In this document: piece after piece, positions 1-64,000 of the stretch
Numbering within the stretch: position 1 is the stretch's first letter
Layout: each line of letters begins with the position of its first letter
NCBI GenBank assembly: GCA_022414725.1
Contig: CM039463.1
Location: 79,905,183-79,969,182, forward strand
Direction: 5' to 3'
Origin: Microglena sp. YARC
Lineage: Eukaryota > Chlorophyta > Chlorophyceae > Chlamydomonadales > Chlamydomonadaceae
DNA: 64,000 bases
Notes under the pieces: generated by a model
What the model was told of the DNA's origin: nothing
Database searches by the model: none
What the model saw: only the letters and a program-made list of their open reading frames with translations
Program-made: the position numbers and the translations under genes

Positions 1-2180
1 CCGCGATCGAGAGTGAGCTCAGTGAACTAACTCCGAATGCGCTATAATGAAAACCGGATTCGGTTTTGACAGGTCGAAGTTTTACTACGGATAACAGGAG
101 GACGCGGGTTCAGAGACGGCAACTTTGCTTCATTGCTTCGGGCTCCTAGAACCCATGTGGCCATGTTACAGATGTAGTCTGATCTGAATACATCCCATGT
201 AACATGCTCACTTCGCCCACAGTGAGCAGCCTGCCCTAATAGAAGCATGTAATCCAACCAATCCATACTCAGACAGTAAGATCCCTCCCATTAAAAAAAA
301 GGAGATATACTCGTGGTTGGGTATGGCTGAGCTCCCGGGGAAAGGATGAGCCTATGAAGTCTCGAAATGTTGGCCGAAGTGGAAGACAAAATGGAGGATG
401 TACGAGCCCGAAAAAATCAAGTTGCAGCATCGAGCTTACCTTGCTCTACCCTAGTTACCGTATCAAGAGGGATACGGTGACTATGGCTAGCTCCGGCTTA
501 CGCTATGGTGTCCTTAACTTCACGTCCTGTGAGTAACGGTATTACACGGATGTAACAATTTCAATTTCAATTTCAATTTCAATTACCGTATCAAGACTCG
601 AGCATGTCCGATACTATGATTTGGGGTAGTGGGGCACCGGACTGCCGCTCCAGGTGATGGACTGGAGATGGTGCTACAGGCGTATAGCCCTTCTAAAAAA
701 TGCGATGAGAATTGCAAAATACAATTCTCACTGCAGCACGAACTTGGTGGCCCCGTCGAAAGATTGTTTGGGGTTCAGTTCGTCACTTCTTTTTCTTTTT
801 AGCCCCCCTTAGTTCCAAGGTTGGACAAGTCCCTTTAGTTTTGAGATTTGGCTACCCCCTGGACTGAACAAATTAACATAGCCCTACATAATTTATGATG
901 TATTTACCGCACCGTATGTTGCAGTCCAGCCGTTTAGGGGGGGTATTCAGATATGTAAATTTGCTATACGTACTGGTATATACGGTAGGTAGTTATTCAT
1001 AATACCAGTACGAACTCCCCTTCATTATGCATGGACAAAGCAGCTTAGTGTGCTCCCTGGTTTCCGTGGCTATCGCACGGGGGACTTGGTATTGGCAGAA
1101 GGTGAGCAGCCCAGAGTTGTCTGAAGAACCATGTAACAAATAAAATTCAAATCCCCCAGCACAACAAGTTGTGCATCTTTTAAACACGTGTTTAAACAGG
1201 TACATCGTTTACAACGCACTTCGTATGCAGGAGAATAAAACATTAAAACCTGATGAAACACAGTGTTCGTACTTGAAACCGGTATCCAATAAATAACCAA
1301 TCCATCACAATCCGTATTTATCTGTCCATGGGTGAATCACTGGAAACCGTACACTCGTACAGTGTTTTTATTTTGGGCTAAAAATAGCAGCTTCTGTGAA
1401 GCTCCTCTGCCAGGTTACTCGATCTAAGCTAGAGCAAGCAGGTGCATCTGACAGCTGACATGGTCAGCTTACCGGTGCACCTGAAATCTAGGGTTTAGCC
1501 CTGTGTCTGGCTCAGGGAGCTGCATAGAAGCTGGTACGAGTAGCCAAAAAGAAAAACACTGTGTATATAGTGTATATGTGATAGCTGCTGCTTCTCAAGG
1601 GCACTGCATAGTGCCGGTAAACATCATGGATCATGGATGTTAACAACTACAAACTTCCAGGTACATTCATCTCGTCATGTATTCATGTCATTTTCATAGG
1701 CAGGCTAATGGTGTTGATCCAAAACAAGACTACACAACACCTTCCGGGGGGTCTTCTAACTACTCTCTTGTTCAGGCCAACTTGCCGGTGTATAGAACCT
1801 TGTTACGATTCTTCTTCAATTAATGAGGATATATGCATAGGAATCACACAATGTAATTCATACGTACATGAATCTAATAATAGTCACCGATTGCGCAACT
1901 TATTGCATATATCTGAACTTATTTAGCTTTCCACCAGGATAACGATCATCAGTGTGTTCCCTACGCACAACTAATCGTGCACACATGATTATTAATGTTT
2001 ATTCGCGAAATGGCCCATAGTTTTCTCAGGTCTGGGTAATGTTTTTGAGCTCGCAAAACGTTGGCCTGGGCATCGTTCATGAACGATTATTAATATTTCT
2101 GGTCGACCCGAACGCTGGCTGCAGCATCGTCATTCAAAATTATTAATGTTCAGCCTCAGCCATACCATTGGCCCAGGCAT
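1..2180. other. Gene-poor left flank
   Basis: I see no exon chain here. Short open frames on both strands lack codon structure or recognisable motifs. The stretch holds degenerate copies of dispersed repeats described elsewhere: about 735-890 (the TTTGGGGTTCAG / CCTGGACTG element) and about 1090-1150 (the GAGCAGCC...CATGTAAC element). A short direct repeat of TTTCAA lies at 557-582. The missing C-terminal exon of the phosphatase gene, transcribed toward this end, could lie here or beyond base 1, but I could not identify it. Confidence 0.5.
1364..1557. mobile_element. MITE-like inverted-repeat element, AGCAGCTTC family
   Basis: About 190 bp whose ends are inverted copies of each other: a left end with AGCAGCTTCT after a T-rich start, and a right end with AGAAGCTG, a GTAGCC core and an A-rich end. 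It has no coding capacity. Similar units lie at about 8927, 17077, 26656, 31787, 35301, 35590, 41630, 42036 and 48817, with half units at 49398 and 49738. Long terminal inverted repeats, uniform size and dispersal are what defines a MITE. The transposase superfamily is not determined. Confidence 0.6.
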
Positions 2181-2189
2181 CACGCATCC

Positions 2190-2395
2190 CACATTCCCCA
2201 TCATCTGAACTTCTCTAGCTTTCCACCGGGATGAAGATCATAGCATAACTTCTCTAGCTTTCCACCGAAAGAAGACCATAGCATAACTTCTCTAGCTTTC
2301 CACCGGGATGAAGACCATAGCATCCCACATTCCTCATCATCTGAACTTCTCTAGCTTTCCACCGGGATGAAGACCATAGCTTCTGAGTTCGCAGT
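2190..2395. repeat. Tandem repeat, CTTCTCTAGCTTTCCACC units
   Basis: Four close copies of a unit beginning CTTCTCTAGCTTTCCACC and continuing GGGATGAAGACCATAGCAT, with a diverged fifth copy near 1917-1945. Spacing varies because an extra spacer is present in some units. No gene is seen in it. Confidence 0.8.
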
Positions 2396-2567
2396 TGGCT
2401 GCACGCATGATTCACAAGATGGGATGTATAATTAGATTAGGTCAAATTAACATATCAACTTTGGTCAGTTGTTGAGTTGTTTTGACTTTTTTGTACTGCA
2501 TTATTGTGTACTGCATAGGGAAAGGAGGCTTCTAAGTGAGCAGATGGCTGAAGGTCAAGCCGACTGC

Positions 2568-3022
2568 GCAGGGGTGTATGTATGTATGTATGTGTGCGTG
2601 TGTATGGGGTGTGGGTGTGTGGGTTGGTGTGGGTGTATGTGTGTGGGTGTGGGTGTATGGGGTGTGTGTGTATAATGTGTGGGAGTATGGATTGGTGTGT
2701 GGCTGTCTGGGTGCTGTTTTGACTGTTTTGCACTGCATATTTGTGCACTGCATAGGGAAAGGAGGCTTTAAAGGAGTGGAAAGGCAGAAAGAAATACAGA
2801 AAGGCAGAAAGTAAGAAAGGCAGAAAGGCAGAAAGAAAGAAAGAAAGAAAGGAAGGAAGAAAGAAAGAAAGAAAGAAAGAAAGGAAGAAAGGAAGAAATA
2901 AATAAATAAATAAAGAAAGAAAGGAAGAAAGGAAGAAAGAAAGAAAGAAAGAAAGAAAAAAAGAAAGAAAGAAAGAAAGAAAGAAAGGAGTAGAGAAAGA
3001 GAGAAAGAAAGAAAGAAAGCGA
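2568..3022. repeat. Low-complexity TGTATG / GTGTGG then AAAG tracts
   Basis: A TGTATG and GGTGTGG microsatellite (about 2568-2705) is followed by a short linker and a polypurine (GAAA)n tract (about 2790-3020). Open frames across it are Ser/Phe/Leu or His/Thr homopolymers and are not genes. The segments at 2490-2525 and 2725-2765 are near copies of each other (TTTTGACT...GTGCACTGCATAGGGAAAGG), so the region grew by duplication. Confidence 0.9.
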
Positions 3023-3064
3023 ACTAAGGAAATCATGAAGAACCCCATGAGAGCCCTTTTTGTC

Positions 3065-3192
3065 ACTAGGAGGGCCCCCGTCGGTAAAATGATTGTTTGG
3101 GGTTCAGTTCATCAACGATCTTTCTTTTTAGCCCTTCCTGTCACGGTTGAGGCAAGTCCCTTCAGCCTATGTGGCCTACCCCTGGACTGTAA
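3065..3192. repeat. Dispersed element, TTTGGGGTTCAG ... CCCCTGGACTGT family
   Basis: About 125 bp running from the CCCGTCGGTAAAA start through TTTGGGGTTCAGTTCATC, a T-rich centre, GGCAAGTCCCTTCAGCC and CCCCTGGACTGTAAC. Similar copies lie at about 735-890, 18775-18887, 26482-26602 and 41228-41360 in this orientation, and at 15643-15760 and 38879-39012 reversed. Fragments lie at 7615, 37922, 38328 and 38460. It has no coding capacity; a non-autonomous transposon is likely. Confidence 0.65.
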
Positions 3193-3286
3193 CAAACATG
3201 CACATACTGTATGAGAACCCAAATACTGACAAAATGGCAAAAAACGAAAAAGCAGAGCTGACTGGCAAAGACTTACGGGAACCTAC

Positions 3287-3585
3287 CAGGGTTCTACACG
3301 ATGCACACTATTGCGCCCTAGCGTCCAAGGTTTTGGAGACCGACTGCTCGATTGGCGCAAAAGTTTAAACGCCAGTGCGCAGCGCGCAGGTTTCCGTTTT
3401 CCGTTTTGTCAAAAGTGCAACCCAAAGGAGGCAGTTCAGCAGTATCGTCAAAAGCGCTACCCAAAATGGCAAAATGTAGTACCCTGCACACCACTACCCC
3501 CCCTACACACACACATACACATTCCACTACCCCCCTACCCCCCACACACCACTACCCCCCTACACACACAAAATGTAGTACCCTG
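3287..3585. mobile_element. hAT-like MITE (CAGGG ends), enlarged copy
   Basis: The left end is CAGGGTTCTAC and the right end GTAGTACCCTG, the same termini as the copies at 6423 and 18932. The flanking 8-mers GAACCTAC and GTACCTTC match at 6 of 8 positions. The right end AAAATGTAGTACCCTG occurs twice (ending about 3486 and 3585), separated by a CACTACCCC tandem tract, so the copy has expanded internally. hAT elements typically end in CAGGG and make 8-bp duplications; no transposase is present. Confidence 0.6.
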
Positions 3586-3964
3586 GTACCTTCTCCATTG
3601 TTATGTTGGAGTGACTCCGCCATTCACATTATATTCTTGAGTCTAGGGCTAGCACAAGGAGACCCAGCCTATCAGGCAAAAATCCTCCTTGCATAAAGAA
3701 CATAAAAAGGGTCGCGACTTCCAGGAGAAAAAAAAAGAAAATAACAATGGCCATGAATTACAGAAGAAAATAAAAGGACAAGACAAGACAAGAAAAAATA
3801 GGGACATGACTTTGGGAAGAAAAGAACAAGGGCCATGACTTCCAGAAGACAAGACAAGACAAGACAAAAAAATAGGGCCATGACTTACAGAGAAAAAGAA
3901 CAAGAAAAGACAAGGCAAGAAAATAAGTAAGACCAGAATAAGACCATGACTTGACTTGACTTGA

Positions 3965-4482
3965 CTTGAAGAAGAAGAAGAAGAAGAAGGAGGAGAAGGA
4001 GAAGGAGAAGGAGAAGGAGAAGGAGGAGAAGGAGAAGAAGGAGAAGGAGAAGGAGAAGAAGGAGAAGGAGAAGAAGGAGAAGGAGAAGGAGAAGGAGAAG
4101 GAGAAGGAGAAGGAGAAGGAGAAGAAGGAGAAGAAGGAGAAGAAGGAGAAGAAGGAGAAGAAGGAGAAGAAGGAGAAGAAGGAGAAGGAGGAGAAGAAGG
4201 AGAAGAAGGAGAAGAAGGAGAAGAAGGAGAAGAAGGAGAAGAAGGAGAAGGAGGAGGAAGAGGAGTAAGAGGAAGAGGAGGAAGAGGAGGAAGAGGAGGA
4301 AGAGGAGGAAGAGGAGGAAGAGGAGAAGGAGGAGGAAGAGGAGGAAGAGGAGGAAGAGGAGGAAGAGGACGAGGACGAGGAAGAGGAAGAGGAAGAGGAA
4401 GAGGAAGAGGAAGAGGAAGAGGAAGAAGAAGAGGAAGAAGAAGAGGAAGAGGAAGAGGAAGAGGAAGAGAAAAAAAAGGAAA
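3965..4482. repeat. Polypurine GAAGGA / GAGGAA tract, about 515 bp
   Basis: An almost uninterrupted purine run on the plus strand: first GAAGGA units, then GAGGAA units, then AGGAAG. It is open in several frames on both strands (poly-Glu/Lys, Ser/Phe, Leu, Ser/Pro), so the long open frames here mean nothing. Mirror-repeat purine tracts of this length can form triplex DNA; whether this one does is not shown by the sequence. Confidence 0.95.
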
Positions 4483-4499
4483 AAAAGGGCCACAACTTA

Positions 4500-5545
4500 T
4501 CTCCATAGGTGCCTAAGTCCGAAAACGCCCTAAGTCGATACAAGAATGTGATACAGAGCCGTACATGGCCCAAACTGCTCGGAATCGAATTCTGTCGGGC
4601 TCATACTGTTAGCGACGGTGTCAGCTATGCGCGCAGCTACATTTTGTGCGCGCTCGCATCTGGTCGCGAACAGCCTTGTTCGGCAGGCCGGTGGCAGTAC
4701 ATCAGATGTGCGATAATTAGTGTTAAATGCAGATCGCGTCAGATACGAGGTCGCGCAAGCTATTCCGAAGAAATGTACCTCGGGACGAAAGGCTTATCGA
4801 ACCCCTATTACAAGGTCGGAGGCTGCGCTTCAGCCTTGGCCTCGGAATCTACTGAAATAGCTGTACATCTCAAGATTTCACCTCCCTGTGGCTCCACACC
4901 ACTCCATGGCTCAGGATTAGGGTGTGTTTTCAACGATCTTCCCCAAATAAAAACTGAGTTCAGATGTGGATGTTTGAAGACAAATTTTAAAAAAAGTTTG
5001 TTTTTTGAATTGTTTTTCAAAAACATTTGAATTTTGAGTTTTTGAAAGAAAAAAAAATTATTCTGCACGCTGTATCTTGAGACAGAGCAAAACCGAGGTC
5101 CATAATGTTTCAATTCAGGCTGTGCAACTCTGACCTAGACTTAAGACAACCACGAAATGTAAATAATCAGTGTTTTGGGGGTCCGTACTCAACTGTACTG
5201 CCTGTGTACTGCCTTCCAAGACCTTCCGTAATAACTACTGGTAGTGAAAGACGTTACACAACATTTGTACCCAGTGTTATTTTTAAATGGCATGTTTCGG
5301 TCGCGATAGGCTCCGTATCACTTCCTACGTAAAACCCGTATTGACTTAGGGAACCCCATAGTAACAAATTAGCATGTTTCACTTGACCTGGCCCCCACCA
5401 TTTGAGAAAACCCAAATCCGAGCATTTGTGTTTTGAACTGATGTAGTTGGGCAACTTATTAGCAAAAAATCTTTGTTTTTGGACTTGAGGGCTTAGGCTC
5501 AATCCATCCGTATCACTCAGGGTCTGACTTAGGCACCTAAGGAGA
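4500..5545. mobile_element. 1046-bp terminal-inverted-repeat element with TA duplication
   Basis: The left end TCTCCATAGGTGCCTAAGTC and the right end GACTTAGGCACCTAAGGAGA are inverted copies (about 19 of 20 positions). TA flanks it at 4498-4499 and 5546-5547. Removing the element and one TA restores ACTTACAGAAG, the repeat unit of the surrounding array, which is good evidence of insertion. A TA duplication is typical of Tc1/mariner-type and some other DNA transposons. The interior has a 173-codon plus-strand open frame (4509-5030) with no recognised transposase motif, so I treat it as non-autonomous. Confidence 0.75.
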
Positions 5546-6167
5546 TACAGAAGAAAAGAAGAAGAAATGACAAAAAATAAAATAAAAGAATAAGGGCCAC
5601 GACTTACAATTAGGAAGAAAAAATAAAAGACAAGAAAGGAAAAAGGGCCATGACTTACAGAAGAAAAGAAAGACAAGACGGGCCATGATTTACAAAAGAA
5701 AAGAACAGAAGATAAGAGAAGTTCTAAGATTGTGTCGCAAGCGACACGGAAAAATCGCTTTAGCAGTCACTGGAGTTTCGAAAGTAGTGGAGAAAGTAGC
5801 TACTTGTAGTTTAATAGAGCTACAAACATTGAACAACTTTTGCGAAGGATCTTGACCCCTGCAATGCTGATAACTCTAGTCATGCGCACTCCAACTATGA
5901 GCAAAAAATTGTGGGTGCGGAGGTGGTCAGAATCGTTCAAACTGGACATCTGTCGGACAGACGGGCAGACAGCGGACAGACGGCGGAGAGAGACACAGGG
6001 GGAACCTAGGGCTTCAGCCCCGGGACACCTGGGGGGTCCAGAGGGGGCTAAAGCGAAAAAGGGTCATGACTATCAGAAGAAGAAGAAAAACAGGCCTTGA
6101 CTTACAGAAGGAGAAGAAAAACAGGCCTTGACTATCAGAAGAAGAAGAAAAAAAGGCCTTGACTTAC

Positions 6168-9100
6168 AGAAGCTGTCGCCAGTAAGCTCATCCAGCAGTC
6201 CCCAATGCGCCACCAGTCCAATCACCTTCTCAGGTCTTGCTAGCAGCCACTCACGAAACAATTGCACGCGTGCTGTCAAGTCCTCTGGGGCAAGCAACGC
6301 GTGGAATGATAGGGTACAGTTTGTGATGGTATATGGTATAGATGGTGATGGTTTATGTGATGGTATAGGGTAGGATTTGTGATGGTAGCATTTGGTCCTG
6401 CCCCAAGGTGACCCTACTTCCCCAGGGTACTACAAAGCGCGCGCGGCAGCGCGGTTTTGCGCACGCTTTTCGAGCCCCACTGCGCGTTTCGCGCAGTTTT
6501 TTAACCCCCTAAGGGCGCCGCGCGCAGTTTTTGCGCTTTTTGCACTACAAAGCGCTGACCAATTTGACGTTTGTGTGGTATACACGCTGACCAATTTGAC
6601 AAAATGTAGTACCCTGTACTACCCCACTCCAGCCTCTGGCACATCAATCTTTTAGCCTTTGGTAGTGTAGATTGATTTTATGAACAGGCCAAAGGCAGTA
6701 CCTTCGACCTCTTTGGGGTCGGTAGTATCCCTTTTAGAAGCCTGATACCCAGCAATACACAATATTGTGTGGTATGATGCAGTCCAGGAGTAGCCACCAT
6801 AGGCGTTAATAAGCCCCCCCTCCCCCCCGAGTCCAGGAGTAGCCACATAGGCGTAATAGGCCCCCCCCCTCCCCCGAGTCCAGGAGTAGCCAAATAGCGT
6901 AATAGGCCCCCCCCCCCTCCCCCCGAGTCCAGGAGTAGCCACATAGGCGTAATAGGCCCCCACCCTCCCCCGAGTCCAGGAGTAGCCAAATAGGCGTAAT
7001 AGGCCCCCCCCTCCCCCGAGTCCAGGAGTAGCCACATAGGCGTAATAGGCCTCCCCCCCTCCCCCGAGTCCAGCGAGTAGCCACATAGGCGTAATAGGCC
7101 CCCCCCTCCCCCCGAGTCCAGGAGTAGCCACATAGGCGTAATAGGCCCCCCCCCCTCCCCCCGAGTCCAGGAGTAGCCAAATAGGCGTAATAGGCCCCCC
7201 CCCCTCCCCCCCGAGTCCAGGAGTAGCCACATAGGCGTAATAGGCCCCCCCCCCCCTCCCCTCGAGTCCAGGAGTAGCCAAATAGGGCGTAATAGGCCCC
7301 CCCCCTCCCCCGAGTCCAGGAGTAGCCACATAGGCGTAATAGGCCTCCCCCCCTCCCCCCGAGTCCAGGAGTAGCCACATAGGCGTAATAGGCCCCCCCC
7401 CTCCCCCCGAGTCCAGGAGTAGCCACATAGGCGTAATAGCCCCCCCCCCTCCCCCCGAGTCCAGGAGTAGCCAAATAGGCGTAATAGGCCCCCCCCCTCC
7501 CCTTGAGTCCAGGAGTAGTCACATAGGCGTAATAGGCCCCCCCCCCTCCCCCGAGTTCAGGAGTAGCCAAATAGGCGTAATAGGCCCCCCCCCCCCTCCC
7601 CCCCCCGAGTTCAGGAGTAGCCAAACAGGCCAAATGGACTTGCCCATCCTCAAATATTGAGATCATTCATGACTATCAGGAGGGGCTTCACAACATTTCA
7701 GACTTGCAGCCTTGGAAGAGGTAGAGACCTTCTCTCCGTGCTGTCGTGCGGTAGTCCAAGCTCAGGCGCAGCTTAATACCTCGCACCACCAGGCGTTATC
7801 ATACCCCTGATACAAACACCTGCCACAGTGCAGCAGATCTCCCTGCACCACCCTGCCCTACACACATTCCAGTTTAAGCACTACAAAACACGCACAGCCC
7901 AGCTGCCCAGCACTACATCCCCTGACTCAGGAAAAGCTCCCTGCCGCACCCTGCACTACACTACTTCCGGCGCATGCAGTGCAAAACACACAGCCCAGCA
8001 CTACATCCCCTGATGCAGCGTAATCTGCCATCTGCACCCTTTACTACACTCTGTATGGCTCAAGCACTGTAAAACACACAACCCTGCAATACGTCCCCTG
8101 GAGCAGTGAAATCTCCCTGCCGCAACCAGCAATACACTACTTCTGGCGCATGCAGTACAGAACACACAGTCCAGCACTACATCCCCTGATGCAGCGTAAT
8201 CTCCCTGCTGCACCCAGCACTACACTCCTTAAAGCTCAAGCACTATAAAACACACAGCCCAGCACTAATCCCCTGGGGCAGTGTAATCTGTCTGCCGCAT
8301 CCAGCAATACACTACTTCTGGCGCATGCAGTACAGAACACACAGTCCAGCACTACATCGCCTGATGCAGCGTTATCTCCCTGCCGCACCCAGCACTACAC
8401 TCCTTATGGCTCAAGCACTATAAAACACACAGCCCAGCACTAATCCCCTGGGGCAGTGTTATCTGTCTGCCGCAACCAGCAATACACTACTTCTGGCGCA
8501 TGCAGTACAGAACACACAGTCCAGCACTACATCGCCTGATGCAGCGTAATCTCCCTGCCGCACCCAGCACTACACTCCTTATGGCTCAAGCACTACAAAA
8601 CACACAGCCCAGCACTAATCCCCTGGGGCAGTGTTATCTGTCTGCCGCAACCAGCAATACACTACTTCCGGCGCATGCAGTACAGAACACACAGTCCAGC
8701 ACTACATCCCCTGATGCAGCGTAATCTCTCTGCCGCACCCAGCACTACACTACTTCGGGCGCATGCAGTACAAAACACATACAGATCAGCACTTCATCCC
8801 CTGATGCAGCATAATCTCCCTGCCGCACCCTACACTACACTACTTCCAGCCCATGCAGTACAAGACACACAGCCCAGCACTACATCCACTGATGCAGCGT
8901 AATCTCCCTGCACTACACACGTAGTTTTTCTTTCCAGCTACGACTAGCAGCTTCTAGGCAGCTGTCTAGGCTCAGCTCAGCTTCTAGGCAGCTTCTAGGC
9001 AGCTGTCTGGGCTCTCTCTCCATCCAAACATAAAGCATCCTAGGCACCTGGAAGCTGATATCGTCAGCTTACCAGTGCTACTGGAATCTTTGGTTTTGGC

Positions 9101-12100
9101 CCAGTGACAGTCTCAGGGAGCTGCCTAGAAGCTGGTGCTGGTAGCCAAATAGAACAAGTCCTATGCAGCGTCGTAAGCGATGCGGAAAATTGGCGGAGAG
9201 TGTAGGCAACGGAACACCAGGTGGCAACGGACTGGAGCTAACCAAAGTCAGTTAGTTAAAACAGTTGGCTGGCGTGTCAGTCAATTATTCAGTCGGTCGG
9301 TCGGACAAATGGACAATGGAGCGAATCTGGGGGCTCCCGCCCCCCAGGAGGAGAGCTCCCGCCAAAAACAGTGACTACACACCTTCAGGCTCAAGCACCA
9401 CATGCTTAGGGTCTTTATTACCACCGTTGCTCCACCAAATGGCCGGGAGATGGCTGAAGGAATATCTGCAAAGATTGGAAGGGGGAGGGTGGAGTGTGAG
9501 TACTGAAACAAAATTGTGAAGGTTACAGGGGGAGGGGCAGGAAAACAGATTTTGACCGGATCATCAAAACATTATTCAATTCAGATGGGGGTTGGAATTG
9601 CGGATGTTTCAGACAGAAGGATGGGAAAGTAAAGTTTAAAAAAAGATTCGGGTTTCGGCCGGGTTTCGGTATTGAATTGAGAGTTAAGAGCAGTCCAGTC
9701 CGAGTATGGTGGATAGGGGTTAGTTTTTGCAATCAAAATCCCAATTCTTTTTATCTTATTCCTGTTTATTTTTAAACTTGTTTTTTCTTATATTTGTTTT
9801 TTTATCTTATTCCTGTTTATTATGAAAAAAGAAAAAAACGTATTCCTGTTTATTGTTTTATTTGTTTTTTCCTGTTTATTGTTTAAATCCCAATCCTTTT
9901 TATCTTAGTCTTATTCCTGTTTGAGATACGTCAGAATACTACATTTGGTACTACATGACTTGTTGTAATAATCATGCTATACATGATGTAATAATCATGA
10001 TATACATATCCCTACTATACAAAAGCAGCAGCAGCAGCAGCACCACCACCACACCCTCAGGCCTAGCTGCATGCAGCAGCGCCGCCACCACCACCACGTA
10101 CTGCATACATAATGCACCGGTATACTACAAAATACAACAATACTGCATACTGCAGAACACTACATGCTACACTAAAAAACAGCATGACCGTTGTGGGTCA
10201 TAAGTAATGATAACGCCTGGTGGGGCATGGTATTAAGGGAGACCCGCCTTATGGCGAAAGGGAACGGGCTGCTACTTCACCTAATACTAAAGTGCACCCG
10301 TAGGGATTTGAACCCTGCACCTTCTTCGTTCAAGGTGCTCTGCCATTGATCCATTCGTCGAAACGGGAATGCTGTGCGGCTTACCTTTCTGCCGGCCAGT
10401 TGCGTGCAAGCTCCTCCGGAGATGAGCCACAATCTGAGGACAGCCACACGCGCTCACGCGCCAATGCCTCTACCACAACTGGTACATCCATGTGGCCAAA
10501 GGCAAAGTCTGCAGTTTGAAGAGCTCGGGTGAGCGGGGACACCACAAGCACCTGCCGTAGGGGTAGCGCAATGTCAGCGAGGGGTTGGGGTCCAGAGGGT
10601 GGGTGAGACAGAGGGAGAGAGGGTGGGTGGGTGGGTGGGTGGGGGGGGGAATTGATGGTTTGCTATGCTTTGCTAGGTTGTGCTGGGGGCACCTGAGGCC
10701 TTCCGATAAGAGCTTTGACCTACCTCTGCGCCAAGCCCCCCGCTGCTCTTCCCTCACATCCTCCTCAACTGCACCCCTCCTCCTCCCTCCCTGCCCATTT
10801 CCCTCTTTCCCCCTCCCCCCCCCCCTCCCTCCTACCCTCCCTCCCTCCTCAACCCCCTCGCTATCCCTCCCTAATCCCCCCTCCCCCTTCCCTCTCCCTT
10901 CCCCCCCCCCCCCCCCCCCCCCAACCCCCTCCCCCCACCCAACACTCAGGCGCACCTCAGGCTTCCCGGCAAGGGCTTTCACCTTCCTGGACGCCATCTT
11001 GGCCCCCTCCTCCCCCTGCCTCCCCCCCCCCCCCAAAAAAAAACACTCAGGCGCACCTCAGGCTTCACGGCAAGGGCCCCCTCCCTCCCCCTCCCTTATC
11101 CTCCCCCCCCCTCCCCTCTCCCTCCCTTGTCCCTCCCGTCCCCCCCTCCCTTCTCCCTCACTCGTCCCCCTCTCCCCCCCCCCCCCAACACTCAGGCGCA
11201 CCTCAGGCTTCACGGCAAGCGCTTTGACCTTCCTCGACGCCATCTTGGCCCCCTCACGCCCATCGGGTGTCAACACAGTATCAAAGCTGCGTAGCATGGG
11301 GGCTGGTATAAGTATTGGTATAATATTGGCATGACAACAATATTGAGCCCATTGGTGATCGTATTGGTTTAATATTGGCATGACAATATTGAGTCCATTG
11401 GTGGTAGTATTGGTATAATAGTGGCATGACGACAATACTGAGCCCATTGGTATAATAGTGGCATGACGACAATATTGAGTCCATTGGTGATAGTATTGGT
11501 ATAATAGTGGCATGACAACAATACTGAGCCCATTGGTATAATAGTGGCATGACGACAATATTGAGTCCATTGGTGATAGTATTGGTATAATAGTGGCATG
11601 ACGACAATACTGAGCCCATTGGTATAATAGTGGCATGACGACAATATTGAGCCCATTGGTGATAGTATTGGTATAATATTGGCATGACGACAATACTGAG
11701 CCCATTGGTGATAGTATTATTACTGTTATAACAATGGTCTGATGACACTGTCGCATGCATTGGTGCTAGTCAGATTATTAGCATGACGGCAATATCGCTC
11801 ACATTGGTGATTGTATCATGACTGTTATAACATTGGTCTGATGACACTGTCGCATGCATTGGTGCTTGTCATATTATTGGCATGACGGCAATATCGCTCA
11901 CATTGGTGATTGTATCATGACTGTTATCATATTGGTATGATGACACTGTCGCTTGCATTGGTGCTAGTAATTCAATTGGCATGACGACAATATCGCTTAC
12001 ATTGGTGATACACTGATATTACTATTGATGTTATAATATTGGTATGATGTCACTGCCGCTTGCTTTGGTTCTTGTCATATTATTGGCATGACGGCAATAT

Positions 12101-15073
12101 CGCTCACATTGGTGATAGTATCATTCCTGTTATCAAATTGGTATGATGACAGTGTCGCTTGCTTTGGTTCTTGTAATAGTATTGGCATGACGGTAATATC
12201 GCTCACATTGGTGATTGTATCATGACTGTTATCATATTGGTCTGATGACACTGTCGCATGCATTAGTGCTAGTCAGGTTATTGGCATGACAACAATATCG
12301 CTCACATTGGTGATTGTATCATTCCTGTTATCACATTGGTCTGATGACACTGTCGCATGCATTGGTGCTAGTCAGATTATTGGCATGACGGCAATATCGC
12401 TCACATTGGTGATTGTATCATGACTGTTATCAAATTGGTATGATGACACTGTCGCTTGCTTTGGTTCTTGTAATAGTATTGGCATGACGACAATATCGCT
12501 CACATTGGTGATTGTATCATGACTGTTATCATATTGGTCTGATGACACTGTCGCATGCATTAGTGCTAGTCAGATTATTGGCATGACGACAATATCGCTC
12601 ACATTGGTGATAGTATCATTCCTGTTATCACATTAGTCTGATGACACTGTCGCATGCATTGGTGCTAGTCAGATTATTGGCATGACGGCAATATCGCTCA
12701 CAATGGTGATTGTATCATGACTGTTATCAAATTGGTATGATGACACTGTCGCTTGCTTTGGTTCTTGTAATAGTATTGGCATGACGACAATATCGCTCAC
12801 ATTGGTGATAGTATCATTCCTGTTATCACATTGGTCTGATGACACTGTCGCATGCATTGGTGCTAGTCAGATTATTGGTATGACGACAATATCGCTCACA
12901 TTGGTGATTGTATCATGACTGTTACAACATTGGTATGATGACACTGTCACTTGCATTGGTGCTTGTCATATTATTAGCATGACGACAATATCGCTCACAT
13001 TGGTGATAGTATCATTACTGTTATCATATTGGTCTGATGACACTGTCGCTTGCATTGGTGATAGTAATACTATTGTGATGACGACAATATCGCTCACATT
13101 GGTGGTACAGTACTACCACAATATGGCATTGTTTTTAGTGTCACTGTTTTTCTTTTCATAATTATACAGGTTGTACAGCAGAAGTTGCGACGCAAGCCTA
13201 ATTTCAGGATTGTGGCATAGCATGGTGCAGGGCAGAGCGTGAAACGCGGAGCCACGGGGGGGTTGGGGGGGGAGAGTGTCGCACTGGGGTTGCACCAAGT
13301 CGCTCAATTTGCGACACGTTGCACACAACAAAACAGCAACTTTGGACAGTGGCTGTGGACGAGACAGTACAACCTGAAACAAATATAATACAAAATCTTA
13401 TTATCATTACCTGAAACCAGCCTGAAACAAAGAAAAATACTACATGCTACAATGTTTACCGACAGCAGCACAGTGAGCATGAGATGAAGCAGAATATAAT
13501 ATATGTATGCATGCATGTATGTTTAACGACAGCAGCACACTGAGCATGAGATGAAGCAGAATAGAATGAATGTTTAATGCATGTAATGTATGTATGAATG
13601 TATGTTTGACGACAGCAGCACACTTAGCATGAGATGAAGCAGAATTGTTGATCAGTGTTAAAGAAATAAGGTTACCATTCGTCAATTCTACTTGTCATGC
13701 CGAACTCAAATATCTAATGTAGTGCACATCTCACAAACTCACAATATAATTCAAACTGAACATGAAGCAGACTCACAATCCAGGATAATAATGAGTTATG
13801 ATAACTCTGATGATAACCCACAATCCAGTATAATTATGAGTTTTGATAACTTGAATGATAACTCACACTCGCTCACACTCCTGTATAATTATGAGTTATG
13901 ACTTATGATAACTCGGATGATAACTTACAATCCTGAATAATTATGAGTTATGAAATCTAGGATGATAACTTGGATGATAACCAACAATCCTGAATAATTA
14001 TGAGTTATAAAATCTAGGGTGATAACTTGAATGATAACTAACAATCCAGAATAATTTTGAGGTATGGTATCTTGAATGATAACTTGGACGGTAACTCACA
14101 ATCCAATATATTTATGAGTTATGAAATCTAGGATGATAACTTGGACGGTAACTCACAATCCAGGATCCCTGAAGGTTCCACTGCCATAAGGATTATTCCG
14201 CAAGAAGACGTTCATCTCAGTAGTCCCATGCCTCATTGCATGGATCACCTGCAGGGCACACAGTATATGATAACTACGTAGCATATTGTACGGCATAGTC
14301 TTCTCAGTAGTCCCATGCCTCATTGCATGGATCACCTGTAGGGTACGCGGTATATGATAACAAGGTAGCAAGTTGTACTGCACAGTCATCTCAGTAGTAC
14401 CATGCCGCATTGCATGGATCACCTGCAGGGCACACAGTATATGATAACAAGGTAGCATACTGTGCGGCACAATCATCTCAGTAGGTCCATGCCGCATTGC
14501 ATGGATCACCTGTATGGACTGGATCCTGTAGAGCCTATAGATTCTGATCAAACTTGGCATTTTCTACAACATAGTCAACTGAAGTACATAGTTTAATGTA
14601 TTGCTCTTTGCGCAAAATGTGTGATAACTTCTGGAATTTGTATGCTCATTAGTTGTGTGGCTTGACACCTGTAGCTTTTAGATATCACAGGAAGAGGACC
14701 TCACATCCATTCCAACCACAGCTGATAACAGTCCCGACCATGCCTTCATACATGCCCACCACTGATAACAGTCACAACCATGCATCCAACCACAGCTGAT
14801 CACAAACACCACCATGCCTCCATTCACGCCCACGACTGTTGATAAAAGTCACGACCATGCCTCCATACACGCCCACCACTGCTGATAACACCCATGCATG
14901 CCTACCACACTCTGGTGAAAACACCACCATGCCACCATGCATGTCCACCACAGACTGATAACAATGGCTGGTACACCTTCCTACCACATGTCATCTGCAT
15001 AATTTATCACCTTTCCTCCCTTGGAAATAACCGCCTCGTGGGCAGCGCCCTTCCGATTCCATGGTACATTCAT
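6168..15073 (-). CDS. Histidine phosphatase superfamily (phosphoglycerate mutase-like) protein, 3' end missing
   Basis: Exons, 5' to 3' on the minus strand: 15073-15011, 14248-14157, 11286-11202, 10551-10385, 9465-9383, 6284-6168. All junctions are GT-AG and phases agree across all five introns, giving 202 residues so far. Branch-1 histidine phosphatase hallmarks are present in order: RHG at residues 27-29 in VIHAMRHGTTEMN (nucleophile His28), SPLTRALQTA at 85-94 (second Arg89), ARER at 111-114 (candidate acid Glu113), and LVAHWGLLDELTG at 187-199 (second His190). Such enzymes transfer or hydrolyse phosphate through a phosphohistidine; the substrate cannot be told. No targeting peptide is obvious in the 21-residue first exon, and the start ATG is chosen because it opens the exon whose donor fits phase 0. 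Exon 6 ends in phase 1, so at least one further exon must lie toward or beyond the left edge. Exon 2 has four acceptor and five donor copies; any of the four acceptors could be the one used. Confidence 0.88.
6423..6616. mobile_element. hAT-like MITE (CAGGGTACTAC ends)
   Basis: A 194-bp unit starting CAGGGTACTAC and ending GTAGTACCCTG. It is flanked by TACTTCCC (6415-6422) and TACTACCC (6617-6624), an 8-bp target duplication matching at 7 of 8 positions. The interior is rich in GCGC runs (GCGCGCGGCAGCGCG, CGCGCAG). It lies in phosphatase intron 5. The same family occurs at 3287 and 18932. The hAT superfamily assignment rests on the CAGGG terminus and the duplication length. Confidence 0.75.
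6620..6790 (-). other. Intronic unique sequence
   Basis: Between the MITE and the minisatellite lies about 150 bp of non-repetitive sequence. On the minus strand it reads open into the minisatellite and would encode a short peptide ending in a stop near 6652. An AG-GCTTCTAAAAGG acceptor-like site is present, but the phosphatase phases join exon 5 to exon 6 without it, so I do not count it as an exon. Confidence 0.3.
6790..7632. repeat. 48-bp minisatellite, about 17 units
   Basis: The unit is GAGTCCAGGAGTAGCCA, then CATAGGCGTAATAGGCC or AATAGGCGTAATAGGCC, then a C8-C13 TCCCCCC tract. Variants with CACATAGG and CAAATAGG are intermixed. Length differences fall mostly in the C runs. Because the unit lacks stop codons, three minus-strand frames stay open for 217-286 codons (Gly-rich); these are not genes. 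It lies in phosphatase intron 5. The first part of the unit resembles the TACAGTCCAGGGGTAGCCAA end of the dispersed family seen at 37922. Confidence 0.95.
7805..8915. repeat. Tandem repeat of about 90-95 bp, about a dozen units
   Basis: Units contain CCCAGCACTACA, TTCTGGCGCATGCAGTA, CAGAACACACAGTCCAGC and CCCCTGATGCAGCGTAATC, with alternating sub-types (GGCGCATGCAGTACAGAAC versus GGCTCAAGCACTATAAAAC), so the repeat has a higher-order dimer structure. It lies in phosphatase intron 5. Short open frames within it are repeat frames. Confidence 0.9.
8927..9152. mobile_element. MITE-like inverted-repeat element, AGCAGCTTC family
   Basis: The left end TTCCAGCTACGACTAGCAGC, with TTCTAGGCAGCT repeated three times nearby, and the right end AGCTGCCTAGAAGCTGGTGC are inverted copies. 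It is a member of the family described at 1364; the left end is internally triplicated. Confidence 0.6.
9725..9925. repeat. AT-rich tandem repeat, TATTCCTGTTTATT units
   Basis: Irregular repeats of TTTTTATCTTATTCCTG and TTTATTATT over about 200 bp in phosphatase intron 4. No gene is seen. Confidence 0.85.
10204..10368 (-). mobile_element. tRNA-derived SINE-like element
   Basis: On the minus strand the element starts with a tRNA-like head: TGGATCAATGGCAGAGC resembles the D-arm/A-box, and GGGTTCAAATCCC is a T-arm/B-box. The body ends CCACCAGGCGTTATCATTA. The anticodon stem-loop does not fold as a standard tRNA and no acceptor stem pairs, so it is not an intact tRNA gene. The copy at 45670-45850 shares the tail and has another tRNA-like head; tail fragments occur at 7770-7802. 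Pol III SINEs have this head-plus-tail layout. It lies just downstream of phosphatase exon 4, in intron 4. Confidence 0.55.
10692..11201. repeat. Donor-edge repeats of phosphatase exon 3 in a C-rich tract
   Basis: On the minus strand, GCCAAGATGGCGTC...AAGCCTGAGGTGCGCC, the last 40-60 bases of exon 3 plus its 5' splice site, recurs downstream in the intron. The authentic donor follows 11202; copies have the same edge at about 11057, 10956 and (diverged) 10692. They are separated by C/T-rich tracts with long C runs. The two nearest copies keep the GTGCGCC donor. Confidence 0.8.
11290..11712. repeat. Tandem repeat, GGCATGACGACAATATTGAG units
   Basis: Units combine GGCATGACGACAATA(T/C)TGAG, CCCATTGG and TGATAGTATTGGTATAATA in two spacings. 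The array begins immediately upstream of phosphatase exon 3 and merges into the 99-bp array that follows, with which it shares GGCATGACGACAATAT. Three minus-strand frames stay open by lack of stops. Confidence 0.9.
11715..13110. repeat. 99-bp satellite with a 297-bp higher-order period
   Basis: About 14 units with landmarks GATGACACTGTCGC, TGCATTGGTGCTAGTC, GGCATGACG(A/G)CAATATCGC and TCACATTGGTGAT. Identical 62-codon minus-strand frames recur at 12075, 12372 and 12669, exactly 297 bp apart, showing that 99-bp monomers amplified as trimers. It lies in phosphatase intron 2. Confidence 0.92.
13215..13345. repeat. Dispersed GTCGCACT...TGCGACACGT element
   Basis: GTCGCACTGGGGTTGCACC, then GTCGCTCAATTTGCGACACG and AACAAAACAGC. 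A related copy lies at 42240-42305 (GTCGCACTAGGGTCGCAC, TGCGACACGTCGCACT, AACACAACAGC). Both are preceded by a CGCGGAGCC- or CGCGGGG-type GC-rich stretch. Origin unknown; probably a degenerate non-autonomous transposon. Confidence 0.5.
13440..13645. repeat. Tandem repeat, GACAGCAGCACACTGAGCAT units
   Basis: Three units of CAGCAGCACA, then GAGCATGAGATGAAGCAGAA, followed by ATG-rich spacer with ATGCATG motifs. It lies in phosphatase intron 2. Confidence 0.85.
13770..14156 (-). repeat. Donor-edge repeat of phosphatase exon 2, exact 57-bp period
   Basis: The 5' splice site region GGATT|GTGAGTTACC recurs into the intron. GT-starting donor hexamers lie on the minus strand at 14156, 14099, 14042, 13985 and 13928, reading GTGAGT, GTGAGT, GTTAGT, GTTGGT and GTAAGT. 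They are exactly 57 bp apart, and more diverged units extend to about 13770. Between them the unit reads TTATCATCCTAGATTTCATA-like sequence. The first donor (14156) fits the phase of exon 3. The others would add in-frame-length segments but meet a TGA immediately after the authentic exon end. Confidence 0.85.
14160..14525 (-). repeat. Acceptor-edge repeat of phosphatase exon 2, exact 87-bp period, four in-frame RHG copies
   Basis: On the minus strand, CAG or TAG|GTGATCCATGCAATG, the first part of exon 2 with its 3' splice site, occurs with exon starts at 14509, 14422, 14335 and 14248. Spacing is exactly 87 bp (29 codons), and each copy has an intact AG. The frame is open from 14560 to 14153, so each copy encodes VIHAMRHG(T/P)TE(M/K) in the same frame. 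Use of an outer acceptor would add 29, 58 or 87 residues without a stop. Confidence 0.9.
14690..14960. repeat. Tandem repeat, CCACAGCTGATAACA units
   Basis: About six irregular units of CTGATAACA(G/C), then CATGCCTCCAT and CATGCCCACCA. It lies in phosphatase intron 1, between exon 1 (15011) and the exon 2 repeats. I could not relate it to the exon 1 edge. Confidence 0.75.
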
Positions 15074-17690
15074 GCCCACGGTTGTTAGAATTAACGGTTC
15101 CCAAGCCGGAATAGGTCACGCAACTGACTATTACCGTATAGGTTCTAGTGGGGGCGTTGCGGTAGGTCCGGTTCGGACGGGTGAAGACTAGCGGCCAGCG
15201 GGAATCGCCGATAAACGAACGGGGACACCGGTAATTGAACGGGGTACAAAAATCTGAGTCAGGTACAATGGGAGACGACTAGAGTGGGCCCCGAATTGCA
15301 CGGAGAAGTTCAGCGCTGATAGTTGGGGGTGTGGCGGGTTGCGGTGACAAAAAGGCACACGTTTGTTGCTAGTCCGGGGCTCGGCAGGCAGACTAAAACT
15401 TGAACTCGACGCCCACGGACGTGTCCGCAAACAGCTGACGTCCACAGAACTCGATGAGGCACTCAGATCTACTACGGGATCTACGGTCGCCTGGTCGTAG
15501 ATCCCTGGATTGCTGGTTTGAGTATATGAGAATATATTTGAGCTCATGAACCGTAAATTTTGAAAACATTTTTTGAACGTACGTTTCAAGAGGAAGCTTT
15601 TGAAGTCTCTTGAACAACCCTGTATGTTAGTTACAGGCAAGGGGTAGGCCAAATAGGCTAAAGGGACTTGCCCAACCGTGACAAGATGGGCTTAAAAGAA
15701 AAAACGTTGATGAACTGAACTCCAAACAATCGTTATACCGATACCCGTGCTACAGTGATGAATTAACCCTACTAGACAGCTGGAGCCATGCACTATTGCA
15801 CTGACGTGGACATGTCTTTAAACTGTTTGGAGCCGTGTGAGTACATTCTGTACTTAGGAGTGTGGTGTAGCAGGGTTGTCCAGGACGCTGCGTCCTGCGT
15901 CCCAGGCGCAACATTGAAGGGCCCGTTGCGTACTGACATGCAACGTGGGCGTGGGGAGCTCCAAACGCAGAAAGACGGTAAACAGTCTGAAGGCTGATAG
16001 ACCATGTAATCAAAACAAAACGGAGCCATGTAACCAAATTCAAACTCACGTTGACAGTTTTGGCGACTACAAAGTTTTCTAGCTTTTGGCGCAACTGGCC
16101 TGCTCGGACTCAGGCCGACGAGAAGCGACGGTTCATGTGAAAAATGAAAAAGAAACACATGTTCGTGTTTATATATTTCTTGATGTGCTGGTGTAGTGTA
16201 CACATTACCCATGTCTACTCCGCTTGCACTCTGCAGCACGGTGAGCAGCCTGAAATCTGATAAACCATGTACCGTAATCAATTTCAAGTTGACAGTGTTG
16301 GCGTTTACAATCTTCTTCTAGGCACTACGCCCACCTGGCCTGCCTGTACTGTGGCCACCAACACCTTCTTGATGCTTCCGAGCTAATGGAAAATGAAATA
16401 ATTCAGACTGGAAGCGGTACTGCATATGTCACAACAACTCTTTGACTTGAGTTTGACTTGACTAATCATGGATCGATTTCCACGACATACATTCTTGACT
16501 ACATCTCCAGGCTAGTACCCTGACAGGCTGGCAGCCCCTCCCACCCAAAACTTGTGGAGGCCTCAGTTACCTGGGGAGTCTCCCCCAATGGGACCAGCCA
16601 GCTGTCTGCCCCAGCAAACAATTTGAAATTTGAATCGTGCGTGGAAAACACATACCACAAGACTAGGCGCATCGTTTGAAATTGAATTGTATGTAACGGA
16701 CACACACCACAAGACTGCACACAAGCTCTCCGATGTATCGATGTCATTGCTGAGCACACACACACAACAGGATAGTGAACAAACACCTCAGGATTTTTTC
16801 TAGTTGTGAAAGGTGTCTCACCCCAGGAGGTGGCTCTCCCAACACTAACCAGCGACACCCAGGATTCAATTTGAGAGGAGTTGCCACTCCTACAAAAGAG
16901 AAGGCGCACTATGGGTAGGTGGGAGATACCGACCCCCGACCAAACGAACCTTCACCACTACCCCTATTGACCACGGCAGACTGGCTTCCTGCCAGGATGT
17001 GCAAACTAACTACTGTCCCCCGCAGCATACAGTACTGCCAGTGAAATAAACACCGGCCCAGCCCATAAAGCAGTGTTTCTCTTTTCAGATAAAAGCAGCA
17101 GATTCTAGGCAGCTCCCCTATTTAGCCAAAGCTAACACACTTAGAGTATCTGGGAGCTGACGGAATCCGCTGTCCAGAACTGTCAAAATCTCAGGGCTTA
17201 GCCAAGTAGCTGGCTCAAGGAGATGACTAGAAGCTGCTGCTGCTTGTAGCTGGAAAGAACAAAAGTGACATGAAGCACCCCACAGCCCTTTACGTACCGC
17301 CAAGATATGTGGTATGCAGGGAGCATCAAATCTAATTTAGATTTATCACAGCCTACGTGGGTCCCCAAGCCCCATCCCACCCCATAATGCGTCCACACAA
17401 AACATACACCACCTGCGTCTGCCAGGTGTCAATGCCCACTGTTGCATTTGAAATTCTGCAACCAACACTTCCTTGTCGATGCCCACTGCTACACTAATAA
17501 TCATATTCTGTTCAGCTACCATATTCTGGTCAGCAACCACACTCTGATCTCTCCTATATAGCGATTCCTCGTGTTTTAGTACCATGAAGAAATACTGTTC
17601 CATGACACTCCAAACACTTGGAATTGCTTGGTATGGAACCACTCCCTCCTCAACCATTCCCTCCTTGAGCTTTTCGACCTCAGCCGCTAA
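15074..17690. other. Spacer between phosphatase 5' end and ALB3 3' end
   Basis: No exon chain recognised. It contains a reversed copy of the TACAGTCCAGGGG / TTTGGGGTTCAG family (about 15643-15760); a GGTTGTCCAGGACGCTGCGTCC element (about 15872-15950, second copy 39745-39830); an element near 16785-16960 matching 40030-40195; and an AGCAGCTTC-family MITE (17077-17262). A 117-codon minus-strand frame (17346-17699) runs into the ALB3 3' repeats; it has no motif I recognise and may be decayed duplicated coding sequence. Any promoter of the phosphatase gene would lie just above 15073; no motif is obvious. Confidence 0.5.
16785..16960. repeat. Dispersed element, CCAGGAGGTGG...AGCGACACC family
   Basis: Contains TTGTGAAAGGTGTCTCACCC, AGGAGGTGG, AACCAGCGACACC, GAGGAGTTGCCACTCCTAC and GGGAGATACCGACCC. 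The reverse complement appears at 40030-40195, with the same order of blocks. Partial copies lie at 62535-62600 and about 16500-16620. Size is about 170 bp; no coding capacity. Confidence 0.6.
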
Positions 17691-18105
17691 TACCTCCATC
17701 CATCAGCCCTGTGTTGAAGCCTATTGCTCCTCCCGAGCTTCAACAATCTCAGTTGGCTTGGTCTAGATGCCTCTTGCCTCACTTGAGCTTCTGCCACCTC
17801 AGGTGGCTTGGTCTCAATACTTATTGATTCATGGATGGCACAACCACCGACGTAGCCTCATCAACCTTAGTTGGTTTGGTCTCAATGCCTCCTGCTTCAC
17901 TTCAGCTTAAGCAGCCTCAGTTGGCTTGGTCTCAATGCCTCCTGCCCCACACGAGCTTGAACAGCCTCAGTTGGCTTGGTCTCGATGCTTATTGCTTCAT
18001 GGAGGGCACTACCACCAACGTAGCCTCATCAACCTCAGTTAGCTTGGTCTCAATGCCTCCTGCTTCACTTCAGCTTTACAACCTCAGTTTGCTTGGTCTC
18101 AATGC
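17690..18105 (-). repeat. Tandem repeat of ALB3 coding 3' end including its stop codon
   Basis: Downstream of the ALB3 stop, segments such as GAGACCAAG, ACTGAGG, GAGGCTAC and CCCTCCATGAAGCAATAAG recur. CATGAA(G/T)CAATAA, the last codons plus stop, is seen at about 18106, 17990 and 17818. So the outer edge of the last exon, here a stop codon instead of a splice site, has been tandemly copied downstream as the internal exon edges have. Confidence 0.8.
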
Positions 18106-21100
18106 TTATTGCTTCATGGAGGGCTCTACCACGGAGGTAGCCTCAACAACCTCCATTGCCTTGGTCTCCCCTACCGTGTGCTCCACTGGCTCTGCCACGG
18201 CCACGGTCGAGGACTTCTGAGCATCCTCCTTGGCCTTACGCGCGCTAAACTTATCTCCCTTCTTCTTACCGCGGGCATTGGACTCCTTGCCTGTTAGGGA
18301 CATAGGCGAGACGTGTCTAGTCAGAGTGTGCAGGTCAGTGTGCGTGTAGGTCGGTGTGTGTACACTACTACCCAAGCCTTACTCACCCAGGCTACAGAGC
18401 TAAGAGCTTCAAAAAACTGGTTAGCTGAAGGGACTTGTGGAAGTTTTTCTCCATAGCTTTGTTGGCTACTCGACACACATTCACCCCCCCCCCCCCCCCC
18501 CCCTTCAACACACACACACACCTCCTTCTCTCTACAATGATTGTAGACGCCCCCATCCTGTCTAATACTTCCCGCTAATAAACAGTACTGCATTACTACA
18601 CTCCGTTCAGCTACCCTGGATTCCATGGCGTGCGATAGTTTGTTTAGCAGCATGCGAGGAGAATCGACTTTAAGAACCCCACTATGAAAGAAGAACAAGG
18701 AATAAATTAATAATACGCCTTCTTCCGAGACTTGACGTTCGGGGGGCAGCCCTTTTGCTTGCGCTGGGGTCGGTAAAACGATTGTTTGGGGTTCAGTCCA
18801 TAAATGCTTTTTCTTTTTAAGCCCCAACTATCACGGTAGGGCAAGTCTCCTTAGCCTATCTGGCCTACCCCTGGACTGTACAATACATAATGTTAAGGCC
18901 AAGCAACATTAAGATAACAACTGTATCTCACCAGGGTATTACAAAGCGCTCGCGGCAGCGCGTTTAAGCGCACTTTTTTAGCCCCACTGCACGTTTTGCA
19001 CAGTTTTTTCAACCCCCTGTGGACGCGACGCACAGGTTTTTCGCTTTTTGACAACAAAGCGCCGACCAATTTGAGGTTTGTGCGCTTTAAGCGCTGACAA
19101 ATTTGATAAAAAGTAGTACCCTGGATCTCACCAACAGGTTTCTTGGACTCGCGGTCCTCTTTAGGCTTCACGATGGTGACTGTGCCTGCCTGGGCAGGCT
19201 TCTCGTCAGGCAACGTAACCTGCGCAAGGGAAGGAGTGCATGGGCATGGGTGGCTGGGATGGAAATGTTTGGAGAGAGTCAGGGGTGGGGTGGGGGTCTA
19301 GTTTTGCATGCGTGTTTCAGTCCAGATGTCTGTGCTTGTGCGGGCTTTGTGCCGGGTACTGGCAATAATTTGCTTTACTGCCGAAGATGGCGAGCAGCCA
19401 AATTGCCTGCTGGAGATATGTAACCAAGTTCAAGTTGTGCAAGGTACCGTAACCTGTGCATCATCAAGAAGCTGTGCCCGGTGCCGTGGGTAGATGGGTA
19501 GATGGGTGAATGGGTGCGGTGGGTAGATGGGTGAATGGGTGCGGTGGGTAGATGGAAGAATGGGTGCGGTGGGTAGATGGATGAATGGGTGCGGTGGGTA
19601 GATGAATGGTGCTGTTGGTGGATGGGTAGATGGGTGAAAAGGTGCCGTGGGTAGATGGGTGAAGACATGGGCGGGCGGATGGGTGAATGTGAGGTTGGTT
19701 GGGTTACGTAGGTGAATATTTGGGTGGGTGAGGGGATAATTGGGTGGTTGGGTGAATATGTGGTTGGTTGGTTGGATACTTGGGTGATTAGGTGGATAAT
19801 TGGGTGGTTGGTTGGATAATTGGGTGTTTGGGTTGGTTTGGGATGTGTTGGGATGTGTTGGGATGGGTCGGTTGGGAGGACGGCAGCAGAGCATGGGAGA
19901 TTAACGCCACCACGACAAAGAAGACTACCATCATTTAGGTAACAAGCCAAGGCCTAGGAACAATTGCTGATATTTTCCGTACTGCTCATACCTTAGTGTT
20001 GGCCTTGAGGTACATTTGCTGGGCAGTACTAAGGGCAGTGTTGGTGAACCAGTAGAGGGTGAGGCCAGAGGGCACGTTCAGGGAAAACCATCCTGCAAAA
20101 TGGGGTTGGGGGGGCAGTGAGTTGGTCTTCTTGTGTGTTAGTGCAGGCATGCGCATGCCAGTTTAGGCATGTGGGGGTGGGGGTGCACGTGGGGGTGATG
20201 CAAGGATGTACTTGTGTGTGTACAGGTGCATGTGCACGAGGGGGAGCAAGTGGGGGAGAGGGTAAGTACTGATGGAGCACCACGAGGTGCTGGTGCACGA
20301 CTAGGTGTGTGTGTGTGTGTGTACTGCTGGGGGGCAGGACACCTGTACTTCTTAAGTAGCTACCCTCCTTAGTCAGCCCCCTTGTGGGCTCCTTACTGAA
20401 AGAATCAATGTAACATGAAGTAGTTAGTACATTCCCCCCAGTCTTCTAGACTGCTGCAACAAGTACGTCTCCTTATGTGTTAGTGCAAGCATGCACTTGT
20501 AGGTGTAGGCATGCGCTTATGTATGTTGTGACGCATTGTGAAGTCTATAGCAATCTATGTTGTCTATTGAAACATGAAGCAATGTATGTTGTCTCTTGGA
20601 ACACATAGCCATCTATGTTGTCTACTGAAACATATAGCAATGTATGTTGTCTGTTGAAACATGTAGCAATCTATGTTGTCTATTGAAGCATGAAGCAATG
20701 TATGTTGTCTCTTTGAACACATAGCCATCTATGTTGTCTATTGAAACATATAGCAATGTATGTTTTCTGTTGAAACATGTAGCAATCTATGTTGTCTATT
20801 GAAGCATGAAGCAATGTATGTTGTCTCTTGGAACACATAGCCATCTATGGTGTCTACTGAAACATATAGCAATGTATGTTTTCTGATGAAACATGTAGCA
20901 ATCTATGTTGTCTATTGAAGCATGAAGCAATGTATGTAGTCTCTTGGAACACATAGCCATCTATGTTGTCTACTGAAACATATAGCAATGTATGTTTTCT
21001 GTTGAAACATGTAGCAATCTATGTTGTCTATTGAAGCATGAAGCAATGTATGTTTTCTCTTGGAACACATAGCCATCTATGTTGTCTACTGAAACATATA

Positions 21101-21683
21101 GCAATCTATGTTGTCTATTAAAACACATAGCAATGTATGCTGTCTGCTGGAACATTTAGAAATCTATTTTGTCCATTGAAACATGTAGCAATCTATATTG
21201 TCTGTTGAAACATGTAGCAATCAATGCTACAACTCACCAATCATGAAGGGAAGGAACTTAAGGATAGCCATGGTCTGTGCGGCTGAGGGGTCGGCGTTCT
21301 GCAATCATCAGGGACAACACAGAGGAGGCAGGTAAGGGGGTAAGGCAATCAGCAGGAGATGTGTTCAGAAGTATACATGGATAGCCATTCCCTGCGCGTC
21401 TGGGGGGGCGGCCTTTTGCATTCAGTAGGGGCAGCACAGGGGAGGCAGGTAAGGGGGCAAGGCAATAAGCAAGATGTGTGTTCATAAGTATACATGGATT
21501 GCTTTTTTCCTTTTTTTCTTCTAGCTTCATGATAGCTAAGCCTCCTCCATGGACAGCATTTTAGTGCTTTTCTAGCTTTAAAAAGCGTTGCCAGCTTTTA
21601 AGGACCACCAGGAAAACAAACATTATTTGTTTTCCTATTTACAGCGACATTTTCGCCTGAATGGGGTCAAAAACTACCAATCG

Positions 21684-21753
<70 letters not shown>

Positions 21754-24700
21754 AAATCATGGTCGTGGTCGTGGTGGTGTCATCGCGTAACCGACTTAAC
21801 CGACTTCCCGCCCAGCCATTTCCCGCCCAGCCAATTCCCGCTCAGCCAATTCCCGCTTTTAATCCCTCCTGCTTCAACTTCTGCCTGATTGGCCTCCTGC
21901 GAATTCTGCCTTATGCAACCTTCGCCTCCTGCGTATTCTACCTGTTGCGCATCCTGCCCGATTTCTCCTTTTCCCGCCTGAGTTCATCCACCTGATTTCG
22001 GTAGCACTACAGTTCGTCTTCCTACAAGCTTTTCCCCCTGCATATCTGCAAGACCTTTCCCTTGCGTCAAGAGACCTGTCGCTGCGCACAACGGGAGGTG
22101 ACGTGGTGAGTCAGCCAACCTGTCAGAAATGTCCGAATCGCATCCATCCCATGTCACAAACTTGACTGCAAAATCTTCCCACTGCATTGAGAAACATGTC
22201 GCTCCGCATTGTGCCATACCAATTACGCATCAAAGTTGACCGAATGAAAAATCTCGCTGAGCATTCTCGCCCTAACTTGACCGAACATCTCAAATCAGCA
22301 ACTTGACTGCAACTTCTTCCCACTGCATCGAGAAACATGTCGTCGCTGTGCATTGTGCTATAGTGAGCACGCGGCAAAGTTGAATGGATGAACCTAGCGA
22401 TGTTTCCAAGTCTCAGATCGAGTTGACTTCGGGAGCAGTTGCGGTTAACAGGATTGTTCTTCGGCCGAACTGAATACATGCTCGCTAAAAAGATGCTTTA
22501 GTTATGTAAAGGTTGCGATTGCGCAGGTTCAGCTTTTTCAGTGTGGTCGACTATCGATCACAGCTGAGGTGGCAGGGAAGCAGGTCCGATGCTTTTAGCG
22601 GAGTCGGATGATGCGCAAACGTTGTCGATGCTCTTCGTCCCGTTTGCCTTTCAGCTATGGCAAAGCCCACAGCTGAAGTGGAGGGAGGCAGATATGGAGT
22701 GTGTGTGCTGGTGGGTGCGTGTAGGAGGGAGGGGAGGGATGAGAGTGGGGAGAGGGTGGGGGCTGGTGGGATGGCTGGGGTGGGGGAAGGGATGGAGTCA
22801 GGAAATATGTCAGGAAGAGTTTAGGGAGTATGTTTGTGGGCGGGGGGTACATGGTTGGGTGGGGGTGGAGATAACTGGGGGGGGGGGGGGGGGGGGGGGA
22901 GGACGGTGGTGTTTGTGTGCTTGTGGGTGCACAAGGGAGACCATCGCAAATCCGTCAATGTTTTAAGTCGCATGCACTGCAGAGAAAACCGTTTTTGCAA
23001 CCCAGCCCCAAAACAGGTGTGGCCAACGGGAGGGAAGGGGGAGGGGGCGGATAATGGTTTGGTGGTGGTGGTGTGTGAATGGGGGGGGGCTTCAAGTGTA
23101 AACCATTATGTAACCAGCTCCCAATAGGTGTGGCCAAAGGCCAAACGGGCACCGTACTATGATTGGTGTGTGTGTGGGGGGGGGGGGGGGGGGGGGGGTC
23201 TTCGTTGAGAGTAGGTGTGGCCACCGGCCACACGGGCTACCGTACTAGTATATATACATATATAAAATAAAATATAAAAAGCGGTAAAAAAAAAGGCCCT
23301 GGTTGCTTGCATGTTTAGGTATGCAGGTGTACGCATCTTTAGGTGGACAGGAGATAGCATTACGTTTCCTACCTTCTCAGGCTGCATGAGCTTCTGGGAT
23401 GCAAACTGGGAGGCTACCAGGAGCACCGGCATCACCAAGTAGGCACCAGCTTGTGCCCAGCCGATGGGGGGGGCACCATCTACCAAGGGGAACAGCCAGG
23501 ACAGTCCTCCTCCCTGCGTGAGACCAATGTATGTAATTCAATACATACATGCATATTTCAATTCGTAAATAAATACATACATACATCTACCAAGGGGAAC
23601 AGCCAGGACAGTCCTCCTCCATGCGGGGCACCGATGCATGTATTCCAATAAATGCATACATGCATATTTCAATACGTACATAATTCATTACATACCTACA
23701 AACATCTAGCAAGGGGAACAGCCAGGACAGTCCTCCTCCCTGCGTGGCACCGATGTATGTAATTCATTACATACATACATACATACATACGTACATACAT
23801 ACATATTTCAAAACATATACCAAGGGGCATAAGCAAAACGTAACAACTTTAAAATCCCCCCACACTCAAAGCCCTGTCGCCCACCGAATCACAAGAAGCA
23901 ACAGAACTGGGTCCAGCCAAATTGGGGATCCAGAAGCTCCTAAACAAGCTATACATAAAACTTCAACATCCCCTCTACACACAAAGCCCTGTCACCCACC
24001 GCATCACGAAACGCAATTGAGGTGGGTCCAGCCAAATTGGGATCCAGAAGCTCCTAAACAAGCTATACATAAAATCCCCTCTACACACAAAGCCATGTCA
24101 CCCACCGCATCACGAGACGCAATTGAGGTGGGTCCAGCCAAATTGGGGATCCAAAAGAAGTCAACGTCCAACAGGCCATCAGCCGCAGCGTTAGAGAGAG
24201 ACTTGTAGAGACCAATGAAGACGGGGATGGTGGCAAGGGTGGGCAAGCAGCCAGCTAGGGGGTTCACGCCGGCATCCTTGTACAGCTTGGCGGTCTCAAG
24301 CTGGAGGGTTTCCTGGTCACCAGCATGCTTGGCCTGCAGCTGCTTGATGGACGGCTGAAGTGCTTGCATGGCCACAGTGGACTCTACCTGCAAAACACAT
24401 AGCAGGCTAATATAATTAATACTCATATTCATAATTTATATTTATCATCAGCAGGAGGGTTTAATGAAATGTTTTTTATTTTTATTCGCATAAAATAATG
24501 AGTTAGCTCCTTGAAGGACGGCTACGGTGCTTGCATGGCCACGGTGGACTCTACATGCAACACACAGCAGGCTGATATAATTAATATTAATATTCATAAT
24601 TTATATTTATAATCAGCAGGAGGGTTTAATGAAATGTTTTTTATTTTTATTCGCATAAAATAATGAGTTAGCTCCTTGACGAACGCTGCAGTGCTTGCAT

Positions 24701-25676
24701 GGCCTCGGTGGACTCTGTATGCAACACACAGCAGGCTGATATAACTAATATTTATTTTCAGAATTCATATTTATCATCAGCAGGAGGGTTTAATGAATTC
24801 TTTCTTTCCGCATAAAATAATGAGGTTACTCCTTGACGGACGGCTGCAGTGCTTGCATGGCCACAGTGGACTCTACCTGCAACACACAGCAGGCAGATCT
24901 AATTAATATTCACAATTTATATTTATATTCAGCAGGAGGATTTAATTTATCTTTATATTCACACAATTTGTTTTTTACATCCGTAAAATAATGAGGCCGC
25001 TCCTTTATGGACAGCTGCAGAGCTTACCTGGCCACGGTGGACTCAACCTGCAACACACAGCAGGCAGATATAATTAATATTTATATTCAGCAGGAGGGTT
25101 TAATTAATATATTTGTTCACATTTTGTGTCTTCTTCGTAAAATAATGAATTGGCTCCTTGATGGGCGGCCGCAGTGCTTGCACGGCCACGGTGGACTCAC
25201 ACGGTGGCACCACACATAGGGGAATGCGGCCGCTGAGAATTAGTGCACATGTAAACGCACATGCAAATATTGGGGGGGATATTGAATATATATATATTCG
25301 AGAACATACATTTATTTTATATCCATATAATAAGGATTTGGCTCCTTGATGGACGGCTGCGGGGCTTGCATGGCCACAGTGGACTCGACCCGCTACACAC
25401 AGCAGGCTGGCAGCGACCGCGGGCACAATAGCGCAACCGTCGGGATTCAAACTCAGCACCTTCTTCAGTCTAAAATGATCAAGATATAACATAGAAATTG
25501 TATCGGCTTTCTAATGGTCTGTCTTCTGTGACTTCAGTGTCTTTGGTGACGTCAAAATTTCAGTGACTTGGAAACTTTAGTGACTTGGAAACTTCAGTGA
25601 CTCATGAAAAAAACTTGTAAAACGTCAAATGGTGATAGACGCAATAACCTAGGAAATATATTGTACACAATAAAAC

Positions 25677-25742
<66 letters not shown>

Positions 25743-25749
25743 AGGGAGG

Positions 25750-25781
<32 letters not shown>

Positions 25782-28497
25782 CCCTACCCTTATCGATATT
25801 TGGACCTCATTCTTGGAAGGGGCAAAAATTCAAAATGCAATGAGTTGGCCCACTTTTTGAATTGAGAACAAAGGCAACATGCAGATGAGGTTTTGGGGTC
25901 CGTATAATAGATTGTAGATCTAAACATTGACTGGACACAGATACAAATTCAAATTCAATAAATACATGAATTGTAATGTACAAATGATGATGATGATGAT
26001 GATAATGATTACAATTTCCTGGTGCCCTACTGGACTCCATAAGTGCCCTCCAAACACAAATTAATCAATAAATTTTACTATACAAATGCGAATTGAGTAA
26101 ATTAATTAATTAATTTTAATGTACAAATGCAAATTCACATTCGACAGCTTTCACACGTGCATTTGATAGAGTTTTCACAGCTTTACATATATCACCGTGT
26201 AAACGCTACTAAGTTCCGCTCAGCATTATTAAACCAGTGACACGAGTCATCATGGCCTTCATGAAGTGGGCAACACATGTGCATAATGTGTACAATGAAT
26301 TGTGTATATACGTGTACATATTGTGTACATAATGTATACATATAATGTACATAATGTGTACAATGAATTGTGTATATATGTGTACATATTGTGTACATAA
26401 TGTGTACAATGAATTGTGTATATATGTATACATAGAAGCATAAGACTATCACGTCAGAATTTTTTTGCGACAGGTCAGAGCCCCATCTGTAAACCAATTG
26501 TTGGGTGTTCAGTTCATCAATGCTTTATATTAGTAGACCTTCCCTCTGTCACGATTGGGCAAGTCCCTTCAGCCTATTTGGCCTACCCCTGGACTGTAAC
26601 ATACTTACAAGATGTGACCCCCAATAGCCCTAGACCCTGTGCCCCTACCACTGCTTCTTTTGGGGGCTATGCGTAGCAGCTTCTAGACAGCTCCCCTTTC
26701 TTGACCTTGAGCCAAACCTGACGGTAGCTAATGCGTCTGAAAGCTGAACTGACAAGCACTCCAATGCAGTTGAAGGCGTTGGACTTCACCCAGTGGCTGG
26801 CTAATGGAGCTGGCGGGAAGATGCCATATGCAGCTCAAAAAATAAACAGTTGCCCCAACCTCTCAGAAATCAAGAGGGTCCTACTATTTCTTTTGAAAAG
26901 TGAAAAATGCCAGCAAGTCTCTTATTTCCTTAGAGGTTGAGTGTGATAACGTACACAGGCGCTTTAGAATGAGAATATTCCCATGTGTTTGGGCAGGTTA
27001 GTGATTCAAATCACCCAAACCGGCCCTGTAATTACTCATGCAAAACTTTTGAGCTCAAGTAAATCATCGCAAATTTGGGCATGTTTGGGATTTGAAAAAT
27101 CCACCCAAACCAGCCCTGTTATTGCTCACGCACACCATTGCATCTTTAGGCATATTTGAATTCCGAACATGCTGTTTGAGGTTCAACATAGGGGAAATGA
27201 AGCATCATTATTTCATTACCTGCTTCTTGGACAGAGGGAATGTGAGGGCCTTGACGAGCACGGTGAGGAGGATGATGGCGAATCCGTATGAGTAGGGCAC
27301 GTGCAGACTTTCAAGGCCGGTGTCCAGAGCCTGACATTCATGGCATTAGTTCGTTAGTTGGTTTACTCAGTTAGTTGGTTAGTTAGTTGGTTGGTTAGAT
27401 GGTTGGTCAATTATTTGGGAAGACGGTTACTTGGTTAGTTGGTTACTTCATCGTTTAGTCCATTATTTGGTCAGTTGGTTACTTGGTTATTTCCTTACTT
27501 GGTAAATTGTTGAGTCAAATATTTGGTAAGTTGATTATTTGGCAAGTCAGTTACTTGGTTTTATGGTTACTTGGTTAGTTGTTACTTGGTAAGTCAGTTA
27601 CTTGGTTAGTTAGTTACTTGGTTAGTTGGTAACTTGGTTAGATGATTATTTGGTGAGTTGGTTACTTGGTAAGTGGGCTACTTAGTTAATGAATTAGGCA
27701 GATGTGTGATAAGATGCATGGCTGCACTTGCATGTGCACTTGCGTGTGTGCTTGCATGGCTGTTCTTGCATGTGTCCTTGCATGTGTGCTTACATGGCTG
27801 TACTTGCATGTGTACTTGCATGGCTGCACTGGCATGTGTACTTGCATGTGTACTTGCATGTGTTCTTGCATGGCTGTTCTTGCATGTGTGCTTGCATGGC
27901 TGTAATTGCATGTGTACTTGCATGTGTGCTTGCAGGGCTGTACTTGCATGTGTACTTGCATGGCTGCACTGGCGTGTGTACTTGCATGTATACTTGCATG
28001 GCTGTATTGGCATGTGTACTTGCACGGCAGGGGAATGGAAACCACCACAATGCACTACATAACCCCCAACCACCATCCATCACCCCCACCACACAAAAAC
28101 AACCACCACAGCTACCAGCACTATCATCCACCAACACCTACTACACAGCACCACAGGTACCACCCACCATCATCACTACCACCAACCACCACAACAGTCA
28201 TGTCAATTCTGTAGCACAAGCACTAGCTGTACCAGTGCCAGTACAGCCACACCTAAGGTTGCAATAATAGCATAACCTGCTCTGGACCTACCGTAAGGAC
28301 AGACTCGAAAGAATCGGCCAGGAAGTCTGCATCACGACCCTTCACTACTTCAACAACATCTGGGGCCACAGCAACGGCGTCCGCAATCTGAGCAATGACA
28401 TTGGAAGCTGCAGCACTGGGATGGTGACAGAAGGATGGAGGGGTGCGGGGTTTGGGATGGGGATAGAGGTGTTGGATGGGTGTGGGTGTGGGGGGTA

Positions 28498-28528
<31 letters not shown>

Positions 28529-28974
28529 GGGGATAGTGGGGGCAGGGTGTGTGTGTGGGGGGGTGTTTGGGGGAAGGTCAAGCAGCACCACACTGGAGTC
28601 AGGGACAGACGGGTGATGAACTCTTAGTGATATGCCAACACGATTAAGCAGCAGTTCGAAGCGGTTAAGCGCATGCGCGCATGCACCGAGCACCACATAC
28701 CTGGACTGTTCCACCAAACCACGGGCCAGCACGCTACGCCTCACGCTGGGCATGAGCGTCCCCAATGGCTTGGGAGCTACCGCCTTGGACCTGTTGGCAA
28801 AACGAAAGCGGGCAGCTTTAAGTATGGGCCTCTTATGTCTATCTAAGCGAATTATTGGCCTATGGGTGGATGGAAAGGATTAGGTGCTTGCTGTTGGAGC
28901 GAATTGGCCCATGGCTGCGACAGTTAGGCTTACGCGGAGCTACGGATGGACAGGCGTTCACTTGCGACCAACAT
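18106..28974 (-). CDS. ALB3: ALB3-like chloroplast YidC/Oxa1/Alb3 membrane protein insertase
   Basis: Ten exons on the minus strand: 28974-28934, 28859-28701, 28415-28292, 27330-27220, 24387-24106, 23513-23373, 21298-21238, 20092-19992, 19219-19132, 18290-18106. All introns are GT-AG, phases match throughout, and the sum is 1293 nt (430 residues plus TAA); Arabidopsis ALB3 is of similar length. Residues 1 to about 65 are Arg/Ser-rich and acid-poor, like a transit peptide. The conserved core starts with TM1 (VPYSYGFAIILLTVLVKA, about 119-136). Then come the amphipathic stretch QPSIKQLQ and the YKDAGVNPLAGCLPTL segment (about 181-196), FFWIPNLAGP (222-231), SWLFPLVDGAPPIGW (about 244-258), and the last hairpin with NVPSGLTLYWFTN (about 312-324). 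The Lys/Arg-rich tail (about 371-395) is where cpSRP43 binds in land-plant ALB3; conservation of that contact is inference. Role: thylakoid insertion of light-harvesting proteins. Exons 5, 6, 7 and 10 have reduplicated edges. Confidence 0.95.
18775..18887. repeat. Dispersed element, TTTGGGGTTCAG family
   Basis: A nearly complete copy of the element at 3065: GTCGGTAAAACGATTG, TTTGGGGTTCAG, GGCAAGTCTCCTTAGCC and CCCCTGGACTGT. It lies in ALB3 intron 9. Confidence 0.65.
18932..19123. mobile_element. hAT-like MITE inserted exactly at the ALB3 intron 9 donor
   Basis: A 192-bp unit starting CAGGGTATTAC and ending GTAGTACCCTG, flanked by TATCTCAC (18924-18931) and GATCTCAC (19124-19131), a 7-of-8 match. 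Read on the gene strand, 19131-19124 is GTGAGATC, the first eight bases of ALB3 intron 9, and the other copy, GTGAGATA, follows the element. The insertion therefore targeted and duplicated the 5' splice site. It does not supply the acceptor (18291-18292), so the intron predates the insertion or extends beyond it. Confidence 0.8.
19490..19870. repeat. Tandem repeat, GATGGGTGAATGGGTG units
   Basis: Irregular 12-28-bp units of GGTAGATGGGTGAATGGGTG grading into TTGGGTGGTTGG. It lies in ALB3 intron 8. The minus-strand Pro/His/Thr frames are repeat frames. Confidence 0.9.
20545..21230. repeat. Tandem repeat of about 118 bp, about 6 units
   Basis: Each unit is a string of four related sub-units such as GCAATCTATGTTGTCTATTG, GCAATGTATGTTGTCTCTTG, CCATCTATGTTGTCTACTG and GCAATGTATGTTTTCTGTTG, each followed by AAACAT or GAACACATA. 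This is nested amplification of about 28-30-bp monomers into tetramers. It fills ALB3 intron 7 and ends 8 bp from the exon 7 donor. Confidence 0.92.
21300..21500 (-). repeat. Acceptor-edge repeat of ALB3 exon 7
   Basis: The first part of exon 7 and the upstream intron (CAACACAGAGGAGGCAGGTAA and following) recur about 119 bp upstream. GGATAGCCAT at the exon edge appears again at about 21380 as GGATAGCCATTCCCTGCGCG. The copied edge has lost its AG (GCAAAAGG where the gene has GCAG|AACG), so it would not splice. A third fragment, TATACATGGATTGC, lies near 21490. Confidence 0.75.
21690..21752. repeat. (TA)n microsatellite
   Basis: An uninterrupted run of TA dinucleotides of about 60 bp in ALB3 intron 6. 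It is followed by GTCGTGGTCGTGG and a CCCGCCCAGCCA(A/T)TT repeat (about 21800-21855). Confidence 0.98.
21800..23370. other. Rest of ALB3 intron 6
   Basis: No exon recognised. It includes a duplicated segment around 22090-22380 (CTTGACTGCAA, CTTCCCACTGCAT, GAGAAACATGTCG), where the two copies are about 170 bp apart, and G-rich tracts with runs of 20 or more G at about 22876 and 23176. Between these, GTGTGGCCAA...GGCC and GTGTGGCCACCGGCCACACGG form short palindromes. Gly/Trp or Pro/His open frames here are low-complexity artefacts. Confidence 0.6.
23515..23830 (-). repeat. Acceptor-edge repeats of ALB3 exon 6
   Basis: The first about 36 bases of exon 6 (reverse of CTACCAAGGGGAACAGCC, AGGACAGTCCTCCTCC) plus the acceptor recur upstream with edges at about 23619 and 23739, 106-120 bp apart. 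A fragment (TACCAAGGGGCA) lies near 23818. The copy at 23739 keeps CACGCAG|GGAGG; the one at 23619 has lost its AG. Spacers are ATACATAC-type microsatellite. Confidence 0.85.
23840..24160 (-). repeat. Donor-edge repeats of ALB3 exon 5
   Basis: About 50 bases of the exon 5 3' end (encoding NLAGPTSIA-like sequence) plus the donor recur into intron 5. The authentic edge is 24106; copies have edges at about 24000 and 23885. The nearest copy keeps GCG|GTGGGTGAC; the farther one reads CGGTGGGCGAC after a changed codon. Units are 106-115 bp. Confidence 0.85.
24388..25430 (-). repeat. Acceptor-edge repeats of ALB3 exon 5, six extra copies
   Basis: About 45 bases of the start of exon 5 (encoding VESTVAMQALQPSIKQ) with its 3' splice site and about 110 bases of AT-rich intron (GCAGGAGGGTTTAAT, ATAAAATAATGAG) recur upstream. 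Exon edges lie near 24554, 24719, 24876, 25047, 25200 and 25390, with 150-190 bp spacing. The copies still encode STVA(M/V)QA(L/P)(Q/R)P. At least the third (24876) keeps an intact CAG|GTAGAG acceptor. Confidence 0.9.
25425..25495 (-). repeat. tRNA-like fragment
   Basis: On the minus strand, GACTGAAGAAGGTGCTGAG, then TTTGAATCCCGACGGTTG: a B-box-like T-arm preceded by GAAGAAGGTGC, as in the SINE head at 10293-10360 (GAACGAAGAAGGTGC, then GGGTTCAAATCCC). Probably a decayed head of the same SINE type, not a functional tRNA. Confidence 0.4.
25679..25780. repeat. (GA)n microsatellite
   Basis: About 100 bp of GA repeats interrupted by GGGA units at 25735-25755. It lies in ALB3 intron 4. Confidence 0.98.
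26275..26440. repeat. Tandem repeat, TGTACATAATGTGTACAATG units
   Basis: About five units of GTGTACAATGAATTGTGTAT and ATGTGTACATATTGTGTACA. Alternating purine-pyrimidine character gives many small palindromes (TGTACA). It lies in ALB3 intron 4. Confidence 0.9.
26482..26815. repeat. Adjacent dispersed elements (TTTGGGGTTCAG type and AGCAGCTTC type)
   Basis: At 26482-26602 lies a copy of the family at 3065 (CCTTCAGCCTATTTGGCC and CCCCTGGACTGT at its right end). At about 26656-26815 lies a diverged AGCAGCTTC-family MITE (TAGCAGCTTCTAGACAGCT left, GCTAATGGAGCTGG right). Both lie in ALB3 intron 4. Confidence 0.55.
27345..28030. repeat. TTAGTTGG repeats and TTGCATGTGTAC repeats in ALB3 intron 3
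   Basis: About 27345-27700 is built of GGTTAGTTGGTTACTT-type units. About 27715-28030 is built of 12-bp CTTGCATGTGTA and CTTGCATGGCTG units (about 26 copies). Because 12 is divisible by three, all six frames stay open (Cys/Met/Leu on the plus strand, His/Ala/Thr on the minus); these frames are not genes. Confidence 0.92.
28036..28291. repeat. CCACCA-rich tract
   Basis: Low-complexity CACCAC and CAACCACCA sequence immediately downstream of ALB3 exon 3, in intron 3. No gene. A run of about 30 G at 28497-28527 lies in the next intron upstream. Confidence 0.8.
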
Positions 28975-31900
28975 GACGGCGATTAATTGCTGAAATGAGG
29001 ACTACAAAAAAATTGCTGACGATTGTTTAATTGTTGGTGGCTGTGGCTGGTATGGTTCACAGATCTTTGGTGTGGCTGTACTGCCGATATGGCTAAGGAT
29101 CGGGACCAGGGGATCCTGTGGCTAAGGGGGCGCGGTCGCGACAAAAAGACGAGACCATGAACCAGACCCGAGCAGACCTCCCACAGTGGGGGCCAGATCA
29201 CATGACCAGAGAAGAGCAGAGCCGCTCTCATCAGAGCGAAGTAGTTGCCTGAACCAGACCGCCTGGCAAAGCAGGAGGCGAGCAGCCAGTGGGCGCGGTT
29301 TCGGACCGACAGTCCAGGTTGAACCACGTATAAATCGGTCAAAATGAGGTTCACGGACATTCACGGAGTCGTGGGACATGGGCGAGGTGGGCGAGGTCCC
29401 ATACGCTTCACCAGGTATGAGTACGTCGGATGTCTACATGTATATAGGACGTTCGTGTCATGACACGGAAGGTCAGCCGACCGAGTCGAAAAGCTCAATT
29501 TACCAGTTGCGCTTCCCCGCCTGCCACGATTCAGCGCACGCAACCGCATTTATTGCGCCATGTCGCCCTGCCCTTGCATCGCCTTCGCCATGTGATGGCT
29601 GGTATTTATCGCGAGTTATTTGACTTTCTTGAGATCTCAATGGCCGTTCCGTCGAGCTTCACTCTCTCGCCCTTGCACTCTCTCGTCCCATCTCTGTAAT
29701 CTACTACCATATAATCGGGAAACATGCCCCTGCGCATTATGCTTAAGCGAAAGCGCGTAAAGTTGGCTGAATGAGGCCTTTGGGGGTCAACGCGACATTG
29801 CCGGCCCAAATGGAGAGATGCGCGTGAAGAAGCTGCAGCCAATTTTCGCGTTTACATTTTTTTTGAACTGCCGGAGACGGCGAGCAGCCAAATTGCTGTC
29901 TGGAGCTATGTAACCCAGTTCAAGTTCACTACTACCCAAGCCGACAAGCAGCCCTGCGGCTGGAGAGGCATGCAAGTAAGACCGTACTTACGAAGTTCTC
30001 AGTCAAGTTCAAACTGAAATGTTTAATCGCTTCTTAGCATATGGCTGAAATGCGTTTTTGAATGTGCTGACAAAGCATCACTGAATTTATAAGGGAGAAA
30101 AAACTTTTTGTGCATCTTGACATTCCCTCGTAAATATAAGAAAACGAAGAAGGCGAGCAGCCGAGCCCAAATTGCTGGCTGGGGCCATGTAACAAAATTC
30201 AAGTTATGACTGAATGGGACCTTCCCATACCGTAGGCGCATGAAATGTTGGCGGGTGAGGTGACGGACAGGTGTCCGCCATGAATTATTCAGAAGAAACG
30301 GAGAGTGCTCAGTGCTGGCGGATTGGGCTATCTGCCAACATTTCGCCAGGGACACTACAACTACAGTGTACTGCACACTTTGGGGGGAGTTTGCAGGTCA
30401 GTATGCAGGTCTGATATATCTTCGAGGGGTCGCCCTCAAGTTTTTTACACAGGGTGACAGGTCCAATATTTTGTTTACTCCTGCTTATGCTCAGAATAAC
30501 TCTTTTAAGTCACACTTGCATCTGGTTTGAATTGGGAAAATGTAAAAGTATTCCGCCATTGGTAACCTGGGCCAATTTATTGAGTACCCAAAATCTGTAA
30601 CATCCGCCATCCTTAAAATCCGCCATGATTTTAGCCCCTTTTGGGTGCCATCGGCCATCTCTATTTTCCGCCAACATATCATGCGCCTTCGATACTGGAC
30701 TGAACCAAGCAGCTCGGCCTACATGGGCTGTTAGAGGCAAACAAGTTGGCTTTTTGTTTTTTACTCCCCAGGCTGTGACTGTTTGCTGCACGGTCTCGGC
30801 CCTCTATAGGTTCTTTTAGGTACGAAAGGAAGTTCACCCCAGGACGAAGGTCTACAACAGTAGACGCCGAGGACCGTGAGCAGCCGTTTGCTGGGTGGAG
30901 CCATGTTACCCACGGTAGTTCAAGTTATGTGTAGAAGGTTGTAACACCTGGTGTTAATGTCAGTTCTCCAGAAAAGAAGAAGAAAGTTTTTTTCACGTTT
31001 ACATTTTTCATGGTAATTTTTTACTGTCGAAGACTGCGAGCAGCCAAATTGCTGGCTGAAGCCATGTAATCAAGTTCAAGTTTGACATGGCTGTCGCCTG
31101 TCATGTCGACTTTCAGAAGCAATGGCGAGCTTCAGGATTGGCCCAAGGTCGGGAAAAAGCAGCTTCGCTTAGCCCCCAAAAGAAAGAGTAGCTATGACTG
31201 CGTTATCACTCATGCTGGTCAAGATAATCCCTTGCTTGCCAGCAGGCGAGAATCAGTCACATACACGTACTTTTAGTATGCCAAAAGTAAATGTGACAAA
31301 CGTTGATAAACTGTTCTTGGGGAGTATAATGGTTATCTAAGGCACATCCATTTAGACGTCCATTTGGATGTCAGGTTGCAATCAAGAAAGGGCACATACA
31401 TAAAAAACTACTTGCTATCACCATACGTAGAGAGTACGTAAGCTGGAAACTACTTGCTATGGCCATAAGCAGAGAGTCTGTAAGCTGCTAGCGCTGACAG
31501 GGAGTGAAGAACCCGACACACACGTGATGGCATTCTGTACTCAGTGGTGTGGTGCAGTAGTAGCACATACACTGCCCGGGTCAACGAACCCTGCAGACCG
31601 AGCAGCCTTAGAGCTGGAGCCATAAAACCAAGTTCAAGTTCTACCCTCATCATCTTACCCTGCAGACGGTCATCAGCCTGCAGGATGATAGACCTCCAAC
31701 ATCCAACTGCTAAATCAATATCTACGACGGATTATACATCTTCTTGCCGGGGGAGGCGCGTCCTTCTACCTCTACCAGGGTTTTTATCTCTGGTTTTCTT
31801 AGCAGCTTCTAGGCAGCCCCCTGAGTCAGGCGCTGGGCTCCGCCGCACTTTTCAGCAGTCCATGACAGCCGAGTGTGTCAGCTTCATCGTGCAGCAGGTA

Positions 31901-31986
31901 GCGTCACGTTAGGCTGATTAGCCAGTCAGAGGAGCTGGATAGAAGTTTGCATAGAACCTTGTAGCTGAAAAGAAGAGCTCTGATCT
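28975..31986. other. Spacer between ALB3 5' end and dehydratase 3' end
   Basis: No exon recognised. The ALB3 promoter must lie above 28974. The spacer holds a cluster of a roughly 60-bp element, GCGAGCAGCC, AAATTGCTGGCTGGAGCC, ATGTAACCAAGTTCAAGTT, at about 29866-29927, 30149-30205, 30868-30930, 31025-31082 and 31590-31640. Other copies lie at 1095, 16240, 19375 and 34777. Each is preceded by a short GACGG- or GAAGA-type lead. Function and class are unknown. Confidence 0.55.
31787..31978. mobile_element. MITE-like inverted-repeat element, AGCAGCTTC family
   Basis: The left end TTAGCAGCTTCTAGGCAGCC and the right end GTAGCTGAAAAGAAGAGC bound about 190 bp. The element ends 9 bp from the stop codon of the dehydratase gene, so it may sit in that transcript's 3' untranslated region. 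Confidence 0.55.
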
Positions 31987-37083
<5,097 letters not shown>

Positions 37084-38038
37084 GTTCGCTACTGAGGTTT
37101 GCTTGGAGTGGAGGAGATAAGTAACGCCGTTAGTTAGAAAGCATTTCAAATTTTCAACGCACTTGCAATGGTTAGTATTTACGGAAGGTGCTCAGGTGGC
37201 GTGGTTTGGGAAGCTAGCACACTAAGAGGAGTAAGCACCAGTGAGGAGTAAGTCACACTAATGCAGGCCTATCTACAGTATGTAGATAGGCATGCATACA
37301 AGAGACTACTAATGCCCCCCTTCTCTATGTTGCGCTACTAATGTCTGCCTATCTAACAATTCACGCTAACAATTCCGTACGGTATCCGCCGATCGCCGTT
37401 GGCGAAATTTCACTATCTTTTGCTTTTTCTCTCTCTCTTTCTACTCGACCGGCCCACGCTGTCAATCTTTATTCGCCATTGACCTGCATTTCCGTCCGTC
37501 CGAGGCACAGGACCTGGCAGCATGGATCTGCTGAACTGGCACTCTTTCTGCCCAACTGTCATGTTTTTACTCCACGTTTTTACCCCAACTAGGGAAGCGA
37601 GCCCGTCGTGCTGACGGGTTGACCCGCACGGGGACACACAAACACCCACCCCACCCCCACCCCACCCCACCCCACTCCCTGGAAAATGCACAGGAAGGAA
37701 GTAATCTTGGTTACATTAAGCGGGAAGATTTCTGAACACCTGTACAAAAAATGTGTGTTGTACATCCATCCCCGTTGACATCAACTTAACATATCAGTTA
37801 TATGAGTGCCGTATCACGTACCGACGGAGGCCCCACCCCCTTGTGCCACTACCCAAGACACAGACGACCCCCCACCCCCCCAATGACCCAACCTACAAGC
37901 AACACACGTACAGATGTGGATTGTTACAGTCCAGGGGTAGCCAACTTAGGCTAAATGGACTTGCCCAACTTCGAATAATTACGACACCTCTAGAGCTCTA
38001 GACTATCAGGAGGGGATGGAGACTGGATTAACACGTAC
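37084..38038. other. Spacer upstream of the dehydratase gene
   Basis: No exon recognised. It contains a repeated GCCTATCTA...CTACTAATG motif at 37265-37350, a TTTTTCTCTCTCTTT pyrimidine run near 37425, and a CCCCACCCCACCCC tract near 37648. A truncated TACAGTCCAGGGGTAGCCAA element lies at 37922-38010. The dehydratase promoter should be here; no motif can be named with confidence. Confidence 0.45.
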
Positions 38039-41000
38039 TTGTAGACCTGGTTCCCAGCAAACACGTGAAAGGTATCCTGCCATCAAGCAGCGATGCAGAG
38101 CGCATTGAACCAATAACGGGCAAATTGCCCTTGTGCGTTTGCATGCTTGCATGCTGCATTCAAAGGGTAGTCGAATAGGATAAAAGGGCTTTGATGGATA
38201 CAGATTATGGAGGTGGGGAGCTGAGATATTGGGAGGGCAAGGGATACCTAAGCTATATCGAAATGACGACATAGCTGTAGAAGGTTCTGTCAACCACGTC
38301 CACCCATCCAATCATCTGCAACGCTGTTTTGTTTACAGGGTCCCACTTCTTGGGGTGAAAAACAAGGGCAGTTGGCTTGGCACCAAACTGGCCAGGCCTG
38401 GGGCGCTGTTTTGTGTACAGGGTCCCACTTCTTGGGGTGAAAACCCTTTCGATAATAATGTAAGCTGTTACAGTCCAGGGGAAGGCCAAATTGGCTAAAG
38501 AAATAAAGAAATTCATCATGCATGCATCCATCCATGTCTTCTGGTATCTACAGTTATGCACATATCCCAACGCATCATATGTTTATCTAGCTTCCTGTCT
38601 GCTCCTCTGCCTCATGCATTACCATCTATAGGTTCGAATCTGCACTCTGACATGTGCACTAAAAATCCCTGGTTTCCGTTCATCTCGCATGGGGGGAAAT
38701 TGTTCGCTGCAATGTGCAGACAGTTAGACGCCAAAACTGGCGTATAGAACCCTGAAACAATTATTATTTACCATCTATACATATATCTCAACACATCTTG
38801 CATGATTCAGTAGTTACAATACATTGTCTAAGACAGGGCATTGTTGACCTACGCCAAGCTCGCTAGGTGTGTATGCTGCTACAGTCCAGGGTTAGCCAAT
38901 TAGGCTTAAGGGACTTGCCTAATCATGATATCTGCATATCTAAACGAAAAAACATCGATGAAATGACCCCCTTAAAATCGTTTTACCCATGGGGGCCCTA
39001 AGTTCGTGCTACAGTAATAATTCCTTTTGACTTCACGACCATTCCTTATGTTACGATTGCTATACTGCACCCGGGGGGGTGGGGTGGGCGGGTGGGTGGG
39101 TGGGTCTTCCATGCACTCTTTAACTACGAAGCAAAGGGTGCAAGCAACCTTTTTATATCACCGGTATAACCTTTGTGTCTTTCTACCTATTGAGCTCTAA
39201 ATAAGAGCAGGCACAAGGTAGTTGGGTAGCTCGTAGGTAGCAGGCAAACGTAGGGACCGGCAAATCATATGATGGTGACCAAAGACGAGTATGATATCAT
39301 ACAAAGATCATATGATTTAATATCATATGATATGATGCCGTAGGCCAAAGTTACCGAGTCTGACCGCCGGCATCGTATGATATCATATGATGACATGATA
39401 TCATATTGCCTATCCCTAGGCATACGTGATCACAAACACTGACGCATCCATCATGGTTTGCAAATCGAAATATACTCAAACAGCTCACGGCTGCCCCAAT
39501 CACCAACTCTTCATGTTCACACCTAAAGACTGTCCTCATAACTCATTCTTCTTGTTCATGCCTTGTTAATCAGTGTAAATAGTCTCATCCCATTCACTTC
39601 TTGGACATACCGGTAAGTGTGAACAGTCTCATCCCATTCACTTCTTGGACATACGTGTGAACTGTTTCATCCCATTCACTCCTTGGGCATACGAGTGAAC
39701 TGTGTCATCCCATTAACTCCTTCGACACAAGTATGAACAGTCTCATCCAGGGTTGTCCAGGACGCTGCGTCCTCCGTCGCAGACGCAACGTCAAAGGGTC
39801 CATTGCGTCGCAGGACGCAACATGGGGAGGGTCCGTTTACCAGAAGGAAGGGTCCGTTGCGTCGCAGGACACAGGCTATACAATTGGGTGCGTCTCAGGC
39901 AGCAGTGCCGGGGGTCCTCCTGAAGTCTCCCTAGTCTCATCCAGTTCATGCCCTAGGCCTCTGCAGCATCGGCATCAATTCCCAAGATTATGGACAGGGT
40001 TTGGGAAGGCAGGCCAGGTTAATTAGGTAGTGGTTGATACTCGTTTGGTCGAGGGTCGGTATCTCCCGCCGACCCTAAGTGTGCCTGCTCTTTTGTAGGA
40101 GTGGCAACGCCATTCGAACTGAATCCTCGGTGTCGCTGGTTTGTGTCGGGAGACCCACCTCCTGGGGTGAAATTCCTTTCACAACTAGAAAAGAAAAAAA
40201 ACAACCAAGCATATAAGAGAGTACATTTCCAGATACTTTAATATCAGATGATATCAGATGATCAGGCAAATTGACAAGCCTTTTGTGAGAAGCTAGTAGA
40301 CGAATTCACATCTATGATTCATGACAAGCATTCGAATGCAGTAGCAAACATGGTGATCAGATCAGCACCTCCACATTCTTCACCCCCATCCCGAGCTTGC
40401 TCAGCATCATCCCCAGTCACCCACTCCCCATCCTCCACCCCCTGTCCCGAACCCTATGATCCCCATAAAAACAGCACCTCCACACTCTTTACACCCATCC
40501 CGAGCTTGCTCAGCATCATCCCCAGTCACCCACTCCCCATCCTCCACCCCCTGTCCTGAACCCTACAATCACTATAAAATCAGCACCTCCACACTCTTCA
40601 CCCCCATCCCGAGCCTGCTCCCATCATCCCCAGTCACCCACTCCCCATCCTCCACCCACTGTCCCGAACCCTATGATCACCATAAAATCAGCACCTCCAC
40701 ACTTTTTACCCCCATCCCGAGCTTGCTCACCATCATGCCCAGTCCCCCCTCCCCCCCCCCCCCCCCCCCCCCCGTCCTAAACTCAACAATCACCTTCAAA
40801 TCAGCAGCTTCTTGAGAAGATTCTCTCTGTCTCTTGGCACCTGCCCCTCCTGCCTCAGGCTTCACACTCTTTGGCCGCGACTTGATCTTGAGCTTGGTGC
40901 CAGAAGGAACCCCACCAGGGGCAGCACCTGCTGTATCACCGGCCTTGGTATCCCATTCTATAATCAGTCGGTCGCCCTTGTCCTCCTGAGAATGTTGGTT

Positions 41001-44000
41001 TGTGTCGTATGTGCGTAAATGCCTGCCTTTCTGTCTGTCTGCTTGTTTATCTGTCCGTCTGTCCACTTGTCTGTCTATGTGCCTGTCCGCTTGTCTGTCT
41101 GTCTGTCCGCCTACCTGCCTGTCTGCTTGTTTGTCAGTCTGTCTGTCTGTCTGCCTTTCCGGTGAAGGGTGTCATACAATTAAGTTGAGTTCCAGTCACC
41201 CAGTACAAATTAAATTATCACTGTAGCACGAACTCAGGGCCCCTGTCGGTTAAACAATTGTTTGGGGCTCAGTTCATCAGTGCTTTTTCTTTTTAAGCCC
41301 TTCCTATACAGTTGGGCAAGTCCCTTAAGTCTATTTGGCCTACCCCTGGACTGTAACATACGTACAACACCATATGCCAAACCACCTTTTAGTGTAACTG
41401 CCCGTCAACATCTGTCAGCCTGTCTATCTATACTGGTATGTGTGTTGTGTGTGTTTATTTGTGTGCATTACAGTCCAGGGGTAGCAGGATGGAATAACAC
41501 GCACAAGCAAAATAGTGCTCGCCCATGGGCTTACCATGGAGCATGTATCACACAATACATGACACATTGATACATGACACATTGATACATTACACAGCAA
41601 GATGCAGCTGACGTCCAACAATAAGCAGAGTGTTTTTCTGTTGGGCTACGAGCAGCTGCTTCTAGGTAGCTTTCCAGTATGTGCCACACCATCCATTACA
41701 CAGCAAGACACAGCTGACGGCCCAAAGCAAGCTGAGTGCTCTTCTTTTCGGCTACGAGCAGGATGGAACAACACACACACACACACACACACACACAAGT
41801 AAAATAGGGCTCAACCATGGGCTTACCATGAAGCATGTGTCACACGATACATTGCACATTAGTACATTACACATGAGTCCATTTCAAATTAGTACATGAG
41901 TCCATTTCAAATTAGTACATGAGTCCATTTCAAATTAGTACATGAGTCCAGTACACATTACATTAGTACATTACACAGCAAGACACATCAAATGGCCAAC
42001 AACAACAACAGTAATAACAACAAGTACTTTGGATCATGGTTTTTATTTTAACCTCAAGCAGCAGCTTCTCTGAGCCAGCCACTGGGTTAAGCCCCAAGAT
42101 TTTGACAGTTCTAGAGAGCCGCTTGTGAGCTTCTAGACGCATCCACTCATAGAGTTTGATGTAAGTCAGGAATGACTTAAATCAAGCTCCCCATACGCCC
42201 CGGGGCTCCGCGCTTTTGCGCTCCGCGGGGTTCGGGGGGCAGCGCGTCGCACTAGGGTCGCACAGAGTAGCTCAATGTGCGACACGTCGCACTAAACACA
42301 ACAGCTGATTTTAACAAACACAATTCTCCACATACGCTAATAGAGCTTGATGTAAAGAACAAATTTCCACTTCAGCCCCAATGATATTGGTACGCAAGTG
42401 GTATAGCACAGCTTGGGGTACAGCATAGCTGGCGGTACAGCGCAGCTTGCGTTACAGCATTGCTTGAGGTACAGCGTAGCTTGGGGTACAGCGGTACAGC
42501 ATAGCTTGTGGTACAGCGTAGCTTGGGGTACAGCGGTACAGCATAGCTTACGGTACAACGAAGCTTGGGGTACAGCATAATTCGCGTCACAGTGTAGCTT
42601 GCGTTACAGCATAGCTTCTGTTACTGCATAGCTTGCGATGCAGCATAGCTGAAGGTATAGCATGGCTTGCGGTGCAGCGTATCTTGGGGTATAGCATAGT
42701 TCGCGACGCAGTGTAGCTTACTTTACTGCATAGCTTGCGATACAGCATACCTTACGGTACAATGGAGCTTGTGGTACAGCATAGCTTGCGGTGCAGCGTA
42801 GCTTACGGTATAGCATAGCTTGCGGTACAGCGTAGCTTACGATATAGCACAGCTTGCAGTATAGCATAGCTTGGGGTACAACGAAGCTTGGGGTACAGCA
42901 CAGCTTGCGGAACAACGAAGCTTGCGGTACAGCGCAGCATACCGTACAGCATATCTTAAGGTGTAACATAGCTTGCGGTACAGCAGAGCTTACGGTACAA
43001 CAAAGCTTGGGGTACAGCATAGCTTGCGGTACAGCGTAGCTTACGGTACAGCATAGCTTGCGGTACAGCGTAGCTTACGGTACTACATAGCTAATGGTAC
43101 AGCATAGCTTGGGGTAGAGCATAGCTTGCGGTACAGCATAGCTTGCGGTACAGTGTAGCTTGCAGTACAGTATAGCTTGCGGTACAGCATAGCTTGCGGT
43201 ACAGTATAGCTTGCGGTACAGCATAGCTTGCGGTAAAGCATAGCTTGCGGTACAGTATAGCTTGCGGTACAGCATAGCTCGCGGTAAAGCAGAGCATGCG
43301 GTACAGTATAGCTAATGGTACAGCATAGCTTGGGGTAGAGCATAGCTTGCGGTACAGCATAGCTTGCGGTACAGCATAGCTTGCGGTACAGTATAGCTTG
43401 CGGTACAGCATAGCTTGCGGTACAGCATAGCTTGCGGTAAAGCATAGCTTGCGGTACAGCATAGCTTGCGGTACAGCATAGCTTGCGGTAAAGCATAGCT
43501 TGCGGTACAGTATAGCTTGCGGTAAAGCATAGCTTGCGGTACAGCATAGCTTGCGGTACAGTATAGCTTGCGGTACAGTGTAGCTTGCGGTACAGCATGG
43601 CTTGCGGTACAGTATAGCTTGCAGTACAGTGTAGCTTGCGGTACAGCATAGCTTGCGGTACAGTATAGTTTGCGGTAAAGCATAGCTTGCCGTAAAGCAT
43701 AGCTTGCGGTACAGTATAGCTTTCGGTACAGCATATCTTGCGGTAAAGCATAGCTTGCGGTACAGCATAGCTTACGGTACAACCTAGCTAATGGTACAGC
43801 ATAGCTTGGGGTACAGCATAGCTTGCGGTACAGTATAGCTTGCGGTACAGTGTAGCTTGCGGTACAGTATAGCTTGCGGTACAGCATAGCTTGCGGTACA
43901 GTATAGCTTGCGGTACAGCATAGCTTGCGGTGCAGCATAGCTTGCGGTAAAGCATAGCTTGCGGTACAGTATAGCTTGCGGTACAGCATAGCTTGCGGTA

Positions 44001-46272
44001 AAGCATAGCTTGCGGTACAGTATAGCTTGCGGTAAAGCATAGCTTGCGGTAAAGCATAGCTTGCGGTACAGCATAGCTTGCGGTAAAGCATAGCTTGCGG
44101 TACAGTATAGCTTGCGGTAAAGCATAGCTTGCGGTAAAGCATAGCTTGCGGTACAGCATAGCTTGCGGTAAAGCATAGCTTGCGGTACAGTATAGCTTGC
44201 GGTACAGCATAGCTTGCGGTACAGCATAGCTTGCGTTACAGCATAGCTTGCGGTACAGCATAGCTTGCGGTAAAGCATAGCTTGCGGTAAAGCATGGCTT
44301 GCGGTAAAGCATAGCTTGCGGTACAGTATAGCTTGCGGTACAGCATAGCTTGCGGTACAGCATAGCTTGCGGTACTGTACAGCTTGCGGTACAGTATAGC
44401 TTGCGGTAAAGCATAGCTTGCGGTACTGTACAGCTTGCGGTACAGCATAGCTTGCGGTAAAGCATAGCTTGCGGTATAGCATAGCTTGCGGTACAGCATA
44501 GCTTGCGGTAAAGCATAGCTTGCGGTACAGTATAGCTTGCGGTACAGCATAGCTTGCGGTACAGCATAGCTTGCGGTAAAGCATAGCTTGCGGTACAGTA
44601 TAGCTTGCGGTACAGCATAGCTTGCGGTAAAGCATAGCTTGCGGTAAAGCATAGCTTGCGGTACAGTATAGCTTGCGGTACAGCATAGCTTGCGGTAAAG
44701 CATAGCTTGGGTCTCGCCTCAGGCAGTTCAAAGGCCCCAGGAGCTAAGGGAATGGAAAACCACCTATAGGTGTAACCGCGTGTCACCATCTGCCAGCCTG
44801 CCTGCCTGCCTATCTATACTGGTATGTATGTTAGGTGTGAGCGTCACAGTCCAGGGGTAGCAAGATGGCACACTACACAAACACAGCCTCACCTCAGGCA
44901 GCTCAAAGGCTCCAGGAGCTAAGGGAATGGCTCGTGCAATATCCTCCTTTGAAAATTCCGTGCACTGGTACTCGTTGGGAGGCCAGTCAGCCACGTCTGC
45001 CAACTGCCAGCGTGCGCCCCTACAAATGACCGCATCAGGGATTTTTCTTCAAATCTGAGAGAGGTTTATATCTAGCTTAATAGTTTTAAGCCTCCTCCAG
45101 GGACAGCGACTGTATAGCTTTTTATAGCTTTTTATGGCCATTTAGGGTCATATATTGGGATTCTTTATATTGGCTATTTGAGCAAAAGCGGGGTCAAAAG
45201 TAGCGATTGCTACATATACTGATTTGATAATATGGCTTATCAGCTAGATATGCCAATGGCCAGCGTGCACCCCCACATTGCATTGTAAAGTTGCAACATT
45301 GAATTGATGACATGTCATGTCAGCTAGATATGCCAATGGCCAGCGTGTGCTGCTACCGTGGATCGCAACATTGAATTTATGACATGGCCTATCAGCTAGA
45401 TTTGCCAATGGCCAGCGTGCACCCCCACATTGCATTGTAAAGTTGCAACATTGAATTCATGACATGTCATGTCAGCTAGATATGCCAATGGCCAGCGTGT
45501 GCTGCTACAGTGGATCGCAACATTGAATTGAATACATGGCCTATCAGCTAGATATGCCAATGGCCAGCGTGCACCCCCACATTGCATTGTAAATTTGCAA
45601 CATTGAATTGATGACATGTCGTGTCAGCCTTGAGGCTGATAAACACGGGTAGCATTAACAAATTAAGGTAATGATAACGCCTGATGGGGCGTGGTGTTAA
45701 GGGAGCCCGTCGTACGCGGGTGGGGAGCGGTCTCCTACCTCAACTGGACAAGCTACCATCGCGGTTGACGACGACCTGCAACGCCAAGAGCGACCGAAGG
45801 GGGAGTCGAACCCCCGACTCTTCATTCTGAAAGTGACTCAGTCTAACATTAGACTAATGTATATCACTGAAAGAGGCTAACAAATTAAGCACTACCACAA
45901 CACAGTCCTTTAGTACGTAAAGCAATCAAACCAGTGATGATAGCCTCCTATCCCATTCTCAGCCCCTGAGGTACAAACAATAAATCAAATTGGGGGGGGG
46001 GGGGGGGGGGGGAAGCCTCCTATTCCATCCCTAGCCTTATCAACGAAACCTACTTATAAAGCTTCCTATCCACAGCAGTTGTGAGCTTGGAAAAGTAGTT
46101 GACTACAGGCTGGCTTAGCGCGAATTGATAGAGCCGAGATAGGCCGTGGTGTTCCAGCAGATCCTTGGCACCGGAAATGCCCTCAGGTGCAGCCTCTGTT
46201 AGGGGCAGGGGCACAGGCAGGTTGTGCGTGATTATGTGTGTGTGTGCTTGAGTGTCCATGGAAGAGTGAGAA

Positions 46273-46340
<68 letters not shown>

Positions 46341-47093
46341 AGTTGAGATGAATTCACTGTGTGGCTTGACCGTAAATTTTCTGTCAGGAACCGTTCACCG
46401 TTCGTGTCCTTGGCACTGAATGCGCCCTCGGGTGCAGCTTCTGGAGAGGCAACAAGAGAGACAGGAGGCGAGATCAATGAGACCACCACCACCCACCACC
46501 AACCACCCAACCACCATCAGTGTTCACAGGAGAGACAGGAGGCGAGATCAATGAGACCACCACCACCCACCACCACCCACCCACCCAACCACCATCAGTG
46601 TTCACACGAGAGACAGGAGGCGAGATCAATGAGACTTTTGGACTATTTAAGCAATTGGGACATAAACAACGCTGACACTGGCAGGGGGGGGGGCACGTGC
46701 AGGGTGTGTGTGTTCATGTGTGTAAGGGGGTGTCTGTGTGTATGTATGCATATGTTTATGTGTGTGTGAGTGTGGTGGTGGTGGGGAGGGGGGGAGGGAA
46801 GGCATTTTTGACTGCCATGCTGCGGGAGGGGAGACGAATGAGATGAAGCGCAGGTAGTTCTAGAACCACCGGTGATACCACGAATTGGTCACTTCAGGTT
46901 TGAGCAGCTGCATTATGTGTGGTCTGTCAAAAAGCAAACAGAGAAAACAGTATTTTCATCTGCAGCTTGCTAGATGTGCTCTGCAAACATCTAAGCAGTT
47001 ATGGAGTGGCGCTGGGAGCTAGGGATTCAACATCCTAAAATGGGACTCACTGCTTTGTTTGACAGTCTCAGCCACAAGCTTCAGGGATGTCAT
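38039..47093 (-). CDS. Unrecognised multi-exon protein, 3' end unresolved
   Basis: Exons on the minus strand with matching phases: 47093-47051 (possible start, MTSLKLVAETVKQS), 46195-46054, 45019-44893, 40985-40794 and, less surely, 38076-38039. Joined, they give about 180 residues. Recognisable stretches are LSQPVVNYFSKLTTAVDRKL, DWPPNEYQCTEFSKEDIARA, IPLAPGAFELPEEDKGDRLI, then a Gly/Ala/Lys-rich low-complexity segment (PSGTKLKIKSRPKS) and DTFHVFAGNQVY. Four phase joins in a row (1, 2, 0, 0) argue that this is a real gene, but I do not recognise the family. No clear membrane segment is seen. The first exon is open further upstream (to an AG at about 47127), so the true start may lie in another exon. 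Exons 2, 3 and 4 have strongly reduplicated edges, and the 17-bp satellite fills intron 3. Confidence 0.65.
38325..39012. repeat. Fragments and one reversed copy of the TTTGGGGTTCAG family
   Basis: About 38879-39012 is a reversed full-type copy (TACAGTCCAGGGTTAGCCAA at one end, ATCGTTTTACCCATGGGGGC at the other). At 38328-38500 a GGGTCCCACTTCTTGGGGTG segment is present twice, 77 bp apart, followed by TTACAGTCCAGGGGAAGGCC. It lies in intron 4 of the unrecognised gene. Confidence 0.55.
39256..39420. mobile_element. Palindromic ATATGATATCAT element, reversed copy
   Basis: It starts GGCAAATCATATGATGGTGA and ends TGATATCATATTGCCTATCC. The GTCTGACCGCCGGCATC block is shared with the copies at 34495, 48328 and 50980. 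GTAGGGACC and TCCCTAGG flank it as further inverted ends. Confidence 0.7.
39745..40195. repeat. Two dispersed elements (GTCCAGGACGCTGCGTCC and CCAGGAGGTGG types)
   Basis: 39745-39830 matches 15872-15950: GGTTGTCCAGGACGCTGCGT, then a GGCCC/GGGTCC GTTGCGT block, here repeated. 40030-40195 is the reverse complement of the element at 16785-16960. It also contains four tandem TTCATCCCATTCACTCCTTG-type units just upstream (39585-39745). Confidence 0.6.
40340..40793 (-). repeat. Donor-edge repeats of unrecognised-gene exon 4
   Basis: On the minus strand the exon 4 edge is GCTGCTGATTTGAAG|GTGATTG. Downstream, GGTGCTGATTTTATGGTGATC-like sequence followed by GTTCGGGACAG and GGATGGGGAGTGGGTGAC recurs about four times, at about 110-115 bp period (cores near 40685, 40570, 40455 and 40345). 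The copies keep a GTGAT donor-like core although the adjacent exon bases have diverged. Confidence 0.75.
41020..41165. repeat. GTCTGTCT / CTGTCCGC tract
   Basis: Low-complexity repeats of CTGTCTGTCTG and GTCTGCTTG immediately upstream of exon 4 of the unrecognised gene. No gene. Confidence 0.9.
41228..42160. repeat. Dispersed elements and ATTAGTACATGAGTCCATTTC repeat
   Basis: 41228-41360 is a TTTGGGGTTCAG-family copy. 41630-41770 holds two left ends of the AGCAGCTTC family (TTTCTGTTGGGCTACGAGCA and TTCTTTTCGGCTACGAGCA). 41870-41965 holds four units of CATGAGTCCATTTCAAATTA. 42036-42160 is a partial AGCAGCTTC copy. The flanking ACACACTGATACATTACACA-type motifs also recur. All lie in intron 3 of the unrecognised gene. 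Confidence 0.6.
42395..44709. repeat. 17-bp satellite, about 135 copies
   Basis: The unit is TAGCTTGCGGTACAGCA with common variants TAGCTTGCGGTAAAGCA and TATAGCTTGCGGTACAG. Homogeneity increases from left to right: the first 700 bp are diverged, the right-hand part is nearly uniform. The unit has no stop in the minus orientation and 17 is not a multiple of three. All three minus frames therefore read the same 17-residue period (LYRKLCCTASYAVPQA-like), giving open frames up to 333 codons; these are artefacts. The array ends at 44709, against a copied edge of exon 3 of the unrecognised gene. Confidence 0.97.
44704..44892 (-). repeat. Donor-edge repeat of unrecognised-gene exon 3
   Basis: The last about 45 bases of exon 3 (encoding IPLAPGAFELPE) recur at 44704-44755, about 180 bp into the intron. 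There the donor reads GCGAGACC in place of GTGAGGC and has lost its GT. The intervening sequence includes CTGCCTGCCTGCC and a TACAGTCCAGGGGTAGC-type fragment similar to 41470-41490. Confidence 0.8.
45240..45625 (-). repeat. Acceptor-edge repeats of unrecognised-gene exon 3, five copies
   Basis: On the minus strand exon 3 begins GGGCGCACGCTGGCAGTTGG. Upstream, GGGTGCACGCTGGCCATTGG and CAGCACACGCTGGCCATTGG alternate, with cores near 45261, 45341, 45413, 45493 and 45564. The period alternates 80 and 72 bp, a dimer of about 152 bp. The copies retain residues resembling GARWPLA.LAD of the exon. Their AG acceptors are mostly degraded (TGTGGGGGTGC). Confidence 0.85.
45670..45850 (-). mobile_element. 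tRNA-derived SINE-like element
   Basis: On the minus strand it has a tRNA-like head with the strong B-box GGGGGTTCGACTCCCCC, an unpaired anticodon region, then a body and the tail CCATCAGGCGTTATCATTACC shared with 10204-10368. The two heads differ, so they may be different tRNA-derived subfamilies sharing a tail. It lies in intron 2 of the unrecognised gene. Confidence 0.55.
45984..46336. repeat. Poly-G run and (GA)n tract flanking exon 2
   Basis: A run of about 21 G at 45992-46012 lies in intron 2, and a GA microsatellite of about 65 bp at 46272-46336 lies in intron 1. The exon itself (46054-46195) is clean. Confidence 0.9.
46380..46640 (-). repeat. Acceptor-edge copy of unrecognised-gene exon 2 plus tandem units
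   Basis: Exon 2 begins AG|AGGCTGCACCTGAGGGC. A copy with an intact acceptor, CAG|AAGCTGCACCCGAGGGC, starts at 46440, 245 bp upstream, and continues for about 35 bases. Above it, the reverse of AGAGACAGGAGGCGAGATCA, then ATGAGACCACCACC, occurs three times (about 46455-46630). Confidence 0.8.
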
Positions 47094-47466
47094 GATCAGA
47101 ATCTCAGCTAACGCATCTGAAGAATGACACAGCCTCAGGTGCTAAGCCTGTCTACGACCGTGCAGAGCCCAACGCCTAGACCGCGCAGTGGGGGAGATTT
47201 TCGCTGCGCTGGCCGATTAATAATGGGAAGGGAAGAGAAATGGGCGAGGAATGCAAGGGGAAGAAGAATCGAGAAACAAAAAATGAAATACGTGGTAGAC
47301 CGTACGCCAGTTGGGCTGACCCGCCATACGCCAGTTGGGCTAACCCCGTCATGTGAATCATGTGAATAACTTAGGCACCACCTGGCGACTGCGAATATAC
47401 CCCCCTATCTATTCCTCCACAGCTAGACACCATCCTCCCACCCTTCTGCTTTAATCCCACGGCGAA
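46641..47466. other. Intron 1 of the minus-strand gene and spacer between divergent genes
   Basis: 46641-47050 holds G-rich low-complexity sequence and no certain exon. Minus-strand LLKPEVTNSWYHRW near 46860-46910 looks coding-like but does not fit the splice phase. 47094-47466 separates the minus-strand gene start from the tentative plus-strand exon at 47467. It contains a duplicated CGCCAGTTGGGCT(G/A)ACCC motif (47308-47346). If both gene models are right, this is a short shared promoter. Confidence 0.4.
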
Positions 47467-49848
47467 ATGCATCTGAAGGGCGCTACCCTCGCGCAGCACG
47501 TTATTCATAATTCACGTTTCTGTAAGCGCACTGTCAGCTCAGCGGTGTGCCCCGTGCCGGCGACTGCAAATTACTCCCCCAGACGTTCCGTCTCTACCGC
47601 GGCGGGGGTGCTAGTCGAGCGCGGCATCGATGACAGTGAGTGGTTGACCCCAACGCCGGCTAGTTACTCGTCCCACCATGTGGTATCTTCCGGGTGGTTC
47701 ACAGAATCCCCCGCAGCGCCCTTGCCCACATTACGAACAAACATAATGAAATCTTTACAGAGCAGGGCATAAGCAAATGCCCTGCCGATGCAACAGTGGC
47801 ACCCATGTGGATGGGTTGGAACGCCCATTACTCATCAAAAATATTTGATAAACCTTGGAAAACTTGGCATAAAGAGCTATCACAAAACAACACAAATAAG
47901 GGTTGGGTATACAATGGATGTGTGTCGCAGACTGGCGGTTTCGCTAGGCTGCTTGCCTGGCGGATCTAGACCCTATCGTAGTACCCTACGGCAGCCTGCA
48001 CCTGTTCAGGTTGTTAACAGGTGTTCAGGTTGTTAAACACCTGTTATAACACTACATATTCAACCAATAATGTACATAAACAGATGTTTAACACCCTTTA
48101 CACCTGTTTAACAACCTGAACAGGTGCAGGCTGCCGTCGGGGGTAGGACTGCCCCACCACCTGTGATGGATGCACTGCCCCGCTCCCCTATTCCCCCCCT
48201 AGCCCGAATAATCCAAACGGTATTTTGATGATAAGGGTAACATTATCCTGGTGCTCTACTCCAAATCTGCCCCTAGGGTTCATGGTTGTTAAGGGGGAAA
48301 CAATGTCTCTTTGTTGCACCATGGTTAGGGATCGGCAATATGATATCATATGATATCATGTCATCATATGATGCCGGCGGTCTGACTAGGTAACTTTGGC
48401 CTGGGGCACCATATCTTATGATATTAAATCATATGATTTGTGTATGATATCATATGATATCATACTAGTCTTTGGTTAACATCATATGATTTGCCGTTCC
48501 CTAACCATGGTGCTACCAGTAGCCTTCCAGGTGATTCAAGTAGGGGTCTACTATGTTATATACTATTAGTGAATAAATAATATTATATAATATTATATAA
48601 TATTAGTCTGACGAGCCGTCTCACCAGAATTTCGAATTTATTTGAAAAACTAATATTATTGTGACACTAGAACAATATTAGGTAATATTAGTTTTTCAAA
48701 CACTAATATTAGTAGCCTTCCAGGTGATACTAGCAACTTTCTTGGGGTGGGATGGGGTGGGGTGGGGGAAAGGAAACTGCAAATGCTCTAACGTAGCTCC
48801 CCCCAAACACCAACATAGCTTTTCTTTTCAGCAACGAGCGACAGCTTCTAGACAGCTCCCCTGACTGGCTATTCAGCCAAGCCTAACAATACCTTGTGCA
48901 CCTTGAAGCTGACACAATCGGCTGTTTAGAAGTGTGGGAATGTTGGGGTGTAACTCCGGAGCTGTCTCAGGGAGCTATCAAGAAGCTTCTGCTCGCAGCC
49001 GAAAATAAAAGCTGTGAACACCAGGGATTTGTTTTTAGTCCAGACAGTTTTTTTTATAGCTTCATGGGTTTAGGTCTCCTCCAGGGACAGCGTCCTTGTA
49101 GCTTTTTATAGTTTTTAGGGCCTTGTAGGGCCATATATTTGGGTTCGATATAGCGGCAATTTGGGCCCAAACAGGGTCAAACATAGTGAAAACTAAAAAT
49201 AGCGGGGGAAACAAATCCTTGCTGAACACCAAGGTACGTTATGTGGCACATGAGCTACTTACGCATATGTACATGCATCAATATAATATATATGTGTATC
49301 AATGTATATGTATCACATCTATCATAAAAATCCCTGCAGAACAGCAAGGCACATTATGTGGCACATGAGCTACACAAGTAGCACCTAAAAACAATTGGCT
49401 GGCTCAGGGAGCTACCAAGAAGCTTCTGCTCGTAGCCGAAAAGAAAAGCTCTGACCAGCAAGGTGCACTATGTGGCACATGAGCTACTTACGTATATGTA
49501 TATGCATCAATATTATATATATGTACATCAATATATATTTATCACCTATATCATAAACATCCCTGCAGGACACCAAGGTACACTATGTGGCACATGAGGT
49601 ACTTAAGTATATGTATGTATATATAATAAATATTATTATCAATGTATATGTATCACCTATATCATAAAAATCCCTACAGAACAGCAAGGTGCATTATGTG
49701 GTACACGAGCTACATGAGTAGCATTTAACAAAAATGGTTGGCTCAGGGAGCTACCAAGAAGCTTCTGCTCGTAGCCGAAAAGGAAAGCTCTGAACAGCAA
49801 GGTGCACTATGTGGCACATGAGCTACTTACATATATATATGTATGTAT

Positions 49849-49895
<47 letters not shown>

Positions 49896-52800
49896 GTATG
49901 TGTATGAATATGTATATGTGTATGTATATGTATATGTATATGTTTATGTATATGTATAACCTATATCCTAAAAATCCCGGCAGAACACGAAGTTACATTA
50001 TGTGGCACATGAGCTATATAAGTAGCACCTAAAAAAGACTTGCTAGGGTCAATGGGTACCTTCGTATTCATGGCATACTCACCTTGACTCTTTGTTACAC
50101 TGTGTTACACTGTGTAACACTGTATTACGCAGTGTTACACTGTGTTATGCTGTGTTATGCTGTGTTGCACAGTGTTAAATTGTGTTACACTGTGTTATGC
50201 TGTGTTATGCTGTGTTGCACAGTGTTAAATTGTGTTACACTGTGTTATGCTGTGTTATGCTGTGTTGCACAGTGTTAAATTGTGTTACACAGTGTTACAC
50301 TGTGGGCTCTTGCGGATTCCAGTGGGGAATCAGGATAGTGTAACCACCGTCATCCTTCTCATCACAAGGATCACAAGCGGGGGACCGCACTATGACATCA
50401 TATGATATCATGTCATCTGTGTTACACTGTGGGCTCTTGCGGATTCCAGTGGGGAATCAGGATAGTGTACCCACCATCATCCTTATCATCATACAGATCA
50501 AAAGCAGGGGACCGCACTATGACATCATATGATATCAGGTCATCTGTGTTACACTGTGGGCTCTTGCGGATTCAAGTGGGGACATGACCCTCGCATGATG
50601 CGTACTGCTTAACATTTTGGGCGCGTTGACTCACGAACACCCCCTCGCATGATGCGTACTGCTTAACATTTTGGGCGCGTTGACTCACAAACACCCCCTC
50701 GCATGATGCGTACTGCTTAACATTTTGGGCGCATTGACTCACAAACACCCCCTCGCATGATGCGTACTGCTTAACATTTTTGGCGCGTTGACTCACAAAC
50801 ACCCCCTTGCATGATGCGTACTGCTTTACATTTTGGGCGCGTTGACTCACAAACACCCCCTCGCATGATGCATACTGCTTAACATTTTGGGCGCGTTGAC
50901 TCACAAACACCCCCTCGCACGCTGCGTACTGCTTTATAAGTACGCCATCTTCGCCATCGTAATCGGGTGTGTGTGGTCGCATGTAATATCATTTGATGCC
51001 GGCAGTCTGACTAGGCTTAAGTTAACATTTATGTACAATATCATATGATGCAATTCGTATGACATCGTATGGTATCATGCTTGCCTTTGGTCAACACCAT
51101 ATGATATGCCAGCCCCTAATTACAAATCCACTATGACTCCGTAACGCTGCGGGCACTTAGGGAGTTCAGTAGGGCACCAGTGTAATGGTATAATAATCAT
51201 ACGCACTATAATCAAATAATTAATCATAATCATACGTACTATAATAAAATTATGTTATAATAATCATACGCACTATAATCAAATAATTAATCATAATCAT
51301 ACATACTATAATCAAATAATTAATCATAATCATACATACTATAATCAAATAATTAATCATAATCATACATACTATAATCAAATAATAAATCATAATCATA
51401 CATACTATAATCAAATAATTAATCATAATCATACATACTATAATAAAATTATGCTATAATAATCATACATACTATAATCAAATAATTAATAATAATCACA
51501 CGTACTATAATCGAATAATTAATAATAATCATACGTACTAGAATCAAATTATGTTATAATTATCGTACGTACTAGTCCCCCTTGGTTTCGTCAAGCTGTG
51601 GGCACTTGTAATTTGGCTCCTTGGCATCATCTATCCGCCTTCTAGCTGCCCACCTTCTGCGGGCAGAGTAAACATGGGTAGTTTAATCATATCCTTGTTA
51701 AACCACACTCTTGAGCACATAATTGTATTTTGAGCTCACAATCGTTTCCTCAGTACTTAATAGTTTCTTAAGCACATAATTGTTTAATGAGCACATAATT
51801 GTTTATTGAGCACATCATCGTTTATTGAGCACATAATTGTTTATTGAGCACATAATTGTTTATTGAGCACATCATCGTTTATTGAGCACATCATCGTTTA
51901 TTGAGCACATCATTGTTTACTGAGCACATAATCGTTTATTGAGCACATAATTGTTTATTGAGCACATAATTGTTTATTGAGCACATAATTGTTTATTGAG
52001 CACATCATCGTTTATTGAGCACATCATTATTTATTGAGCACATCATCGTTTATTGAGCACATCATCGTTTATTGAGCATATCATCGTTTATTGAGCACAT
52101 CATCGTTTATTGAGCACATAATTGTTTATTGAGCACATCATCGTTTATTGAGCACATCATCGTTTATTGAGCACATCATCGTTTATTGAGCACATAATTG
52201 TTTATTGAGCACATCATCGTTTATTGAGCACATCATTGTTTATTGAGCACATCATCGTTTATTGAGCACATCATCGTTTATTGAGCAAATCATCGTTTAT
52301 TGAGCCCATCATTGTTTATTGAGCACATAATCGTTTATTGAGCACATAATTGTTTATTGAGCACATAATTGTTTATTGAGCACATCATCGTTTATTGAGC
52401 ACATCATTGTTTATTGAGCACATCATTGTTTATCGAGCACATCATCGTTTATTGAGCACATCATCGTTTATTGAGCATATAATTGTTTATTGAGCACATA
52501 ATCGTTTATTGAGCACATCATCGTTTATTGAGCACATCATCGTTTATTGAGCACATCATTGTTTATTGAGCACATAATTGTTTATTGAGCACATAATTGT
52601 TTATTGAGCACATCATCGTTTATTGAAAACATCATCGTTTATTGAGCACATCATCGTTTATTGAGCACATCATTGTTTATTGAGCACATAATCGTTTATT
52701 GAGCACATAATCGTTTATTGAGCACATAATTGTTTATTGAGCACATAATTGTTTATTGAGCACATCATTGTTTATTGAGCACATCATCGTTTATTGAGCA

Positions 52801-55800
52801 CATCATTGTTTATTGAGCACATCATTGTTTATTGAGCACATACTCGTTTATTGAGCACATCATTGTTTATTGAGCACATCATCGTTTATTGAGCACATCA
52901 TCGTTTATTGAGCACATCATCGTTTATTGAGCAAATCATCGTTTATTGAGCACATCATCGTTTATTGAGCACATCATTGTTTATTGAGCACATCATCGTT
53001 TATTGCGCTAATAATCGTTTATTGAGCACATAATTGTTTATTGAGCACATCTTCGTTTATTGAGCATGAGCACATCATCGTTTATTGAGCACATAATCGT
53101 TTATTGAGCACATCATCGTTTATTGAGCACATAATTGTTTATTGAGCACATAAATGTCTATTGAGCACATCATCGTTTGTTGAGCACATCATCGTTTATT
53201 GAGCACATCATTGTTTATTGAGCACATAATCATTTATTGAGCACATAATTGTTTATTGAGCACATAATTGTTTATTGAGCACATAATTGTTTATTGAGCA
53301 CATCATCGTTTATTGAGCACATCATCGTTTATTGAGCACATTATCGTTTATTGAGCACATCATTGTTTATTGAGCACATCATTGTTTATTGAGCACATCA
53401 TCGTTTATTGAGCACATCATCGTTTATTGAGGCACATCATCGTTTATTGAGCACATAATTGTTTATGAGCATCGTTTATTGAGCACATATCGTTTATTGA
53501 GCACATAATTGTTTATTGAGCACATCATCGTTTTATTGAGCACATCATCTTTATTGCACATCATCGTTTATTGAGCACATCATTGTTTATTGAGCACATA
53601 ATCGTTATTGAGCATAAGATAATTGTTTATTGAGCACATCATTGTTTATTGAGCACATCATCGTTTATTGAGCACATCATTGTTTATGAGCACATCATCG
53701 TTTATTGAGCACATAATTGTTTTATTGAGTCATCGTTGAGCCATCATCGTTTATTGAGCACATAATCGTTTATTGAGCACATCATTGTTTATTGAGCACA
53801 TAATTGTTTGATTGAGCACATAATCGTTTATTGAGCACATCATCGTTTATTGAGCACATCATCATGTTTATTGAGCACATCATCGTTTTATTGAGCACAT
53901 GTTTATTGAGCACATCATCGTTTATTGAGCACATCATCGTTTATTGAGCACATCATCGTTTATTGAGCACATCATCGTTTATTGAGCACATTATTGTTTA
54001 TTGAGCACATCATCGTTTATTGAGCACATCATCGTTTATTGAGCTACATTCATCGTTTATTGAGCACATATTGTTTATTGAGCACATCATCGTTTATTGA
54101 GCACATAATCTGTTATTGAGCACATCATCGTTTATTGAGCACATCATCGTTTATTGAGCACATCATCGTTTATTGAGCACATCATCGTTTATTGAGCACA
54201 TCATCGTTTATTGAGCACATTTGTTTATTGAGCACATCATTTTATTGAGCACAGTTTTATGGAGCACATCATCGTTTATTGAGCACATCATTGTTTATTG
54301 AGCACATCATCGTTTATTGAGCACATAATTGTTTATTGAGCACATCATGTTTATGAGCACATCATCGTTTATTGAGCACATATCGTTTATTGAGCACATC
54401 AATCGTTTATTGAGCACATAATTGTTTATTGAGCACATAATCTGTTTATTTATTGAGCACATCATCGTTTATTGAGCAATCAATCGTTTATTGAGCACAT
54501 CAATTGTTTATTGAGCACATAATTTGTTTATTGAGCACATAATGTGTTTATTGAGCACATAATTGTTTATTGAGCACATCATCGTTTATTGAGCACATCA
54601 TCGTTTATTGAGCACATAATCGTTTATTGAGCACATCATCGTTATTGAGCGTTTATTGAGCACATCGTTTATTTGAGCACATCAATTGTTTATTGAGCCA
54701 CATAATCGTTTATTGAGCACATAATTGTTTATTGAGCACATAATTGTTTATTGAGCACATAATTGTTTATTGAGCACATCATCGTTTATTGAGCATATCA
54801 TCGTTGTATAAGCGTTTATTGAGCAACATCATCGTTATTGAGCACATATCTCATCGTTTATTGAGCACAATCACATCGTTTATTGAGGTCACATAATCGT
54901 TTATTGAGCACATAATTGTTTTTATTGAGCACATAATTGTTTTATTGAGCACATATCGTTTTATTGAGACACATCATCGTTTATTGAGGCACATCAATCG
55001 TTTATTTGAGCACATAATCGTTTATTGAGCACATAATTGTTTATTGAGCACATAATTGTTTATTGAGCACATCCATCGTTTATTGAGCACATCATCGTTT
55101 TAGAGCACATCATCGTTTATTGAGCACATAATTTTATTGAGGCACATAATCGTTTATTGAGCACATAATTTGTTTATTGAGCACATGAGCACATATTTGT
55201 TTATTGAGCACATCATCGGCTTTATTGAGCACATTTATCGTTTATTGTCACATCATTTTATTGAGCACATCATCGTTTATTGATAATCATCACATCATCG
55301 TTTATTGAGCACATCGTTTATTGAGCAACATCATCGTTTATTGAGCACCATCATTTTATGAGCACTATCATTATTGAGCACTACTCGTTTAATGTGTTTA
55401 TGAGCACATTACACATCGTTTATTAAGGCACATCGTTTATTGAGCACATAATTGTTTATTGAGCACTCAATAGATTGTTTATTGAGCACACTCTCGTTTA
55501 TGAGCACATCATCATCTTCGTTTATTGAGCACATCAATGCATCGTATTATTGATCACATAATTGTTATTGAGGCACATCATTGTTTATTGAGCACATTCG
55601 TTTATTGAGCACATCATCGTTTATTTGAGCACATCATCGTTTATGGACATCATATTGTTTATTTGAGCACATCATCCACGTTTATTGAGCACATAATGTT
55701 TATTGAGGCACATCGTTGATTGAGTACATCATCTGTTTATTGAGCGACATCACATCCATCGTTTATTGAGCATAGTAATCGTTATTGAGCACATCATCAC

Positions 55801-58800
55801 ATCACGTTTATTGAGCACATATATATTGGAGCACATCATCGTTTATTGAGCACATAACGTTTATTGAGCACATCATCGTTATTGAGGCCACATCATCGAT
55901 TTATTGAGCACATCATCGTTTTGAGCCACATCAATCGCTTATTGAAGCACATCATCGTTTGATTGAGCATTATTTAATCGTTTAGCATATAATTGTTTAT
56001 TGAGCACATATCGTTATTGAACACATAAATTGTTTTATTGAGCACATCATCGTTATTGGAATCATCGTTATTTAGCACATCATCGTTTATTAGCACATCA
56101 CGCTCATTGAGCACATCATTTGAGCATATGAGCATTCATTTATTTATGAGCACATCATTTTTTATTGAGCACATCATCGTTTATTGAGCATATCATCATA
56201 TTTATTGAGCACACATTGTTTATTGAGCACATCATCGTTTTATTGAAGCACATTTCGTTTATTGAGCACATAATCGTTTATTGAGCACATCATCGTTTAT
56301 TGAGCACATCATCGTTTATTCCAGCACATCATCGTTTATTGATGCTCATATATTGTTTTCCTCAGTACATAATCGTTTCCTCAGTACATAATAGTTTCTT
56401 AAGCACATAATCGTTTATTGAGCACATCATCGATTAAGCCATGTGGGTGTGTACACACTCGTCACAAATAAACTCGACACAACATCCATGCAACATAAAC
56501 TCTCTCCACATAGCATCTGCACAACACAACATTAACACAACATAGCACGCAATCCATGCAACATTACCTCCCTCCACACAACTTAACCTCCCTCCACACA
56601 ACATAACCCCATCTACCCAACATAACCCCCATCCATACAACTTAACCTCCATCTACCCAACATAACCCCCCTACACACAATACCTGCACAAAATAATCTA
56701 CATACAAAATAACCTACATACGAAATAACCGACATAATAAATAACCGACATACAAAATAACCTCCTTTCACATAATATCCTCATAAAATAACCTCGACAC
56801 GACATAACCTCCTTCTAAACGACATCACCTCGACAAAACCCAACATTCACACAAAGCAACCTGCACACAACACAGCCTCACTCATACAACATAATCCTCC
56901 CCTTCACACAATATCCACACAAAATGACTCGACACAGAACCTCCACGCACATTACCTCCCTCTACACAAACACAAATCTGGACACAACCCAACATTCGCA
57001 CACATAACCTCCCTCCACACAACATAACCCCCTCCATAAAAACATATAATTTATCTGTTGTGCTGTGCGCAGGCTTCTGGGAGCTCTTTGCCGACTGGAG
57101 AACCCAGTCTTTCAAGGGGCCGGCACCTAGTGCATCTGTGCTCACGCAAAGCTCCGTAGGAAAGGTGTGTGTGTGGTATATATTGGTGTGTGTGGGTAAA
57201 CTGCGTAGGAACGGTGTGTGTGTGGCAAAACATGCGTAGGAACGGTGTGTGGTGTGGCTAACCTGCGTAGGAACGGTGTGTGTGGGGGTGGGGTGGGGTG
57301 GGTGTGGGGGGCTATATTTCAGTGCTCGGTTTGCCTAGCAAGCTGCGTAGGAACGGTGTGTGTTGGGGGGGGTGGGGTGTGGTGTGTGTGTGGGGGGGGC
57401 TAATTAAACTGCATTCGGTTGGCTAAGCAAGCTGCGTATGGAAAGGTGTGTGTGGTGTGTGGTGTAAGGGGGGGATGGGGGGGGGGGGGGGGGGGGGGCT
57501 TTTTTTTACTCATCGGTTGCCTAGCAAGCTGCGTAGGAAAGGTGTGTGTTGTGTGTGTGGTGTAGGGTGGGGATGGGGGGGGGGGGGGGGGGGGGGGGGC
57601 CTTTATTTACTGCATCGGTTTGCTAGGAAGCTGCGTAGAAAGGTGTGTATGTGTTGGTGTTGTCTGTAGGGTGAAGCTGTGGGGGGGTGGGGGGCTATAT
57701 TCTACTGCATCGTTGCTACAAGCTGCGTAGGAAAGCGTGTGTGTTGTGGGTGGGGTTGGGGGGGGTGAGGGGGGGGTCTATAATTTTACTGCGATCGGTT
57801 GCTAGCAAGCCTGCGTAGGAGCAGTGTGTGTGGTGACTGTGTGTGTGGTGTGTCGTGTGGGGGGGGGGGGGAGGTAGGGGGGGGCGCGTGAGTGGCGAGG
57901 GGGGGGGGCTCATTTATGTCTTAACTGCATATGGGTTGCTACAAACACGCTGCAAGCTAGGAAAGTAGTGTGTAGTGTGTGTGTGTCGTGGGGTGGGGGG
58001 GGGGGAGGGCTATATTTACTGCATCGGTTGACTAGCTAAGCTGCGTAGGAAAAGGTGTGTGTGTGTGTGTGTGTGTAGGTGTGGAAGGTGTGGGGGGTGG
58101 GGCGGCTAATATTTACTGCATCGGTTGCTAGCAAGCTGCGTAGGAAAGCGCTTGTGTGGTGTGTTGTGTGTGTGGGGTGGGGGGGGGGGGGCCTATAGTT
58201 ACTGCATCGGATTGCTAGGGCAAGCTGCGTAAGGAAAGGTGTGTGGTGTGTGTGTGTGCTGTGTGTGGGGGGGTGGGGGGGGTGGGGGGGGGGGGGGGGG
58301 GGGGCCTCTATATTTTACTTGTGCATCGGTGTGCTAGTCAAGCTGCGTAGGAGAAGGTTGTGTGTGTGGTGGGTGGGTGGGTGGGTGGGTGGGTGGGGGC
58401 TATATTCAATGCATCGGTTGAGCAAGCTGCGTATGGAAGTGTGTTGTGTGTGTGTGTAGGGTTGGTGGGGGGGGGGGGGGGGGGTGGGGGGGGCTATATT
58501 ACTGCATCGGTTGCTAGCGCTGCGTAGGAAGGTGTTTGTGGGTGGGGTGGGGGGTGGGGGTCTGTGTGGGGGGTGGGGCTAGGTGTGTGTGTGTGTGGGG
58601 GGGGGCTATATTATACTGCATCGAGTTGCTAGAAGCTGCGTAGGAAAGGTGTGTAGTGTGTGGGTGTGGGTGTGGGGGGGGTGGGGGTGGGGGAGGTGTG
58701 TGGTGTGGGGTGGGGGTCTATATTTACTCGCTCGGTTGCTAGCAAGCTGCGTAGGAGGGTGTGGTGTGGTGTAGGGTGAAGGTGTGGGGGGTGGGGGCTT

Positions 58801-61800
58801 ATTTACTGATCGGTTGCTAGCAGCTGCGTAGGAAGGTGTGTGTGTGTGTGTGTGTGTGTGCTGTGTGTGGGGGGGGGGCTTATATTACTTGCATTCGGTT
58901 GCTAGCAGCTGCGTAGGAAAGGTGTGTGTTGTCGGTGTGTGTGGGGGGGGGGGGGGGCTATATTTAACTGCTTTCGCGTTGCTAGCAGCTGCGTAGGAAG
59001 ATGTGTGTGTGTTGTGGGGGGGGGGGGGGGGGCCTATATTTCTCATCGGTTGCTAGCAAGCGCGTAGGAAGGTGTGTGTGTGTGTGTGTGTGTAGGGTGG
59101 GGATGGGGGGGGGGGGGGGGGGGGGGGGGATCATTTACTGGCATCGGTTTGCTAGCACAAGCTGCGTAAGTTGAAAGGTGTGTGTGTGTTGGGTGGGGGA
59201 GGTGGATGGTGGGGGTGGACCGTGAGAGTACTGGGGAGGGAGGGGGTGGGGGGGGGGGGGAAGGTGTGTGTGTGTGGGGGAGGGGCCTCTTTTACTGCTT
59301 CGTTGCTATTAGCAAGCAGCGTAGGAAAAGGTGTGTGTGTGTGGGGGGGGTGTGGGGGGGGGGTGTGGGGGGTGGGGGGTGTGTGTGTGGGGGGGGGGGA
59401 GGGCTATTTTACTGGCACAAATCGGTTGCTAGCAGGCTGCGTAGGAAAGGTGTGGTGTGTTGTGTGGGTGNNNNNNNNNNNNNNNNNNNNNNNNNNNNNN
59501 NNNNNNNNNNNNNNNNNNNNNNNNNNNNNNNNNNNNNNNNNNNNNNNNNNNNNNNNNNNNNNNNNNNNNNNNNNNNNNNNNNNNNNNNNNNNNNNNNNNN
59601 NNNNNNNNNNNNNNNNNNNNNNNNNNNNNNNNNNNNNNNNNNNNNNNNNNNNNNNNNNNNNNNNNNNNNNNNNNNNNNNNNNNNNNNNNNNNNNNNNNNN
59701 NNNNNNNNNNNNNNNNNNNNNNNNNNNNNNNNNNNNNNNNNNNNNNNNNNNNNNNNNNNNNNNNNNNNNNNNNNNNNNNNNNNNNNNNNNNNNNNNNNNN
59801 NNNNNNNNNNNNNNNNNNNNNNNNNNNNNNNNNNNNNNNNNNNNNNNNNNNNNNNNNNNNNNNNNNNNNNNNNNNNNNNNNNNNNNNNNNNNNNNNNNNN
59901 NNNNNNNNNNNNNNNNNNNNNNNNNNNNNNNNNNNNNNNNNNNNNNNNNNNNNNNNNNNNNNNNNNNNNNNNNNNNNNNNNNNNNNNNNNNNNNNNNNNN
60001 NNNNNNNNNNNNNNNNNNNNNNNNNNNNNNNNNNNNNNNNNNNNNNNNNNNNNNNNNNNNNNNNNNNNNNNNNNNNNNNNNNNNNNNNNNNNNNNNNNNN
60101 NNNNNNNNNNNNNNNNNNNNNNNNNNNNNNNNNNNNNNNNNNNNNNNNNNNNNNNNNNNNNNNNNNNNNNNNNNNNNNNNNNNNNNNNNNNNNNNNNNNN
60201 NNNNNNNNNNNNNNNNNNNNNNNNNNNNNNNNNNNNNNNNNNNNNNNNNNNNNNNNNNNNNNNNNNNNNNNNNNNNNNNNNNNNNNNNNNNNNNNNNNNN
60301 NNNNNNNNNNNNNNNNNNNNNNNNNNNNNNNNNNNNNNNNNNNNNNNNNNNNNNNNNNNNNNNNNNNNNNNNNNNNNNNNNNNNNNNNNNNNNNNNNNNN
60401 NNNNNNNNNNNNNNNNNNNNNNNNNNNNNNNNNNNNNNNNNNNNNNNNNNNNNNNNNNNNNNNNNNNNNNAGGCCCCACCTCCTTCACACCCAACAAATC
60501 CCTCCCTACCTTACCGCCCGTACGTTCTCCACAACTCCCTCCCTCTCTCCCAACGCCAATGCAGGACTGAGCGAGAGTTGTCCCAAAGGCTGGCTCTCAA
60601 TATTTTGTATCCCCCCTCTGCCCTTCACAACCCCACTCCCCACCCTTCCCCCCTCCCTCGTCCCACCCAAATCCCTCCCTCCCCACTACCAATCCCTCCT
60701 TCCTCCACAACTCCCTCCCTCTCTCCCAACTCCGATGCCGACTGAGGCAGAGTTGTCCCAACAGCTGACTCCTTTATTTATGCCCATTCCCCTTCAGCCT
60801 CTTACAGCCCCAACCCCAACCCCCCCCTCCCATCACCTACCCTTCCCTTCCTTTTCCACAACTCACTCCACTCTCTCCTCAACTCCAATGCAGACTGAGA
60901 AGAGTTGTCCCAACAGGCTGGGCTCTTTCTTCATGCGCCTCAAGCTGGTGATGGAGGCCTTCAAGGAATACGTCATGCCCACTGTCAACATCTCAGGGGA
61001 TTGTTCATCTCTCTCTTATATATATATATATATATTAATATATATATATAATTTATTTATAAACGTCTGTTAAACCTGATATATTACATGTATTACTAAC
61101 TGTGGAGTCCCCTTCAAGGAAGTATAATGCCCAACTGCTTCAGTATCTCAAGCGTATGCTAAAGATAACTTGTCTGTACAGCTGCCTATTGTAACTGTCT
61201 ATATAAATGTATTATAAGTGGTGGAGGCCTTCAAGGATACGCACGCCCACTCAATAATCTGCAAAGCTTTGTACTATAACGCGTCAAATATAAGCGTCTA
61301 TATAAGTCTATACACATGCCTATATAACTGGTTGAGGCCTTTGAAGGAGAAACCCCGGCTGCCTTCAACATCTCAAGGTCTGCTATATATACATGCATAT
61401 ATATTAAGTGTCATGACACATGTCTATATTAAGTGTCATATACACATGTCTATTATAACTGGTTGCGCCTTGCAGGAGATCGCCGCTGCTTATGAAACAG
61501 TCCACGGTATGTATTTATAACGCGTCTATATAACACAGTCTATATAGCACCGGTATATATGACGTTCTAATATAACAGTCGTAGTATGTACAGGTCTATA
61601 TAACTGCTGTTGAGGCCTTGAAGGAGATCGCCGCTGCCTTCCAAACTCTCACGGTAAGTACGTATATAATGTACTATAATATAACTGGTGAGGCCTTGAA
61701 GGAGAACGCCGCTGCCCTTATTCAACATCTCACGTATGTATAATAACAGAGTCTACTATAACTGTCTATATAACTGGTTGAGGCCTTGAAGGCAGAAACC

Positions 61801-63537
61801 GCTTGCCTTCAATATCTCACGGTATGTATATAATTGGTTTATTATAACAGTCTATATAACTGGTTGAGGGCCCTTGAAGCGAGATCGCCGCTGCCCTTTT
61901 AAACATCTCACAGCCATGCTACTATAACGTCTAATAACAGTCCTATATAACCTGGGAGGCCTTGAAGGAAACGCCGCTGCTTTAAACATCTCACGGTATG
62001 TTATATATAACGGTCTATATAACAGTCTAGGTATTTAGCCGGATATAATATGACGTTTCTAGTATAACAGTCTATTATAACGTCTATATAAACTGGTTTG
62101 AGCCTTGAAGGAGCATCGCCGCTGCTTCAACATCTCCACTAGGTTAAAGTATAATATTAATGTATATTATAAACCTGGTTGAGGCCTTGAGGGAACGCCG
62201 CTGCTCTAAACATCTCACGTATGTATAAACTTGTTCCTATATAACTTCCTTATACAACTGTTGAGGCCTTGAAGGAGAAAGCCGCTCATTCTATCTCCGC
62301 TATGTTATAATGTCTCATCTAACAGTCTAATAACTGTGAGCCTTTAAGGGAGATCGCCGCTGCTTTAACATCTCCAGCATGTAACTATAACGTACTATTA
62401 TACAGCTATATAACTGTTGAGCTTGAAGGAGAACGCCGCTGCTTAAACATCTCACGGGCTATGTATTAACGGTCATTATAACGTTATATAATTGGTTGCC
62501 TTTGAAGGAGACGCCGGATCCTTCAACTCTCAGTCATTGGTCGCTCTGGTTTTGTCGAAAGGAGACCCACCTCGGGTTGAAATTCATTTCAACAACTTAA
62601 AAAAGTGAAGTATCGGGAGCGGAGCTATGTCTACAGCGAAATAAATGTGTATGGTCAAGCACACACCCCAAAACACTGCACCACCATATCAGGGTAAAGA
62701 CGAACACTAAGAGAAAGAGCACAGCCTTCAGAATGGAGCTGGGTTCAGTTATAGCCGGACGGTCTAGCCGCAGCAAAACATAGAGCACAGACAGCTATCG
62801 CTGACATTATCTTAACTATTGGAAAGCACTGTTGTGGTGTGACTCACCCACACACTATGTAGCAGCAGATTGGTATGAGGGTCCACCCATGCTCCCCACA
62901 CTCTACATACACATTGAAACTTCAGCACATGTGCATTTCAGATGTGTGCAATTCATCATGTGCCAGCATGATATTCAAAGTGATATTCCCTTGGGATCCG
63001 TCAAGCTGCGGGCACATTTGGAGTCCGTAGGCGGCACCAGGACAAATTCTTCATTATCTCAGATAGCATCGCATCATCAAAAATGCTATTATCAGCATCT
63101 CATCATCAGCAAGCGCAGCAGGCAGCGCGGCATCAGCTCATCAGCATCATCAGCTACAGCATCATCAGCATCACCGCACATCATGCAGCAGCATCATCAT
63201 TCAGGCTCGTGCATCATTTTAGCAGTTGCATCATTTCATGCATGTGCCAGCAATTAGGCATGCTGCAATTCAGCAAGTGCATTTTAGGCGTGTGCCAATT
63301 CAGTCATGTGCAGTCATAAATTTCAGCACCGTGCAAAGTAATCCACACTCAGCACTTGCACCGCCAGCCACAGGCAGCTACGCACACATCACCAGCACCA
63401 GCATCAGCATCAGCATCATTTCATGCATGTGCCTCATACAGCCCTCCTTGCCCTCCTAACCTCTTTCCATACCCAATGACAGGCGGAAGTACATCCCTCC
63501 TAACTTCGCAGGCTCAGACATCGTCAACATTGCACAG
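47467..63537 (+). CDS. Unrecognised plus-strand gene, 3' end beyond window
   Basis: Exons: 47467-47635 (tentative; 56 codons, Ser/Arg/Thr-rich, transit-peptide-like, phase 1 donor GACA|GTGAGT); 57073-57164 (30 codons containing FWELFADWRTQSFKGPAPSA, fits phase 1, donor AAAG|GTGTGT); 60894 to about 61001 (containing MRLKLVMEAFKEYVMP); 63483-63537 (RKYIPPNFAGSDIVNIAQ, donor CAG|GTATAG). Phases agree at each join I can test. Exon 3 needs two compensating single-base corrections to match its own repeat copies (TEEELSQQ-like start), as expected in noisy sequence; its donor is not visible in place but is seen in the copies as TCACG|GTATGT. Intron 1 would be 9.4 kb and consists of satellites. I do not recognise the family. 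Exons 2-4 all have massively reduplicated edges, and intron 2 contains the assembly gap. Confidence 0.5.
47984..48143. mobile_element. 160-bp foldback element with TA flanks
   Basis: CGGCAGCCTGCACCTGTTCA, continuing GGTTGTTAACAGGTGT, at the left is inverted at the right as ACACCTGTTTAACAACC, then TGAACAGGTGCAGGCTGCCG: about 40 bp of near-perfect inverted repeat around an 80-bp AT-rich centre. TA lies at 47982-47983 and 48144-48145. This is a typical small MITE; transcribed, it would form a long hairpin. It lies in intron 1 of the plus-strand gene. Confidence 0.75.
48328..48508. mobile_element. Palindromic ATATGATATCAT element, most complete copy
   Basis: Outer ends CACCATGGTTAGGGATCGGC and GCCGTTCCCTAACCATGGTG are inverted, enclosing TATGATATCATATGATATCA at both sides and the GGCGGTCTGACTAGGTAAC block. 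Copies at 34495, 39256 and 50980 share the interior. Confidence 0.75.
48560..48725. repeat. TAATATTA-rich palindromic stretch
   Basis: AATAATATTATATAATATTA at 48570-48605 and ACTAATATTA / TAATATTAGT blocks to 48712 form several inverted repeats. CTAGTAGCCTTCCAGGTGA brackets it as a direct repeat (48520-48537 and 48710-48729, GTAGCCTTCCAGGTGAT), so an AT-rich element may have inserted or the segment duplicated. Confidence 0.6.
48817..49013. mobile_element. MITE-like inverted-repeat element, AGCAGCTTC family
   Basis: AGCTTTTCTTTTCAGCAACG at the left and GCAGCCGAAAATAAAAGCT at the right are inverted, with the GACAGCTTCTAGACAGCTCC / AAGAAGCTTCTGCTC interior. Right-half units (GGCTCAGGGAGCTACCAAGA, AGCTTCTGCTCGTAGCCG) are included in the following tandem repeat at 49398 and 49738. 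Confidence 0.7.
49210..50045. repeat. Tandem repeat, TATGTGGCACATGAGCTAC units
   Basis: About six units of varying length (about 120-280 bp) containing AGCAAGGTGCACTATGTGGC, ACATGAGCTACTTACGTATA, TGTATATGCATCAATATTAT and ATCATAAAAATCCCTGCAGA. Two include half of an AGCAGCTTC-type MITE that was co-amplified. A (TATATG)n tract lies at 49850-49965. Confidence 0.85.
50090..50590. repeat. GTGTTACACTGTG arrays
   Basis: 50090-50300 has about three 66-72-bp units of GTGTTACACTGTGTTATGC and GTTGCACAGTGTTAAATT. 50305-50590 has three units of about 118 bp with CACTGTGGGCTCTTGCGGAT, CAGGATAGTGTA, ATCATCCTT and GACATCATATGATATCA. On the minus strand the larger unit is open and ends in a stop (GYTILIPHWNPQEPTV then TAA), so it could be an amplified 3' coding edge; no gene is established. 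Confidence 0.7.
50589..50985 (-). repeat. 54-bp tandem repeat with an in-frame 18-residue period
   Basis: About 6.5 units containing GCATGATGCGTACTGCTTAA, CATTTTGGGCGCGTTGACTC and ACAAACACCCCCTC. The minus-strand frame is open for 136 codons (50982-50572) with period KQYASCEGVFVSQRAQNV, preceded by the non-repeat MRPHTPDYDGEDGVLI. Every unit carries TTTGTGAGTC, a 5' splice-site-like sequence, so the array resembles the donor-edge arrays seen at known exons. No protein family recognised. Confidence 0.7.
50980..51117. mobile_element. Palindromic ATATGATATCAT element, truncated copy
   Basis: TAATATCATTTGATGCCGGC, AGTCTGACTAGGCTTAAGTT and TTTGGTCAACACCATATGAT match the copy at 34495 closely. The left terminus is shortened. 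Confidence 0.65.
51190..51550. repeat. Tandem repeat, ATAATCATACATACTATAATCA units
   Basis: About ten units of 33-34 bp: ACTATAATCAAATAATTAAT, then CATAATCATAC. The minus-strand Ile/Met frames (51250-51432) are repeat frames. Confidence 0.92.
51570..51670. other. Short unique segment with coding-like character on both strands
   Basis: CCCGCAG at 51654-51660 (minus strand) is followed by an open minus frame (RRRIDDAKEPNYKCPQLDET) ending at TAG. On the plus strand the same bases contain TTTCGTCAAGCTGTGGGCAC, related to segments at 50318, 50432, 51133 and 63000. I cannot decide which strand, if either, is coding. Confidence 0.3.
51700..56435. repeat. 19-bp satellite, about 245 copies
   Basis: The unit is GTTTATTGAGCACATCATC with frequent variants CATAATTG and CATAATCG. 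Copies are nearly exact from 51775 to about 53430, then increasingly carry single-base insertions and deletions. This fits unpolished long-read sequence better than biological divergence, because substitutions do not increase in step. Flanking degenerate units (CCTCAGTACATAATAG, TTTCTTAAGCACATAAT) occur at both ends (about 51735-51775 and 56355-56405), so the array has matching boundaries. It lies in intron 1 of the plus-strand gene. Confidence 0.97.
56440..57060. repeat. Degenerate ACACAACATAACCTCC repeats
   Basis: Irregular CCTCCCTCCACACAACATAA and CATACAAAATAACC units up to the acceptor of the plus-strand exon at 57073. Minus-strand Met/Leu/Gly frames are not supported as genes. Confidence 0.85.
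57165..59470 (+). repeat. Donor-edge repeats of plus-strand exon 2, about 25 copies
   Basis: Exon 2 ends ACGCAAAGCTCCGTAGGAAAG|GTGTGTG. The array unit is CATCGGTTGCTAGCAAGCTG, then CGTAGGAAAGGTGTGTG, plus a G-rich tract and TATATTTACTG, repeating about every 85-110 bp. Many units keep AAAG|GTGTGT. The copies resemble each other more than the authentic exon end, so the array was homogenised after the first duplication. Indel noise is heavy. The array runs into the assembly gap. Confidence 0.85.
59471..60470. other. Assembly gap, exactly 1000 N
   Basis: One run of 1000 undetermined bases, a conventional placeholder length, so its true size is unknown. It lies between the G-rich donor array of exon 2 and the C-rich acceptor array of exon 3, both hard to sequence. 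Open frames spanning it are artefacts. Confidence 1.
60471..60893 (+). repeat. Acceptor-edge repeats of plus-strand exon 3
   Basis: Three copies of AACTCCAATGCAG|ACTGAG, continuing GAGAGTTGTCCCAA(C)AGGCTGG, lie at about 60560, 60735 and 60894 (the last being the exon). They are separated by CCCTCCCT/CCACAACTCCCTCCC tracts, with spacing of about 165-175 bp. The CAG acceptor is intact in the first and last; the middle copy reads ATGCCGACTGAGG. Confidence 0.8.
61002..62535 (+). repeat. Donor-edge repeats of plus-strand exon 3, about 17 copies
   Basis: The unit is GAGGCCTTGAAGGAGATCGC, then CGCTGCCTTCAACATCTCACG|GTATGTATATAAC and TCTATATAACTGGTT, about 85-110 bp. The authentic exon reads GAGGCCTTCAAGGAATACGT at the same place. 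Units nearest the exon (61225, 61333) look intermediate, and distal ones share a common derived version. Many keep CACG|GTATGT. Confidence 0.85.
62536..63040. other. Unique-looking stretch in intron 3 of the plus-strand gene
   Basis: 62535-62600 matches part of the CCAGGAGGTGG-type element (GAGACCCACCTC, GGTTGAAATTCATTTCAAC). The rest shows no firm exon. Plus-strand ATTCCCTTGGGATCCGTCAA, then GCTGCGGGCACATTTGGAG (about 62984-63025), is related to motifs at 50318, 51133 and 51580 and is open (IPLGSVKLRAHLESVGGTR); its status is unresolved. Confidence 0.4.
63040..63440. repeat. CATCATCAGCA / CATGTGCCA low-complexity tract
   Basis: Irregular CATCATCAGCATC repeats and CATTTCATGCATGTGCCAGC, CAATTCAGCA motifs, some appearing twice (62930-62960 and 63235-63310). 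The Ser/Ala/His frames are repeat frames. Confidence 0.8.
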
Positions 63538-64000
63538 GTATAGAGTGGATTGCTAGTGCTCGTTAGGGTGCGTCTGCAAAGGTGGGTGGGTGTGCATGTC
63601 GGTTAAATAACACATAATACCAGCTGAGTAATCGTCAACATTGCACAGTATGAATGGGATGTGCGTGTCCTGCGTTTGGGGGTGCAAAGGGGTGGGGTGA
63701 TGTCCGTTGTATGTATAACACATACATACCAGCTGAGGTACATCGTCAACATTGCACAGGTATGAATGGGATGTTGCATGTCCTGCGTTGGTGGCTGCAA
63801 AGAGATCCGATGTGGGGTAGGATGTCGGTGTGTTATAACACATACATACAGCTGGTGGTACATCGTCAACATTGCACAGTATGAATGGATGTCATGTCCT
63901 GCGTGGGGGGTGCAAAGGGTGTGGTGGGTGGAGTCCGTGTGTGATATAACAATACATACCAGCTGAGGTACATCGTCAACATTGCACAGTATGAAATGGG
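63538..64000 (+). repeat. Donor-edge repeats of plus-strand exon 4
   Basis: Exon 4 ends CATCGTCAACATTGCACAG|GTATAG. CATCGTCAACATTGCACAG, then (G)TATGAATGGGATG and GTCCTGCGT, recurs at about 63629, 63741, 63862 and 63968. Period is about 110-120 bp, and spacers contain TATAACACATACATACCAGC. One copy has intact CAG|GTATGA; the others lack one G, which may be sequencing noise. The array runs off the window. Confidence 0.85.

Follow-up and report, generated by a model that had tools for sequence, protein, structure and literature searches.

At the exon edges of several genes in a 64,000-nucleotide stretch of green algal DNA (the window), segments that cross the exon–intron border are repeated in tandem into the intron. 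An earlier reading made from the sequence alone (the sequence-only reading) had listed about 17 edges as repeated. We found that 11 of the 17 listed edges are spanned by local repeats, that four are repeated on the exon side only, and that two are nominal, with arrays reaching 4–6 exon bases. The arrays are probably mirage-type minisatellites that arose by replication slippage or unequal exchange, and they would be tolerated since splicing is predicted to use the copy attached to the exon body.

The window has canonical spliceosomal introns and a GC content of ~45% (0.33–0.57 per 2 kb). We placed 25 exons in four supported genes: ALB3, a phosphatase with a His_Phos_1 domain, an unrecognised minus-strand gene and an RmlB/RHM-like gene. 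AG or GT was found at 44 of 45 splice contexts as coded; the exception is the donor of ALB3 exon 1, which was coded one base short and belongs to an exon known from a prediction alone (EukProt model P0001). Spliced ALB3, encoded on the minus strand, has 393 residues and matches P0001 (452 residues) at 100% identity; P0001 carries one additional first exon. The best ALB3 matches with a species name come from Chlamydomonas incerta, Astrephomene, Gonium, Volvox and further chlorophytes. The unrecognised minus-strand gene is EukProt model P0121 (99% identity), numbered two places ahead of P0001, and is henceforth called the P0121 gene. The edges of ALB3 and the P0121 gene are supported by these two deposited models, both predicted, and both models splice at the exon-proximal copies. 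A further gene, on the plus strand, is putative: relatives were sought among proteins of 0.55–1.75 times the query length, and none of the 279 candidates scored. Searches of the window with Rfam at gathering thresholds and with ARAGORN at bacterial settings returned no match.

To score an edge, we aligned sequence locally within 3 kb (match +2, mismatch −3, gap −5) and required the alignment to cross the edge. Eight of the listed edges are strongly spanned, with scores of at least 60: ALB3 24387, 24106, 23513, 21298 and the stop codon at 18106, phosphatase 14248 and 11202, and plus-gene 60894. Three are weakly spanned, with scores of 40–60 (plus-gene 57164 and 63537 and the exon 4 donor of the P0121 gene at 40794). 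The exon side alone is repeated at 46195, 45019 and 44893 of the P0121 gene and at the plus-gene exon 3 donor near 61001, and the phosphatase donors 14157 and 6168 are nominal. Border-spanning copies affect both acceptors (24387, 23513, 21298, 14248) and donors (24106, 11202). The RmlB/RHM-like gene, which the sequence-only reading did not mention, has none of its 10 splice edges repeated at score 40. The edge-linked arrays and this gene are as follows.

24338..25392, minus strand: ALB3 exon 5 acceptor array; six copies, with the splice site and 50 bp of exon, upstream of the true edge 24387 (P0001)
23852..24157, minus strand: ALB3 exon 5 donor array; two copies with the donor and 52 bp of exon; true edge 24106 (P0001)
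23477..23806, minus strand: ALB3 exon 6 acceptor array; two copies that include 37 bp of exon; true edge 23513 (P0001)
21262..21499, minus strand: ALB3 exon 7 acceptor duplication; one copy that includes 37 bp of exon, 117 bp unit; true edge 21298 (P0001)
17736..18168, minus strand: ALB3 stop-codon array; ~60 bp of the coding end plus 3' flank, two copies; stop codon ends at 18106
14212..14512, minus strand: phosphatase exon 2 acceptor array; two complete copies plus a partial one, with 37 bp of exon; true edge 14248
13774..14163, minus strand: phosphatase exon 2 donor array; 57 bp units with only ~6 exon bases, score 80; edge 14157
10941..11254, minus strand: phosphatase exon 3 donor; three copies, the third weak, with up to 53 bp of exon; true edge 11202
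6067..6172, minus strand: array at the last listed phosphatase donor, 6168; 31 bp GAA-rich array with ~4 exon bases, score 83; nominal
31988..37083, minus strand: RmlB/RHM-like gene, six exons, between ALB3 and the P0121 gene
46406..46440, minus strand: P0121-gene exon 2 acceptor, one diverged copy; true edge 46195
45232..45628, minus strand: P0121-gene exon 3 acceptor, array with diverged copies of the first ~25 bp of the exon; true edge 45019
44718..44756, minus strand: P0121-gene exon 3 donor, copy of the last 38 bp of the exon with GT changed to GC; true donor 44893
40361..40808, minus strand: P0121-gene exon 4 donor, 109-bp array, one copy, score 48; edge 40794
57148..59470, plus strand: exon 2 donor array of the putative plus gene; 11 noisy scored copies, ~16 exon bases plus GT; edge 57164
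60471..60930, plus strand: exon 3 acceptor array of the putative plus gene; two copies; edge 60894
60953..62540, plus strand: internal stretch of exon 3 of the putative plus gene; repeated copies with donor-like ends in largely unpolished sequence
63519..64000, plus strand: exon 4 donor array of the putative plus gene; three copies, ~18 exon bases; edge 63537

Clear repeats occur at both edges of ALB3 exon 5, and at phosphatase exon 2 the acceptor array is clear and the donor array nominal. For the 109-bp array near 40794, the TRF boundary falls 21 bp short of the edge and the alignment overlap is marginal. Near 61001, GT is absent at the plus-gene donor edge as placed. About 37 bp of exon are included in three acceptor arrays of two genes (14212–14248, 21262–21298 and 23477–23513).

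The units, roughly 55–250 bp in size, are built from the exon and intron of their own gene. Because units from different edges match one another only in C-rich tracts (15 units compared), the arrays are not one element, as the sequence-only reading had concluded in setting aside a single transposon. Two interspersed families do occur in the window. One is MITE-like, ~190 bp long with 40-bp terminal inverted repeats, and is present in several copies in both orientations (35300–35495). The second (41228–41362) is ~130 bp long, with copies 75–86% identical to the query copy.

1366–1555, 8990–9154, 17077–17259, 26655–26841, 35597–35729, 48818–49013: other copies of the MITE-like family
738–870, 3071–3197, 15630–15741, 18769–18886, 26475–26604, 38877–39007: other copies of the ~130 bp family

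Two large short-unit arrays are also present, one of 17 bp × 137 in an intron of the P0121 gene (42400–44709), which the exon 3 donor copy of that gene adjoins, and one of 19 bp × 247 upstream of the second plus-gene exon (51711–56436).

The largest clean array, at the ALB3 exon 5 acceptor, shows a decay of similarity. With growing distance, the identity of its copies to the true edge is 0.92, 0.85, 0.84, 0.83, 0.55 and 0.67. Because similarity drops with distance, the youngest copies appear to be those that adjoin the exon; with regard to concerted evolution inside the array, ends excluded, this decay in one seven-member array is what was observed, and it is not fully monotonic. The two-copy array at ALB3 exon 7 has a 4-bp direct repeat, GGAT, at both ends, as slippage or microhomology joining would leave, and as a single case it proves little.

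We examined the ALB3 exon 5/6 junction in other proteins using two flanking motifs, both of which are held by 96 of the 120 ALB3 matches listed (1990 in all). The motifs are 20 residues apart in 84 of these 96 matches, 15 apart in 11 and 96 apart in one. P0001 has the usual spacing across the junction. The spacing of 96 belongs to P0002, a EukProt model 75% identical over 47% of the ALB3 query, with three extra in-frame repeats of 24–28 residues at this junction (24106 / 23513). P0002 suggests that a relative or paralogue carries an array at this edge, taken as coding either by the annotation or by the cell.

The sequence-only reading had considered that the copies might prove to be assembly artefacts, and the evidence on this differs along the window. 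A run of 1000 Ns (59471–60470) has unpolished and gap-rich flanks, as if it had been gap-filled with raw long reads, and the plus-gene exon 2 donor array consists of unpolished sequence that runs into this gap. Between neighbouring copies at 57–59.4 kb, 14 comparisons gave 93 mismatches and 204 gap columns; at 61–62.5 kb, 6 comparisons gave 56 mismatches and 83 gap columns. Such gap-dominated differences are a mark of uncorrected long reads. Because the differences there are mainly gaps beside the 1000-N gap, the plus-gene copy counts in these two intervals are unreliable. Elsewhere, 14 hand-picked comparisons, six of them from edge-linked arrays, gave 115 mismatches and 6 gap columns, which read error would not yield. 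Because these copy differences are substitutions, the compared arrays outside the plus-gene exons are not read noise; the ALB3 exon 5 arrays lie outside the 14 comparisons, and the acceptor array has gaps in its intron part. P0002, which is another gene model, has repeats at the same ALB3 junction, which also argues against an artefact. We consider it extremely unlikely that the arrays as a whole were created by assembly.

Repeats as such are beyond chance. Local direct repeats make up 46% of the window, and the TRF rows merge to 82 arrays covering 25,450 bp. The evidence for a preference for edges is weak. As the denominator for enrichment we used the 45 splice edges of the four supported genes, with start and stop edges excluded; the plus gene (6 edges) was omitted from every enrichment test as no gene model was found for it. 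At scores of at least 40, 10 of the 45 splice edges are spanned by repeats, as are 1316 of the 2481 points in intron interiors and 15 of the 228 in exon interiors. The 10 edges include the two nominal ones and the ALB3 exon 7 donor (score 46, array ending 12 bp from the edge). The corresponding numbers at scores of at least 60 are 8 of 45, 1129 of 2481 and 14 of 228. The raw comparison between edges and intron points is unfair to the edge hypothesis because many-copy arrays cover many points. After correction for copy number, 10 edges were observed against 7.2 expected (score at least 40) and 8 against 5.3 (at least 60); for units of at least 60 bp, the numbers were 8 against 4.9 and 6 against 3.9. 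The corrected enrichment of 1.4–1.6 is not significant (binomial P 0.11–0.19), and the test is conservative because the interior points include the intron halves of the edge arrays. In a comparison with random placement of founder units, 7 of 27 arrays were observed where 3.7 were expected (P 0.056), 5 where 3.2 were expected if at least 10 exon bases were required (P 0.20), and 7 of 37 where 4.3 were expected with periods down to 10 bp (P 0.12).

The position of whole arrays was also compared with random placement. With cut-offs set after data inspection, in a window picked for its pattern, an edge is found no more than 25 bp away from 7 of the 11 arrays with units of at least 70 bp, where 2.4 would be expected (P 0.002, post hoc). 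The same is true for 9 of all 23 arrays against 3.7 expected (P 0.004, post hoc) and for 2 of 12 short-unit arrays against 1.3. Arrays that truly overlap an edge number 4 among the 11 with long units (1.7 expected, P 0.07) and 5 among all 23 (2.6 expected, P 0.10). A test against uniform placement suggested that the exon parts are short (P 0.002, n = 15) and, at the seven acceptors, alike in length, with 37 bp occurring three times and a reduced spread (P 0.005); we treat both results as leads, as exon-part lengths were set by eye and from TRF bounds. Arrays with 48-bp, 100-bp and 175-bp units are also found far from edges (6781, 33858 and 7905, respectively). A mild edge bias is thus possible, and a strong edge bias lacks support.

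To describe how the copies evolve, we compared them with the true edge, using an anchored alignment, and with one another. Exon-derived parts are 0.89 identical to the true edge and intron-derived parts 0.75, and the exon part is the more similar in 31 of 36 copies with at least 14 bp of exon. Without the plus gene, the values are 0.87 and 0.74 (16 of 20 copies). This difference might be taken for selection on the copies; copy-versus-copy divergence suggests, from six uneven families, that it mostly reflects a constrained true exon. In those families, with the plus gene excluded, mean mismatch between copies is 0.135 for exon-derived and 0.152 for intron-derived sequence, with exon parts lower in four of six; single families range from 0 versus 0.16 to 0.32 versus 0.16 (exon versus intron). 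The plus-gene means are 0.083 and 0.097 (three families), including 0.051 versus 0.182 in the noisy 11-copy family. Changes are distributed over the codon positions as 23/20/33, a slight third-position excess (P 0.051; 16 copies, 8 edges). Because divergence between copies is similar in exon and intron parts and changes are spread over codon positions, the copies look largely as if they change in a roughly neutral way beside a constrained exon, within a small sample. The comparisons differ in their membership. The ALB3 exon 7 donor was counted as an edge match and dropped from the copy tests. Three hand-placed P0121-gene copies and one weak phosphatase copy are in the true-edge comparison and absent from the copy-versus-copy comparison. 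The latter excludes families with fewer than 14 exon bases and includes the stop-codon family, which is absent from the true-edge comparison.

That many copies keep GT or AG, as reported in the sequence-only reading, was confirmed. Of the 27 donor copies, 24 retain GT, where ~17 would be expected from flank decay; if the plus gene is left out, 11 of 13 do so, with 8.7 expected. Of the 15 acceptor copies, 7 retain AG, where ~9 would be expected. The contrast between AG loss and GT retention has a Fisher P of 0.008, which becomes 0.097 without the plus gene and 0.13 with the nearest copies only. Such a contrast would be in keeping with selection that removes decoy acceptors lying ahead of the true site.

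A rival explanation, along the lines of the sequence-only reading, is a process that copies DNA outward from splice edges, for example by template switching at transcription or splicing intermediates. The long-unit arrays crowded at intron ends, the clustered exon-part lengths at seven acceptors and the in-frame repeats of P0002 at the same ALB3 junction would all be accommodated by such copying, as would the excess of tandem repeats near algal junctions, which the available text of a published survey describes as strongest in Chlamydomonas reinhardtii and Volvox carteri, with repeats denser toward intron ends (PMC3887541). Set against this, edges are less often repeated than intron interiors, the corrected excess is not significant, the RmlB/RHM-like gene has no repeated edge, long-unit arrays also lie far from edges, and the window was selected for the visible pattern. 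Edge-anchored copying is therefore not needed to account for the data, and we regard it as unlikely; what stands of that proposal is the concentration of long-unit arrays at intron ends. A related and equally doubtful extension is that green-algal intron ends are hotspots of edge-linked tandem duplication that captures the first 25–50 bp of the exon. Such hotspots would lengthen introns from their ends, would explain the algal junction repeat excess and would occasionally turn copies into protein, at which P0002 may hint.

Selection could instead keep the copies, if spare splice sites were useful or if copies acted as regulated decoys. The excess of GT at donors speaks for this part of the earlier proposal, with the qualification that 14 of these 27 copies belong to the plus gene and that 11 of the 14 lie in unpolished sequence. 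The acceptors, which keep AG less often than flank decay predicts, speak against it, as do the similar mean divergence of exon and intron parts between copies and the near-even spread of changes over codon positions. We consider selection for the copies very unlikely. Slippage, one of the options named in the sequence-only reading, is likely the best mechanism here, although several of the figures above count against it: the proximity of arrays to edges (all arrays and long-unit arrays alike), the weaker excesses in true overlap and founder placement, the short and similar exon parts, the GT excess at donors and the borderline third-position excess.

By the slippage or unequal-exchange explanation, segments crossing an exon–intron border would be duplicated in tandem into the intron by ordinary processes. 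Within a coding exon, a tandem duplication would disrupt the protein and be eliminated, and one wholly inside an intron would be harmless. A duplication that crosses an edge would leave a complete edge beside the exon body, which is the first copy at a donor and the last copy at an acceptor. Edge-spanning duplications would then survive, as one intact edge suffices, and the mRNA would ignore the other copies. Survivors would be seen at edges and in introns because purifying selection removes exon-internal duplications, a loss that we infer alongside the repeat-poor exon interiors of the window.

Dense mirages in a chlorophyte suggest that the structure is no lancelet oddity, and it may be expected wherever tandem duplication is rife. 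They also carry a warning for annotation, as the copies can pass for exons, perhaps in P0002 as in lancelet PGBD5.

Introner elements are a known case of repeated sequence tied to introns. Unlike introner elements, each unit here consists of the exon and intron of its own gene, and no common element was found among 15 units. In the open-licence literature that we searched, 'mirage' is used by name for such repeats in lancelets only (a nematode paper with this word refers to a transposon class), and we recognised no report of border arrays in plants or algae from titles and abstracts, with the exception of potato RdRp. There, according to the available part of the report, one border-crossing tandem duplication made a new intron, with duplicated splice signals (Rogers model; PMC4974935). 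The algal arrays share with this case a duplication across one intron–exon border; unlike the single potato duplication, they have left the usual exon 5/6 spacing of ALB3 in P0001. The algal survey (PMC3887541), in its accessible text, likewise places repeats toward intron ends in Chlamydomonas reinhardtii and Volvox carteri; it deals with intron position and short motifs such as GT/AC, whereas the units here include exon sequence.

The closest system is that of the lancelet mirages, described in the available portions of two reports for Adh3, the globins BflGb6 and BflGb9, TnC and PGBD5 (PMC3087553, PMC3902484). The sequence-only reading had stated that no system of this form was described, which the lancelet repeats contradict. 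Undisturbed splicing, haplotype variation and somatic instability are reported for lancelets, and automatic annotation made a coding exon from the PGBD5 repeats. The authors of the globin study considered the mechanism unclear, and mirages were proposed as a route to new introns (PMC3087553, PMC3902484). As far as these texts go, the likeness extends to tandem repeats that span the border at acceptors and donors and to the keeping of AG or GT in many but not all copies; lancelet units measure tens of bp to ~160 bp, and those of the alga up to ~250 bp. The algal case differs in its host, a green alga, in the number of affected edges, with 11 spanned in several genes within 64 kb, and in its 46% background of local repeats. 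The arrays are a known kind of structure, the lancelet mirage, in a new lineage.
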